Positions 1 to 64,000 of a stretch of DNA of 64,000 nucleotides are shown in pieces; the first letter of the stretch is position 1, and each line of letters begins with the position of its first letter. The stretch is from Pleodorina starrii (lineage: Eukaryota > Chlorophyta > Chlorophyceae > Chlamydomonadales > Volvocaceae). The stretch is from assembly GCA_030267565.1 (NCBI GenBank), contig BRXU01000017.1, forward strand, positions 714,501 through 778,500, in the 5' to 3' direction. The position numbers and the translations under genes were made by a program. The notes under the pieces are model-generated. The model saw nothing but the letters and a program-made list of their open reading frames with translations. It was not told the origin of the DNA and ran no database searches.

Positions 1-1537
1 GCGGCGCGGTGTGAGTGCTTCGGTCGCATGTTGTCGAGCGACTGTGTGGAGGGGCGCACGGCGGTGGTGGAGGTGCGGGACTGCAGCGCCGCCGCATTCC
101 GGGAGTTCCTCAGGTGTGTGTGTGTGTGTGTGCTGCTGGTGCTGGGCGTGTGTTTGCTGCGGGATGTGTGCGTGTGTGTGTGTGTGTGTGCGTGTGTGTG
201 TATGGGGGGGCGGCGGGGCGAGCTAGGGGGGGCCGGGGCAACACGGGGGGGGGGGGGGGGTTCTCACCCAGGTTGTGTATAGCAAGCCGTGTGTTCGCTG
301 GTGCGTGGTGGTGGTCTTTATCGGTCGGTGCTTCGCCCGCCTACCTCCGCGTCATTAGCTTTGCTGGGCATCCTTTTCTTTTCTTACCACCCTTTCGAGT
401 AATGCTTTCAGGGGGAGGAACGGCTTGCGTCAGTCACAACGAACCAACAGTGTCAATCAACCAACCAACCAACCAACCAACCAACCAACCAACATCGACA
501 CCAACCAATAAACAAACACAGCGACCACTCTCTCGCTCGGACTCCCTGTCCTCAGGTACCTGTACACGGACGTACTGGAGTTCAAGGGCGATGTCGTACT
601 GGACGTACTGCTGCTGGGCCGCAAGTACATGGTGGGCCGGTGAGTTTCGGCAGGTGCCGTACGTCGGCATGTCACGCGGCACGGCATGCCTACATCCTGT
701 CGTATTCATGTCGTACTGTTCTGCCGTGCTTTATGCCGTACTTCATGTAGTACTACATATCGTTCCCTGCCGCAGCGTCTTCCAGCACTGCTGCAGCCAG
801 GTACGGCGGGGTCTGTGCGGTCAGAACGCGATGGCGCTGCTGTGCTGGGCGGATGAGCACCGCGTGGAGGAGCTGCGGCCCGTGGTGCTCAGGTGGGGTG
901 GGGGGGCGGGGGCGGGGGGGAGGGGGTTGCGTGTGTGTATGTGTGTATGTGTGTGTATGTGTGTGCGCGTGTGTGCGCATGTACCTGTACATGTTTCTAG
1001 TTATTGTGCGTACCACGTTTCAGAGGACTGCACGCGTGTGTGTATGTTCGTGTGTGTATTAATGTGGGATTGACGTCATATCACAATACGGTACTCGTGC
1101 AAACTCACAATAAACCACCCCTCCCGTCCCCCTTACCCTCGCCGGTGCAACCCATCCGGCACCCGCTACCTGTACTGGGCTGCCCGTACCTGTACGGCAC
1201 GGTGCCGTACTGTACGAGCAGGTACGTTCTGCAGCACCTGCGGCACATCCTCCGTAAATACCCCGCCAGCCTCTCCCACCTGGAGGGAAGACCCGACCTG
1301 CTGATGCAGCTGCTGATGGCACAAGCGGCGGCGGAGGGGGGAGCGAACGGCTCGCGCGCCGTCGCCGCGGCGGCGGCGGCGGCCGCTGCCAGCGGCGGCG
1401 CCGCCGCCGCCGCCGGCGGCAGCAGCGGGGCGGGGGCGTCCAGCGGCGCGGCGCTGGCCAGCGGCAGCGGCGGCGCTGCCATGGCGGCTGTGGCGGCGGT
1501 GCTTGGGGATGGAGCGGGAGGTAGCGGTGGGGTGTGA
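1..1537 (+). CDS. BTB/POZ domain protein, 3' part (5' end outside window)
   Basis: Four exons join in phase: 1-113, 556-639, 776-892 and 1222-1537 (TGA), giving 209 residues with no start in the window. The spliced protein opens in the second half of a BTB/POZ fold: a short hydrophobic/charged stretch, then FREFLRYLYTDVLEF, then an LLLGRKYMVG helix and NAMALLCWADEHRVEELR, which fits the end of BTB and the following helical (BACK-like) region. BTB proteins commonly dimerise and many act as substrate adaptors for Cullin-3 ubiquitin ligases; ARM-repeat/BTB proteins are common in green algae, but the N-terminal partner domain is not visible here. The last ~65 residues are low-complexity Ala/Gly/Ser, including an eight-Ala run. 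All junctions are GT-AG. BTB assignment is fairly sure; the subfamily is unknown. Confidence 0.8.
114..260. repeat. (GT)n microsatellites and G-tract in BTB intron 1
   Basis: Intron 1 of the BTB gene (114-555) begins with (GT)n at about 114-132 and again at about 165-201, followed by an uninterrupted run of 16 G at 245-260. Dinucleotide tracts of this kind are common in volvocine introns. Confidence 0.9.
461..492. repeat. (CCAA)n tetranucleotide repeat in BTB intron 1
   Basis: About eight perfect tandem copies of CCAA lie 64 bp before the acceptor of exon 2. Simple-sequence repeat with no sign of function. Confidence 0.9.
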
Positions 1538-2572
1538 GCGGTGCTGCGGGTGGTGGTGGTGGTGGTGGTGGTGGTGGAGGGTGTACAATGGACGGACCGC
1601 GGCGATGGCGATTGTGGAGAGGGGCATGTGTGTATGAGTGGTGTGGGGGCGGTTCTCCTGTCCGTAACAGAAGTGGAGGGTTTTGCTTTGGACAACGAGA
1701 GCTCGTTTTGTGTTGGGGATCATGCTGGTGCTTCATCGTGCTGTGCTGGGGTTGCCCAGATGTGCCTGCGTTGGATTGACGGAAGGCTTGGCGCTGGTTG
1801 CGACGTTGAGAGTTGGAGTGCATACTGTACTGAAACTGCTGAAGCTATCGGGAAGTTGAGTATATTCATAATTAGCTGTTCGGAAGACATGTAGATGTGC
1901 GGTCTGCTGCGGATTCTGGCCATGAACCGGCTGTTCTGGGGTATGAGCTGGGCGGAGCGGCGGACGCGTGAGCGCGATGCAGTGAGCCAGTACGGCGACA
2001 CCTCGAGAGGGAAAACAGGTCCAGAGTTCCTGCAATAATCGAATAGCACAGAGCTAAGTATTATTAGGGGTGGCAGACAGCCTCTCAGGGCTGCGCAATT
2101 TTTAGTGCGGAGTTCTCCACTTCTCCCGTTCGGCTGAAGCCTGCTGAAGTCGCGTGGGGCTGCCTTTTGGGCGTGCCCGCCTCAAGCCGCGCTTGCGAGA
2201 TTGGATATTCTAGCATCTCACTACAAGGGCCTGCTAACAGCAGGGATGTGCAGCGCAGTGATGTCTACCGAATACGACGGTCTTGTTGCGACGGTTGGCA
2301 CGGCTCCGGATCCAGTTCGTTCAACCCGCAAACCGCTGGGGGTCGAGCGGCCGACTCCTTCCACATGGCATGCTACTCGATCCATCGCGTACTGCGTATA
2401 TACTCCTTTCACTTCATGCACACGTGTCCTTAACTTTTGAGCAAGTTTTTCGAGCCGCAGCTGTATGTAGAATGGCGCAACATCATGATTATGGGTGCAT
2501 AATTGAATCTGTATTCTAGACCTGGCGAGTATACTCTTATTTTGTAAACCGTGGACGGTGTCGATCACTTGA
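1538..2572. other. Probable 3' UTR of the BTB gene and short intergenic gap
   Basis: About 1 kb lies between the BTB stop and the Nup54 start. It opens with a (GTG)n run at about 1549-1577. I see no coding exon. The only TGTAA (the usual green-algal poly(A) signal) is at 2543-2547, about 25 bp before the proposed Nup54 start; if used, the two genes nearly abut. Other ORFs here are short and match nothing I recognise. Confidence 0.5.
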
Positions 2573-5500
2573 ATGGCGGCATCACCTTTCCAGGTCTGTT
2601 TCCATGTTTGTAACTTCGTAAGCATGTAAAGCTTGTGTGCTGAAAGCTTCTAGTGTTAGTACAAGACCGAGCCTTAACACACTTGCGACATAATTTCGAC
2701 CTTCCAAATGTGCAGTTTGGGGGTGGCCCCGCCGCTCCCCCGGCAAGCCCGTTTGGCTTCTCAACAGCAAATGCTGCAGCTGCGCCGGCGAGCAGCGCAC
2801 CGGCTTTCGGCGCGGCAGCGTCCGCGCCCGCGTTCGGCGCCCCCAGCTCCACTGCCCCGAGCAGCTTCAGCTTCGGAAATGCCGCGGCAGCAGCCCCCGC
2901 AGCGACGCCCGCGTTCGGAACCACATTTGGGGCAGCTGCGGCGGCGAAGCCGCCTGCCTTTGGGGCCCCGTCAACAGGCGGCGCCTTCTCCTTCCCCTCC
3001 GCGGCGCCCGCTGCCAGCGCCCCCAGCCTCTTCGGCGCCACATCAGCCGCCGCCTTCGGTGCCCCGACAACGGCCCCCTCGCTGTTCGGCGCCACGACCG
3101 CACCCGCCATGGGCGCCCCGGCCGCCACGCCCTCCCTCTTTGGCACCGCCCCGGCGGCAGCCGGCACGACTACTGGCGGCCTCTTCGGCGGTAGGCCCAT
3201 CGCGACCATCTGGGGTCATTCCAGCAACATAGGGGGAGGCAAAGGGGAACCCGACAGCGGAGTAGACTAAGCTGGGGGAGATGACGGGAAACCCGCCAGC
3301 GAAGGAACCGTAGCTGGGGGCAGCCAGCTCGAAGGATACCGCAGCCAGTGTCCTCCCTTCCAATCCAAAGGACGCTGATACGCGTCTGGTCATGGCGGGG
3401 GGGCCAGGGGTGAAGCAATGTCGCAGAAGCGTTTCGCGGGGGCGGGGCGGGTGGGTTGTCGCCAACTCGCCGTGCCTGCGTCGCCTGGGGTGTTGACGGC
3501 CATGTGTATGTATGTATCTATGCGTGTGTGCGTGTGTTCTGTGTTGGGGCATATGTATGGCCCCTGCCGCTCGTCGCGCCGCCCTGTGCCTTCCATGCGC
3601 CCGCACGCCCTCAACCCTGGCTGGCCCTTCTCTCATCATTGAGCCCAATCCCCCGTTCCCTCCCGCCCTTTGCGTCTCTCCTCCCCTCTCTCCTCCCCAC
3701 TCGCCAGCCCCCGCAGCCACCACCGCCGCCAACATCTTTGGGCAGCCCCAACAACCACAACAGCAGCAGCAGCAGACCAACGTATTCGGGGCGGCCGGGC
3801 AGGTGAGCGAGTGGAGCGACGCGACGCGAGGCAGCGCGGTGGCGGTGGCGGTGTTGGCTCTGGGCGCTGCAGAACCAACACCTTCGTTAGACACCACGGC
3901 GCGGCGGCTTCGGAGCCTGCCTACATCCACATACACAGAGGCCAGGACTACCGTGCACACGACCCCCTGCTCGCGGCCCAGCGAACACGAGCGTTGCACT
4001 CACTCCCCGCATCCCCTTCTCTGTCCGCCTCAGGCCCTCCACCCCACCCCCCATCCACACGCGCCAACTCCGCACCAGTACCACGGTTCCCCATCTCACC
4101 CTCCTCCCTCCTCCCCCTCCTTTCCCTCCCCCTGCCCCCTCCTCGCCCCCAGGCCCAGCTGCCCGGCCTGGTGGATCCCAGCGGTCTCACTCAGGACGAC
4201 GCGGTGCGCTCCCTGACCCGCCTGGCCGCCGCCTACACCCCCTCCTCCCCCGACTTCCGGTTCCAGACCCTGTTTGTCAGTGTGGTGGAGCGGCCGGAGC
4301 AGCGCGTCAAGCCGCCTGGAGCGGTGGACGAGAACAAGTGGAGGGCGGCGCTGGCGGCGATCAAGGGACCCAACAACCCGCAGAAGTAGGAGGGAGAGGG
4401 GAGGGAGGAGGACGAGGGGAGGGAGGAAGGCGAGGGGAGGGAGGAGGGTGAAGGGAGGGAGGAAGGAAGGAAGGGGCCGAGTAACCCACGGAGGGTACGA
4501 GCAGGAGGAGGAGAAGGAGGAGGTGGAGTTTGCGTGCGGCGCTCTTATTCGGTTTCTTTTGTGAATCCAGTTTCGCTGTCTAGGAGGATTTGGATTTGGA
4601 GTGAGGGCAGCCCTTCCCCCGCCCTCCCCACCTCTCCCCACCTCTCCTACTTTACCTGCTGCCCACCACCCCTCTGCATGACGCCCTCCCCCCTCCTGCT
4701 GCTTCTGCTCCTCTTACCGCGGGCCCTCCCTCCCCCCTCCCCCCCTTCCCCTTCAGGTTATGGCCGGTGGTGGCCAACGGCTTCGCCGATCTGAACACTC
4801 GCTCCCGGATGCAAGCCGAGGCGGTGGCGCAGAACGCGGCCCGACTGCGGGAGCTGCAGGTGGGAGATGAGGAGGGTGGAGGTGGGGGTGCGGAGGTGGG
4901 GAGGGGAGGGTTGATACACGGAGAGGCCGAAGCCGGAGGGGGGGTAGAAGGGCGGTGGCTGGCAGACGGTGAGTGGCCATCGGCTAAAACACACATACAG
5001 GAAACACACACACACAAAGACTAGACGCACGCACACACATGCACACGCGCGCGGAGACACACGCTCACATTCGCACACCCTCCCCCGCCCACACACCACC
5101 TCCTCTGCAGGACCGCGCCGCTGCGCTGTCCCGTCGCGCCACCTCGGAGTTCCGCTCGCGTGTGTCGGGTCTGCAGCGGGAGCACACCAACCTGAGCCAC
5201 CGGCTGCTGCACATGATGAGGTGCCTGGATGCGCTGGAGAGCAGGCTGGCGCTCAGCGCGGGGTGAGGGGGAAGAGGGGGAGGAGGGGGAGGAGGGGGAG
5301 GAGAATAGGAGAGAGGGCAGGGTAAAAGAAAACGGCCCGGGCAGGGAGGGAGGAGGGAGGGATGAACGGAGGAGGAAGAGGGGCACGAGGGAGGGAGAGG
5401 GGCGGAGATCGTGGTGATGCGTGTCGATGGCTGTTGGCTGCTTGGTGGGGGCTGGGGGTGTGGGGTGCGGTGGGGCGCTGCGGGTTTGGGATGCGGCAGG

Positions 5501-6979
5501 GGGGGTGGGGTGTGGGGTGTGCGGGGCTGTGCGCCCCTGTGCACCGTTCTTTGGTCCCTTCGCGGCCATCACCTTTTCCCGCATCCATCGCCCTACCCGC
5601 CGTCGACCGCTCGCCGCCCGACCTTACACCCTCCCCCTTCCATCCCCTCCGTCCCCTCCTGAACCCTCCCCCTTCCCCTTCGCACCCACACCCGCACCCA
5701 CACCCACACCCGCATACACACACACGCAATGCGGCGCAGCTACAACGCGCAGCAATCTCGTCAGCAGGTGGCGGAGCTCAACCGGCAGATGGGCCGACTG
5801 GAGGACGCGGTGGCGCCACCGGCGGCGGCGGCGGGGCTGCAGCGCCGGCTGGAGGTGGGTGGGTGGGTGGGGGGTCGGTGAGATGATGATATGGGCCGTA
5901 TGGTTACCCGGGGGGTACTTTGTCAGTGTCCGGTGTCGCCAGGTCGGTTTGGCAACGTCACCTCGAGAGGTCCCGATGCTGCGGTTCGATTGTTCTATGT
6001 CCTTAACTCACTGGAAATGTGCGGTCACCCCCTCACCTCACCTCGCCTCACCTCACCACCTCCCTTGATCCCCGCCCTTGTGCTGCTGCTGCTGCTGCTG
6101 TCTCCCCCTCCCCCGCCTCCGCCTCCGCAGGCCATCGCGGCGGCTGCACGCATGCGGGCCGGCAGCGCCGACGGCGGCGCGGCGGGTGGCGGCAGCGGCA
6201 TGTCGGTGAGCTGGGCCAGCTGGGGAGAAGCTGAGGGTCATGATGTGTTGATTGTGTGCCTGCCTGCCTGCCTGCCTGTGCAGCAGCAGCCACACAACCG
6301 CAGTACGCAAGGCGCACATGCAAGTATCACAATGACCACACAGCCGACTGTCGCGTCGCGTCGCGCCATGTGGCTCGGCGCTGCCCGCCGCAGGTCAAAT
6401 TCGACGATCGGTCGCAGGCGCAGCTGTTCGCGGTGCTCCGAGACCACGCGGAGGGCGTACGACAGCTCAAGGTACGGCATTTTGTTTTCGGTGGCGTCGA
6501 GGAGATTTGCGTGCACGTCGCTTCCCAGCCCGACTGCATCCCACCTGCACTCTCCCTCACACTGCCCCGCGCCGGGGCCCTGAAGCCTGATGCCGTACAC
6601 GCCGCTTCCGGCACCACCAAACACGTCGTACCGTCCTTCCCCCTGGCCGTACTTCCTGGCCGCTCCGGTTGAGTTCCTTTCGCCTTTCCCAACCCCGACC
6701 CGTCGTAACGGGCACAGTTGTGCTAAACGCGCTATTCATGTGCTGCCGTACTGCTCAGTCGAGGACGCGCGTCCCCCCTCCCTCTTTCCCGTGCCTCATT
6801 CACCGTGCTTCGCTGTAACCCCCCGTCTCCATGCCGTACGCTCGCAGGCCGTACTCAAGGAGGACGAGCTGGACTTGCAGATTCTCAACCGCCTCACGAC
6901 GGGCGGCGGCGGGGCGGGCAGCGGCATGGGTATGGGGATGGGCAGTGAGCTCACGAGCGCCGCGATGGGGGGCCGGTAA
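2573..6979 (+). CDS. NUP54: Nucleoporin Nup54 (FG nucleoporin of the central channel)
   Basis: Ten in-phase exons encode 491 residues (human Nup54 has about 507): 2573-2593, 2716-3190, 3708-3802 (or from 3717), 4153-4385, 4757-4859, 5111-5262, 5740-5851, 6131-6205, 6394-6471, 6848-6979. Nup54 joins Nup62 and Nup58 in the coiled-coil channel complex of the nuclear pore. Residues 8-197 form an FG-repeat region with many AFG, LFG and VFG motifs in Ala/Pro/Ser-rich spacers. Residues 198-300 match the Nup54 alpha/beta region (FQTLFVSVVERP, then LWPVVANGFADL). Residues 300-400 are helical and charged, as in the family's coiled coil, and the end (LFAVLRDHAEGVRQLK, then AVLKEDELDLQIL) matches the conserved C-terminal helices. 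The start was chosen because a seven-codon exon with an ATG ends in CAG/GTCTGT and joins in phase to the FG exon; this tiny first exon is the least certain part. Confidence 0.88.
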
Positions 6980-7321
6980 CCGGTGCGCTGGTTGCGGGAT
7001 GCGGTGGCTTGTGGCGGGTGGTGGCCATAAAGCGCTGGGCGGACCGGCTGCTGAGGGGCTGGCACGGGCTGGCTTGACCAGCGGCTTCGGCTCCGGCGGT
7101 GGTGGTGGCGGCGGCTTTGCGTCTTAAGGGCGATGAGGAAAAGGGACTCTGGGTGGGCAGCTTCTGCTCCCGGAACGGAACGGAACGGAACAAAACGGAA
7201 CCTCTTGAGGGTTGAAGCCATGATGAACAGTCGCACGACCCGCCCTGACCTGGCGACAGAGTGCCCCGGCCCGCCCCGACCTGACCCCGACCCGGCCCCG
7301 ACCCCGGGGGTGGCGTCTCCC

Positions 7322-7326
7322 TGTAA
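7322..7326 (+). terminator. Candidate TGTAA poly(A) signal of Nup54
   Basis: TGTAA, the standard green-algal polyadenylation signal, lies 343 bp after the Nup54 stop, a normal 3' UTR length. Cleavage would be expected about 10-20 bp further on. Confidence 0.6.
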
Positions 7327-7339
7327 TGAAGCCGCTCTC

Positions 7340-9058
7340 GGCTTCTCCCCTTCGCCGTTGTGATGATGCTACGGTAGCGCCGGTGGAAGTAACACACAGG
7401 GAGGAGCTCCAGACCATCCCCCCGAGGGACGCGGCGACAGCAGCAGCCCAGGCCCCCCAAGGGACGCAGGACAAATTTTGGGCTCTTAACAGACTGAGTT
7501 CCTGGCAGGCGCCAGGAGGGGGAGGCCTGGGAGGCTAGGACAATTTCCGATAGGCCCTGAAGTACCCTGCGCAGCTGCATACCAGGTAGGGGCGAGTGGG
7601 CCCCCATGCGGAGGGCCGCGGCGACAGCGACGAACCGCTGCTGCGGATGGCGCTGCTTCGGCTGTGGGTGGGCGCTGCGTGCACACGGTTTGAGCGGAGG
7701 CCTGAAACGGACGCCGGAGCCATTCCCTACGGAGTCTATACAGCCGAGTAGGGAAGAACCCCTGGAGCGCACGTGTCTAGGGCGCACCAGGCGCAATATA
7801 CTGTACTGAAAGACGGTTCATTGGCTCACAAGCACACTTTCGTTGTGCAAGGCTGTTTTGCATCCTGCTGAGCCGTGTACAGGGTGGCCGTGTACAGGGT
7901 GTACACACGTGTCTTGTTACCCCCTGTACGTAGCGAATGAACCGTCTTTCAGTACAGTAAGTAACAACACGGCTCAGCAGGATGCAAAACAGCTTTGCAC
8001 AACGAAAGTGTGCTTGTGAGCCAGCACTGCCGTAATCACCGCTACCGGAACAGTTTTGAGGGCGGCGCTGAGCCGTCCCTGGAGCGCTGTGCAACAGCTG
8101 ATACCTGTTCGAAGGGTTCTGAAACCCATGCTCTCAATGCAAATTTGCTAAGGCCGACTCGCAGAAGTTACATTACAGTAAGCTTTGACGGCAGGGCAGC
8201 TCTGAGTCTCCGTAATTAATTTAAATCCGATGAGGTGCATCCAGAGCGATCACTGCTGCATGTCAGGTTCAGCCACGACCAGCTCAGTCCAGCTCGGCGA
8301 TCGGCCCGATCGACGGCGCCTCGGGCGCACGCGGGCAGATTAGCCAAAAAGACTCTAAATGGTACGGAGCTAAAAGCCAACTTATACGACAAATCAATGA
8401 TTGGCAACCCCATGCAGTCATACATGCATACGCCCGGACCCCGCGCTTGGTGCCCCAGAGGTCCACCCGCCGCAACCCGACAACGGCACAACGCCCTTTA
8501 TTTTGTCCTCTTATCCAGCGGCCATTTTGAAAAAGCTCGTGATGAAGCTCTTAAGCCCTGCATCCATGTCTGTACATCAAGCCGGGAACGATATTCCGGC
8601 AAACTACCGGTATAACAATCAATCCGCCCGCCATCCGCCCACCGTCCGCCCGCGATTCGCCCGCCAGTATTTAATCCTGCTACCTGCCAACTTGACCCCA
8701 ATTCGGCAGACCCCGCGCAAATACATGTGCTGCAAATACACGCACACGCACACACGCACACACGCGCGCCCGCACGCCTCCCGCTACAAGTTAACTGCAT
8801 CCGGACAAATTCCAGCAATGATGCATCACACTATTTGTGAGAAGTGCACTCGTCCTCCATGCGCGCGCGCGCGTTCCTATCTATTTCTACTTGTGCTTGC
8901 ACTTGACTGCGCGCCCGCGCACACAAGCACCCCCCTAAAGCGCAACCCAGCCCCGCATCATTGACCCCGTAACGGAACCTGACGGATAAGCTCTCGCATT
9001 CACTTCACCTAGCCCCCACCCGCACACGCACGTCTACGGCCCGACGCCCCCGACCCGG
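7340..9058. other. Non-coding intergenic region
   Basis: Between the Nup54 3' end and the first glycoprotein gene I find no supportable gene. It holds the interlocked inverted repeats at 7799-8023, a short (CA)n/(AC)n tract at about 8739-8765 and a (GC)n run near 8862-8872. Two TTACA sequences at 8168-8176 read TGTAA on the minus strand and could serve the minus-strand gene starting at 10923, although that would give a 3' UTR of about 890 bp. Confidence 0.6.
7799..8023. repeat. Interlocked inverted repeats, order A-B-A'-B'
   Basis: A (7799-7822, 24 bp) recurs inverted as A' (7936-7959). B (7822-7878, 57 bp) recurs inverted as B' (7967-8023) with one mismatch (56/57). Because the order is A-B-A'-B' and not A-B-B'-A', the arms interlock like a pseudoknot and cannot form one simple hairpin. 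The 57-bp spacer between B and A' has a directly repeated GTGTACAGGGT. No ORF, flanking duplication or transposase is seen; it may be a rearranged miniature or fold-back element. Confidence 0.85.
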
Positions 9059-10923
9059 TCAGCCAATGCAGGACCCGGCGCAGTCCTGGGAGATGAAGGG
9101 CTCCTGATTAATAATGTCGCAATCCGCCTCCTCAACCCAACAGGGCAACGACACCTCCTCCGAATCCTTTGTCAACTCGCGGAGCGGCAGTAGCTCGTGA
9201 GAGACATCGACATGGATGGGGTTGTTTGTTGCTGGGAGCTGCGTGGCGTGCGTCCTGGGGAGCGTCCCCGCGCTCAGCTCTACACAAGCCGGCGGTGCTG
9301 TCGCCGCCGCCCGGCGATCGTCTGCGCGGGGGCCCAGAGGCGCAGGGGCGGAAAAGCCACCGTGAGAAGTCAAGACAGTATGGTGCCAGTATTTAAATTC
9401 GTAGAAGCACGACAATATATTGTGAATTTTATTTATTTAAGAATCAAGTTAGGACTGGTGCATGTTCACAGGCTTCTGTGATTTGCGACTTTGAAAAATG
9501 AGATGGATGGAGTCATATGTCATGCGGAAGGAAGGAATATGTATGGACTGTGCACGATGACTCTAATGCACGATGGGATGTGTGCGCCCACATGAGCTTC
9601 GCGCTCCTTACCGGCGGAGGCCTGGGCGGGCTGCGAGGCGGAGGGCTGGGCCTCGGAGGCGACGGGCTGGGAGGAGGCGGTCGCGGTGGCGGTCGGGGTG
9701 GCGGTGGCGGTGGCGGGCTGGGTGGCGGCGGCGAAGGCGGGAGTGGGGTTGGGGGCGGAGGGCTAGGGGGCGGTGGTTGTGGGGGCGGTGGGCTGGGCGG
9801 CGGTGGGCTGGGGGGTGGTGGGTTAGGGGGTGGCGGCGGTGGAGGGGGAGGGGGAGGAGGTGGAGGGTCAGGAGGCGGAGGATTAGGTGGCGGCGGCGGT
9901 GGCGGTGGCGGCGGAGGTGATGGAGGTGGAGGAGACGGTGGTGGAGGTGGGGGTGGAGGCGGCGGGGGTGGGCTGGGGGGTGGTGGGCTAGGAGGCTCAG
10001 GCGATGGCGGTGAAGGGCTGGGGGGTTCGGGGCTGGGTGGCGGCGACGGCGGTGGTGATGGCGGAGGTGGGCTCGGGGGTAGCGGTGGCGGGGGCCTGGG
10101 AGGTGACGGCGGCCTTGGTGGGGGCGACGGCGGCCTGGGGCTGGGAGGTGGGGATGGCGGCCTGGGGCTGGGGGCAGGCGGCGCCGGGGGCTTGGGGCTG
10201 GGCGGAGGTGGCGCCGGGGGCTTGGGGCTGGGAGGACGTGGAGGGGGCGACGGCGGCTTGGGAGGGGGCGACGGGGGCTTGGGAGGGGGCGACGGCGGCC
10301 GGGGCGGGGGCGCGGGTGGCCGGGGAGGGGGGCTGGGTGGTGAGGGCGGGGGCGAGGGTGGGGTGGGTGGACGTGGTGGAGTGGGAGGTCGGGGACCGCG
10401 GGGAGGCCGGGAAGTTAGCCCCACAATCGATGAAGGGTAGTCCGGCGGATAAGAGGGCCACTCCTGCCAAAACCCCGCGACGGTCGTATCATAGTCTGAT
10501 GAGCCGTCCTGCGCCCAGCCTGGGGTGTCAGCGGAGTTGGGGGCGGGATGTTGGTTGGGTAGGGCTATGGCTGGCTCGCCGTACCGGTATTTGCGCTATG
10601 ACGACGCTCTCTTGTACAAACCTGTTGCTTGACAAATCTTGCAACTTGCAATTTATGGCTTACTTGTCCTAATTCATTGCATGCAGCAATGGTTACATTG
10701 CGCAGAAAGCTCTATGCACCGATAACGCAGGCAAGGCTGCTCATTCACGCCGCGTATCAAACCAAGACTTATACCATTCTAGAAGTATGGCAGAGTTGGA
10801 CGGAGCCTGCCGGGCGGCCGTCGCAATCGCGTAGACGCTAGTGACGACAAGCTTACCTGGCTGAAGCGCCAGCAGTGGAAGCAGAAATAGTACTAGCATA
10901 CGAAAGTCGATTGACGAGCGCAT
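9059..10923 (-). CDS. Secreted Ser/Pro-rich (hydroxyproline-rich type) glycoprotein, copy 1
   Basis: Minus-strand model of three exons: 10923-10857, 10519-9612 and 9238-9059, 384 residues. Exon 1 encodes a signal peptide (hydrophobic core LVLFLLPLLAL); cleavage after the A of GWA is likely. Exon 2 runs from a short acidic/aromatic stretch into about 260 residues of [12 protein letters not shown] and KPP repeats, the type of rod that is hydroxylated and arabinosylated in volvocine cell-wall and matrix proteins. Exon 3 would add a non-repetitive 59-residue tail with four Cys; its acceptor was chosen by phase only and is the weak point. Pherophorins pair such rods with globular domains, but none is visible. 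Donors are GTAAGC and GTAAGG. It shares an identical 245-bp stretch with the copy at 14280-16527. Confidence 0.68.
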
Positions 10924-13900
10924 CGTGTTCTTGTCCAAGTACAGGAGTAAAGCGTGTATCGAGAAACGATGCCAGTAAAACTTGTGCAAATGAGTTATTC
11001 CGCTATCCAAGCCTGCAAAAGCATTATGCAGCCTATGCAATGCAACGTAACCTACGAGGACCTGAAGCTAGGTATGGCGGGCTGCAGTAATATCGACCTA
11101 GCAACCAATGTCACAGTAGGAGCCTTGGCCTGGTTACGAGTCCTATGCGCCTACCGTCGGATGTGGTTGCTAGGCTGTGAAATATTAGGCGTCGTGCAGG
11201 CGTATGTATACTCGCGCGGTTGCTCGCTACGGGCGCCTGCCAGATGTGTAATCGCTGCCGTGTTTCGGCAGGTGCAGGGTTCCGGTTAGCTACCCTAGCT
11301 TACACAGTCAGACTCGCGCCGGTTGACAAATGGATGGTAAATCCGTTTGCAAATTTATTTAAACATATGTATTGTGGAGAGGTGCTTTTGCCAAGCATGT
11401 TAGAGTGAGTCCCTTCGAAGGCAGTCCAGTGTCCAGACACGGTCGGTATCGAATTCGCCCGACACGCGCCAGATCCGCCGTCCGACTAACTTGGGTGAAA
11501 CCCAGCATGAGCTTGATGAAACTAAAACGTTTTAAAGTAAATGCTTGATCGAAATGAGTCCTTGCTGGATGGATGTTTAAAAATTAATTTATTATCTCAC
11601 CACCATGAGCGAGGAAACTACGTCGTCACAGCGTGTCACAGGCGCGTCCGCAGCGCCGGGCCTTCGCGCGCCTTGCCGCCCCACCTCACCCCACCTCATC
11701 TCACATGCCCTCTGGCCGCTGACGCAGTTTACTCCCCTCCTGCCCCCTCCCCCCCGGACGGCGTTCGGGTAAAATCACCTGACACGCCAAACAGTCATCT
11801 CCTAGCTAGGCAGGGAACGTCCGTCGGTGCTGCAAGTCGCTCGCTGCGACATGTGCACACCTGCGGCTGCTACTGCTGCATCGATCTTCATGCACAGGGC
11901 GCTAATGTCCCGGGGGGATGGCCCCCGATCGATCTGGTTTAGTGGGGCAGCTGGCTAGCAGCTGCTGCGCCTTATCTCTATCTCCACCTCCAACAGAGCT
12001 GGAAGCAAGGAAGTGCGTGTGTGCGTGCGTGGCGCGCTGGTACGAAGGTGCCGAGCAACGAAGGACAATCGAGTGCTACGGCGGGTATCCACCTATCCAG
12101 CCGCTACCCACAGATGCATGGCACCTCCCAGCCGGATTGAACCCTACTTTACGTCCCTTACAAAGGAAGGGGACGCAAAGCCGCAGCACCACAACAGGGC
12201 GGGCTCTGAGAATGCACTGGCTACGGGGAATAATTCCCCGTCGCCCACAAAGCCCAAGGCCTGCTTTTGGTCTTTTTGAGTGGGAACAGCAGCGCTGAAG
12301 GCGCCGAAGGCGCTGCTGTCAGGGGCTGGAACCTGGAGGTGGATGGGCCAGGCAGGTGAACGTCTCCGTCGGAACCTGACCCTTCGCACGTCCTCGATCA
12401 CTCTCGCGGCGGGGCATGCATGACGCGTGGATATAACGACGCCGTGTGTGATATGAGCGAGCCTGGTCATTCGTATTTTATATGTTGATTGCGTCAACAG
12501 AAAGCCTGTTGTTGTTTTTGCCCGTTCTGGGATGAATGGAAAGCGAGTTGCATGGTGTGCACTCCGGTGTGTGTGTGGGTGTGTGTGGGTGGGTTTGTGT
12601 GGGCACGTCCGCCCTTGCTTCCGTGTCCGCCCGCCCCACCTGCTGCTGACCAGCAGAGCGAGGCAGGCAGTTCGATACGGCCTTGCTTGCCCGTTGCGTA
12701 GTCAGGCAACGAAGGTCGATGCATGTGTGCATTCTGAGCATGGTGAGTTGGTGACACGTTACCGTAAATGTTAGGGGAGCTGCGCGCTAGGAGTGCGACG
12801 GAGGTTACAAACAGTGGGCTATCAATTCCGGAGTAACATGGCACCGTAAAAGGCGCTTCGTTGAGCTTGGGATGAGGAACTAGTCCGGGTTGTTTGGAGA
12901 CACCTTGATTTGACACGACCGCGCACAGCCCACCCCACGCAGCAGGGTTCTCGGTCGCCTACGTCGTCCCTCCGCTGCGGTGTTGTGTTTATTTCCCAGC
13001 CGACGCAGCTACGCACGGCTTCAGATCGCCGATCGACTCCCAATGTTCCGCACGGCCTAGTGTGCTTGATTGCTTGGGCGTCCGGGGCATTACTTCAACT
13101 GAGTCAACCGACGGACCGACAACAGAACATGCACGTTGCGGGCGTGAGGCCATTCACGACCCTCTCTCTTTCTCTCTTCATGATACAAGATGAGCGCGCC
13201 AAGCTAGCGCAGCCACGAAAGCCGACCGACCAGCAGGCAGAAAAAGTGAACTGCCGTGATCAAGCTACCAGACTGTGACTAGGTAAATACTATTGAAAGT
13301 AAATTATATATATAAGCTCAAGGGCGGAAGAAGCGCCGCCCTCCGTAGCGGGATTAATGCTCAGCACCCGCCATATCGCTCGTGCCCAAGCGCACGGCGG
13401 CTGCAGCACATGCATTCATTCCCGCGTTTCTAAACCAACCAATAAACGCAAACTGGCGTCATGGCTCATGACCACGGAAATCCATCCAAACCATTAAGGC
13501 CTCCACCGAAGTATTTAAAAGCGAAGCCTCCTGCAAGCCATGTATATATCTCCGCCCGCACGCCGCGCGCATTGGTTTGCGCCCACCAAGACAACAGACA
13601 CTACAATACACAGCAGAACCACAACCACTACCGTGTCCAACCACCAACCACCAACGACCTATCTATGTATCCCTCGCTGTTCGCCCGCACGCACTCAATC
13701 GTCCTTCCATGCCCGCACCGAATGGGGTCATAGATGCCCCGTCTAGCCGTGACCGAGCCCGCCCAGCACGCCTGCCGCAGCGTCGTCTGGGCGATAATAC
13801 GGTAATGTGAGCGAGATGAGTTCTAAATAATGTGCACTAATATACCGTAACATGTTTCTGCGATGTGGACAAGCCAACCTATTCTCCGTATGTGCCCTCC

Positions 13901-14279
13901 AACCTGCCCCCATAAAATGAGCGCTGCAATTAAGCTGTCTTGCAAGCATCTAGCAGTCAGCAACCAACGGTAACGATCGTGGGCGCCCTTACCCCAAACA
14001 CACATTCATGCCACAACACGCACACGGAACGAAAAGGACCACAACCGCTATGCTTGCAACGCCTACGTGACTGCCCCAAAGAACCGCCGCCGGCGGTGGG
14101 CCGGACGAGCTCAGTTGTTGTACAACCACCAACGAACTAATCTCCAGCCCGTAGTCGGCATGTCAAGTTATTGTGAACAAGCTTTCCACTAGACTGACAG
14201 ATGAATTGTCTGCCACTGATGCGGTGCGTGTGGGTGGCGGCAGAGGAAGCTTGACCGTTGGGGGACCCAAGCGTCCCTC
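10924..14279. other. Intergenic region between the two glycoprotein genes
   Basis: This 3.4-kb stretch has lower GC than the genes and only short ORFs without recognisable domains on either strand. It should contain the promoter of copy 1 (just above 10923, minus strand) and the 3' UTR of copy 2 (just below 14280). I recognise no transposon, RNA gene or conserved exon in it. Confidence 0.5.
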
Positions 14280-16527
14280 CTAAATGAGCCGCCGAAGCAG
14301 CCGCCGCCGGCCCGCACCATTTCCGTTTCCGTTGTTCCCGTTACCGTTGTTACCGTTGCCATTCCCGTTGCCGTTACCATTACCATTACCGTTGCTATTT
14401 CCGTTACCGTTAGCGTTTCCGTTGCCGTTTCCGTTACCATTGTTCTTCTGCAAACGGTGGTGGACGGCGGGAGCGGGAGCAGTAGTCGTGGGGCGGTCAG
14501 CGAGCGGCACCTCAATCCTAGCACGATCGTCATCACAACACACCAAAACTCACACTAATCAGGAAACCGGGCTCGCGGACTTCAGTTCCCAGCAAACGCA
14601 TGGTTTTGATGAAGTGACGTTGCAGCGTCATGCTGGGATGCCGGCTTCAACTTGGCTGTCTTCACCGAACACGCAGCAGAACGCAGCGCCTTCACCACTA
14701 TTTGTAAGGCAGCGGCTTGGAATAAGCTTCAACTTACCGGGGGCGGAGGCACAGGAAGTGGTGGGCTGGGAGGCGGGCTGGGAGGTGGTGGACTGGGAGG
14801 CGGGCTGGGAGGCGGCGGTCTCGGAGCTGGGCTGGGAGGTGGTGGGCTGGGAGGCGGGCTGGGAGGCGGCGGTCTGGGAGGCGGGCTGGGAGGTGGTGGG
14901 CTGGGAGGCGGGCTGGGGGGTGGTGGGCTGGGAGGCGGGCTGGGAGGTGGTGGGCTGGGAGCCGGGCTGGGGGGTGGTGGGCTGGGAGGCGGGCTGGGAG
15001 GTGGTGGGCTGGGAGCCGGGCTGGGAGGTGGTGGGCTGGGAGGCGGGCTGGGGGGTGGTGGGCTCGGAGGCGGGCTGGGAGATGGAGGCAGTGGCGGCCT
15101 GGGTGACGGCTGTGGATGGGGCGGCGGCGGGCTGGGGGAAGGCGGTTTCGGGGACGGTGGGCTGGGCGGCGGTGGCGGGCTGGGGGGTGATGGACTGGGC
15201 GGTGGTGGCGGTGGCGGTGGCGGCGGTGGGCTGGGCGGCGGTGGAGGCGGTGGTGGAGGTGGCGGGGGCGGAGGAAGCGGAGGTGGCGGCGATGGAGTGG
15301 GTGGCACCGGGCTGGGTGGCGGCGGTGGTGATGGTGGCTGTGGACTAGGTGGCTCCGGCGATGGCGGCAAAGGGCTGGGCGGTTCAGGGATAGGCGGGTT
15401 TGGCGATGGCGGTAAAGGGCTGGGGGGCTCAGGCGATGGCGGCGAGGGGCTGGGGGGTGGGGTGCTGGGAGGAGGCGGTGGTGGGTTCGGTGAGGGCGGC
15501 AGCGGGGATGGCGGTGGGGATGGCGGCGGGCTGGGCGGTGGTGGGCTCGGGTTTGGCGGTGCCGGTAGGCTGGGCGATGGGAGGCTCGGGGTTGGTGGTA
15601 TTAACGGGCTGGGCACTGGCGGGGTGTATGATGTCGGCGGGTCAATGGAGACGGAGATGAGTGGTGGCGGAGGCGAGCCTGCAGTCGCTGGCGGGGGTCT
15701 GGGCGATGGCGGCGGGCTCCTGGGCCTTGGTGGGGACGCTGGAGGCCTGGGGCTGGGAGGTGGGGATGGCGGCTTGGGACTGGGAGGAGGTGGCGCCGGG
15801 GGCTTGGGGCTGGGCGGAGGTGGCGCCGGGGGCTTGGGGCTGGGAGGACGTGGAGGGGGCGACGGCGGCTTGGGAGGGGGCGACGGGGGCTTGGGAGGGG
15901 GCGACGGCGGCCGGGGCGGGGGCGCGGGTGGCCGGGGAGGGGGGCTGGGTGGTGAGGGCGGGGGCGAGGGTGGGGTGGGTGGACGTGGTGGAGTGGGAGG
16001 TCGGGGACCGCGGGGAGGCCGGGAAGTTAGCCCCACAATCGATGAAGGGTAGTCCGGAGCGCTTGATGCCCAGTCTCCTTGCGCGTGAACTGCGGGGGTT
16101 GCGAGTTGGCATTCGCGCGTACTCCTTCGGGAGCTAGCAGCGGCAACACACGACAAGACAGGGCTTGGTGATCCCGCGCTAACCCCCCCCAAGATCCTCG
16201 ATCCATGTTTACAGCAAAGTAGCGTAGCTCGTGCATGTGTCATTACATAATCTGTGTGTCAAGCGAACTTCAGCGCGCGCGAAAGAGGCCTTGGGAGACA
16301 CTCCCGTCGAGAGCACCAGCTCCGAAAAAATGCAGGCCGTCTCGCGGCGTGCGCAAACACTAATATCACGCCAGGTTGAATATGACGGGCGTCCAAGCTA
16401 CGTGCCCAGCAGGGCCCAGCCACTAGGTGCAGACGCGCCGTACCCGGGCCCGCGGCCTCGCGCGCGTGCTGGCGAACTTGCCTGATTGGAAGGCCAGCAG
16501 TGAAAGCAGTAGTACTGCGTGCAACAT
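14280..16527 (-). CDS. Secreted Ser/Pro-rich glycoprotein with Asn-Gly tail, copy 2
   Basis: Minus-strand model of three exons: 16527-16482, 16089-14738 and 14447-14280, 521 residues, all in phase. Exon 1 plus the first codons of exon 2 give a clear signal peptide, [19 protein letters not shown], with an expected cut after VHA. Exon 2 is about 430 residues of Ser-(Pro)3-4, KPP and RPP repeats, interrupted near 15570-15690 by less regular sequence ([15 protein letters not shown]). Exon 3 encodes (Asn-Gly)n and ends in a basic/hydrophobic nonapeptide, RRRLLRRLI. Volvox ISG, a matrix glycoprotein, also ends in a short positively charged peptide after a Ser-Hyp rod; that comparison is an inference from known architecture. 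Intron 1 has a GC donor (CAG/GCAAGT). Same strand and exon plan as copy 1, so a tandem duplication is likely. Confidence 0.75.
14757..15084. repeat. 27-bp coding tandem repeat (SPPPSPPPP) in glycoprotein copy 2
   Basis: About twelve copies of a 27-bp unit encode the nonapeptide SPPPSPPPP, with SPAPSPPPP variants, on the minus strand at the C-terminal end of the proline-rich rod. Copy 1 lacks this regular block. Confidence 0.8.
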
Positions 16528-18157
16528 GGTGTAGCCCGCTGCTTGCTGGCGCATCCTTAGGTGCGGCGGGAGGGTGGGATAATCCCGAAACAAGAGATGT
16601 CTCCAGCAAGTACCTTTAGACAGTGGTTCGTACTTTACTTAAGATAGTAAGCTCCTCCAGTAATCTGTTTGTTTGGTTGGGTTACACGATCGAGAGTCCG
16701 TCCTCGTCGCAACCAAATAAACATACATCCGCAGTGTTACAATCCCTGAAATATTTATACAAACATAGCTTCTGAAAGCTACGATGTAACTGAATAATGA
16801 TGCAACGCAACAGGCTGCCTCAGTATGGTAACTGCCGTATTCGCCGCAGCTTCCATTAACGCGGCCATGTTCGTTGTGCATGACATTCACAAACATCACA
16901 ATAATTCTGTCATAACTAAATTTGTTGTGGTTAATCTCATGCCTCTAAAGCCGATTGCAACATTCGACTTCCGCGGCCATATCAGACTCCTTCGACGTTC
17001 TGCCCGCCAGGAAGTCGAGTCGAGTGGGCTGTAGCGGCCGTGGGCCTGCCTGGGCGGGCCTGCAAACGCTGATGTTGCCCCAATGCTTCCATCGCGGAGC
17101 ACGGGTGCATGGGCACGAGACAACATCACGAATAAACGGTTTTCTGTAGTAAGTAAGGGTCTCCGTTCCCCAGCGAGCACCGTGCCGCGTGTACTTAATC
17201 GTATTGAGCGACATTTACGCTTTTGTTCGAAGTGGGCCGTTACGCGGGTTGCGGAAAGGCGAGGTGCAGTATCCCTGGCTGGATGTCAGCAGGGATTGAA
17301 AGCAGGCAGACCGCGCGCAATCAACAAGGCCGACATCACGCAACAACAGCGCACGACCGCAACTATCGACCAACCTCACAACAGTCAAGTTATTACATGT
17401 TCATTCTCATCGCTAAAGAAACATCCTCCAAATGCCTTAGGACCATCTGCCTTCCGCCGCGCTACGTATTCCGCTATACGAAGCTCCCGACACGTCAATC
17501 AACGAACTGCTCCAGCGGCCACACGCATCATATCCGCAAATCATTTCTTAGAACAAAACATCAACTTCAACGTGCGATAATTATGCTCGGCGGCGCAACC
17601 CTTCTCCGCCATGCTCGCGACCCACGCGGCATTTAAACGACAATAATAAGCGCGGCCCCCCTTTTGCATTCCGCAAAAAACTTGTAACTTCCATACAAGC
17701 GCAACTCGTAACCACTCGGTCGAGCCATGGCAACGGCCACTGCGGCAAGCCGAAGAAGCGCGGCGGCGGCGCAGACGCATTACAGCAGCCGCGCGGCTTA
17801 CTTTACCGGCATCTCCTGCTGCTGGTTCCTTTATCCGCAACAAAATTGCTTTATCGGCTCGCTCATGGCGTGCGCCTTTATGCAGCAGGACTGCTGCTTC
17901 GATTCGAGCGAGCGCACAGTTCATGCAACGGTCTCAACCAACTGTGACGCACGGCCTCGCGTGTCGCGTCATAGCAACAACCTCCGAAATCTGCCGATCG
18001 TCGGTCTAAACTCAAACTTTACCCGAATGAATCAGTGAACATTTGGTGAATTTTAATTAACTCTAGGGTTACAACGACGGCTGACGAGTGAGGACGCGAC
18101 TGCAACGACGGCTGAAGAGTGAGGACGCGACTGACCAACTCTAGCCGGGCAGATACT
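16528..18157. other. Intergenic region before the dehydrogenase pair
   Basis: A 1.6-kb stretch with no supportable gene. The minus-strand glycoprotein copy 2 and the plus-strand dehydrogenase diverge from here, so it should hold both promoters. A 103-codon ORF at 17727-18038 shows no recognisable domain. A 31-bp direct repeat lies at about 18072-18133. Confidence 0.5.
18072..18133. repeat. 31-bp tandem direct repeat (two copies)
   Basis: Two adjacent 31-bp copies, each containing CAACGACGGCTGA and GAGTGAGGACGCGACTG (one copy with C and one with A after CTGA), about 30 bp upstream of the conserved promoter block of the first dehydrogenase. The second dehydrogenase lacks it. Confidence 0.8.
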
Positions 18158-18266
18158 GCTGCTCTTTGTAAAGGCGGCGCTCGGAAGCGCGAAGCCGAAA
18201 ACCAGCCGCCCCTCAGCTGCTGCCAACTCGTCCATTAGGACCCCAACCGCCCCCACATACAACAAG
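18158..18266 (+). promoter_or_regulatory. Conserved promoter/5' UTR block, dehydrogenase copy A
   Basis: The block just before the start codon is shared with copy B (46538-46641): GCTGCTCTTTGTAAAGG, a GGCGCTCGGAAGCGC core that is nearly palindromic, AAGCCGAAAACCAG, CAACTCGTCCA and ACAACAAGATGG. Further upstream the two copies differ, so the duplication or the selective constraint ends about 105 bp before the ATG. Confidence 0.65.
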
Positions 18267-21200
18267 ATGGAGAAGGTGCGTGAAACTTGCGGGCCGCTCG
18301 CCGCTGCGATTTCGCAACAACAATATGTTCGCGGGGCGCGGGGGCTGCTGAGGGCAGAGGGCAGCGCTCCCTTCTGATCAATCCGAGCGACTGCCCGACT
18401 GCCTGCCCAATAAAGCAAAGGGCGCATCCATACAAATATTCGCAGCGCGTCTGCTAAACGCCAGCAGACAGATAGACATATGGGAGGATGGCACTTAAGC
18501 CCCGCGGCGCCAACTGGACTGATCGATGACCCGGGGGTCGCTTCACTTCGCTTCACTCCGCTCCGTTTCGCTTCGCTCCGCTCCGCTGTGTCTCGCCGCG
18601 TCTGCTGGCTGCGCTCCGTGCCTTGATAACGAGCCATCCAGCCGCGTCCGTCGATTCAATCAACCAAAGTTGAGCGTCACGCGTGCGAACAGCTGTTTGG
18701 CTTGACCGAAGGTTTTCTGGCACCGCATCGGTCCGCGACAGAGTGTTGCTGGCGATCTGTGACCGGGCTGTCCACTCGCTCGATTCCTGTCATACATCCT
18801 GCAGTCACGCATTCGCACATTCGTCGAATCTTACTATCCCTGATGCTGCCTGCCTGCCTGCCTGCATGTGTTGGACGACGCACAGCTCAAGGAGGCCGCT
18901 GCTGCCATGAAGCTGGGAGTCCAGGAAGCCGCTGCGACCGTGCAAGGCGGCGTCACGTTCGCGAAGGACAAGGCCATGGCCACCGCTGCAGACGTGGCGG
19001 AGCGCGCCGGTCTCACAGCTCAGGTGTGTTGTCGTATCGCAGAGGGCGCGCAGATACGCACCGATACACGCACTGCACCAATCGCGTAATAATAGTGGTG
19101 GTGCAGCGGCGACCCGATGGCAGCGTCGATGGGTCGGGGCCGTGGGGGGCGCCACCGTATTCACACGACAAAACTACCTCCTGCCATAACTACCACGTGA
19201 TTGCATTCAACCCCGATCCCGATCCCGACCCTGCGCTGGCCCCCATCCCGACCGATACAGGGCATCAAGGACAACATCCCGATTATGCCCGAGGGCCAGG
19301 TGTGTGCGGGACTGAGTGGGAGGTTACGTACCCGGGGAGGTTACGTACCCTACTTGTGGCGTGCGAGCGTGCCTCCGTGCGTAAAGACACGCGAGGGAGC
19401 GCCCGGCGCGCTTCACCGCCGGCCCCCTCAGTTCCGCTCCCACCTCCACCTCCTTCCTTCGCTTCCTTCCCCGCCTTGGATCCCCCCACACACGTACCGC
19501 AGACCCAGCAGCCCAGCAGCGAGGCCGAGATGTGGACCAAGCCCGAGTTCATCCGCGAATCTTACGTGGGGGCGGACAAGCTGCTTGGCAGGGTGGCGCT
19601 CATCACGGGAGGGGACAGCGGCATCGGCCGGTCGGTGGCGGTGCACTACGCCAGGGAGGGTGAGTAGCTAAGCTGGCTGGCTAAGCTAGCTAAGGTAGCT
19701 AGGGGCAGGGAGGAAGGGAGGGTGAGCATGGGTCGGGGCCGGGCCCATGGGTCGGGACCGGGCCCATGGGTCGGGGCTGGGCCCATGGGTCGGGGCCGGG
19801 CCCATGGGTCGGGGCTGGGCCCATGGGTCGGGGCCGGGCCCATGGGTCGGGGCTGGGCCCATGGGTCGGGGCCGGGCCCATGGGTCGAGGCCGGGCCCAT
19901 GGGTCGAGGCCGGGCCCATGGGCCGGGGCCGGGCCCATGGGTAGGGGCCGGGCCCATGGGTCGGGGCTGGGCCCATGGGTCGGGGCTGGGCCCATGGGTC
20001 GGGGCTGGGCCCATGGGTCGGGTCTGGGCCCATGGGTCGGGGCTGGGCCCATGGGTCGGGGCTGGGCCCATGGGTAGGGGCGGGGCCCATGGGTCGGGGC
20101 GGGGCCCATGGGTCGGGGCGGGGCCCATGGGTTGAAGCTGGGCCCATGGTCCACCCGGTCGGGGCTGGGCCCATGGGTTGGGGCTGGGCCCATGGATCGG
20201 GGCTGGGCCCATGGGTCGAGGCTGGGCCCATGGGTACGGGCCGGGCCCATGGGTCGGGGCTGGGCCCATGGGTCGGGGCTGGGCCCATGGGTCGGGGCTG
20301 GGCCCATGGGTCGGGGCTGGGCCCATGGGTCGAAGCTGGGCCCATGGTCCACCCGGTCGGGGCTGGGCCCATGGGTCGGGGCTGGGCCCATGGGTAGGGG
20401 CTGGGCCCATGGGTCGGGGCTGGGCCCATGGGTCGGGGCTGGGCCCATGGTCCACCCGGTCGAGGCTGGGCCCATGGGTCGGGGCTGGGCCCATGGTCCA
20501 CTCCGTCGGGGCTGGGCCCATGGATCGGGGCTGGGCCCATGGGTCGGGGGGCCGGGCCCATGGGTCGGGGGGCCGGGCCCATGGGTCGGGGGGCCGGGCC
20601 CATGGGCCCGGCCGGGCCCATGGGTCGGGGGGCCGGGCCCATGGGTCGGGGCCGGGCCAATGGGTCGAGGCCGGGCCCATGGGTCGGGGCCGGGCCCATG
20701 GGTCGGGGCCGGGCCCATGGGTGGGGGCTGGGCCCATGGGTCGGGGCTGGGCCCATGGTCCACTCGGTCGGGGCTGGGCCCATGGATCGTGGCCGGGCCC
20801 ATGGGTCGGGGCCCGGCCCATGGGTCGGGGCTGGGCCCATAGGCCGGTCTGGGCCCATGGGTCGGGGTCGGGCCCATGGGTAGGGGCCGGGCCCATGGGT
20901 TGGGGCTGGGCCCATGGGTTGGGGCTGGGCCCATGGGTCGGGGCCGGGCCCATGGGTTGGGGCTGGGCCCATGGGTCGGGGCTAGGCCCATGGGCCGGTC
21001 TGGGCCCATGGGGCGGGGCTGGGCCCATGGGTGGGGGCTGGGCCCATGGGTGGGGGCTGGGCCCATGGGTCGGGGCCGGCCACATGGGTCGGGGCTGGGC
21101 CCATGGATCGGGGCTGGGCCCATGGGACGGGGCTGGGCCCATGGGTCGGGGCCCGGCCCATGGGTCGGGGCCGGGCCCATGGGTCGGGGCCGGGCCCATG

Positions 21201-24200
21201 GGTCGGGGCTGGGACCATGGGCCGGTCTGGGCCCATAGGTCGGGGCTGGGCCCATGGGTCGGTGCTGGGCCCATGGGTCGGGGTCGTGCCCATGGGTAGG
21301 GGCCGGGCCCATGGGTCGGGGCTGGGCCCATGGGTCGGGGCCGGGCCCATGGGTCGGGGCTGGGCCCATGGGTCGGGGCTGGGCCCATGGGTCGGGGCAG
21401 GGCCCATGGGTCGAGGCTGGGCCCATGGGTCGGGGCCGGGCCCATGGGTCGGGGCTGGGCCCATGGGTTGGGGCCGGGCCCATGGGTCGGGGCCGGGCCC
21501 ATGGGTCGGGGCTGGGCCCATGGGTCGGGGCTGGGCCCATGGGTCGAAGCTGGGCCCATGGGTCGGGGCTGGGCCCATGGGTCGGGGCTGGGCCCATGGT
21601 CCACCCGGTCGGGGCTGGGCCCATGGGTCGGGGCTGGGCCCATGGGTAGGGGCGGGGCCCATGGGTCGGGGCGGGGCCCATGGGTCGGGGCGGGGCCCAT
21701 GGGTCGGGGCTGGGCCCATGGGTCGGGGCTGGGCCCATGGTCCACCCGGTCGAGGCTGGGCCCATGGGTCGGGGCTGGGCCCATGGTCCACTCCGTCGGG
21801 GCTGGGCCCATGGATCGGGGCTGGGCCCATGGGTCGGGGGGCCGGGCCCATGGGTCGGGGGGCCGGGCCCATGGGTCGGGGGGCCGGGCCAATGGGTCGA
21901 GGCCGGGCCCATGGGTCGGGGCCGGGCCCATGGGTCGGGGCCGGGCCCATGGGTGGGGGCTGGGCCCATGGGTCGGGGCTGGGCCCATGGTCCACTCGGT
22001 CGGGGCTGGGCCCATGGATCGTGGCCGGGCCCATGGGTCGGGGCCCGGCCCATGGGTCGGGGCTGGGCCCATAGGCCGGTCTGGGCCCATGGGTCGGGGT
22101 CGGGCCCATGGGTAGGGGCCGGGCCCATGGGTTGGGGCTGGGCCCATGGGTTGGGGCTGGGCCCATGGGTCGGGGCCGGGCCCATGGGTTGGGGCTGGGC
22201 CCATGGGTCGGGGCTAGGCCCATGGGCCGGTCTGGGCCCATGGGGCGGGGCTGGGCCCATGGGTGGGGGCTGGGCCCATGGGTGGGGGCTGGGCCCATGG
22301 GTCGGGGCCGGCCACATGGGTCGGGGCTGGGCCCATGGATCGGGGCTGGGCCCATGGGACGGGGCTGGGCCCATGGGTCGGGGCCCGGCCCATGGGTCGG
22401 GGCCGGGCCCATGGGTCGGGGCTGGGCCCATGGGTCGGGGCTGGGACCATGGGCCGGTCTGGGCCCATAGGTCGGGGCTGGGCCCATGGGTCGGTGCTGG
22501 GCCCATGGGTCGGGGTCGTGCCCATGGGTAGGGGCCGGGCCCATGGGTCGGGGCTGGGCCCATGGGTCGGGGCCGGGCCCATGGGTCGGGGCTGGGCCCA
22601 TGGGTCGGGGCTGGGCCCATGGGTCGGGGCTGGGCCCATGGGTCGAGGCTGTGCCCATGGGTCGGGGCCGGGCACATGGGTCGGGGCTGGGCCCATGGGT
22701 TGGGGCCGGGCCCATGGGTCGGGGCTGGGCCCATGGGTCGGGGCTGGGCCCATGGGTCGGGGCTGGGCCCATGGGTCGGGGCTGGGCCCATGGGTCGGGG
22801 CTGGGCCCATGGGTTGAAGCTGGGCCCATGGTCCACCCGGTCGGGGCTGGGCCCATGGGTTGGGGCTGGGCCCATGGATCGGGGCTGGGCCCATGGGTCG
22901 AGGCTGGGCCCATGGGTAGGGGCCGGGCCCATGGGTCGGGGCTGGGCCCATGGGTCGGGGCTGGGCCCATGGGTCGGGGCTGGGCCCATGGGTCGGGGCT
23001 GGGCCCATGGGTCGAAGCTGGGCCCATGGTCCACCCGGTCGGGGCTGGGCCCATGGGTCGGGGCTGGGCCCATGGGTCGGGGCTGGGCCCATGGGTCGGG
23101 GCGGGGCCCATGGGTCGGGGCGGGGCCCATGGGTCGGGGCGGGGCCCATGGGTCGGGGCGGGGCCCATGGGTCGGGGCTGGGCCCATGGGTCGGGGCTGG
23201 GCCCATGGGTCGGGGCTGGGCCCATGGTCCACCCGGTCGAGGCTGGGCCCATGGGTCGGGGCTGGGCCCATGGTCCACTCCGTCGGGGCTGGGCCCATGG
23301 ATCGGGGCTGGGCCCATGGGTCGGGGCGGGGCCCATGGGTCGGGGCTGGGCCCATGGGTTGGGGCCGGGCCCATGGGTCGGGGCCGGGCCCATGGGTCGG
23401 GGCTGGGCCCATGGGTCGGGGCTGGGCCCATGGGTCGGGGCTGGGCCCATGGGTCGGGGCTGGGCCCATGGGTCGAAGCTGGGCCCATGGTCCACCCGGT
23501 CGGGGCTGGGCCCATGGGTCGGGGCTGGGCCCATGGGTAGGGGCGGGGCCCATGGGTCGGGGCGGGGCCCATGGGTCGGGGCGGGGCCCATGGGTCGGGG
23601 CTGGGCCCATGGGTCGGGGCTGGGCCCATGGTCCACCCGGTCGAGGCTGGGCCCATGGGTCGGGGCTGGGCCCATGGTCCACTCCGTCGGGGCTGGGCCC
23701 ATGGATCGGGGCTGGGCCCATGGGTCGGGGGGCCGGGCCCATGGGTCGGGGGGCCGGGCCCATGGGTCGGGGGGCCGGGCCAATGGGTCGAGGCCGGGCC
23801 CATGGGTCGGGGCCGGGCCCATGGGTCGGGGCCGGGCCCATGGGTCGGGGCCGGGCCCATGGGTGGGGGCTGGGCCCATGGGTCGGGGCTGGGCCCATGG
23901 TCCACTCGGTCGGGGCTGGGCCCATGGATCGTGGCCGGGCCCATGGGTCGGAGCCCGGCCCATGGGTCGGGGCTGGGCCCATAGGCCGGTCTGGGCCCAT
24001 GGGTCGGGGTCGGGCCCATGGGTAGGGGCCGGGCCCATGGGTTGGGGCTGGGCCCATGGGTTGGGGCTGGGCCCATGGGTCGGGGCCGGGCCCATGGGTT
24101 GGGGCTGGGCCCATGGGTCGGGGCTAGGCCCATGGGCCGGTCTGGGCCCATGGATCGGGGCTGGGCCCATGGGTCGAGGCTGGGCCCATGGGTACGGGCC

Positions 24201-27200
24201 GGGCCCATGGGTCGGGGCTGGGCCCATGGGTCGGGGCTGGGCCCATGGGTCGGGGCTGGGCCCATGGGTCGGGGCTGGGCCCATGGGTCGAAGCTGGGCC
24301 CATGGTCCACCCGGTCGGGGCTGGGCCCATGGGTCGGGGCTGGGCCCATGGGTAGGGGCTGGGCCCATGGGTCGGGGCTGGGCCCATGGGTCGGGGCTGG
24401 GCCCATGGTCCACCCGGTCGAGGCTGGGCCCATGGGTCGGGGCTGGGCCCATGGTCCACTCCGTCGGGGCTGGGCCCATGGATCGGGGCTGGGCCCATGG
24501 GTCGGGGGGCCGGGCCCATGGGTCGGGGGGCCGGGCCCATGGGTCGGGGGGCCGGGCCCATGGGCCCGGCCGGGCCCATGGGTCGGGGGGCCGGGCCCAT
24601 GGGTCGGGGCCGGGCCAATGGGTCGAGGCCGGGCCCATGGGTCGGGGCCGGGCCCATGGGTCGGGGCCGGGCCCATGGGTGGGGGCTGGGCCCATGGGTC
24701 GGGGCTGGGCCCATGGTCCACTCGGTCGGGGCTGGGCCCATGGATCGTGGCCGGGCCCATGGGTCGGGGCCCGGCCCATGGGTCGGGGCTGGGCCCATAG
24801 GCCGGTCTGGGCCCATGGGTCGGGGTCGGGCCCATGGGTAGGGGCCGGGCCCATGGGTTGGGGCTGGGCCCATGGGTTGGGGCTGGGCCCATGGGTCTGG
24901 GCCGGGCCCATGGGTTGGGGCTGGGCCCATGGGTCGGGGCTAGGCCCATGGGCCGGTCTGGGCCCATGGGGCGGGGCTGGGCCCATGGGTGGGGGCTGGG
25001 CCCATGGGTGGGGGCTGGGCCCATGGGTCGGGGCCGGCCACATGGGTCGGGGCTGGGCCCATGGATCGGGGCTGGGCCCATGGGACGGGGCTGGGCCCAT
25101 GGGTCGGGGCCCGGCCCATGGGTCGGGGCCGGGCCCATGGGTCGGGGCCGGGCCCATGGGTCGGGGCTGGGACCATGGGCCGGTCTGGGCCCATAGGTCG
25201 GGGCTGGGCCCATGGGTCGGTGCTGGGCCCATGGGTCGGGGTCGTGCCCATGGGTAGGGGCCGGGCCCATGGGTCGGGGCTGGGCCCATGGGTCGGGGCC
25301 GGGCCCATGGGTCGGGGCTGGGCCCATGGGTCGGGGCTGGGCCCATGGGTCGGGGCAGGGCCCATGGGTCGAGGCTGGGCCCATGGGTCGGGGCCGGGCC
25401 CATGGGTCGGGGCTGGGCCCATGGGTTGGGGCCGGGCCCATGGGTCGGGGCCGGGCCCATGGGTCGGGGCTGGGCCCATGGGTCGGGGCTGGGCCCATGG
25501 GTCGGGGCTGGGCCCATGGGTCGGGGCTGGGCCCATGGGTCGAAGCTGGGCCCATGGTCCACCCGGTCGGGGCTGGGCCCATGGGTCGGGGCTGGGCCCA
25601 TGGGTAGGGGCGGGGCCCATGGGTCGGGGCGGGGCCCATGGGTCGGGGCGGGGCCCATGGGTCGGGGCTGGGCCCATGGGTCGGGGCTGGGCCCATGGTC
25701 CACCCGGTCGAGGCTGGGCCCATGGGTCGGGGCTGGGCCCATGGTCCACTCCGTCGGGGCTGGGCCCATGGATCGGGGCTGGGCCCATGGGTCGGGGGGC
25801 CGGGCCCATGGGTCGGGGGGCCGGGCCCATGGGTCGGGGGGCCGGGCCAATGGGTCGAGGCCGGGCCCATGGGTCGGGGCCGGGCCCATGGGTCGGGGCC
25901 GGGCCCATGGGTCGGGGGCCGGGCCCATGGGTGGGGGCTGGGCCCATGGGTCGGGGCTGGGCCCATGGTCCACTCGGTCGGGGCTGGGCCCATGGATCGT
26001 GGCCGGGCCCATGGGTCGGGGCCCGGCCCATGGGTCGGGGCTGGGCCCATAGGCCGGTCTGGGCCCATGGGTCGGGGTCGGGCCCATGGGTAGGGGCCGG
26101 GCCCATGGGTTGGGGCTGGGCCCATGGGTTGGGGCTGGGCCCATGGGTCGGGGCCGGGCCCATGGGTTGGGGCTGGGCCCATGGGTCGGGGCTAGGCCCA
26201 TGGGCCGGTCTGGGCCCATGGGGCGGGGCTGGGCCCATGGGTGGGGGCTGGGCCCATGGGTGGGGGCTGGGCCCATGGGTCGGGGCCGGCCACATGGGTC
26301 GGGGCTGGGCCCATGGATCGGGGCTGGGCCCATGGGATGGGGCTGGGCCCATGGGTCGGGGCCCGGCCCATGGGTCGGGGCCGGGCCCATGGGTCGGGGC
26401 TGGGCCCATGGGTCGGGGCTGGGACCATGGGCCGGTCTGGGCCCATAGGTCGGGGCTGGGCCCATGGGTCGGTGCTGGGCCCATGGGTCGGGGTCGTGCC
26501 CATGGGTAGGGGCCGGGCCCATGGGTCGGGGCTGGGCCCATGGGTCGGGGCCGGGCCCATGGGTCGGGGCTGGGCCCATGGGTCGGGGCTGGGCCCATGG
26601 GTCGGGGCTGGGCCCATGGGTCGAGGCTGTGCCCATGGGTCGGGGCCGGGCCCATGGGTCGGGGCTGGGCCCATGGGTTGGGGCCGGGCCCATGGGTCGG
26701 GGCTGGGCCCATGGGTCGGGGCTGGGCCCATGGGTCGGGGCTGGGCCCATGGGTCGGGGCTGGGCCCATGGGTCGGGGCTGGGCCCATGGGTCGGGGGGC
26801 CGGGCCCATGGGTCGGGGGGCCGGGCCCATGGGTCGGGGGCTGGGCCCATGGGTCGGGGGGCTGGGCCCATGGATCGGGGCTGGGCCCATGGGTCGGGGC
26901 TGGGCCCATGGGTCGGGGCTGGGCCCATGGGTCGGGGCTGGGCCCATGGGTCGGGGCTGGGCCCATGGGTCGGGGCTGGGCCCAGGGGTCGGGGCTGGGC
27001 CCATGGGTGGGGGCGGGTCCCATGGGTGGGGGCTGGGCCCATGGGTCGGGGCTGGGCCCATGGGTCGGGGCTGGGCCCATGGGTAGGGGCTGTGCCCATG
27101 GGTCGGGGCTGGGCCATGGGTCGGGGCTGGGCCCATGGGTCGGGGCTGGGCCCATGGGTCGGGGGCTGGGCCCATGGGTCGGGGCCGGGCCCATGGGTCG

Positions 27201-30200
27201 TGGCTGGGCCCATGGGTCGGGGGCTGGGCCCATGGGTCGGGGGGCTGGGCCCATGGTTCGGGGCTGGGCCCATGGGTCGGGGGCCGGGCCCATGGGTCGG
27301 GGCTGGGCCCATGGGTTGGGGCCGGGCCCATGGGTCGGGGCCGGGCCCATGGGTCGGGGCTGGGCCCATGGGTCGGGGCTGGGCCCATGGGTCGGGGCTG
27401 GGCCCATGGGTCGGGGCTGGGCCCATGGGTCGAAGCTGGGCCCATGGTCCACCCGGTCGGGGCTGGGCCCATGGGTCGGGGCTGGGCCCATGGGTAGGGG
27501 CGGGGCCCATGGGTCGGGGCGGGGCCCATGGGTCGGGGCGGGGCCCATGGGTCGGGGCTGGGCCCATGGGTCGGGGCTGGGCCCATGGGTCGGGGCTGGG
27601 CCCATGGGTCGGGGCTGGGCCCATGGATCGAAGCTGGGCCCATGGTCCACCCGGTCGAGGCTGGGCCCATGGGTCGGGGCTGGGCCCATGGATCGGGGCT
27701 GGGCCCATGAGTCGGGGCTGGGCCCATGGGTCGGGGGCCGGGCCCATGGGTCGGGGGCCGGGCCCATGGGTCGGGGGCTGGGCCCATGGGTCGGGGCCTG
27801 GGCCCATGGGTCGGGGCCGGGCCCATGGGTCGGGGCCGGGCCCATGGGTGGGGGCTGGGCCCATGGGTCGGGGCTGGGCCCATGGTCCACTCGGTCGGGG
27901 CTGGGCCCATGGATCGTGGCCGGGCCCATGGGTCGGGGCCCGGCCCATGGGTCGGGGCTGGGCCCATAGGCCGGTCTGGGCCCATGGGTCGGGGTCGGGC
28001 CCATGGGTAGGGGCCGGGCCCATGGGTTGGGGCTGGGCCCATGGGTTGGGGCTGGGCCCATGGGTCGGGGCCGGGCCCATGGGTTGGGGCTGGGCCCATG
28101 GGTCGGGGCTAGGCCCATGGGCCGGTCTGGGCCCATGGGGCGGGGCTGGGCCCATGGGTGGGGGCTGGGCCCATGGGTGGGGGCTGGGCCCATGGGTCGG
28201 GGCCGGCCACATGGGTCGGGGCTGGGCCCATGGATCGGGGCTGGGCCCATGGGACGGGGCTGGGCCCATGGGTCGGGGCCCGGCCCATGGGTCGGGGCCG
28301 GGCCCATGGGTCGGGGCTGGGCCCATGGGTCGGGGCTGGGACCATGGGCCGGTCTGGGCCCATAGGTCGGGGCTGGGCCCATGGGTCGGTGCTGGGCCCA
28401 TGGGTCGGGGTCGTGCCCATGGGTAGGGGCCGGGCCCATGGGTCGGGGCTGGGCCCATGGGTCGGGGCCGGGCCCATGGGTCGGGGCTGGGCCCATGGGT
28501 CGGGGCTGGGCCCATGGGTCGGGGCTGGGCCCATGGGTCGAGGCTGTGCCCATGGGTCGGGGCCGGGCCCATGGGTCGGGGCTGGGCCCATGGGTTGGGG
28601 CCGGGCCCATGGGTCGGGGCTGGGCCCATGGGTCGGGGCTGGGCCCATGGGTCGGGGCTGGGCCCATGGGTCGGGGCTGGGCCCATGGGTCGGGGCTGGG
28701 CCCATGGGTTGAAGCTGGGCCCATGGTCCACCCGGTCGGGGCTGGGCCCATGGGTTGGGGCTGGGCCCATGGATCGGGGCTGGGCCCATGGGTCGAGGCT
28801 GGGCCCATGGGTAGGGGCCGGGCCCATGGGTCGGGGCTGGGCCCATGGGTCGGGGCTGGGCCCATGGGTCGGGGCTGGGCCCATGGGTCGGGGCTGGGCC
28901 CATGGGTCGAAGCTGGGCCCATGGTCCACCCGGTCGGGGCTGGGCCCATGGGTCGGGGCTGGGCCCATGGGTCGGGGCTGGGCCCATGGGTCGGGGCGGG
29001 GCCCATGGGTCGGGGCGGGGCCCATGGGTCGGGGCGGGGCCCATGGGTCGGGGCTGGGCCCATGGGTCGGGGCTGGGCCCATGGGTCGGGGCTGGGCCCA
29101 TGGGTCGGGGCTGGGCCCATGGTCCACCCGGTCGAGGCTGGGCCCATGGGTCGGGGCTGGGCCCATGGTCCACTCCGTCGGGGCTGGGCCCATGGATCGG
29201 GGCTGGGCCCATGGGTCGGGGCGGGGCCCATGGGTCGGGGCGGGGCCCATGGGTCGGGGCTGGGCCCATGGGTCGGGGCTGGGCCCATGGGTCGGGGCTG
29301 GGCCCATGGGTCGGGGCTGGGCCCATGGTCCACCCGGTCGAGGCTGGGCCCATGGGTCGGGGCTGGGCCCATGGTCCACTCCGTCGGGGCTGGGCCCATG
29401 GATCGGGGCTGGGCCCATGGGTCGGGGCCGGGCCCATGGGTCGGGGCCGGGCCCATGGGTCGGGGCCGGGCCCATGGGTCGGGGCTGGGCCCATGGTCCA
29501 CTCGGTCGGGGCTGGGCCCATGGATCGTGGCCGGGCCCATGGGTCGGGGCCCGGCCCATGGGTCGGGGCTGGGCCCATAGGCCGGTCTGGGCCCATGGGT
29601 CGAGGCCGGGCCCATGGGTCGGGGCCGGAACCATGGGTAGGGGCCGGGCCCATGGGCCGGGGCCGGGCCCATGGGTCGGGGTCGGGCCCATGGGTAGGGG
29701 CCGGGCCCATGGGTTGGGGCTGGGCCCATGGGTTGGGGCTGGGCCCATGGGTCGGGGCCGGGCCCATGGGTTGGGGCTGGGCCCATGGGTCGGGGCTAGG
29801 CCCATGGGCCGGTCTGGGCCCATGGGGCGGGGCTGGGCCCATGGGTGGGGGCTGGGCCCATGGGTTGGGGCTGGGCCCATGGGTCGGGGCCGGGCCCAGG
29901 GGTTGGGGCTGGGCCCATGGGTCGGGGCTAGGCCCATGGGCCGGTCTGGGCCCATGGGTCGGGGCTGGGCCCATGGGTCGGGGCTGGGCCCATGGGTCGG
30001 GGCCGGCCACATGGGTCGGGGGGCCGGGCCCATGGGTCGGGGGGCCGGGCCCATGGGACGGGGCTGGGACCATGGGTCGGGGCCCGGCCCATGGGTCGGG
30101 GCCGGGCCCATGGGTCGGGGCTGGGCCCATGGGTCGGGGCTGGGACCATGGGCCGGTCTGGGCCCATGGGTCGGGGCTGGGCCCATGGGTCGGGGCTGGG

Positions 30201-33200
30201 CCCATGGGTCGGGGCCGGGCCCATGGGTAGGGGCCGGGCCCATGGGTCGGGGCCGGGCCCATGGGTCGGGGCCGGGCCCATGGGTCGGGGGGCCGGGCCC
30301 ATGGGTCGGGGGGCCGGGCCCATGGGTCGGGGCCGGGCCCATGGGTCGGGGCTGGGCCCATGGGTCGGGGCTGGGCCCATGGGTCGGGGCTGGGCCCATG
30401 GGTCGGGGCCGGGCCCATGGGTCGGGGCTGGGCCCATGGGTTGGGGCCGGGCCCATGGGTCGGGGCTGGGCCCATGGGTCGGAGCCGGGCCCATGGGTCG
30501 GGGCCGGGCCCATGGGTTGGGGCCGGGCCCATGGGTCGGGGCTTGGCCCATGGGTCGGGGCTGGGCCCATGGGACGGGGCTGGGACCATGGGTCGGGGCC
30601 CGGCCCATGGGTCGGGGCCGGGCCCATGGGTCGGGGCGGGGCCCATGGGTCGGGGCGGGGCCCATGGGTCGGGGCGGGGCCCATGGGTCGGGGCTGGGCC
30701 CATGGGTCGGGGCTGGGCCCATGGGTCGGGGCTGGGCCCATGGGTCGGGGCTGGGCCCATGGTCCACCCGGTCGAGGCTGGGCCCATGGGTCGGGGCTGG
30801 GCCCATGGTCCACTCCGTCGGGGCTGGGCCCATGGATCGGGGCTGGGCCCATGGGTCGGGGCCGGGCCCATGGGTCGGGGCCGGGCCCATGGGTCGGGGC
30901 CGGGCCCATGGGTCGGGGCTGGGCCCATGGTCCACTCGGTCGGGGCTGGGCCCATGGATCGTGGCCGGGCCCATGGGTCGGGGCCCGGCCCATGGGTCGG
31001 GGCTGGGCCCATAGGCCGGTCTGGGCCCATGGGTCGAGGCCGGGCCCATGGGTCGGGGCCGGAACCATGGGTAGGGGCCGGGCCCATGGGCCGGGGCCGG
31101 GCCCATGGGTCGGGGTCGGGCCCATGGGTAGGGGCCGGGCCCATGGGTTGGGGCTGGGCCCATGGGTTGGGGCTGGGCCCATGGGTCGGGGCCGGGCCCA
31201 TGGGTTGGGGCTGGGCCCATGGGTCGGGGCTAGGCCCATGGGCCGGTCTGGGCCCATGGGGCGGGGCTGGGCCCATGGGTGGGGGCTGGGCCCATGGGTT
31301 GGGGCTGGGCCCATGGGTCGGGGCCGGGCCCATGGGTTGGGGCTGGGCCCATGGGTCGGGGCTAGGCCCATGGGCCGGTCTGGGCCCATGGGTCGGGGCT
31401 GGGCCCATGGGTCGGGGCTGGGCCCATGGGTCGGGGCCGGCCACATGGGTCGGGGCTGGGCCCATGGATCGGGGCTGGGCCCATGGGACGGGGCTGGGAC
31501 CATGGGTCGGGGCCCGGCCCATGGGTCGGGGCCGGGCCCATGGGTCGGGGCTGGGCCCATGGGTCGGGGCTGGGACCATGGGCCGGTCTGGGCCCATGGG
31601 TCGGGGCTGGGCCCATGGGTCGGGGCTGGGCCCATGGGTCGGGGTCGGGCCCATGGGTAGGGGCCGGGCCCATGGGTCGGGGCCGGGCCCATGGGTCGGG
31701 GCCGGGCCCATGGGTCGGGGGGCCGGGCCCATGGGTCGGGGCTGGGCCCATGGGTCGGGGCTGGGCCCATGGGTCGGGGCTGGGCCCATGGTCCACCCGG
31801 TCGAGGCTGGGCCCATGGGTCGGGGCTGGGCCCATGGTCCACTCCGTCGGGGCTGGGCCCATGGATCGGGGCTGGGCCCATGGGTCGGGGCCGGGCCCAT
31901 GAGTCGGGGCCGGGCCCATGGGTCGGGGCCGGGCCCATGGGTCGGGGCTGGGCCCATGGTCCACTCGGTCGGGGCTGGGCCCATGGATCGTGGCCGGGCC
32001 CATGGGTCGGGGCCCGGCCCATGGGTCGGGGCTGGGCCCATAGGCCGGTCTGGGCCCATGGGTCGAGGCCGGGCCCATGGGTCGGGGCCGGAACCATGGG
32101 TAGGGGCCGGGCCCATGGGCCGGGGCCGGGCCCATGGGTCGGGGTCGGGCCCATGGGTAGGGGCCGGGCCCATGGGTTGGGGCTGGGCCCATGGGTCGGG
32201 GCTGGGCCCATGGGTCGGGGCCGGGCCCATGGGTTGGGGCTGGGCCCATGGGTCGGGGCTAGGCCCATGGGCCGGTCTGGGCCCATGGGGCGGGGCTGGG
32301 CCCATGGGTGGGGGCTGGGCCCATGGGTTGGGGCTGGGCCCATGGGTCGGGGCCGGGCCCAGGGGTTGGGGCTGGGCCCATGGGTCGGGGCTAGGCCCAT
32401 GGGCCGGTCTGGGCCCATGGGTCGGGGCTGGGCCCATGGGTCGGGGCTGGGCCCATGGGTCGGGGCCGGCCACATGGGTCGGGGCTGGGCCCATGGATCG
32501 GGGCTGGGCCCATGGGACGGGGCTGGGACCATGGGTCGGGGCCCGGCCCATGGGTCGGGGCCGGGCCCATGGGTCGGGGCTGGGCCCATGGGTCGGGGCT
32601 GGGACCATGGGCCGGTCTGGGCCCATGGGTCGGGGCTGGGCCCATGGGTCGGGGCTGGGCCCATGGGTCGGGGTCGGGCCCATGGGTAGGGGCCGGGCCC
32701 ATGGGTCGGGGCCGGGCCCATGGGTCGGGGCCGGGCCCATGGGTCGGGGGGCCGGGCCCATGGGTCGGGGCCGGGCCCATGGGTCGGGGCTGGGCCCATG
32801 GGTCGGGGCTGGGCCCATGGGTCGGGGCTGGGCCCATGGGTCGGGGCCGGGCCCATGGGTCGGGGCTGGGCCCATGGGTTGGGGCCGGGCCCATGGGTCG
32901 GGGCTGGGCCCATGGGTCGGAGCCGGGCCCATGGGTCGGGGCCGGGCCCATGGGTTGGGGCCGGGCCCATGGGTCGGGGCTTGGCCCATGGGTCGGGGCC
33001 GGGCCCATGGGTCGGGGCCGGGCCCATGGGTCGAGGCTGGGCCCATGGGCCGGTCTGGGCCCATGGGTCGGGGCTGGGCCCATGGGTCGGGGGGCCGGGC
33101 CCATGGGTCGGGGGGCCGGGCCCATGGGCCGGGGGGCCGGGCCCATGGGTCGGGGGGCCGGGCCCATGGGTCGGGGGGCCGGGCCCATGGGTCGGGGGGC

Positions 33201-36200
33201 CGGGCCCATGGGTCGGGGGGCCGGGCCCATGGGTCGGGGGGCCGGGCCCATGGGTCGGGGGGCCGGGCCCATGGGTCGGGGGGCCGGGCCCATGGGTCGG
33301 GGGGCCGGGCCCATGGGTCGGGGGGCCGGGCCCATGGGTCGGGGGGCCGGGCCCATGGGCCGGGGGGCCGGGCCCATGGGTCGGGGGGCCGGGCCCATGG
33401 GTCGGGGGGCCGGGCCCATGGGTCGGGGGGCCGGGCCCATGGGTCGGGGGGCCGGGCCCATGGGTCGGGGGGCCGGGCCCATGGGTCGGGGGGCCGGGCC
33501 CATGGGTCGGGGGGCCGGGCCCATGGGTCGGGGGGCCGGGCCCATGGGTCGGGGGGCCGGGCCCATGGGTCGGGGGGCCGGGCCCATGGGTCGGGGGGCC
33601 GGGCCCATGGGTCGGGGGGCCGGGCCCATGGGTCGGGGGGCCGGGCCCATGGGTCGGGGGGCCGGGCCCATGGGTCGGGGGGCCGGGCCCATGGGTCGGG
33701 GGGCCGGGCCCATGGGTCGGGGGGCCGGGCCCATGGGTCGGGGGGCCGGGCCCATGGGTCGGGGGGCCGGGCCCATGGGTCGGGGGGCCGGGCCCATGGG
33801 TCGGGGGGCCGGGCCCATGGGTCGGGGGGCCGGGCCCATGGGTCGGGGGGCCGGGCCCATGGGTCGGGGGGCCGGGCCCATGGGTCGGGGGGCCGGGCCC
33901 ATGGGTCGGGGGGCCGGGCCCATGGGTCGGGGGGCCGGGCCCATGGTCCACTTGGTCGGGGCTGGGCCCATGGATCGTGGCCGGGCCCATGGGTCGGGGC
34001 CCGGCCCATGGGTCGGGGCTTGGCCCATGGGTCGGTCTGGGCCCATGGGTCGGGGTCGGGCCCATGGGTAAGGGCCGGGCCCATGGGTCGGGGCTGGGCC
34101 CATGGGTCGGGGCCGGGCCCATGGGTTGGGGCCGGGCCCATGGGTTGGGGCTGGGCCCATGGGTCGGGGCTAGGCCCATGGGCCGGTCTGGGCCCATGGG
34201 TCGGGGCTGGGCCCATGGGTGGGGGCTGGGCCCATGGGTCGGGGCCGGCCACATGGGTCGGGGCTGGGCCCATGGGACGGGGCTGGGCCCATGGGACGGG
34301 GCCCGGCCCATGGGTCGGGGCCGGGCCCATGGGTCGGGGCTGGGCCCATGGGTCGGGGCTGGGCCCATGGGTCGGGGCTGGGCCCATGGGTCGGGGCTGG
34401 GCCCATGGGTCGGGGCCGGCCACATGGGTCGGGGCTGGGCCCATGGATCGGGGCTGGGCCCATGGGACGGGGCTGGGACCATGGGTCGGGGCCCGGCCCA
34501 TGGGTCGGGGCCGGGCCCATGGGTCGGGGCCGGGCCCATGGGTCGGGGCTGGGCCCATGGGCCGGTCTGGGCCCATGGGTCGGGGCTGGGCCCATGGGTC
34601 GGGGTCGGGCCCATGGGTAGGGGTCGGGCCCATGGGTCGGGGCCGGGCCCATGGGTCGGGGCCGGGCCCATGGGTCGGGGCCGGGCCCATGGGTCGGGGG
34701 GCCGGGCCCATGGGTCGGGGCTGGGCCCATGGGTCGGGGCTGGGCCCATGGGTCGGGGCCGGGCCCATGGGTCGGGGCTGGGCCCATGGGTTGGGGCCGG
34801 GCCCATGGGTCGGGGCTTGGCCCATGGGTCGTGGCCGGGCCCATGGGTCGGGGCCGGGCCCATGGGTTGGGGCCGGGCCCATGGGTCGGGGCTTGGCCCA
34901 TGGGTCGGGGCCGGGCCCATGGGTCGGGGCCGGGCCCATGGGTCGGGGCTGGGCCCATGGGCCGGTCTGGGCCCATGGGTCGGGGCTGGGCCCATGGGTC
35001 GGGGGGCCGGGCCCATGGGTCGGGGGGCCGGGCCCATGGGCCGGGGGGCCGGGCCCATGGGTCGGGGGGCCGGGCCCATGGGTCGGGGGGCCGGGCCCAT
35101 GGGTCGGGGGGCCGGGCCCATGGGTCGGGGGGCCGGGCCCATGGGTCGGGGGGCCGGGCCCATGGGTCGGGGGGCCGGGCCCATGGGTCGGGGGGCCGGG
35201 CCCATGGGTCGGGGGGCCGGGCCCATGGGTCGGGGGGCCGGGCCCATGGGTCGGGGGGCCGGGCCCATGGGTCGGGGGGCCGGGCCCATGGGTCGGGGGG
35301 CCGGGCCCATGGGTCGGGGGGCCGGGCCCATGGGTCGGGGGGCCGGGCCCATGGGTCGGGGGGCCGGGCCCATGGGTCGGGGGGCCGGGCCCATGGGTCG
35401 GGGGGCCGGGCCCATGGGTCGGGGGGCCGGGCCCATGGGTCGGGGGGCCGGGCCCATGGGTCGGGGGGCCGGGCCCATGGGTCGGGGGGCCGGGCCCATG
35501 GGTCGGGGGGCCGGGCCCATGGGTCGGGGGGCCGGGCCCATGGGTCGGGGGGCCGGGCCCATGGGTCGGGGGGCCGGGCCCATGGGTCGGGGGGCCGGGC
35601 CCATGGGTCGGGGGGCCGGGCCCATGGTCCACTCGGTCGGGGCTGGGCCCATGGATCGTGGCCGGGCCCATGGGTCGGGGCCCGGCCCATGGGTCGGGGC
35701 TTGGCCCATGGGTCGGTCTGGGCCCATGGGTCGGGGTCGGGCCCATGGGTAGGGGCCGGGCCCATGGGTCGGGGCTGGGCCCATGGGTCGGGGCCGGGCC
35801 CATGGGTTGGGGCCGGGCCCATGGGTTGGGGCTGGGCCCATGGGTCGGGGCTAGGCCCATGGGCCGGTCTGGGCCCATGGGCCGGGGCTGGGCCCATGGG
35901 TGGGGGCTGGGCCCATGGGTCGGGGCCGGCCACATGGGTCGGGGCTGGGCCCATGGATCGGGGCTGGGCCCATGGGACGGGGCTGGGCCCATGGGTCGGG
36001 GCCCGGCCCATGGGTCGGGGCCGGGCCCATGGGTCGGGGCTGGGCCCATGGGTCGGGGCTGGGACCATGGGTCGGGGCTGGGCCCATGGGTCGGGGCTGG
36101 GCCCATGGGTCGGGGCCGGCCACATGGGTCGGGGCTGGGCCCATGGATCGGGGCTGGGCCCATGGGACGGGGCTGGGACCATGGGTCGGGGCCCGGCCCA

Positions 36201-39200
36201 TGGGTCGGGGCCGGGCCCATGGGTCGGGGCTGGGCCCATGGGTCGGGGCTGGGACCATGGGCCGGTCTGGGCCCATGGGTCGGGGCTGGGCCCATGGGTC
36301 GGGGCTGGGCCCATGGGTCGGGGTCGGGCCCATGGGTCGGGGCCGGGCCCATGGGTCGGGGCCGGGCCCATGGGTCGGGGCCGGGCCCATGGGTCGGGGG
36401 GCCGGGCCCATGGGTCGGGGCTGGGCCCATGGGTCGGGGCTGGGCCCATGGGTCGGGGCCGGGCCCATGGGTCGGGGCTGGGCCCATGGGTCGGAGCCGG
36501 GCCCATGGGTCGGGGCCGGGCCCATGGGTTGGGGCCGGGCCCATGGGTCGGGGCTTGGCCCATGGGTCGGGGCCGGGCCCATGGGTCGGGGCTGGGCCCA
36601 TGGGTCGGGGCTGGGCCCATGGGCCGGTCTGGGCCCATGGGTCGGGGCTGGGCCCATGGGTGGGGGCTGGGCCCATGGGTGGGGGCCGGGCCCATGGGTC
36701 GGGGCCGGGCCCATGGGTTGGGGCCGGGCCCATGGGTCGGGGCCAGGCCCATGGGCCGGTCTGGGCCCATGGGTCGGGGCTGGGCCCATGGGTCGGGGCT
36801 GGGCCCATGGGTCGGGGCCGGCCACATGGGTCGGGGCTGGGCCCATGGATCGGGGCTGGGCCCATGGGACGGGGCTGGGACCATGGGTCGGGGCCCGGCC
36901 CATGGGTCGGGGCCGGGCCCATGGGTCGGGGCTGGGCCCATGGGTCGGGGCTGGGACCATGGGCCGGTCTGGGCCCATGGGTCGGGGCTGGGCCCATGGG
37001 TCGGGGCTGGGCCCATGGGTCGGGGTCGGGCCCATGGGTCGGGGCCGGGCCCATGGGTCGGGGCCGGGCCCATGGGTCGGGGGGCCGGGCCCATGGGTCG
37101 GGGGGCCGGGCCCATGGGTCGGGGCTGGGCCCATGGGTCGGGGCTGGGCCCATGGGTCGGGGCTGGGCCCATGGTCCACCCGGTCGAGGCTGGGCCCATG
37201 GGTCGGGGCTGGGCCCATGGTCCACTCCGTCGGGGCTGGGCCCATGGATCGGGGCTGGGCCCATGGGTCGGGGCCGGGCCCATGGGTCGGGGCCGGGCCC
37301 ATGGGTCGGGGCCGGGCCCATGGGTCGGGGCTGGGCCCATGGTCCACTCGGTCGGGGCTGGGTCCATTGATCGTGGCCGGGCCCATGGGTCGGGGCCCGG
37401 CCCATGGGTCGGGGCTGGGCCCATAGGCCGGTCTGGGCCCATGGGTCGAGGCCGGGCCCATGGGTCGGGGCCGGAACCATGGGTAGGGGCCGGGCCCATG
37501 GGCCGGGGCCGGGCCCATGGGTCGGGGTCGGGCCCATGGGTAGGGGCCGGGCCCATGGGTTGGGGCTGGGCCCATGGGTTGGGGCTGGGCCCATGGGTCG
37601 GGGCCGGGCCCATGGGTTGGGGCTGGGCCCATGGGTCGGGGCTAGGCCCATGGGCCGGTCTGGGCCCATGGGGCGGGGCTGGGCCCATGGGTGGGGGCTG
37701 GGCCCATGGGTTGGGGCTGGGCCCATGGGTCGGGGCCGGGCCCATGGGTTGGGGCTGGGCCCATGGGTCGGGGCTAGGCCCATGGGCCGGTCTGGGCCCA
37801 TGGGTCGGGGCTGGGCCCATGGGTCGGGGCTGGGCCCATGGGTCGGGGCCGGCCACATGGGTCGGGGCTGGGCCCATGGATCGGGGCTGGGCCCATGGGA
37901 CGGGGCTGGGACCATGGGTCGGGGCCCGGCCCATGGGTCGGGGCCGGGCCCATGGGTCGGGGCTGGGCCCATGGGTCGGGGCTGGGCCCATGGGCCGGTC
38001 TGGGCCCATGGGTCGGGGCTGGGCCCATGGGTCGGGGCTGGGCCCATGGGTCGGGGTCGGGCCCATGGGTAGGGGCCGGGCCCATGGGTCGGGGCCGGGC
38101 CCATGGGTCGGGGCCGGGCCCATGGGTCGGGGCCGGGCCCATGGGTCGGGGCCGGGCCCATGGGCCGGTCTGGGCCCATGGGTCGGGGCTGGGCCCATGG
38201 GTCGGGGGGCCGGGCCCATGGGTCGGGGGGCCGGGCCCATGGGCCGGGGGGCCGGGCCCATGGGTCGGGGGGCCGGGCCCATGGGTCGGGGGGCCGGGCC
38301 CATGGGTCGGGGGGCCGGGCCCATGGGTCGGGGGGCCGGGCCCATGGGTCGGGGGGCCGGGCCCATGGGTCGGGGGGCCGGGCCCATGGGTCGGGGGGCC
38401 GGGCCCATGGGTCGGGGGGCCGGGCCCATGGGTCGGGGGGCCGGGCCCATGGGTCGGGGGGCCGGGCCCATGGGTCGGGGGGCCGGGCCCATGGGTCGGG
38501 GGGCCGGGCCCATGGGTCGGGGGGCCGGGCCCATGGGCCGGGGGGCCGGGCCCATGGGTCGGGGGGCCGGGCCCATGGGTCGGGGGGCCGGGCCCATGGG
38601 TCGGGGGGCCGGGCCCATGGGTCGGGGGGCCGGGCCCATGGGTCGGGGGGCCGGGCCCATGGGTCGGGGGGCCGGGCCCATGGGTCGGGGGGCCGGGCCC
38701 ATGGGTCGGGGGGCCGGGCCCATGGGTCGGGGGGCCGGGCCCATGGGTCGGGGGGCCGGGCCCATGGGTCGGGGGGCCGGGCCCATGGGTCGGGGGGCCG
38801 GGCCCATGGGTCGGGGGGCCGGGCCCATGGGTCGGGGGGCCGGGCCCATGGGTCGGGGGGCCGGGCCCATGGGTCGGGGGGCCGGGCCCATGGGTCGGGG
38901 GGCCGGGCCCATGGGTCGGGGGGCCGGGCCCATGGGTCGGGGGGCCGGGCCCATGGGTCGGGGGGCCGGGCCCATGGGTCGGGGGGCCGGGCCCATGGGT
39001 CGGGGGGCCGGGCCCATGGGTCGGGGGGCCGGGCCCATGGGTCGGGGGGCCGGGCCCATGGGTCGGGGGGCCGGGCCCATGGGTCGGGGGGCCGGGCCCA
39101 TGGGTCGGGGGGCCGGGCCCATGGGTCGGGGGGCCGGGCCCATGGGTCGGGGGGCCGGGCCCATGGGTCGGGGGGCCGGGCCCATGGGTCGGGGGGCCGG

Positions 39201-42200
39201 GCCCATGGGTCGGGGGGCCGGGCCCATGGGTCGGGGGGCCGGGCCCATGGGTTGGGGCTGGGCCCATGGGTCGGGGCTAGGCCCATGGGCCGGGCTGGGC
39301 CCATGGGGCGGGGCTGGGCCCATGGGTGGGGGCTGGGCCCATGGGTCGGGGCCGGCCACATGGGTCGGGGCCGGGCCCATGGATCGGGGCTGGGCCCATG
39401 GGACGGGGCCCGGCCCATGGGTCGGGGCCCGGCCCATGGGTCGGGGCCGGGCCCATGGGTCGGGGCTGGGCCCATGGGTCGGGGCTGGGACCATGGGCCG
39501 GTCTGGGCCCATAGGTCGGGGCTGGGCCCATGGGTCGGTGCTGGGCCCATGGGTAGGGGCCGGGCCCATGGGTAGGGGCCGGGCCCATGGGTCGGGGCCG
39601 GGCCCATGGGTCGGGGCTGGGCCCATGGGTCGGGGCTGGGCCCATGGGTCGGGGCCGGGCCCATGGGTCGGGGCTGGGCCCATGGGTCGGGGCCGGGCCC
39701 ATGGGTCGGGGCTGGGCCCATGGGTCGGGGCTGGGCCCATGGGTCGGGGCTGGGCCCATGGGTCGGGGCTGGGCCCATGGGTCGGGGCTGGGCCCATGGG
39801 TTGAAGCTGGGCCCATGGTCCACCCGGTCGGGGCTGGGCCCATGGGTTGGGGCTGGGCCCATGGATCGGGGCTGGGCCCATGGGTCGAGGCTGGGCCCAT
39901 GGGTAGGGGCCGGGCCCATGGGTCGGGGCTGGGCCCATGGGTCGGGGCTGGGCCCATGGGTCGGGGCTGGGCCCATGGGTCGGGGCTGGGCCCATGGGTC
40001 GAAGCTGGGCCCATGGTCCACCCGGTCGGGGCTGGGCCCATGGGTCGGGGCTGGGCCCATGGGTCGGGGCTGGGCCCATGGGTAGGGGCGGGGCCCATGG
40101 GTCGGGGCGGGGCCCATGGGTCGGGGCGGGGCCCATGGGTCGGGGCTGGGCCCATGGGTCGGGGCTGGGCCCATGGGTCGGGGCTGGGCCCATGGTCCAC
40201 CCGGTCGAGGCTGGGCCCATGGGTCGGGGCTGGGCCCATGGTCCACTCCGTCGGGGCTGGGCCCACGGATCGGGGCTGGGCCCATGGGTCGGGGCCGGGC
40301 CCATGGGTCGGGGCCGGGCCCATGGGTCGGGGCTGGGCCCATGGGTCGGGGCTGGGCCCATGGTCCACTCGGTCGGGGCTGGGCCCATGGATCGTGGCCG
40401 GGCCCATGGGTCGGGGCCCGGCCCATGGGTCGGGGCTGGGCCCATAGGCCGGTCTGGGCCCATGGGTCGAGGCCGGGCCCATGGGTCGGGGCCGGAACCA
40501 TGGGTAGGGGCCGGGCCCATGGGCCGGGGCCGGGCCCATGGGTCGGGGTCGGGCCCATGGGTAGGGGCCGGGCCCATGGGTTGGGGCTGGGCCCATGGGT
40601 CGGGGCTGGGCCCATGGGTCGGGGCCGGGCCCATGGGTTGGGGCTGGGCCCATGGGTCGGGGCTAGGCCCATGGGCCGGTCTGGGCCCATGGGTCGGGGC
40701 TGGGCCCATGGGTCGGGGCTGGGCCCATGGGTCGGGGCCGGCCACATGGGTCGGGGCTGGGCCCATGGATCGGGGCTGGGCCCATGGGACGGGGCTGGGC
40801 CCATGGGTCGGGGCCCGGCCCATGGGTCGGGGCCGGGCCCATGGGTCGGGGCTGGGCCCATGGGTCGGGGCTGGGACCATGGGCCGGTCTGGGACCATGG
40901 GTCGGGGCTGGGCCCATGGGTCGGGGCTGGGCCCATGGGTCGGGGTCGGGCCCATGGGTAGGGGCCGGGCCCATGGGTCGGGGCCGGGCCCATGGGTCGG
41001 GGGGCCGGGCCCATGGGTCGGGGGGCCGGGCCCATGGGTCGGGGGGCCGGGCCCATGGGTCGGGGGGCCGGGCCCATGGGTCGGGGGGCTGGGCCCATGG
41101 GTCGAGGCTGGGCCCATGGGTCGGGGCCGGGCCCATGGGTCGGGGCTGGGCCCATGGGTTGGGGCCGGGCCCATGGGTCGGGGCTGGGCCCATGGGTCGG
41201 AGCCGGGCCCATGGGTCGGGGCCGGGCCCATGGGTTGGGGCCGGGCCCATGGATCGGGGCTTGGCCCATGGGTCGGGGCCGGGCCCATGGGTCGGGGCCG
41301 GGCCCATGAGTCGGGGCCGGGCCCATGGGTCGGGGCCGGGCCCATGGGTCGGGGCCGGGCCCATGGGTCGGGGCCGGGCCCATGGGTCGGGGCCGGGCCC
41401 ATGGGTCGGGGCTGGGCCCATGGGTCGGGGCTGGGCCCATGGGCCGGTCTGGGCCCATGGGTCGGGGCTGGGCCCATGGGTAGGGGCCGGGCCCATGGGT
41501 CGGGGCTGGGCCCATGGGCCGGGGGGCCGGGCCCATGGGTCGGGGGGCCGGGCCCATGGGTCGGGGGGCCGGGCCCATGGGTCGGGGGGCCGGGCCCATG
41601 GGTCGGGGGGCCGGGCCCATGGGTCGGGGGGCCGGGCCCATGGGTCGGGGGGCCGGGCCCATGGGTCGGGGGGCCGGGCCCATGGGTCGGGGGGCCGGGC
41701 CCATGGGTCGGGGGGCCGGGCCCATGGGTCGGGGGGCCGGGCCCATGGGTCGGGGGGCCGGGCCCATGGGTCGGGGGGCCGGGGCCCATGGGTCGGGGGG
41801 CCGGGGCCCATGGGTCGGGGGGCCGGGGCCCATGGGTCGGGGGGCCGGGGCCCATGGGTCGGGGGGCCGGGCCCATGGGTCGGGGGGCCGGGCCCATGGG
41901 TCGGGGGGCCGGGCCCATGGGTCGGGGGGCCGGGCCCATGGGTCGGGGGGCCGGGCCCATGGGTCGGGGGGCCGGGCCCATGGGTCGGGGGGCCGGGCCC
42001 ATGGGTCGGGGGGCCGGGCCCATGGGCCGGGGGGCCGGGCCCATGGGCCGGGGGGCCGGGCCCATGGGCCGGGGGGCCGGGCCCATGGGCCGGGGGGCCG
42101 GGCCCATGGGCCGGGGGGCCGGGCCCATGGGCCGGGGGGCCGGGCCCATGGGCCGGGGGGCCGGGCCCATGGGCCGGGGGGCCGGGCCCATGGGCCGGGG

Positions 42201-45200
42201 GGCCGGGCCCATGGGCCGGGGGGCCGGGCCCATGGGCCGGGGGGCCGGGCCCATGGGTCGGGGGGCCGGGCCCATGGGTCGGGGCTGGGCCCATTCGGAA
42301 ATCCATTTGTGTGTATGCCATCATCATCGACCGCGACGTGCCATCGATTTATCCATCATGGCTGTACGGCAGGTGCTGACGTGTTCATCATGTATCTGGA
42401 CGAGCACGAGGATGCGCTGGTGACCAAGCAGCTGGTCGAGGCGGAGGGCCGCCGCTGTGTCACCATGGCGGCGAATGTACGGGACCACAAGGTACGGCAG
42501 TCGTACCAGATTGGTACATTCCGCCGGAGGGTCCGCAGGATCCGGAGGGTCGAAGTTGGTCTGCAGCAGCGGTGCTTTCCTTCCGAGGGCTGAATGCCTG
42601 AGTCCATGATCTGCTGTTCGAGGACCTTGGGGTAATTCCGCGCTACGAGCTACGAGCTACGGGCCACGACGTGTAAGGCAGGATCCGAGTGAATGTTGCC
42701 CTACTCTGTCCTTCTCTGCCCCCGATTAGCGTGTGCGTTGAAGCACGAGGAGAGGCGGCGGCTGCGAAGGGTCGACCCGGCCCGCCGGCCCTTCACCGCT
42801 GAACTGATAAGCCCTCCTCCTCCCCCCTCCCCCAATCCACCCCTTGCGTCCACAGGCCTGCTGTGAGGCGGTGGAGCGCTGCGTGAGCGAGCTGGGCAAG
42901 CTGGACATCCTGGTAATTAAGCGGTTAGGACTTGGGAGTTAGTCGGTTGGGAGTTGGTTGGCAGTTGAAGTGGAAAATCGATTGGACTTTCGTCGGGTTT
43001 GCGCTGTCGTGTTTGCGCTGCCGTTGCTGTCGCCCACAGCCAGGATGCAACATTTAGGTTACCCAGGTACCCATTGCGCGCCCTCATCGACCCCACAAGT
43101 CCACATACATTCGCCACCGCCCGTCCTCGCGTATGTGTAAACCGACTCCTTATCGTATGTCTACATAGCAAATGCGCCGGCCTAGGTCTCTGGCCTTTAC
43201 TTGAATTATCCGAGTAATTATCACTCCGCAATAGCCACCCCCACTTGTGCTCGCCGCCCAGCGAGCATTAGCAGTTTGCCCTTGAACGGTAACTGCCCAA
43301 CCAACTGTCCCAACCAAATCAGACCAACTGCCGCAACTGCTTATCACCAGGTGAACAACGCCGCCATTCAGCACTACCGCTCCTCCATTACCGACATTAA
43401 GGACGAGGACCTCGAGGCCACTTTTGAGACCAACATTCTGGGCATGTTCTATATGGCCATGGTACGGATGAAGGGTACGGCAGGGTACGGCAGGCGGGCG
43501 ACACCGGGGGGCGCGACATCGTCACCCGCCCCCTGCTGCTCCCCCAACTCGATCCGCGGTCGGCATCTGAGCAAGCCGCGCTGAACGCTCGCTATCCTGG
43601 TCCGCCGGAGTTGCCCCGCTGTGCACTGTCGTTAGTTCACAGCTTCACACCCGCCGTACTGTGTCGTACCGTACTGCAGGCCGCCGTGAAGCACCTTCCC
43701 GAGGGCGGCTCCATCATCAACACCACCTCCGTCACCGCCTACGCTGGCGAGGCGCACCTGCTGGACTACTCGGCCACCAAGGGCGCCATCACGTCTTTCA
43801 CGCGAGGACTGTCGGGGCAGCTGGCGAGCAAGGGTGAGGGGCTGGAGGGTTCAGAGGGTTTAATGGGTTTGGAGTCGGAGGTGGATTTCATTTTCGTTGT
43901 CATATGGTTGCATGTTTTTTCCTGTACTTTCTGTGTACGCGTGCGCTCGTGTATGTTTGTTGGTAAAAATGACCCATGGGTCACTCACCGCATGCACGCA
44001 GGCATCCGTGTCAATGCGGTGGCTCCGGGCCCCATTTGGACACCGCTCATTCCCGCCACATTCCCGAGGACAGCGATGCTGATGTGGCAGAAGCAGGTGA
44101 GGTCTCTGTAGATAGGTGATGCTTGCGGAGGAGGCAGATTCTGTGTGCTGTACTAGATGCACGGCCGGAAGGGTGACGCGGGCTTAATCAGGCAGCTTGG
44201 CCGTGGCGGCGGTACAACGGCCTCACACGATGCTGTACACAGTAAGAAAACAGTCGTGCCGGCACCGTATGTCATTGCTCACTGATCGAACACTTCTGTA
44301 ATTTCCTTGCTTGTCGGATTTCCAAATGCATGATATTCCCTCCCATCACGCCGTTCTGCCCCCCGGCCCCGGGCCCTCCTTTTCTTGGATCACCCATTCA
44401 TGCCCTGCCGTACATCACAGGTGCCAATGCAGCGAGCCGGACAGCCTTCTGAGGTGAGCAATGAATGAAGCAAACTTTTAATGCAATGCGGTGGGGTGCC
44501 GATCTGCCGAAGCCACTGTACAATGCGGCGGCTTGATGGGCACGACGGGGTCTGAAACCCTTCGGCCGCTTGCTCGCAGTACCGCAGCTCAACCTCCCTA
44601 CTGTCGCCTTCCACCTCGACCGATTGGCGCCCTCTCCTCCCCCTTGCTTGCCCCCCTCCCTCCCGCGCTGCAATCAGTCACTCACTCACTCTCTGCACGC
44701 CAAGGAACCGGAATTACATACACCACCTACCCCCTGTGACCCGCCGCCTTCCTGCCCCTCTCCCCTCCACTCTCCATTCTCTCCCTTCCTCTCCTCCCCG
44801 CCCGTTCTCTCCCTCCCCACTCTTCCCCCCTCCCTCCCTCTCCTGCCCCCTCCCCCCTCCCGCCCTCCCTCCCTCCCTCTCTCCCCCTCCCCAGGTGGGT
44901 CCCTGCTACGTCTTTCTGGCGAGTGCGGACGGAAGCTACTTCAGCGGACAGGTGATGACTGATGGGGGGGGCGGGGCGGGCTGATAGGTGTTGTCTTCTT
45001 CGTCGTCGCCGTCTTAGGACGTTAGGAGGTGCCACGCTTTCGGCCAAGGACCGCGCAGCGATATAATGTCGGTGGTACCGGAACCCTGGAATGTCGTGTT
45101 GAGCGCCTGCCGAACGCCGCCTGCGGTGCAGCAAGTGGGTGTGTCGGGCTGCGGGTCCCTCCGTCCGTCGTCCTGGACGTCGCCGTTGCCCTTGTCGCCG

Positions 45201-45394
45201 TTGGCTCGTTGCTGAACTGAAGGGAGGGGAGACCGAGGGTGCACCCTTTCTTCGATTCGACACCCGTTGTCTCGCTCCGTCTGATGAGACGGCATATCGT
45301 GTGTATGTGGGCGTGTGCTTACCGCTGGTTTGATCGCTCTCTCTGTGCGCTGCAGGTGCTGCACCCCAACGGCGGGATGCCGGTCAACTCGTAA
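18267..45394 (+). CDS. LEA-repeat/short-chain dehydrogenase (glucose/ribitol dehydrogenase type), copy A
   Basis: Twelve exons encode 335 residues: 18267-18275, 18886-19023, 19261-19299, 19503-19659, 42373-42491, 42856-42912, 43351-43461, 43680-43833, 44002-44096, 44421-44453, 44895-44951, 45356-45394. Residues 1-49 are an amphipathic Ala/Lys/Val leader resembling group-3 LEA repeats. The rest is a classical NAD(P)-dependent short-chain dehydrogenase: cofactor loop TGGDSGIG (97-104), VNNAA (174-178), and catalytic Ser227, Tyr240 and Lys244 in [23 protein letters not shown] and the end [12 protein letters not shown] match the plant seed-type 'glucose and ribitol dehydrogenase homolog' and bacterial YghA-like proteins; the true substrate is unknown. 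Exon 1 has only three codons (MEK). Intron 4 (19660-42372) is 22.7 kb and filled by a satellite. The frame is intact, so the gene could be functional if that intron is spliced. Confidence 0.9.
33081..33940. repeat. Homogeneous 21-bp block 1 (41 units)
   Basis: Forty-one consecutive 21-bp units. All are the T form (ATGGGTC) except units 3 and 14, which are the C form (ATGGGCC). Flanked by 19-bp units and followed by the TCCACTTG variant. Confidence 0.95.
34993..35622. repeat. Homogeneous 21-bp block 2 (30 units)
   Basis: Exactly 630 bp, thirty 21-bp units, with the C form only at unit 3. Its left and right flanks match those of block 1, so the two are paralogous copies that differ in unit number. 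Confidence 0.95.
38196..39245. repeat. Homogeneous 21-bp block 3 (50 units)
   Basis: Exactly 1,050 bp, fifty 21-bp units, with C forms at units 3 and 17. The left flank matches blocks 1 and 2; the right flank differs (no TCCACTCG unit). Confidence 0.95.
41513..42272. repeat. 21/22-bp block 4 (36 units) with a run of eleven C-form units
   Basis: Thirty-two 21-bp and four adjacent 22-bp units (about 41780-41860, one extra G each). It starts with a C-form unit, and near the end eleven consecutive C-form units lie at about 42021-42251. Only about one 19-bp unit separates it from unique intron sequence, so it is the intron-proximal edge of the array. Confidence 0.95.
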
Positions 45395-45735
45395 AGGGCG
45401 GAAGCCGTAAAGGGCGAAATTCTCGTGTGGAGTTGGGCCGTCGCGGTGCGAGAGAGAGGGTAGAATGCTAATGGTTGGCGTCGGCGGGTTGTTGTCTTGT
45501 TGGTTTGTTGTTTTGGAGAGGGATACGACGACCGAGGATGGCTTAGGAATGCTGCTGAAGCGGCCGTGGTGTAGTAGTTTCAGGGCAAGTTGTTCCGTTG
45601 TGCAGGTTAGCGTAGCAGCAGGTAGCAGCTACCAGCCTTACCACACGCAGTGGTATATTACACAGCAGCAGGGTAAAGGCCAGCAATGCTTGGCGGCGAG
45701 GAGGGCGGCAAACCGACGGCACACGTCGGTGTGTA

Positions 45736-45740
45736 TGTAA
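45736..45740 (+). terminator. Candidate TGTAA poly(A) signal, dehydrogenase copy A
   Basis: TGTAA 342 bp after the stop codon, a typical 3' UTR length for green algae. Confidence 0.6.
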
Positions 45741-45754
45741 CAGCACCGCTCCGC

Positions 45755-46537
45755 CGGCAGCGGAGCAGCGGTGAGAAGATGTTGAGAATAGAACAGATTT
45801 GAACTGATTGGCAAGAAACCTAACACGGCTAAGCTGGGCTGCTGTATGTCAAACATTGTTGCTGCTGCCGCTTACTACCGCCTGCTGCTGCCTGCCGGCC
45901 TGCGGGTGCTGCAATCAAGATATAAGGGCCTGCCAGGTACCCAGGTTACATCTCTCGTTACAATCAAAGGACGTGAGGAATCATTACTTACAGCGCCGAA
46001 ACCAATGGGCTGCCAACAGCAGCAGGCGGCAAGCGCTCACTCGTATTTTCACAGTCAGTAACCACAGCCGATAACGGCTGGAGGCCGCCTCAATTCCCGA
46101 TGCAGCTCGCCCTTGCCCTTGCGTTCAGCGAACAGCGATACGGCAATCCATGTGGGGAACAAGGTTCGGCCTGGTTCGGCGAAGCAAGCGGGGCTATCTA
46201 TCTAGCGGACAACCGCAGCGGTGCGCGTGGCTGGTTGCTATTTTTATCACCAACAATAAAAACAAATATTTCTTTTCGCCGTGGGGGCTTGCACGCACGG
46301 AGTAGTTTTGGTTGCAGACGCAGCAGCGCAAAAGCAACGGTCTTACGCACCCATCAAAGCCGAAGTAACGGGCATTGCGTCATAACAACACGCACCCCCC
46401 GAACCTTCTCTCGTCCTTCAAGATCAGGGCAGGAAAAGCACACTAAAGGATTGGCGAACATTTACGATACAAAGTTGTAACGGACGGTGTCCTGACAGAC
46501 CGTCTACCGGTAAACCAAACCTATACGCTCGCGGACG
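45755..46537. other. Short intergenic region between the dehydrogenase copies
   Basis: About 0.8 kb with no supportable gene; it separates the 3' end of copy A from the conserved promoter block of copy B. It does not resemble the region upstream of copy A. Confidence 0.5.
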
Positions 46538-46641
46538 CTGCTCTGTAAAGGCGGCGCTCGGAAGCGCCAAGCCGAAAACCAGTCGGCCAGCAGCTGCTAC
46601 CAACTCGTCCAGTAGAACTTATTGCCCCCACAAACAACAAG
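46538..46641 (+). promoter_or_regulatory. Conserved promoter/5' UTR block, dehydrogenase copy B
   Basis: Counterpart of 18158-18266: GCTGCTCTGTAAAGG, then a perfect GGCGCT-CGGA-AGCGCC inverted repeat (degenerate by one base in copy A), AAGCCGAAAACCAG, CAACTCGTCCA and ACAACAAGATGG. Conservation against a diverged background suggests regulatory or leader function, or simply the duplication boundary. Confidence 0.65.
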
Positions 46642-49600
46642 ATGGAGAAGGTGCGTGCAACTTGCGGGCCGCTCGCCGCTGCACGAGTCGCGCGGTTGGT
46701 CGGGGCTATATTCGTTCCGGGGGGCTGCGGGCACCAACTGGCAACGTCGCGGCCAAAGGCCCCAATGCCAAAGAATGAACGCAGCCCATTACTCGGCCTC
46801 CGTTGGCCCTGGTCTTCAAGGCCTTTTCTTGCTCAAGCTGCGGACTCACTTGCGGTCTGGGAAAATGCGGCCCGTGCACGCCCCTTCCATTCCGACGACG
46901 CGTGCTGTAAATGCATTCAAGGCCAAGGCCTTATCTCGCTGCTGCGTGCTGCTTGACTCTTTCCGGGCCACTGTATTAATCGTTTCTGTTGAATTGGAAG
47001 TGTGGCGTTTTGCCGCCGTGGCGCCAAGGACTGATGACCCGTGGGTCGCCCCACTTCAATCCAGTAGGCCTCGCTCGTTACAGTTGTTGACTATTCGGCT
47101 GTTTCTACTTTTTTCGCTCTGTGGCAGCCTCCGTTGTGCAATTACCTTATTCACTGCCTCATGCGACTACTACATACTTGCGCGGCTGCCTGCCTGCCTA
47201 CCTGCCTGACTGCCTGTGTGTGTTCGGCGCACAGCTCAAGGAAACCGCTGCTGCCGTGAAGCATGGAGTACAGGAGACGGTTGCGACCGTGAAGCATGGA
47301 GTTCAGGAGGCTTCTACGACCGTGAAGCATGGAGTCAAGGAGACTGCTGCGACCGTGCAAGGCGGTGTCACGTTCGCGAAGGACAAGGCCATGGCCACCG
47401 CTGCAGACGTGGCGGAGCGCGCGGGCCATGCCGTTGAAGTAAGTATATTATCTTTTGAGCGGTTTATTGCATATAATTGTCGCGCGGATATTCGGGGCGT
47501 CTACCCAACTTTTGCACCGCTGGCTGCGTGGCGCGCGCTGCCGCCCGCCCGCCCGCCCGCTGGGCCATGCTGGGACCGCAACCCCAACCCCAACCCCGAC
47601 CGATACTGCAGGGCATCAAGGGCCACATTCCGATCATGCCCGAGGGCCAGGTGCGTGCGGGACTGAGTGGGGGTTCGGGGATGGAGGCGCGCGGGCGGCG
47701 AGTTGGCGGGGACAGTGCATGGGAGCTAGCGAGTGGGCGGGGGCAGAGCCGAAGTTACGCCGGTCGTGCGCCCCCGGGCGCTAATAAGGCCCGCCTTTGG
47801 TCCCTATGTACCGCAGACCCACCAGCCCGGCAGCGAGGCTGAGATGTGGACCAAGCCCGAGTTCATCCGCGAATCTTACGTGGGGGCGGACAAGCTGTTT
47901 GGCCGGGTGGCGCTCATCACGGGAGGGGACAGCGGCATCGGCCGGTCGGTGGCGGTGCACTTCGCCAGGGAGGGTGAGCAACTAAGCTGGCTGGCTGGCT
48001 AAGCTAGCAAAGGTAGCTAGGGGCGGGGAGGAAGGAAGGGAGGAAGAGGCATCAGCCGGCTGTTCCCGCCCTTAGGTATCACACGCACGGGTCGCTGGTG
48101 CTCCGTAATATTTCCTCTTCCTTTTTTCCTTTTCCTGTGCATGTTTTGTGCGCGATCACTCGCCTTACGTTTGTAAATACCATCCATTGATCGGTCATGG
48201 ATGGCTGTACGGCAGGTGCTGACGTGTTCATCATGTATCTGGACGAGCACGAGGATGCGCTGGTGACCAAACAGCTGGTGGAGGCGGAGGGCCGCCGCTG
48301 CGTCACCATGGCGGCGAATGTACGGGACCACAAGGTACATCGTGCTTGGAAGACGATGTCGTACGGCAGTCGTACAGAAACGCTGTCTTCTGTCTATCGT
48401 CCGTACGACAGCCGTATCCCGTACATCTGCGCGTGGTGGGCCTTCCTCTGTGCCGACGAGCCGGGGCATCTTGCTCTCGTGCTGGGGCACTTCCGGCGGA
48501 GGCCTGAAGCCATGGGCGCCCCTGCGCTCGTCTCACGCAAGCGCACCGCCGAGAACCTCCGAGAGTTGAATCAATTCTGTTTCTTGTGTTGTGTTTCGCC
48601 CCACTGGCAGGGCCACGACCGGTTGTCCCTCCGGCCTAAGACCCACCGCAATCCTGCCCCGCAATTGACCTCCCCTTGCTTGTGCCGTGAGGGGCGGAGT
48701 TGGCTGATGTAAGGGGTGAGTCAATCCGTCCGTCCCTTGTTTTGTCCTTCACCGCTCAACGGCTAACCCCTCTCCGTGCTCCCCTTCCCTCTCTTCCCCT
48801 CCCCCCCAATCCACCCCTTGCGTCCACAGTCCTGCTGCGAGGCGGTGGAGCGCTGCGTGAGCGAGCTGGGCAAGCTGGACATCCTGGTAATTAAGCGGTT
48901 AGGACTTGGGAGTTAGTCGGTTGGGAGTTGGGATTTGGCAGGAGTTGGGAGTTGGGAGTTGGCATGTGGGGATCGATGAAGGTGACGCAGCCCCGTTGCT
49001 CCAAAACCAGCCATTTCCACGTAGCAGAGCACTCTGCTGCCCGCCCAGTGTCCAGTGCCCAGTGCCCAGTATGTATGTACGATGTACCCCTCTTGACGCC
49101 TCCAGTGCCCATAACGGTAACTGCCGCAACCACCCCAACCGAACCAATGATTCCAACTGCTCATCACCAGGTGAACAACGCCGGTATCCAGTACTACCGC
49201 TCCTCCATTACCGACATTAAGGACGAGGACCTCGAGGCAACCTTTGAGACCAACATCCTGGGCTTATTCTATATGGCCATGGTACGGATGAAGGGTACGG
49301 CAGGGTACGGCAGGCGGGCGACATAGGGGGGCGCGGCGGGCCCTGCTGTGACCTGCTGCCATAATATGCGCATCATCAAGGTTAGACAATGACAAAGCCG
49401 AGCCTGTCCGCCGTGCACGTGACGTACACACCCGCCGTACTGTGTCGTACTGTAATGCAGGCCGCCGTGAAGCACCTTCCCGAGGGCGGCTCCATCATCA
49501 ATACCTCCTCCCTCGCGGCCTACGAGGGGGCGCCGCACCTGCTGGACTACTCGGCCACCAAGGGCGCCGTCGTCTCTTTCACGCGGGGACTTTCGGAGCA

Positions 49601-51056
49601 GCTGGCGAGCAAGGGTGAGGGGCTGGAGGGTTGGGAGGGTTTAGAGGGTTAGGGGAGGTTTGGTTTCGGAGGTGGAGGATAAGGAGGGCATGAACTTGTG
49701 TAGGTGCAGGTCTTGGAGAGCTAAAACTTGGAGGATGGAAGGGAAGAGCAAGAAGGCCTGAGAAGGGAGCAAGGGAGCAAGGCGACTGAAGGCCGGTGGA
49801 TGCCGTACGGTGTCGTACAGGCGACCGTACTAGGTGCGTTCCTTCTCCTCCTTCATTCTTTGTCGGATTCACAGAGCCTGCGTTAGATTTCCATTCGAGA
49901 TCCCTGGCACTCGCGCCGTTTTTGTTTTGCTCTTTGCGGGTGTGTCTTATGTGTTTAATGCTGTGTTCCTGACCCATGGGTCAATGAGCGCAGGCATCCG
50001 TGTCAATGCGGTGGCTCCGGGCCCCATTTGGACACCGCTCATCCCCGCCACATTCCCGAGGACAGCGATGGTCCCCTGGCAGATGCATGTGGGAGGGGGT
50101 GGGATGGGATGGGGTGGTTGGTGAGGGCTGAGGGGGTGATGGGGGTGGGGTGGTGAGGGGTTGGTGCGTGGTGGTGTGCGGCCGACGCGCCTACTTGCCT
50201 TGGTGTGATTTGCATCGTGGCACCACGGTACGGTATGTCGAATGTCGAATTCACTCGTCGAATCCTCCCGGGTAACAAGTGAACATCCCCGCCACGAAAC
50301 TCCCCCGGCCCCCGCCCCGGCCCCCCCTTCCTGGATCGCCCCTTCATGCCGTGCCGTACATCACAGGTGCCGATGCAGCGAGCCGGACAGCCGTCTGAGG
50401 TGAGCAATGAATAAAGCAAACTGCACACACATACACACACACCCTGAACCTGCCGTACAAGAGCAGCCTCATGCATCACAGCATGCGCGCTGACACACGA
50501 GGGATGCGGTTATGTACGACATTGCGTGCCGTACGCATTCTCTCCCTTCTCCATTCTCTCCCTCCCCACGCCCTCCATCCCCTCCCCTCCCCCCTCCCCC
50601 CTCCCGCCCTCCCTCCCTCCCTCTCTCCCCCTCCCCAGGTGGGTCCCTGCTACGTCTTCCTGGCGAGTGCGGGCGGAAGCTACTTCAGCGGACAGGTGAC
50701 TGAAGGGGGGGGGGGGCGGGGCGGGCTGATAGGTGTTGCGTTCTTCTTCTTCCTCTTCTTGGGAGAAGGTGCCAAAGGGTCTTCTTCTCATGAGACCTAC
50801 CGCGCAGCGATATGATGATGTCGGTGGTAGTACCGGCGGGTCACCCTAAGGACCCCACACCGTATGTATAAATGTGCCGTAGGGTTTGTGTCCCCCTTCA
50901 TTCCACCCTTGATGGCGACGGAGATGGGGGAGAGCCGGGACGCTGTTGTTCTCGAGCGCCCCTCGCCCCTTCCCTACATGCTGCTGCTGTTGCTGCTGCT
51001 GTTGCGGTGCGTTGCAGGTGCTTCACCCCAACGGCGGCATGCCCGTCAACTCGTAG
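46642..51056 (+). CDS. LEA-repeat/short-chain dehydrogenase (glucose/ribitol dehydrogenase type), copy B
   Basis: Twelve exons encode 357 residues: 46642-46650, 47235-47438, 47612-47650, 47817-47973, 48216-48334, 48830-48886, 49171-49281, 49461-49614, 49994-50088, 50367-50399, 50639-50695, 51018-51056. Every splice phase matches copy A. Exon 2 is 66 bp longer and shows 11-residue repeats (VKHGVQETVAT, VKHGVQEASTT, VKHGVKETAAT), as in group-3 LEA proteins, which protect cells in dehydration. The dehydrogenase part has TGGDSGIG at 119-126 and catalytic Ser249, Tyr262 and Lys266. Intron 4 is only 242 bp and has no satellite. Differences in the mature enzyme are few, for example MVPWQMH against MLMWQKQ before the [11 protein letters not shown] exon. 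The likely ancestor of the pair has this compact form. Substrate is not predictable from sequence alone. Confidence 0.92.
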
Positions 51057-51331
51057 ATAGGAGGGTGGTGGCGGGCTGCAAGGAAGAGACTTGGTTCGTT
51101 TTGCTTTAATGTGTGAGGTGTCCGCCCACGTCGACCGCAGGCGCTGAAGGAGCGAGTTGTTTGCCTGGCATCGTTCTCTTTGGAATTTTTGAGTTGTTGT
51201 TGTTGTGTTGATTGAGTAAATAAGAGGGTAGAGGACAGGGATGGCCGTGTATGTGGTAGCGACTGGCGCGAGTTGGCGGTAAGCCGGCATCCAACGTTGC
51301 GTAGTGATAGAGCACCTTGCTTGTGTTGTTG

Positions 51332-51336
51332 TGTAA
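51332..51336 (+). terminator. Candidate TGTAA poly(A) signal, dehydrogenase copy B
   Basis: TGTAA 276 bp after the stop codon; a second TGTAA lies near 51504. Confidence 0.55.
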
Positions 51337-51344
51337 CGGAGAGG

Positions 51345-53384
51345 GAAGTGAACGGAATGTCAAAACAGGGCTGTGGACAGGAATGTGAGATTTGTGACAA
51401 GGAAGGGGGCGGGGGGCTGCAGGGCCCTGCTTGGCCGGCTGCGTGTGGACTCGGGTCGCTGCCGCTGCCTGCTGCTGACGCCTGCTGCTGCAGGGGCTGT
51501 AGATGTAAGGGCATTCTTATGTCTGGATGGGCAACATTGCTCGTCAGTCGTTACAACACCGCCACCCGTAACGTCTCGCGATGACGGACGGCAACAACCA
51601 GGTTTTACACACACACACACACACACACACACGATACACGACACACTCTCCTAACGGTCCCAACCCCAATCTCGACATGCTTTCTTGTATCTCCAGCAGC
51701 AACGACGGACATACACCTAATCAGCTAAGCCACGCCTGCGCCCAAATTCGATGATCCCAAACACGGTACGCAAAGCAAAATTTCTGAAGGTAATGAAATG
51801 TCGGTGTTTGTGTACGACCCTAAAAGACGGTCAGTGCTTTCCCCATCCCCATCCCCATCCATTGTACTGGGAAAAAGCTTCAAAGCCTCTGAATCTAAGC
51901 TCCGGAACCAGTGAGCCCCAGGAATGCGCGCACCACGCGGCAACGGCCGGCGCGTCCTTGCAGCCGACTCTGCCCCCAAAGCGATAAGCGAGCGTCCTGA
52001 AAACGCGAAACTAAAGCTAAACCGCAAAAGTCGGCGCCAGAAACCGCCCTACACGACACTGAAATAAACAGAGCCTCGGCGAGTTGCCCTCCCGCCTCAA
52101 CCCCCCCCCCCCCCGGCTCCGGCCTATACGTGGATAACCCCCCCCAGAGAGAGAGAGAGGGTTACGAAGATCGGCCTCCTGTCCCTAGGACCCAAGCTGT
52201 ACCCCACTCTGAGGGCGTGCTCCGGAGTTAGCCGCCCGCCACGAAAAGGACGATGAGCGCGTGTCCACATATCGTGCAAAGCGTCGCAATCTCGCAAACC
52301 CACAGACCACACCACACCACACACCACCAGAACAAAAGACTCTTTGCCCCCAGGAGGGCGCTTCTCCGTGTTTTTTTCGGACGCAGTATCGGCTGCCGGA
52401 CTGCCCCTCAATTCCCGGACCCCTCCCTACTGCTCCATTTTCCGGAGCGTTCATCTCGACGGAAGGAGATTCTATCTGGGGCCTTCGCAGCCGGGGCCTT
52501 TGCAGAAAGGCGAAAAAACAGGAGATCCAAGGAGATGCAACCCTGACCCCCAATCGTGGTTGAATCCGAGCCGGCGCGGATTGGATCCGGGGTTCCCACA
52601 TTACTACCCAAACATTTCCCGCCGAAGTCAGCCTGGGTTTTACCCAACCCAAAGTGCAGCAGCCTGAGCAATCCGTACGGCCCTGAGACCCGTTCCCGTC
52701 GGCGCCGTTTCTTAGCCCCAACCAACCAACCAACCGCCAGACAGTTGCCAAACGCGCGGAGGACGGGCTGCCGTCATTAAATGCACGCAGGTCATGCGGC
52801 CACTGCCAATTCGTTTAGCGTTTTGTTTTGTTTTGAGAGAGATGGAGGAATGCGCGCAGTCCGCAGTGCCCTTTGACTGCTTTGTTGCAGACACAGACCT
52901 ACAGTGCTACAGATCTACAGAACTGCAGGCCGCAGCACAGCGCCTCCATAGACCTGGAAAGAAGAGGGGGGGAGAAGACAAGCAATTTCCGAATCATTTC
53001 CACATTGCCTTTGACACGCACATGGACCTGCGGCCCCCCAGAAAGGAACGCAGGGAGGCGGCGGCCTGTGCGCACCAGCGGCCCAGCGGCTGTGTCCCGA
53101 GGCGGCCGCCGCCCCCGCCCCCGCCCCGCCACGATTTCCGCACCTTGCAGCGCTTCAACGGGCGGCTGCAAGGTCTCCCCACCAGCCTCAAGTCCACCAT
53201 AACAACAATACCACATCAAACGCTACCAAACACCCCGTTCGCACTACCTGAAGCCGCCTAACAGCTATGGTCCGTATCATCAATTTGCGGAAGCGCTGCC
53301 GTTAGCCGGGAAGTTCTGCGGCCGCGCGACGATATACCCGAACACCCCTGCCTAGCGCTGTCTAGCTGTCTAGCACCTGCCGAA
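51345..53384. other. Intergenic region between convergent genes
   Basis: About 2 kb between the 3' ends of the plus-strand dehydrogenase and the minus-strand RBBP6-like gene. It holds a (AC)13 microsatellite (51607-51632) and a run of 14 C (52101-52114). ORFs of 90-190 codons exist on both strands, but none has a recognisable domain or convincing splice partners. Confidence 0.5.
51607..51632. repeat. (AC)13 microsatellite
   Basis: Thirteen perfect AC units in non-coding DNA downstream of dehydrogenase copy B. Confidence 0.95.
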
Positions 53385-53389
53385 TTACA
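53385..53389 (-). terminator. Possible TGTAA poly(A) signal of the RBBP6-like gene
   Basis: TTACA on the plus strand reads TGTAA on the minus strand, about 1.2 kb after the stop at 54600. Chosen only because I saw none closer; a long 3' UTR is possible in green algae but unproven. Confidence 0.35.
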
Positions 53390-54599
53390 TCGCACCGTAT
53401 ATGCCTGCTACCGTATGCTGTCTCTGCCCTGCTGAACCATCTACCCTGACTCTCACCCCGACCGCGCCGCGGCCAGCGCTACCGCCGACAAGCACTCCGG
53501 CCTACGAAGGGACCTTCCCCTTCCCCTCAAGTCTCTTTTCCCCTTACCCTTGCCCTTCCGCGAGGTCTCAGGCCGCACGGGGCGGTCCCCTTCCCGAACA
53601 ACTTGCTGCCTACAGCGTCAGCTGCGCCTGCCTGCTGCACGCCGCCCATCCGCGCCTCTCGACCCGACCCCGTAGAGGCTTCCGCAATTCCGGCAAGAGG
53701 CTGTCTCCTTCAGCCCTGCCCCAGTCAGCGCACTCCCCCGGGCCGCAATAACACCGGCCAACATAAAAACATGAAGCCCTTCAGTCCCCTTGATCATCTG
53801 CAGTAGTGGTGGCGGAGACGCCTAAACGGGAAAAGAACTTCGTTGTAGCCGCCGCCGCGAAAAGGGATTCACCAGCCGGCCGGCTGGTGGAGCCCGCGGA
53901 CGCAACACGCCCTGTACGTGCTTGCTGCCCGCCACCGGGTCTCCCGCAAAGCCCTCCTCCCTCAGGGCCCTCCCCGCTGCCGCCGCGTCACCGCGGCGGG
54001 AACCAGGGACCCCCGATTGATCTCTCGGAAGACCGCAACATGCTTCTTTGGCCCCCCGCATCTCAAACCCTCTCCGAGACACTTGGAACTCTGGAGATAC
54101 TGGATCGGCACCGGATCTTTTGATTCTCAATTCGATGGTTCTACCTTTGAAGAAAGAAACACACACACACCCATCGCCCGAGGCACTCGCCTGCGCAGGC
54201 GCTGAGGCGCTGGGCGCGCGTGCAGGATCCCTCCTCCGCAAGCACCCGCACGATCAATTCTTCATGCGCCGCCGCCGCCACATCGACCCAGAGCTCTCCT
54301 CTCGCCCCCCCCCCCTCCAACCGCCTCCTCGCCCGCTTGTGGCCCGACACCGTCACGAACCCCCCAGGCCCTGCAGCACACACGCCCAGACACGCCACAG
54401 GGATCCCGTGCACTCCCCACTCCTCCAGGCATCTGCCTCCGGCGGGCTAAGCGAGCCGCTCAGCGCCTATTTCCCCTGCCTCCCCGCCCCGTTTCGGAGC
54501 GGTACCCGCCAGCTTCTCCTTGACCCGTCCTACATCAATCCGCGAAACGATACAATGCGCCAGCTGCGGTTGCAGCCTCGTCCGACATGCTTCCGCACT

Positions 54600-57500
54600 T
54601 CAATCGCGATATCGCCGCCGCGGCCGATCATCGTCGCTGTCCCGGCCCCGATCGCGCCCCCGATCGCGCTCCCGTCCCTCGTCCCGGTCCCGCCAGCGGT
54701 CGCCGCCGCCGTCGCGCTCCTCGCGCCCGCCGCCGGCGGCAGCGGCGCCGCCGCCGCCCCCGCCGGCACGCGCCGGAGCCTCCCGCCCTCCTTCGTCTCG
54801 CGCAGTCCCTCGGCGTTGCTGCTCCTGCAAGGCCTGTCCTAGGGTCTGGTTGAACATACGCGCCGCGAAGCCCAGCCGCGACGGCGCGCGAGCACCCTCG
54901 CCGCCGCCGCCGCCGCCCTCCTTTCCGGCGCCGTCCCTGCCGACGCCAGCGTCGCCGCCGCGGGCCTTCGGCATCAGCCATTCGATACGACCCCGCTTTG
55001 CCCCGGCGTCGTCGTCGTCACGGCCGCCACCGGCGGCGGCGGCGGCGCGGCGGCCGCCGCTGCCGTGCCTATCAGCGCCGTAACGGTCATCCGCCCCTCC
55101 GCCACGCGAGCCGCGCACGGGGCTACGGCTACGGCTGCGACTGCGGCTGCTGCTGCGGCTACGGCTACGGCTGCGGTCTCGGCCGTCGTAGCCGCCCCTC
55201 TTGGCAGCCTTTGCGGCTGCCCCGGCGCCACCTGACGGCGCCGCCGCTGCCTTGGCGGCTCCGCCGCCTGCGCCGCTCGAGAGCTTCGCCCTGGACGGCG
55301 CCGGCGGCTCGTCGTAATCCTCCTCCTCGTAACCGCACGGCTGCCTGCAACCAACCCAACCGGACATTGCGTGGCGCAGAATTGGACCGCCAGATGAACA
55401 CTATTCATAACGCTTTGTGGCGGCGGGAACTCGGTGCCCCTCTCGACGGGAAGGAAGACCTCGGGAAGCGATTCGCCAAGTCCCGGGGCCGGGACCGATG
55501 CCTGCTGACGGCCAATGGCTGGCATGGCTCGCGCGCGGCCCTGCGGCCCCCACGGATCGCAGCCAGCGGCACCAGCGGCACCAGCGGCCAAGCTCTAGCC
55601 CGAATGCCGCAAGCCCTGGCGCCACATCCCCGCCCCGCCCGCACGCCTGCCCCAATGCCCCAACTATTCGAGCTTTGTATCACCCGAATACTTACCCGTC
55701 GTCGTACTCATCATAGCGCTCGTCGTCCTCGTCGTACGCGTCACGGCCGCCGCGCGACCGCGCCCCCGCCGCGGCACCGCCGCTGCCGCCGCTGCGCTGC
55801 CCGCTGACCGCGCCAGAAGCGCCGTCGCGTTGCTGCTGCTGCTGCGGTGGCAGCCTATCCTTCTCCTTCTCCTTGCCCCGCGACTTCTCCTTCTCCTTGT
55901 GCTTGTGGCCCTTCTTCTTCTTGCGGTCCTTGCCCTTGCCCTTCTTGTGCTTTTTCGCGGCCTTCCTGGCGGCCCGCCGATCGCCGCTGTCACTGTCGCT
56001 CGACGCGCCACCGTCCAGCGTCGACCCGGCGGCGCCACCACCACCACCACCGCCGCCGCCCCCGGCTGCTGCGGCGGCGGCGCCGCCACCGTAGTCGCTC
56101 GACTGCGGCGAATCCGAGCGTTCGTCCGAGTGCCGGATGCCAGGGCCGCCCGACGCGACGGGCCGCTGCTGCGATGCTTGCGGCTGCTGCGCTGGCAGCT
56201 GGGCCCGGTCCCGCGTTCCCGCCGTCCTCTCCCCCTCCTCTTCGTCTCGATCGCGATCCGAAACGTCCGCGCTGTCCGACTCCTCCCGATCGTCGACAGC
56301 CCGCTGCGCGGCTGCCGTCGACGTCCCGGGCCCAGCCGCCTGCTGCTGCTCGGTAGGCCGCCGCGAGGTGTCCCTGTGGATGAGCAAAAAAACGACAATA
56401 CGACAGGATCAAGTAAGGTTACTGTACGACACAACATGTCGAGGGTTGTGGAGTGCATGCGTGCACACGGTGCGGATGGTCATGACGGACGAAATGTCGG
56501 ATGTGAGGATTGAAGAGATATTATTGACAAGGGTGTCAGCCTTGGGCTAGGGCGGTTGATGATGCCCGTTGTTGTACGGAAGGCAGCAGGAGGAGCGGAG
56601 GGGGCGCGGTGTTGTCGTTGAGGGGGCACCGCCGTAAAGATGTACGGCTGACAACTCCGTGGCTGCGGACAGGTACGGCGGGAGCGTCAGGAGGGAACCC
56701 TCCGTTGCAGCCAATGGGGGCCGCAGGTGGCGCTGCAGATGTCGGCCACGGCGCGACGGCCCGTCACGGCGCGACGCATCCGGGGCCGTCTTTCGGGCGA
56801 AGTTAAAAAAGGAAACGTAAAAAGTCAGTGCAGCCATGCCGCCATGCCGTGGTAGCCATGCCCATATATCGGGACAACAGGCGGCAGGGTAACATTCCCC
56901 AACGCAAGGCCCCCTCAACAACCAGCTGCTGCTGCTGCTGCTGCTGCCACAAAATACCGTCATCAGCGCAACCAGACCAAGGCTCCGGGAGACACGGGAG
57001 GCGCCCCCGACACTTTCACAGCCCCCACTGCTGCGAACGGCGGCGACAGCGACGCACGCCCGACCGCATTGTTGAAGTATCAACCACGGCCACCCACGAT
57101 CGCCTCGCCTTGTCCCGCGCTTTGCAGGCATGCCAGTGACGGCCGAGCCCTTCGCCTGCCAACGCAATTACGCTGCGGACCGCCACACGACGGCAACCTG
57201 TCGACTTGAATGCGGCGCCACTAACCGATAAAGTAGAACCTCCGGACGATAAAGCCACGTCCCCCAGGACCAGAGGACAAGTCACCAGACGGACCCCAAG
57301 ACGCGCGGCATCAAGTGTCGGTGTGTGGCAAAAGGAGCTGGTGGTCAGGACCAGCCCCGCTTCCGGGGCCTCCTTCACGGACATTGCCAGCCCCTCTCGG
57401 ACTCCCTCTCGGGCACTGCGCACCACGCCACGCCACGCCACGCCGCGCTGCATTGCGCTGCGCTCAATAATAAAGAGCCGCCGAGCGCCGGTCCGCACCA

Positions 57501-60500
57501 GACTGCGCATCAACGCCCAAGCTCCTCCAAGCCTCGGCATCGCCCGCCACCGGAGCGCTTCCGGGCTGGGTGCGCGTCTGTTCGCACATCTGTTCGCACC
57601 GCACCGGATAGAAACCATCTGTCCGCAGCAGGGCACCCAGCACCCACCCATGGGGCAGCAACAGTCAACGGGCCGACGTCCCACTGCGCACCACCACACA
57701 CCACCGGGCCGGCGTCTCACAGCACACCGCCACAGACCATTCAGCAGCAAGCAAGTGCCCGGGCCAGGCCAGGCATCCAGCAGTTACGCACATAGACAGA
57801 CAGCCCCACGGTAAATCCGAGACAGTCCAGAAGGGGACGCCGCCGCCGCTGCCTATTACGGTGCACGCGCGGCGCTGCCGTGTCTGTGCTCGTGTCCGTG
57901 GTTACCCAGTCATCCAGCCATCCATCCAGCCAAGTAAGTCAATGTTTGGGCTGGAGCTCATGCAGAATGGCATGTGCGTACATGTGTCTTGCCGACCATA
58001 GCAGCGGCCCATGCTCAGACATCAACCCTCTGTTGCCAAGCTATGAGAGGCACCTGCCCAGACACACAACGTAGCCGGCCCTCACAGCAACCTCGGCGGC
58101 GGCGGCGGCGGTTTCTCTGAACGGGTCCCTAGCATGTCCATTCACCCGTCCGTCTGGCCACTCATGCCTGACCACCTATCAACGGCCCGCCCCTCGCAGC
58201 GTATCACCGACTGGACACCAACCCGAGGCTCGCCCCGAAAAAACCCTCCACCAAGCCATTGCGCGGCCCCAGTGGCGGCCTCGCCTCGCCTGCACTCCCA
58301 ACCTCGCCCCGCCCAGCGCAATGTCCCGCGCAGGAAGGACGCGAGGGTTCTGATTCCTCCAAGAGCGGACGGGAAAAGGAAAAAAGCCGCGAGGGGGTGG
58401 TACAGCGCGGCCAGTAAGGTTCAGGCGGACACACCCTAGGCGCCCACAGGCCCTCCAGGGCCTCCCACAGGCCCGCTGGCCCCACCTCCCAACGCTGTCG
58501 GAAAGCCGCAGGGAGGCCTTCCTCGTCAGCTCTGTGCGAGCGAGCAGAGCACCGGATGGGGCAGGCCTGGCCGCCAGTGACCAGGGCCGCCCGCAGTCAG
58601 GCGCCTCCCGCGCACACGCGGACCGAACACGGCAGCTCTACGTGACCAAACCCTGGCCTTCGTATAACCTTCAAAAAGACGCTGCGCACGGCATCACACG
58701 CACAGCCGCCGGCGCAACGTCTACAAATCCTACGTGCTACTAGCTCTGCCACACCCGGACAGGAGATGCGGCACTCAGAAGGGCAACGAAAAGCACTAGC
58801 GATGGAACTTCCGGCAAAAAAGGGGAAACCCACGCGATCAACCCGTCAAATGTTGGACAAAGCCCCCTCGAAAGCCGTGCACATGCTTGCCAGCCGCCGA
58901 AGCTGGCCACTTCAATCACCGAGCTACTGGTTGGCTTGCTAGTGGCGCAAGCAAAACGAAACGAGGCGAGGCGCGCGCGCACTTACATGCATGTATCTTT
59001 TTACACGTGGTTAGCCGGATGGTCAGGTCAGCCGGTTGGTCAGGTCATATTGCTGCGCCCTCGTGTGCACCTTTGCCACGGGGCACGCGAGCTCTCGAGG
59101 CAAGGCCCAAGCAAGCAGCCTGTCGCCACGACCCCTCCCTTCCCTGGAGTTGGCTGTTACAGAAACGCCCCGAGCCCTCAAGGGCGTATGGGCCGGCAGC
59201 ACCGGCACGGGCATACACGAGTCAATTGTCTCTCTTGTGTGCAGACAATGAGCCCACGACACCTCAGGGCGTCGGGCCCTCCACCACAAGGAACGACGAG
59301 ATCCCGCAGCCTGCAACCGCGTCGCTTCCGAAGGGAGTCCCGCATTCATTCGTAAAATTAATCCGGCTCGTCACAAAACACAAGCCGGATGCCCAGCGGC
59401 GCAAAGCCACAAGAAAGCAACGCCTCTTAACCAGCGCTAACACCGTTCCTCCATAAGAGTCGAGGAGTCCCTGAGCAATCACGCGACCAGCTCTTTGATC
59501 CGGCCGATACCCAGCCTTTCGACACGCTTCAGTGTCATTCGTGTCAACCTCAGACGTGACCCATGGCATGGCAAAGAATGCAAGGCGGCAAGGCCGATCT
59601 CCAAGCGGAGATCTGACCATCTCTGACAACAGCACGCGGGGTAGCGTGGACGTGATTTGCGGAGAGATATGGCAGCTGGACGTGCGCGAGCAATGGCACT
59701 ACGGTGCAAGTGCAGGGGACAGGGTACATCCACATAGCCACAAGAATGCATGGGGCTGGGGCACGGGACTGGGGCATGTTTTGGCAGGGCACCGCAAGAC
59801 GGACAGAATGCAGCGGGATAATTGTGGCGATTGCAATCGGGGACAAGTGACAAAGACGAAGGTCGTGCGTAGACTGCGCGTGTAAGATGTACTTCTGGAG
59901 GAGGGAGGGAGTGTTTAACGGAAGAAACAGTATTGTCGGCTGATGCGCGCCGCAAGCAGCGCTGCCGCAGGCCGGGTAGAGTGGGCACCCCATGACGAGG
60001 CCGCGGCTGCGCAGCGGTGGACTTGCTGACAACAATCTGCCGCCCGACACTGACACTAGGGAGATACACCCAGAAGCCCCAATGACAGGACTGAAAGCAC
60101 CCGCTAAGTAAACTGCCGAAGCAGCCGCTTCCACAGCAGCAGCACCTTCGTTCGGGCGACGCCGAGCGCGGTCGGTCCGCCGCCTTCCGCCGCTTCCTCT
60201 CTTCCACTCGCTGATCCTCTCCACTGTCGTCGCTCTCGCCGCCGTCGCTGCTCCGCCGACGCGCGCCTGCCGACGCCGCCGCGGCCGCCGTCGGGGGACG
60301 CACCGCCAAGCTCGCCTCCTCGGGCGGGGGCTGGGCCCGAACAATGGGCGCTCGCTCGCTATCGGAAGAACTCGCAGCCGACGGCGGCTCCGTCGCGTCG
60401 CCACCTTTGGCCGCCGCAGCCCCGGCGCCACCGTCGGCGGGGCTCTGATTGGCCGCGCCGCGCTGACGCGCCGCCGCGTCGCCGGCCTTTGGTTGCAGAG

Positions 60501-63500
60501 GGACGGCAGCGGGCGAGGAGGGCGGATCAGGGTGCGCACGCGCGTAGTTGGTGGGAAATGCGCCCACCGGATGAAGCCGGATGCAACTGACTGGCTAACT
60601 AACAAACACGCGAGGAGGGGCCACAGCGCACCAATGCGGTGCGCCGCGAAGGTGAAGCGAACACGTGCACAAGCCGTAAAATGCGCTGGCACAGCGCATC
60701 TGAGGTTAATGCAGACCAAATGCGCCCCAATCACACGATTCCGTCGCCACAAGGGCAACCTTTACGAATGGCACCACCCGGCTGCAACAACGCCCCAAGC
60801 GCTCACCTGCCGCGCCGCCGCCTCCCGCGTCTGCTCTCCCTTGCCCTCCGTCCTCGCGCCCCGGGACGCAGCAGCGGCCCCGCCAGCCGGACTCCTGGAC
60901 CGCCGCCGCCGCCCCTCTTCGCGATCCCGCAGCTGCACCGACGGCGAGCCTTCCGTTGCCTCGCGCCGCACGTCGCGCTCGGCCTCCCGCCCCCGCTCGC
61001 GCTGCTGACCCACATCGCGGCCGCCTGCCGCGTCCCTGCCACGCTCCCGCTCCCGCTCGCGAACACGCTCCTGGTACCGGTCGCGATCCCTGTCACGGTC
61101 GTAATCGCGGTCCCGGCCGCGCTCCCGCTCCCTCTCGCGCTCCCGCGGAGAATCCCGGTCGCGGCCCCGGTCCCGCCCTCGCTCGTGTTCCCGATCCCCG
61201 TGGTCATCCCTCCCGCGCCGCCGCTTCGGCGACGTCGGCGACTTGGACCGCGACCGGGACTTGGACCTCGAGCGCGAGCCCCTGCCGCCACCGCCGCGGC
61301 CGCCGCCGCTGCCGGAGCGGGACCGCTTTGACCGGCGGCCGCGGGACCGGCTACGGCTGCGGCCGCCGCGCTCCCGGTCCCGATCCCGTTCGCGGTCGGC
61401 GGCGTGGTGCCGGTCGAGATGGTGGCGGCCGCCATGGCCGTGGCCGCCGCCAGATCCGTAGCGGTCGGCGGCGTGGTGGTCGCGTCGCTCTGCGGCGCCG
61501 CCGGCCCCTCGCCTGCCGGCGCCGCGCTCCGCGGCCTGCTTCACGGCCGCCGCCTGCATGTCCAGGAAGTCGCGGCGAGACAGGGGCCGACCGCCGCCAA
61601 AGGCCCTGCGAGTAATAAGACAAGGCCGGGGACGAGGTAAGGGATACGGCGGTATGGGACGACGCAGTAACATGAGCGGACAACAACAGGCCCCCGTGGA
61701 GAAACGACCGCCACGGAACGCCCGACAGCTCCGCGTATTTTAGGGGGAGCAACAACCAGCACAACGCAACTCACAACGACCAAGGCATGCATTCTCCATT
61801 CCTGTCATGCGTGCTCTCCCTCCCAGCTGGCAGGACCATGTCGGCCCGTGGCGGACGGGACAGCGCCTTACCTGAACAGGTCCGCCATCGCCATGTCGCC
61901 CGGAAGCAGGTCACGCAAAAAGGGAAGCGCTTTCATGAGCTCCCGCTCCGTGCAACCCACGCCGCGCAGGGGCGCCAGCAGCGCCTCATCAGCAGCGCCC
62001 GCGTCGCGATCGCGGTCGTCGCGGCGCCAGGCCCCACGGCCGGAGGCCGCCGCCGCCGCTGCTACCGCCGCTGCCGCCGTGCCGCCCTCCGCGAGCGGCC
62101 CCGGCCCCGCAGCGCGAGAGCCGGTTAGCCGTGACGGCGCCGGCGAGACGGAACGCCTCACGGCCTCCTCCATCCCGAGCGCAAGCTTGATGGGCTGCTG
62201 CTGCGCCGCGGGCTTGGTGTCGCCGTGGTCGAAATCGTCGTCGAAGAGCTGCGGACCGAGCGGCTTGGCTTCCGGCTGCGTGGGCTCGGCCTTGGGCTGA
62301 ACGGCTGCGGCTGTCCGGTGCGGCGCAAACTCGAACTCCGGAGCCGTCGCCGCCGTGCTGGACGGTACCCCGGCGTGTGGCTTTTGGTCCGGCGCAGCTG
62401 CACCCGTGGGCCATCCTGACGCTTGTGGGCCCGGCCCGGGATGCTGTGCTGCCGCCGCGGCCTCCATGCCGTGCTGCTGCTGCTTGAAGAGCTGCTGCTG
62501 TTGCTGAAGCAGTTGTTGTTGTTGCAGCATCTGCTGTTGCTGCAGCATCTGCTGTTGATGTTGCTGCTGCTGGAGTTGCTGCTGCTGCTCGAGTTGTTGC
62601 TGTTGCTGGAGTTGCTGCTGTTGCTGCTGGAATAGGTTTTGCGGCTGCTGCAGCTGCGGCTGTTGTTGTTGCTGGGTCCCCGCCGCTGCTGTCATCACGC
62701 CGGACCCCGACGGCCCGTCCTGGCCGCCCTGGGGCCCGGCATCTGCGGCAGCGGCGGGTCTGTTGCGGCCCATCAGCGCCGCAAGCTTGTTGAACGCCTG
62801 CGTGTTCGCAGCAAGTTCGCCAAGCTCGCCGTCCGGCAGGTAAAGGCTGCCGTCGGCGTTGCGCTGGATCTTGGAGGCGGGAATACCGGAAGGAACCTTG
62901 ATGCGTCGGTCGTAGGCCGGGTCGCCCTGCGTGGGGCACTCGGCCATGAAGTGACCGAGCTGCCCGCACCGCAGGCACTCACGGTTCATCATGCCGCGGC
63001 CACCACGCCCACCGCCAGGGCCAAAACCTCGGCCGCGGCCCCGGCCCCGACCGGGGTTTGCTGTCTCCATCGCCAGCTGAGACTCCAGACCCACGCCCTT
63101 GGCCGCCTGGGACAGGAATGCTAGCATTTGCTGTTCATCTTGATGCACCGCAGCCTTTGCCAGAGGGTCTTCCCCGAACTCGTCCTCGATGTGCGTTGGC
63201 GCCGCGAGATCTGCCCCCAAAGTGGCAGGCGCCGGCGCAGCGCTTGGTGCTGCTGCAAATGCAGCAGCAGGCGGGGCCGCGCTGCTCACGATTGTCTTGG
63301 GCCGTGCCGCAGCTGCCACGCGTTTCACAATGACCGAGGAGTTCTTCATGACCTGGTCCGCGTCGTTGTCATAGTCCCGCTTCGAGGTCGCATCTGTAAG
63401 CTGCAGCTCGTTCGCAGCATCGATGCCCAATCCCTTCTTTTCGGCGATGAGGCGCTTGAGCTCGCCGACCGTAATATAGTGCCCATCGAAGGGCAGGTTG

Positions 63501-63547
63501 CTGTAGCTGAGCTCCGCGCGAAATTTAAAACGGATGGTGCTGGTCAT
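54600..63547 (-). CDS. RBBP6/Mpe1-like protein: DWNN domain, CCHC zinc knuckle, RS-rich tail
   Basis: Minus-strand model of five exons: 63547-61872, 61605-60807, 60486-60146, 56373-55696 and 55344-54600, 1,412 residues, phases consistent. Residues 1-77 (IRFKFRAELSY, FDGHYITVGELKRLI, NSSVIVKRV) are the DWNN ubiquitin-like domain that defines the RBBP6/Mpe1/PQT3 family. Residues 191-204 form a CCHC knuckle, CLRCGQLGHFMAEC, followed by the family's IKVPSGIPASKI. Residues 291-359 are Gln-rich. Exons 2-5 encode long RS, RD, RE, KHKKGKGKDRKKKK and Ala/Gly tracts, ending in PRRRYRD. Family members act in mRNA 3'-end processing and as ubiquitin ligases in the nucleus. The RING/U-box usually found after the knuckle is not seen. 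The exon 3 acceptor is uncertain (an alternative lies near 60603), and linkage across the 3.8-kb intron 3 rests on phase and similar composition. Confidence 0.75.
56374..60145 (-). other. 3.8-kb intron 3 of the RBBP6-like gene
   Basis: Bounded by donor GTGCTG (minus strand, from 60145) and acceptor CATCCACAG (at 56374). It includes a (CTG)n run near 56926-56946 and several CGCCA repeats near 57420-57460. ORFs inside, on both strands, lack recognisable domains. If the upstream and downstream RS-rich exons belong to two genes, this is where the boundary would lie. Confidence 0.5.
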
Positions 63548-63944
63548 CTTGGCGACCAGCAGCCTAGCGGTCTGGGAGGAGACTGCCTCCCTGACCCGAG
63601 AAGCGCCAGGGCCGCAACCGCGGGGCTGCCGCTAATTCGCTAACGTCCAAACGTGTGAGTTCGACGTTTAAGTTGTCTGAGAATTACACTGCCAGATTTT
63701 GTGGCTAGCTTTGGCTAAACTGCAAAGGACGTCGCACGCTGGAGCTGGCGACCAGTGGAGATTGGACCAAGACCAGCCCAATAAACGTGCAAGAAAGTGT
63801 TTATGAGAACACAAAACGAGTATATGTGTGCGACGGCGCCGCCCACGGGAAGATTGTGGAGCGGTTGTGCTGCCGTAACAACAATGATATGTCGCCAGGT
63901 CCCATCCCGCTTCCCTATGCCTTCCGCCTCGCCTTGTGCAGGAG

Positions 63945-63953
63945 CTTTATATA
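63945..63953 (-). promoter_or_regulatory. TATA-box candidate for the RBBP6-like gene
   Basis: On the minus strand the sequence reads TATATAAAG, a strong TATA match, about 400 bp before the start codon at 63547. Transcription would then begin near 63915-63920, leaving a 5' UTR of about 370 nt. Confidence 0.5.
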
Positions 63954-64000
63954 TTGTATTTTCCATCATTCTGAGTTCACTTACCGAGTGTTACATTAAC

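Follow-up and report, generated by a model that had tools for sequence, protein, structure and literature searches.

A 22.7-kb intron filled by a dispersed 19-bp minisatellite in one of two tandem short-chain dehydrogenase genes of Pleodorina starrii

Intron 4 of copy A, one of two tandem short-chain dehydrogenase genes of Pleodorina starrii NIES-4479, owes its length of 22.7 kb to the accumulation within it of a 19-base repeat that occurs scattered through the genome. The initial annotation had described an intron of about 22.7 kb consisting almost entirely of a 19/21-bp repeat, an orthologous copy B intron of 242 bp without the array, and an extreme, repeat-driven intron growth confined to one member of the tandem pair, the reading frame being intact; all of this holds (Table 1). 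One point needs correcting: the repeat also occurs beyond copy A intron 4, on other contigs and within introns in three further genes. In the explanation that we consider quite probable, a piece of the dispersed minisatellite family would have arrived in copy A intron 4 as a copy from elsewhere and would have expanded in place to 22.6 kb as single units, and blocks hundreds of bases long, were duplicated again and again through unequal exchange or replication slippage; this growth would have been tolerated, and transcription of copy A most likely still runs across the array, which is then spliced out. The reading builds on the observed anatomy of the array, the difference between the paralogues, the dispersal of the family, private variants, block duplications and constraint on the protein.

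Table 1. Features of copies A and B in the window (the whole stretch of 64,000 nucleotides analysed).
Feature	Positions	Strand	Remarks
Copy A exons 1-4 with introns 1-3	18267..19659	+	joined open frame, GT...AG, pairing with copy B
Copy A exons 1-4 individually	18267-18275, 18886-19023, 19261-19299, 19503-19659	+
Solitary unit-like sequence, copy A intron 2	19123..19141	+	14-bp exact match
Copy A intron 4	19660..42372	+	22,713 bp; donor GTGAGT, acceptor GGCAG; phase-1 join giving AREGADV
Copy A intron 4, 5' remainder	19660..19726	+	first 63 bp alignable to copy B intron 4
Minisatellite array	19727..42294	+	19-bp unit CATGGGTCGGGGCTGGGCC, sense strand G-rich; approximately 1,148 units, including 21-bp and 27-bp variants
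21-bp doublet-rich part of the array	33079..42015	+	130 of 142 doublets of the 21-bp unit, in several blocks
Copy A intron 4, 3' remainder	42295..42372	+	last 32 bp alignable to copy B intron 4
Copy A exons 5-12 with introns 5-11	42373..45394	+	bulk of the dehydrogenase, including the NNAAIQ and YSATK motifs
Copy B, tandem paralogue	46642..51056	+	357 aa, 12 exons; database protein P0001, PLESTB_001158100
Copy B intron 4	47974..48215	+	242 bp, without array

Both copies encode an intact short-chain dehydrogenase, with open coding sequences of 335 aa (A) and 357 aa (B). Intron boundaries were set by exon-by-exon comparison of the paralogues; GT...AG is present at 11 of 11 introns in either copy, and the ten introns other than intron 4 range from 168 to 610 bp (copy A) and from 166 to 584 bp (copy B). 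An intact copy A frame had been claimed before and is borne out by 335 codons free of stops and frameshifts. The joined protein matches PF13561 (196.6 bits) and PF00106 (165 bits) above the Pfam cut-off, and these domains, together with a cofactor motif and YSATK (YxxxK) in the translation, place copy A among the short-chain dehydrogenases/reductases, of which we take the two motifs to be the signature. Exon structure and paralogue pairing place the entire array inside an intron of a protein-coding gene, downstream of the donor and upstream of the acceptor.

TRF reports a single array with period 19, 1,148.2 copies and 89% matches, i.e. one unit repeated head to tail (19 bp × 1,148), the long array that characterises intronic VNTRs and satellite-filled introns. 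The figure agrees with the approximately 1,150 G-rich sense-strand units noted initially, and non-overlapping G4-type motifs number 657 on the plus strand and 0 on the minus strand. Spacings from one CCATGG to the next are mostly 19 bp (768), besides 21 bp (185), 27 bp (49) and 18 bp (37). In exact genome searches all 142 matches of the 21-bp doublet and all 48 matches of the 27-bp variant pattern fall within the copy A array, and these private variants indicate that the array grew in place. Block duplication is evident from exact internal repeats, which reach 817 bp, with spacings of e.g. 3,958 and 5,178 bp. Outside the array, the window contains two unit-like matches of the kind found in copy A intron 2, with 0.1 expected per shuffle (20 shuffles). 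The phase of the array boundaries, inspected by eye as a hint to the insertion site, follows no clear rule.

The lengths of array (22.6 kb) and intron (22,713 bp) are those of the assembly, which derives from PacBio long reads and, according to the accessible part of its description (PMC10256686), was merged with quickmerge and gap-filled with TGS-GapCloser. Tandem repeats are prone to error in such steps, so merging and gap filling might have produced the length or the placement of the array; this is highly improbable given that the longest exact internal repeat of 817 bp leaves reads of several kb placeable, that private variants are found throughout the array, and that the separately assembled female strain has the same gene interrupted at the same intron. 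The strain comparison comprises proteins alone, from male and female strains. In the female strain, the copy A gene model is split precisely at intron 4: P0121 ('PLESTF_000660000, partial', 114 aa) is identical to copy A exons 1-4 and ends at the exon 4 donor. P0006 (215 aa, other strains) is identical to the last 215 aa of joined copy A and begins at the first Met of exon 5. An intact 335-aa model is absent from the 120 proteins in the database listing, as would be expected if so large an intron had misled the annotation, but equally if the transcript were broken.

The 19-bp minisatellite is a genome-wide dispersed family, a new finding here. Exact 29-mers of the family occur 9,624 times in the genome, 367 of them in the window, and the loci are spread over at least 11 contigs (C1, C3, C5, C7, C9, C11, C13, C15, C16, C17 and C33), i.e. 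the same unit is present at many unlinked loci, as in a dispersed satellite family. By extrapolation the family totals roughly 0.45 Mb, and at least one array, on C1, appears to exceed the copy A array in length. Arrays carried by a transposon would have non-satellite flanks or terminal repeats in common. Among the matches listed, C7 carries at least five arrays (1182352-1222820 and 1350003) with common flanks; the boundaries of the other arrays inspected and of the window array look unrelated, as judged by eye. For copy A intron 4, neither a target-site duplication nor a flank in common with another array was found. A literature search, conducted largely without full texts, retrieved no paper on this array, and the word 'satellite' occurs 0 times in the main text of the P. 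starrii genome paper.

Gene context was assessed for 25 arrays or array pieces including the window array. Four are intronic (the window array, one on C9, L039 and L040), and in L035-L038 the array occupies the entire fetched stretch. The array at C1:3452152, which has the 3' end of a dynein heavy chain on one side and an MBOAT-like frame (below the Pfam cut-off) on the other, and the array at C1:5931689, situated between esterase-like and ribonuclease T2 frames on the same strand, are probably intergenic. Pfam was applied to 20 flank frames, picked by a codon score that was trained on copies A and B only and that also scores low-complexity repeats, on both strands.

The sense strand of the copy A array (AG o/e 0.19) contains 6 CAG and 85 YAG in 22.6 kb, versus 586 CAG and 604 YAG on the antisense strand, as if introns admitted only arrays without acceptor-like AG on the sense strand. 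However, two of the four intronic arrays are reversed, with 34 and 20 CAG on the gene strand, and the C9 array, sense-oriented like that of the window, retains 40 AG in 1,218 bp; these arrays refute orientation selection as a strict rule, and we give it hardly any credence. A rule by which arrays are tolerated only with a G-rich sense strand is excluded by the same two arrays, which are antisense. In unit type, GTCGGGG outnumbers GTCGAGG by 789 to 37 in copy A, and GTCGAGG is the more frequent in 17 of 19 other arrays or pieces counted (L035-L038 left out; in one of the 17 by only 28 versus 26), a difference that also speaks for growth in place. It is quite unlikely that a mobile 19-bp minisatellite repeatedly settles in P. 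starrii introns and balloons beyond 20 kb without killing the gene, its sense-oriented units losing AG (GTCGAGG to GTCGGGG) and the array thereby being hidden from the acceptor search; if true, satellite evolution would be shaped by intron residence. The loss of AG is seen in a single array, and the C9 array keeps AG (35 GTCGAGG versus 23 GTCGGGG).

The sequences quoted earlier as shared ends of both introns 4 are present, but the ten other A/B intron pairs likewise align only partially and mainly at their ends, so that common ends are the norm for this pair and prove neither clean insertion nor precise loss. Apart from the array, copy A intron 4 retains 67 bp on its 5' side and 78 bp on its 3' side, with 63 and 32 bp, respectively, alignable to the copy B intron; as this remainder falls short of 242 bp and the intron interiors fail to align, an exact empty site cannot be demonstrated. 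In this gene pair, intron interiors turn over freely and ends with splice signals are kept, which would make growth of the array tolerable. Between the two histories first proposed, gain after duplication or precise loss from B, gain is the more parsimonious, although the shared ends demonstrate neither. An array ancestral to both copies and then almost completely deleted from B would agree with the failure of the copy B interior to align with the non-array rest of A, a failure that points to turnover of that interior; yet it requires a near-complete 22-kb deletion, copy B has no unit-like remnant, only A has the 21-bp and 27-bp variants and the remaining introns are all 166-610 bp, and we regard this history as very unlikely. 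A seed for in-place origin still visible in copy B is unsupported, its intron 4 containing no unit-like sequence (its score is equalled or exceeded in 437 of 500 shuffles of that intron). An introner, an element that creates introns where none stood before, is ruled out by copy B, in which an intron occupies this very position but lacks the array.

Silencing of copy A, or a split gene, with transcription or splicing blocked by the array and only copy B working, would agree with the public copy A protein models found, which are split at the array, and with a G-rich, G4-prone sense strand across 22.6 kb. Against it stand the intact frame and splice sites described above and the residues themselves: at the 33 sites differing between A and B, Volvox, Gonium and Tetrabaena favour A at 20 and B at 5, with 8 ties, and after residue 62 they favour A at 16 and B at 2, with 4 ties, so that A, retaining the ancestral-type residue, is the conservative copy. 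Per-site silent change exceeds replacement change on either side of the array: upstream of it, exons 1-4 have a pN/pS of 0.32 (Fisher p 2e-3), and downstream, exons 5-12 have one of 0.29 (p 1e-5). Should the array be very recent, these points lose their weight, since A may have been conserved before the array arose and could then perhaps have been silenced recently. We consider silencing unlikely. Splicing of copy A across the array is the likelier state, because purifying selection is detected on both sides, A is conservative and the female model ends at the exon 4 donor.

The tandem copies form a natural control, one gene in one neighbourhood with and without a 22.7-kb repeat intron, and permit direct measurement of the transcription and splicing cost of so large a G-rich array within an intron; the host is a haploid alga of which three strains have been sequenced. 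A dispersed minisatellite within introns of several genes bears on how introns enlarge, and also on the breakage of public gene models at such sites.

Three known systems offer comparison, as far as the accessible parts of their sources extend. Tandem repeats inside green-algal introns are familiar from Chlamydomonas reinhardtii and Volvox carteri, in which tandem-repeat density is highest in introns among the regions surveyed (PMC3887541); unlike the P. starrii array, the abundant intronic motifs there are GT/AC dinucleotides, and in the accessible part of that survey no individual intron is described as filled with a dispersed minisatellite of kilobase scale. TRACT, a 30-bp intronic VNTR of human CACNA1C, a working gene, with arrays of 3-30+ kb and distinct unit variants (PMC13131567, preprint), shares the minisatellite-sized unit, the kilobase-scale array in an intron and the distinct variants, but it belongs to one human gene and occurs as short and long alleles, whereas the algal array is paralogue-specific and belongs to a genome-wide dispersed family. 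In Drosophila kl-3 and kl-5, satellite DNA likewise makes up introns of protein-coding genes, and the fly genes stay functional; these gigantic introns comprise megabases of simple satellite and expression of the genes needs RNA-binding proteins (PMC6508621), whereas the intron of the haploid alga, in a gene for an enzyme, measures 22.7 kb. With tandem-repeat-filled introns of human and fly as known analogues, copy A intron 4 is striking yet not unprecedented.

The tandem paralogues copy A and copy B both encode short-chain dehydrogenases (335 and 357 aa, respectively; copy B is PLESTB_001158100 of Pleodorina starrii). Intron 4 of copy A encloses a single tandem array with a 19-bp period. The initial annotation had described a huge satellite intron of about 1,150 units in copy A opposite a short intron in copy B, and both statements hold, with 22,713 bp vs 242 bp and 1,148 copies. 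The remaining introns of both copies comprise 166-610 bp. Coding intron medians of 198-343 bp are given for six core-Reinhardtinia species (PMC8226300), and the genome of the bisexual strain NIES-4479 is described with 95 contigs and 136.1 Mb (PMC10256686).

Positions of the repeats and associated features (C1, C7, C9 and C11 are contigs of the same genome)
Feature	Sequence	Position	Array strand relative to gene
Copy A intron 4	window	19660-42372	
Array in copy A intron 4	window	19727-42294	sense
33-bp tandem repeat in copy B exon 2	window	47239-47357	
300-bp direct repeat	window	10111-10410, 15723-16022	
G-rich tandem repeats	window	9676-10361, 14754-15973	
Long array	C1	4760895, still running at 4788896	
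Five arrays with common flanks	C7	1182352-1222820, 1350003-1352037	
Family matches spaced as on C11	C9	688422-692289	
Family matches spaced as on C9	C11	104323-108190	
Array in PLAT gene	C9	2689718-2690936	sense
Inverted repeat	C9	~2689.6-2689.7 kb	
Array in P450-like gene	C7	3880702-3881423	antisense
Array in methyltransferase gene	C7	3963472-3963987	antisense

All 142 genome matches of a 21-bp doublet and all 48 of a 27-bp variant lie inside the copy A array. It is rich in GTCGGGG units (789 vs 37 GTCGAGG); GTCGAGG outnumbers GTCGGGG in 17 of the 19 other arrays or array pieces counted. Exact copies of blocks several hundred bases long lie within the array at kilobase spacings. Variants, unit type and blocks fit repeated block duplication in place following a first arrival in the intron. 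Such growth would proceed by unequal exchange or replication slippage, possibly aided by a G-rich displaced strand. Elsewhere in the window, the two copies of a direct repeat (97% identity, 5.6 kb apart) lie next to G-rich tandem repeats of 15-30 bp.

The family is dispersed over the genome. A 36-mer of about two units has 284 matches (166 inside the window), a GTCGAGG-type 68-mer 1,873, and a 29-mer 9,624, with 367 inside the window and 1,980 in 95,950 bp sampled from other arrays. Extrapolated from this 29-mer density in a non-random sample, the family occupies about 0.45 Mb outside the window; among the matches listed it is placed on at least 11 contigs. The C1 array, most of whose middle is known from pattern matches only, is about 28 kb or longer if unbroken. 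By the standards of the family the window array is long, although a longer one probably exists. Five C7 arrays, among the matches listed, have non-satellite flank stretches of about 150 bp to 2.7 kb in common, most long ones 85-100% identical; satellite and flank were therefore duplicated together there. A 391-aa open frame in this flank has no match in Pfam. The identical internal spacing of family matches in C9 and C11 suggests a recent segmental duplication carrying an array.

Three further arrays are intronic, each with a GT donor before, an AG acceptor after and the frame as expected. One divides a PLAT domain: the downstream exon alone scores 26.6 bits and the joined exons 42.7 bits (profile positions 1-107), while the upstream peptide by itself has no PLAT match. 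By eye, a near-perfect inverted repeat (~28-bp arms) adjoins the low-coordinate end of this array; next comes a C-rich tandem repeat of the CCCCCTCA type. The second separates two exons of a P450-like gene, whose joined peptide reaches 20.5 bits, below the cut-off of 22.8, the upstream peptide by itself giving no match. The third is flanked by the final two exons of a methyltransferase gene, whose domain scores 42.2 bits; the last of these exons was called from splice sites, stop codon and a family motif, not from Pfam.

The 215-aa end of copy A matches solved short-chain dehydrogenase chains (e.g. 3i3o, 5jyd, 3r3s). The N-terminal part of the copies is built from 11-residue repeats, which we take to be LEA-like in appearance; Pfam gives no match for this part to back the label. 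Copy B exon 2 exceeds that of copy A by 22 codons, the difference falling inside a tandem repeat of 33 bp (11 residues). The tree joins A and B with a support of 0.968, Volvox branches next (0.821), and the branch of A is shorter (0.027 vs 0.095). The copies differ at 33 residues in the tree alignment and at 32/335 in the pairwise alignment. At the 33 residues Volvox, Gonium and Tetrabaena favour A in 20 cases and B in 5 (8 ties); past residue 62 the tally is 16, 2 and 4. Overall, the pN/pS ratio, which compares the paralogues and gives no array date, is 0.30 (Fisher p 1.9e-7); in the exons before the array it is 0.32 and in those after it 0.29.

A 114-aa protein of the female strain, tagged partial and lying on a 721,714-bp contig, corresponds exactly to exons 1-4 and terminates at the exon 4 donor; a 215-aa protein carrying female and male names begins at the first Met of exon 5. 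In the female strain the two locus tags carry widely separated numbers (000660000 and 000198800), so the female assembly presumably breaks within or close to the array. None of the 120 proteins in the matches listed is a full-length copy A model. The Tetrabaena socialis orthologue P0014 has its annotated start at the same internal Met as the P. starrii protein P0006, both with 215 aa.

Intron interiors of the pair turn over and their ends are retained; a growing repeat is thus tolerated while the splice ends survive, and the array is most likely without adaptive role. Its sense strand contains few acceptor-like triplets (6 CAG in 22.6 kb), a scarcity that may help the gene to tolerate it. As a requirement this scarcity was rejected, because the family also occurs in introns in antisense and the sense array of the PLAT gene retains AGs.

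Precedents are described in CACNA1C, whose TRACT has a 30-bp unit and spans 3-30+ kb (PMC13131567), and, for satellite-filled introns, in Drosophila kl-3 and kl-5 (PMC6508621). These cases show that both the scale and the principle of such intronic arrays already exist; distinctive in P. starrii are the control offered by the paralogue and the dispersal of the family.
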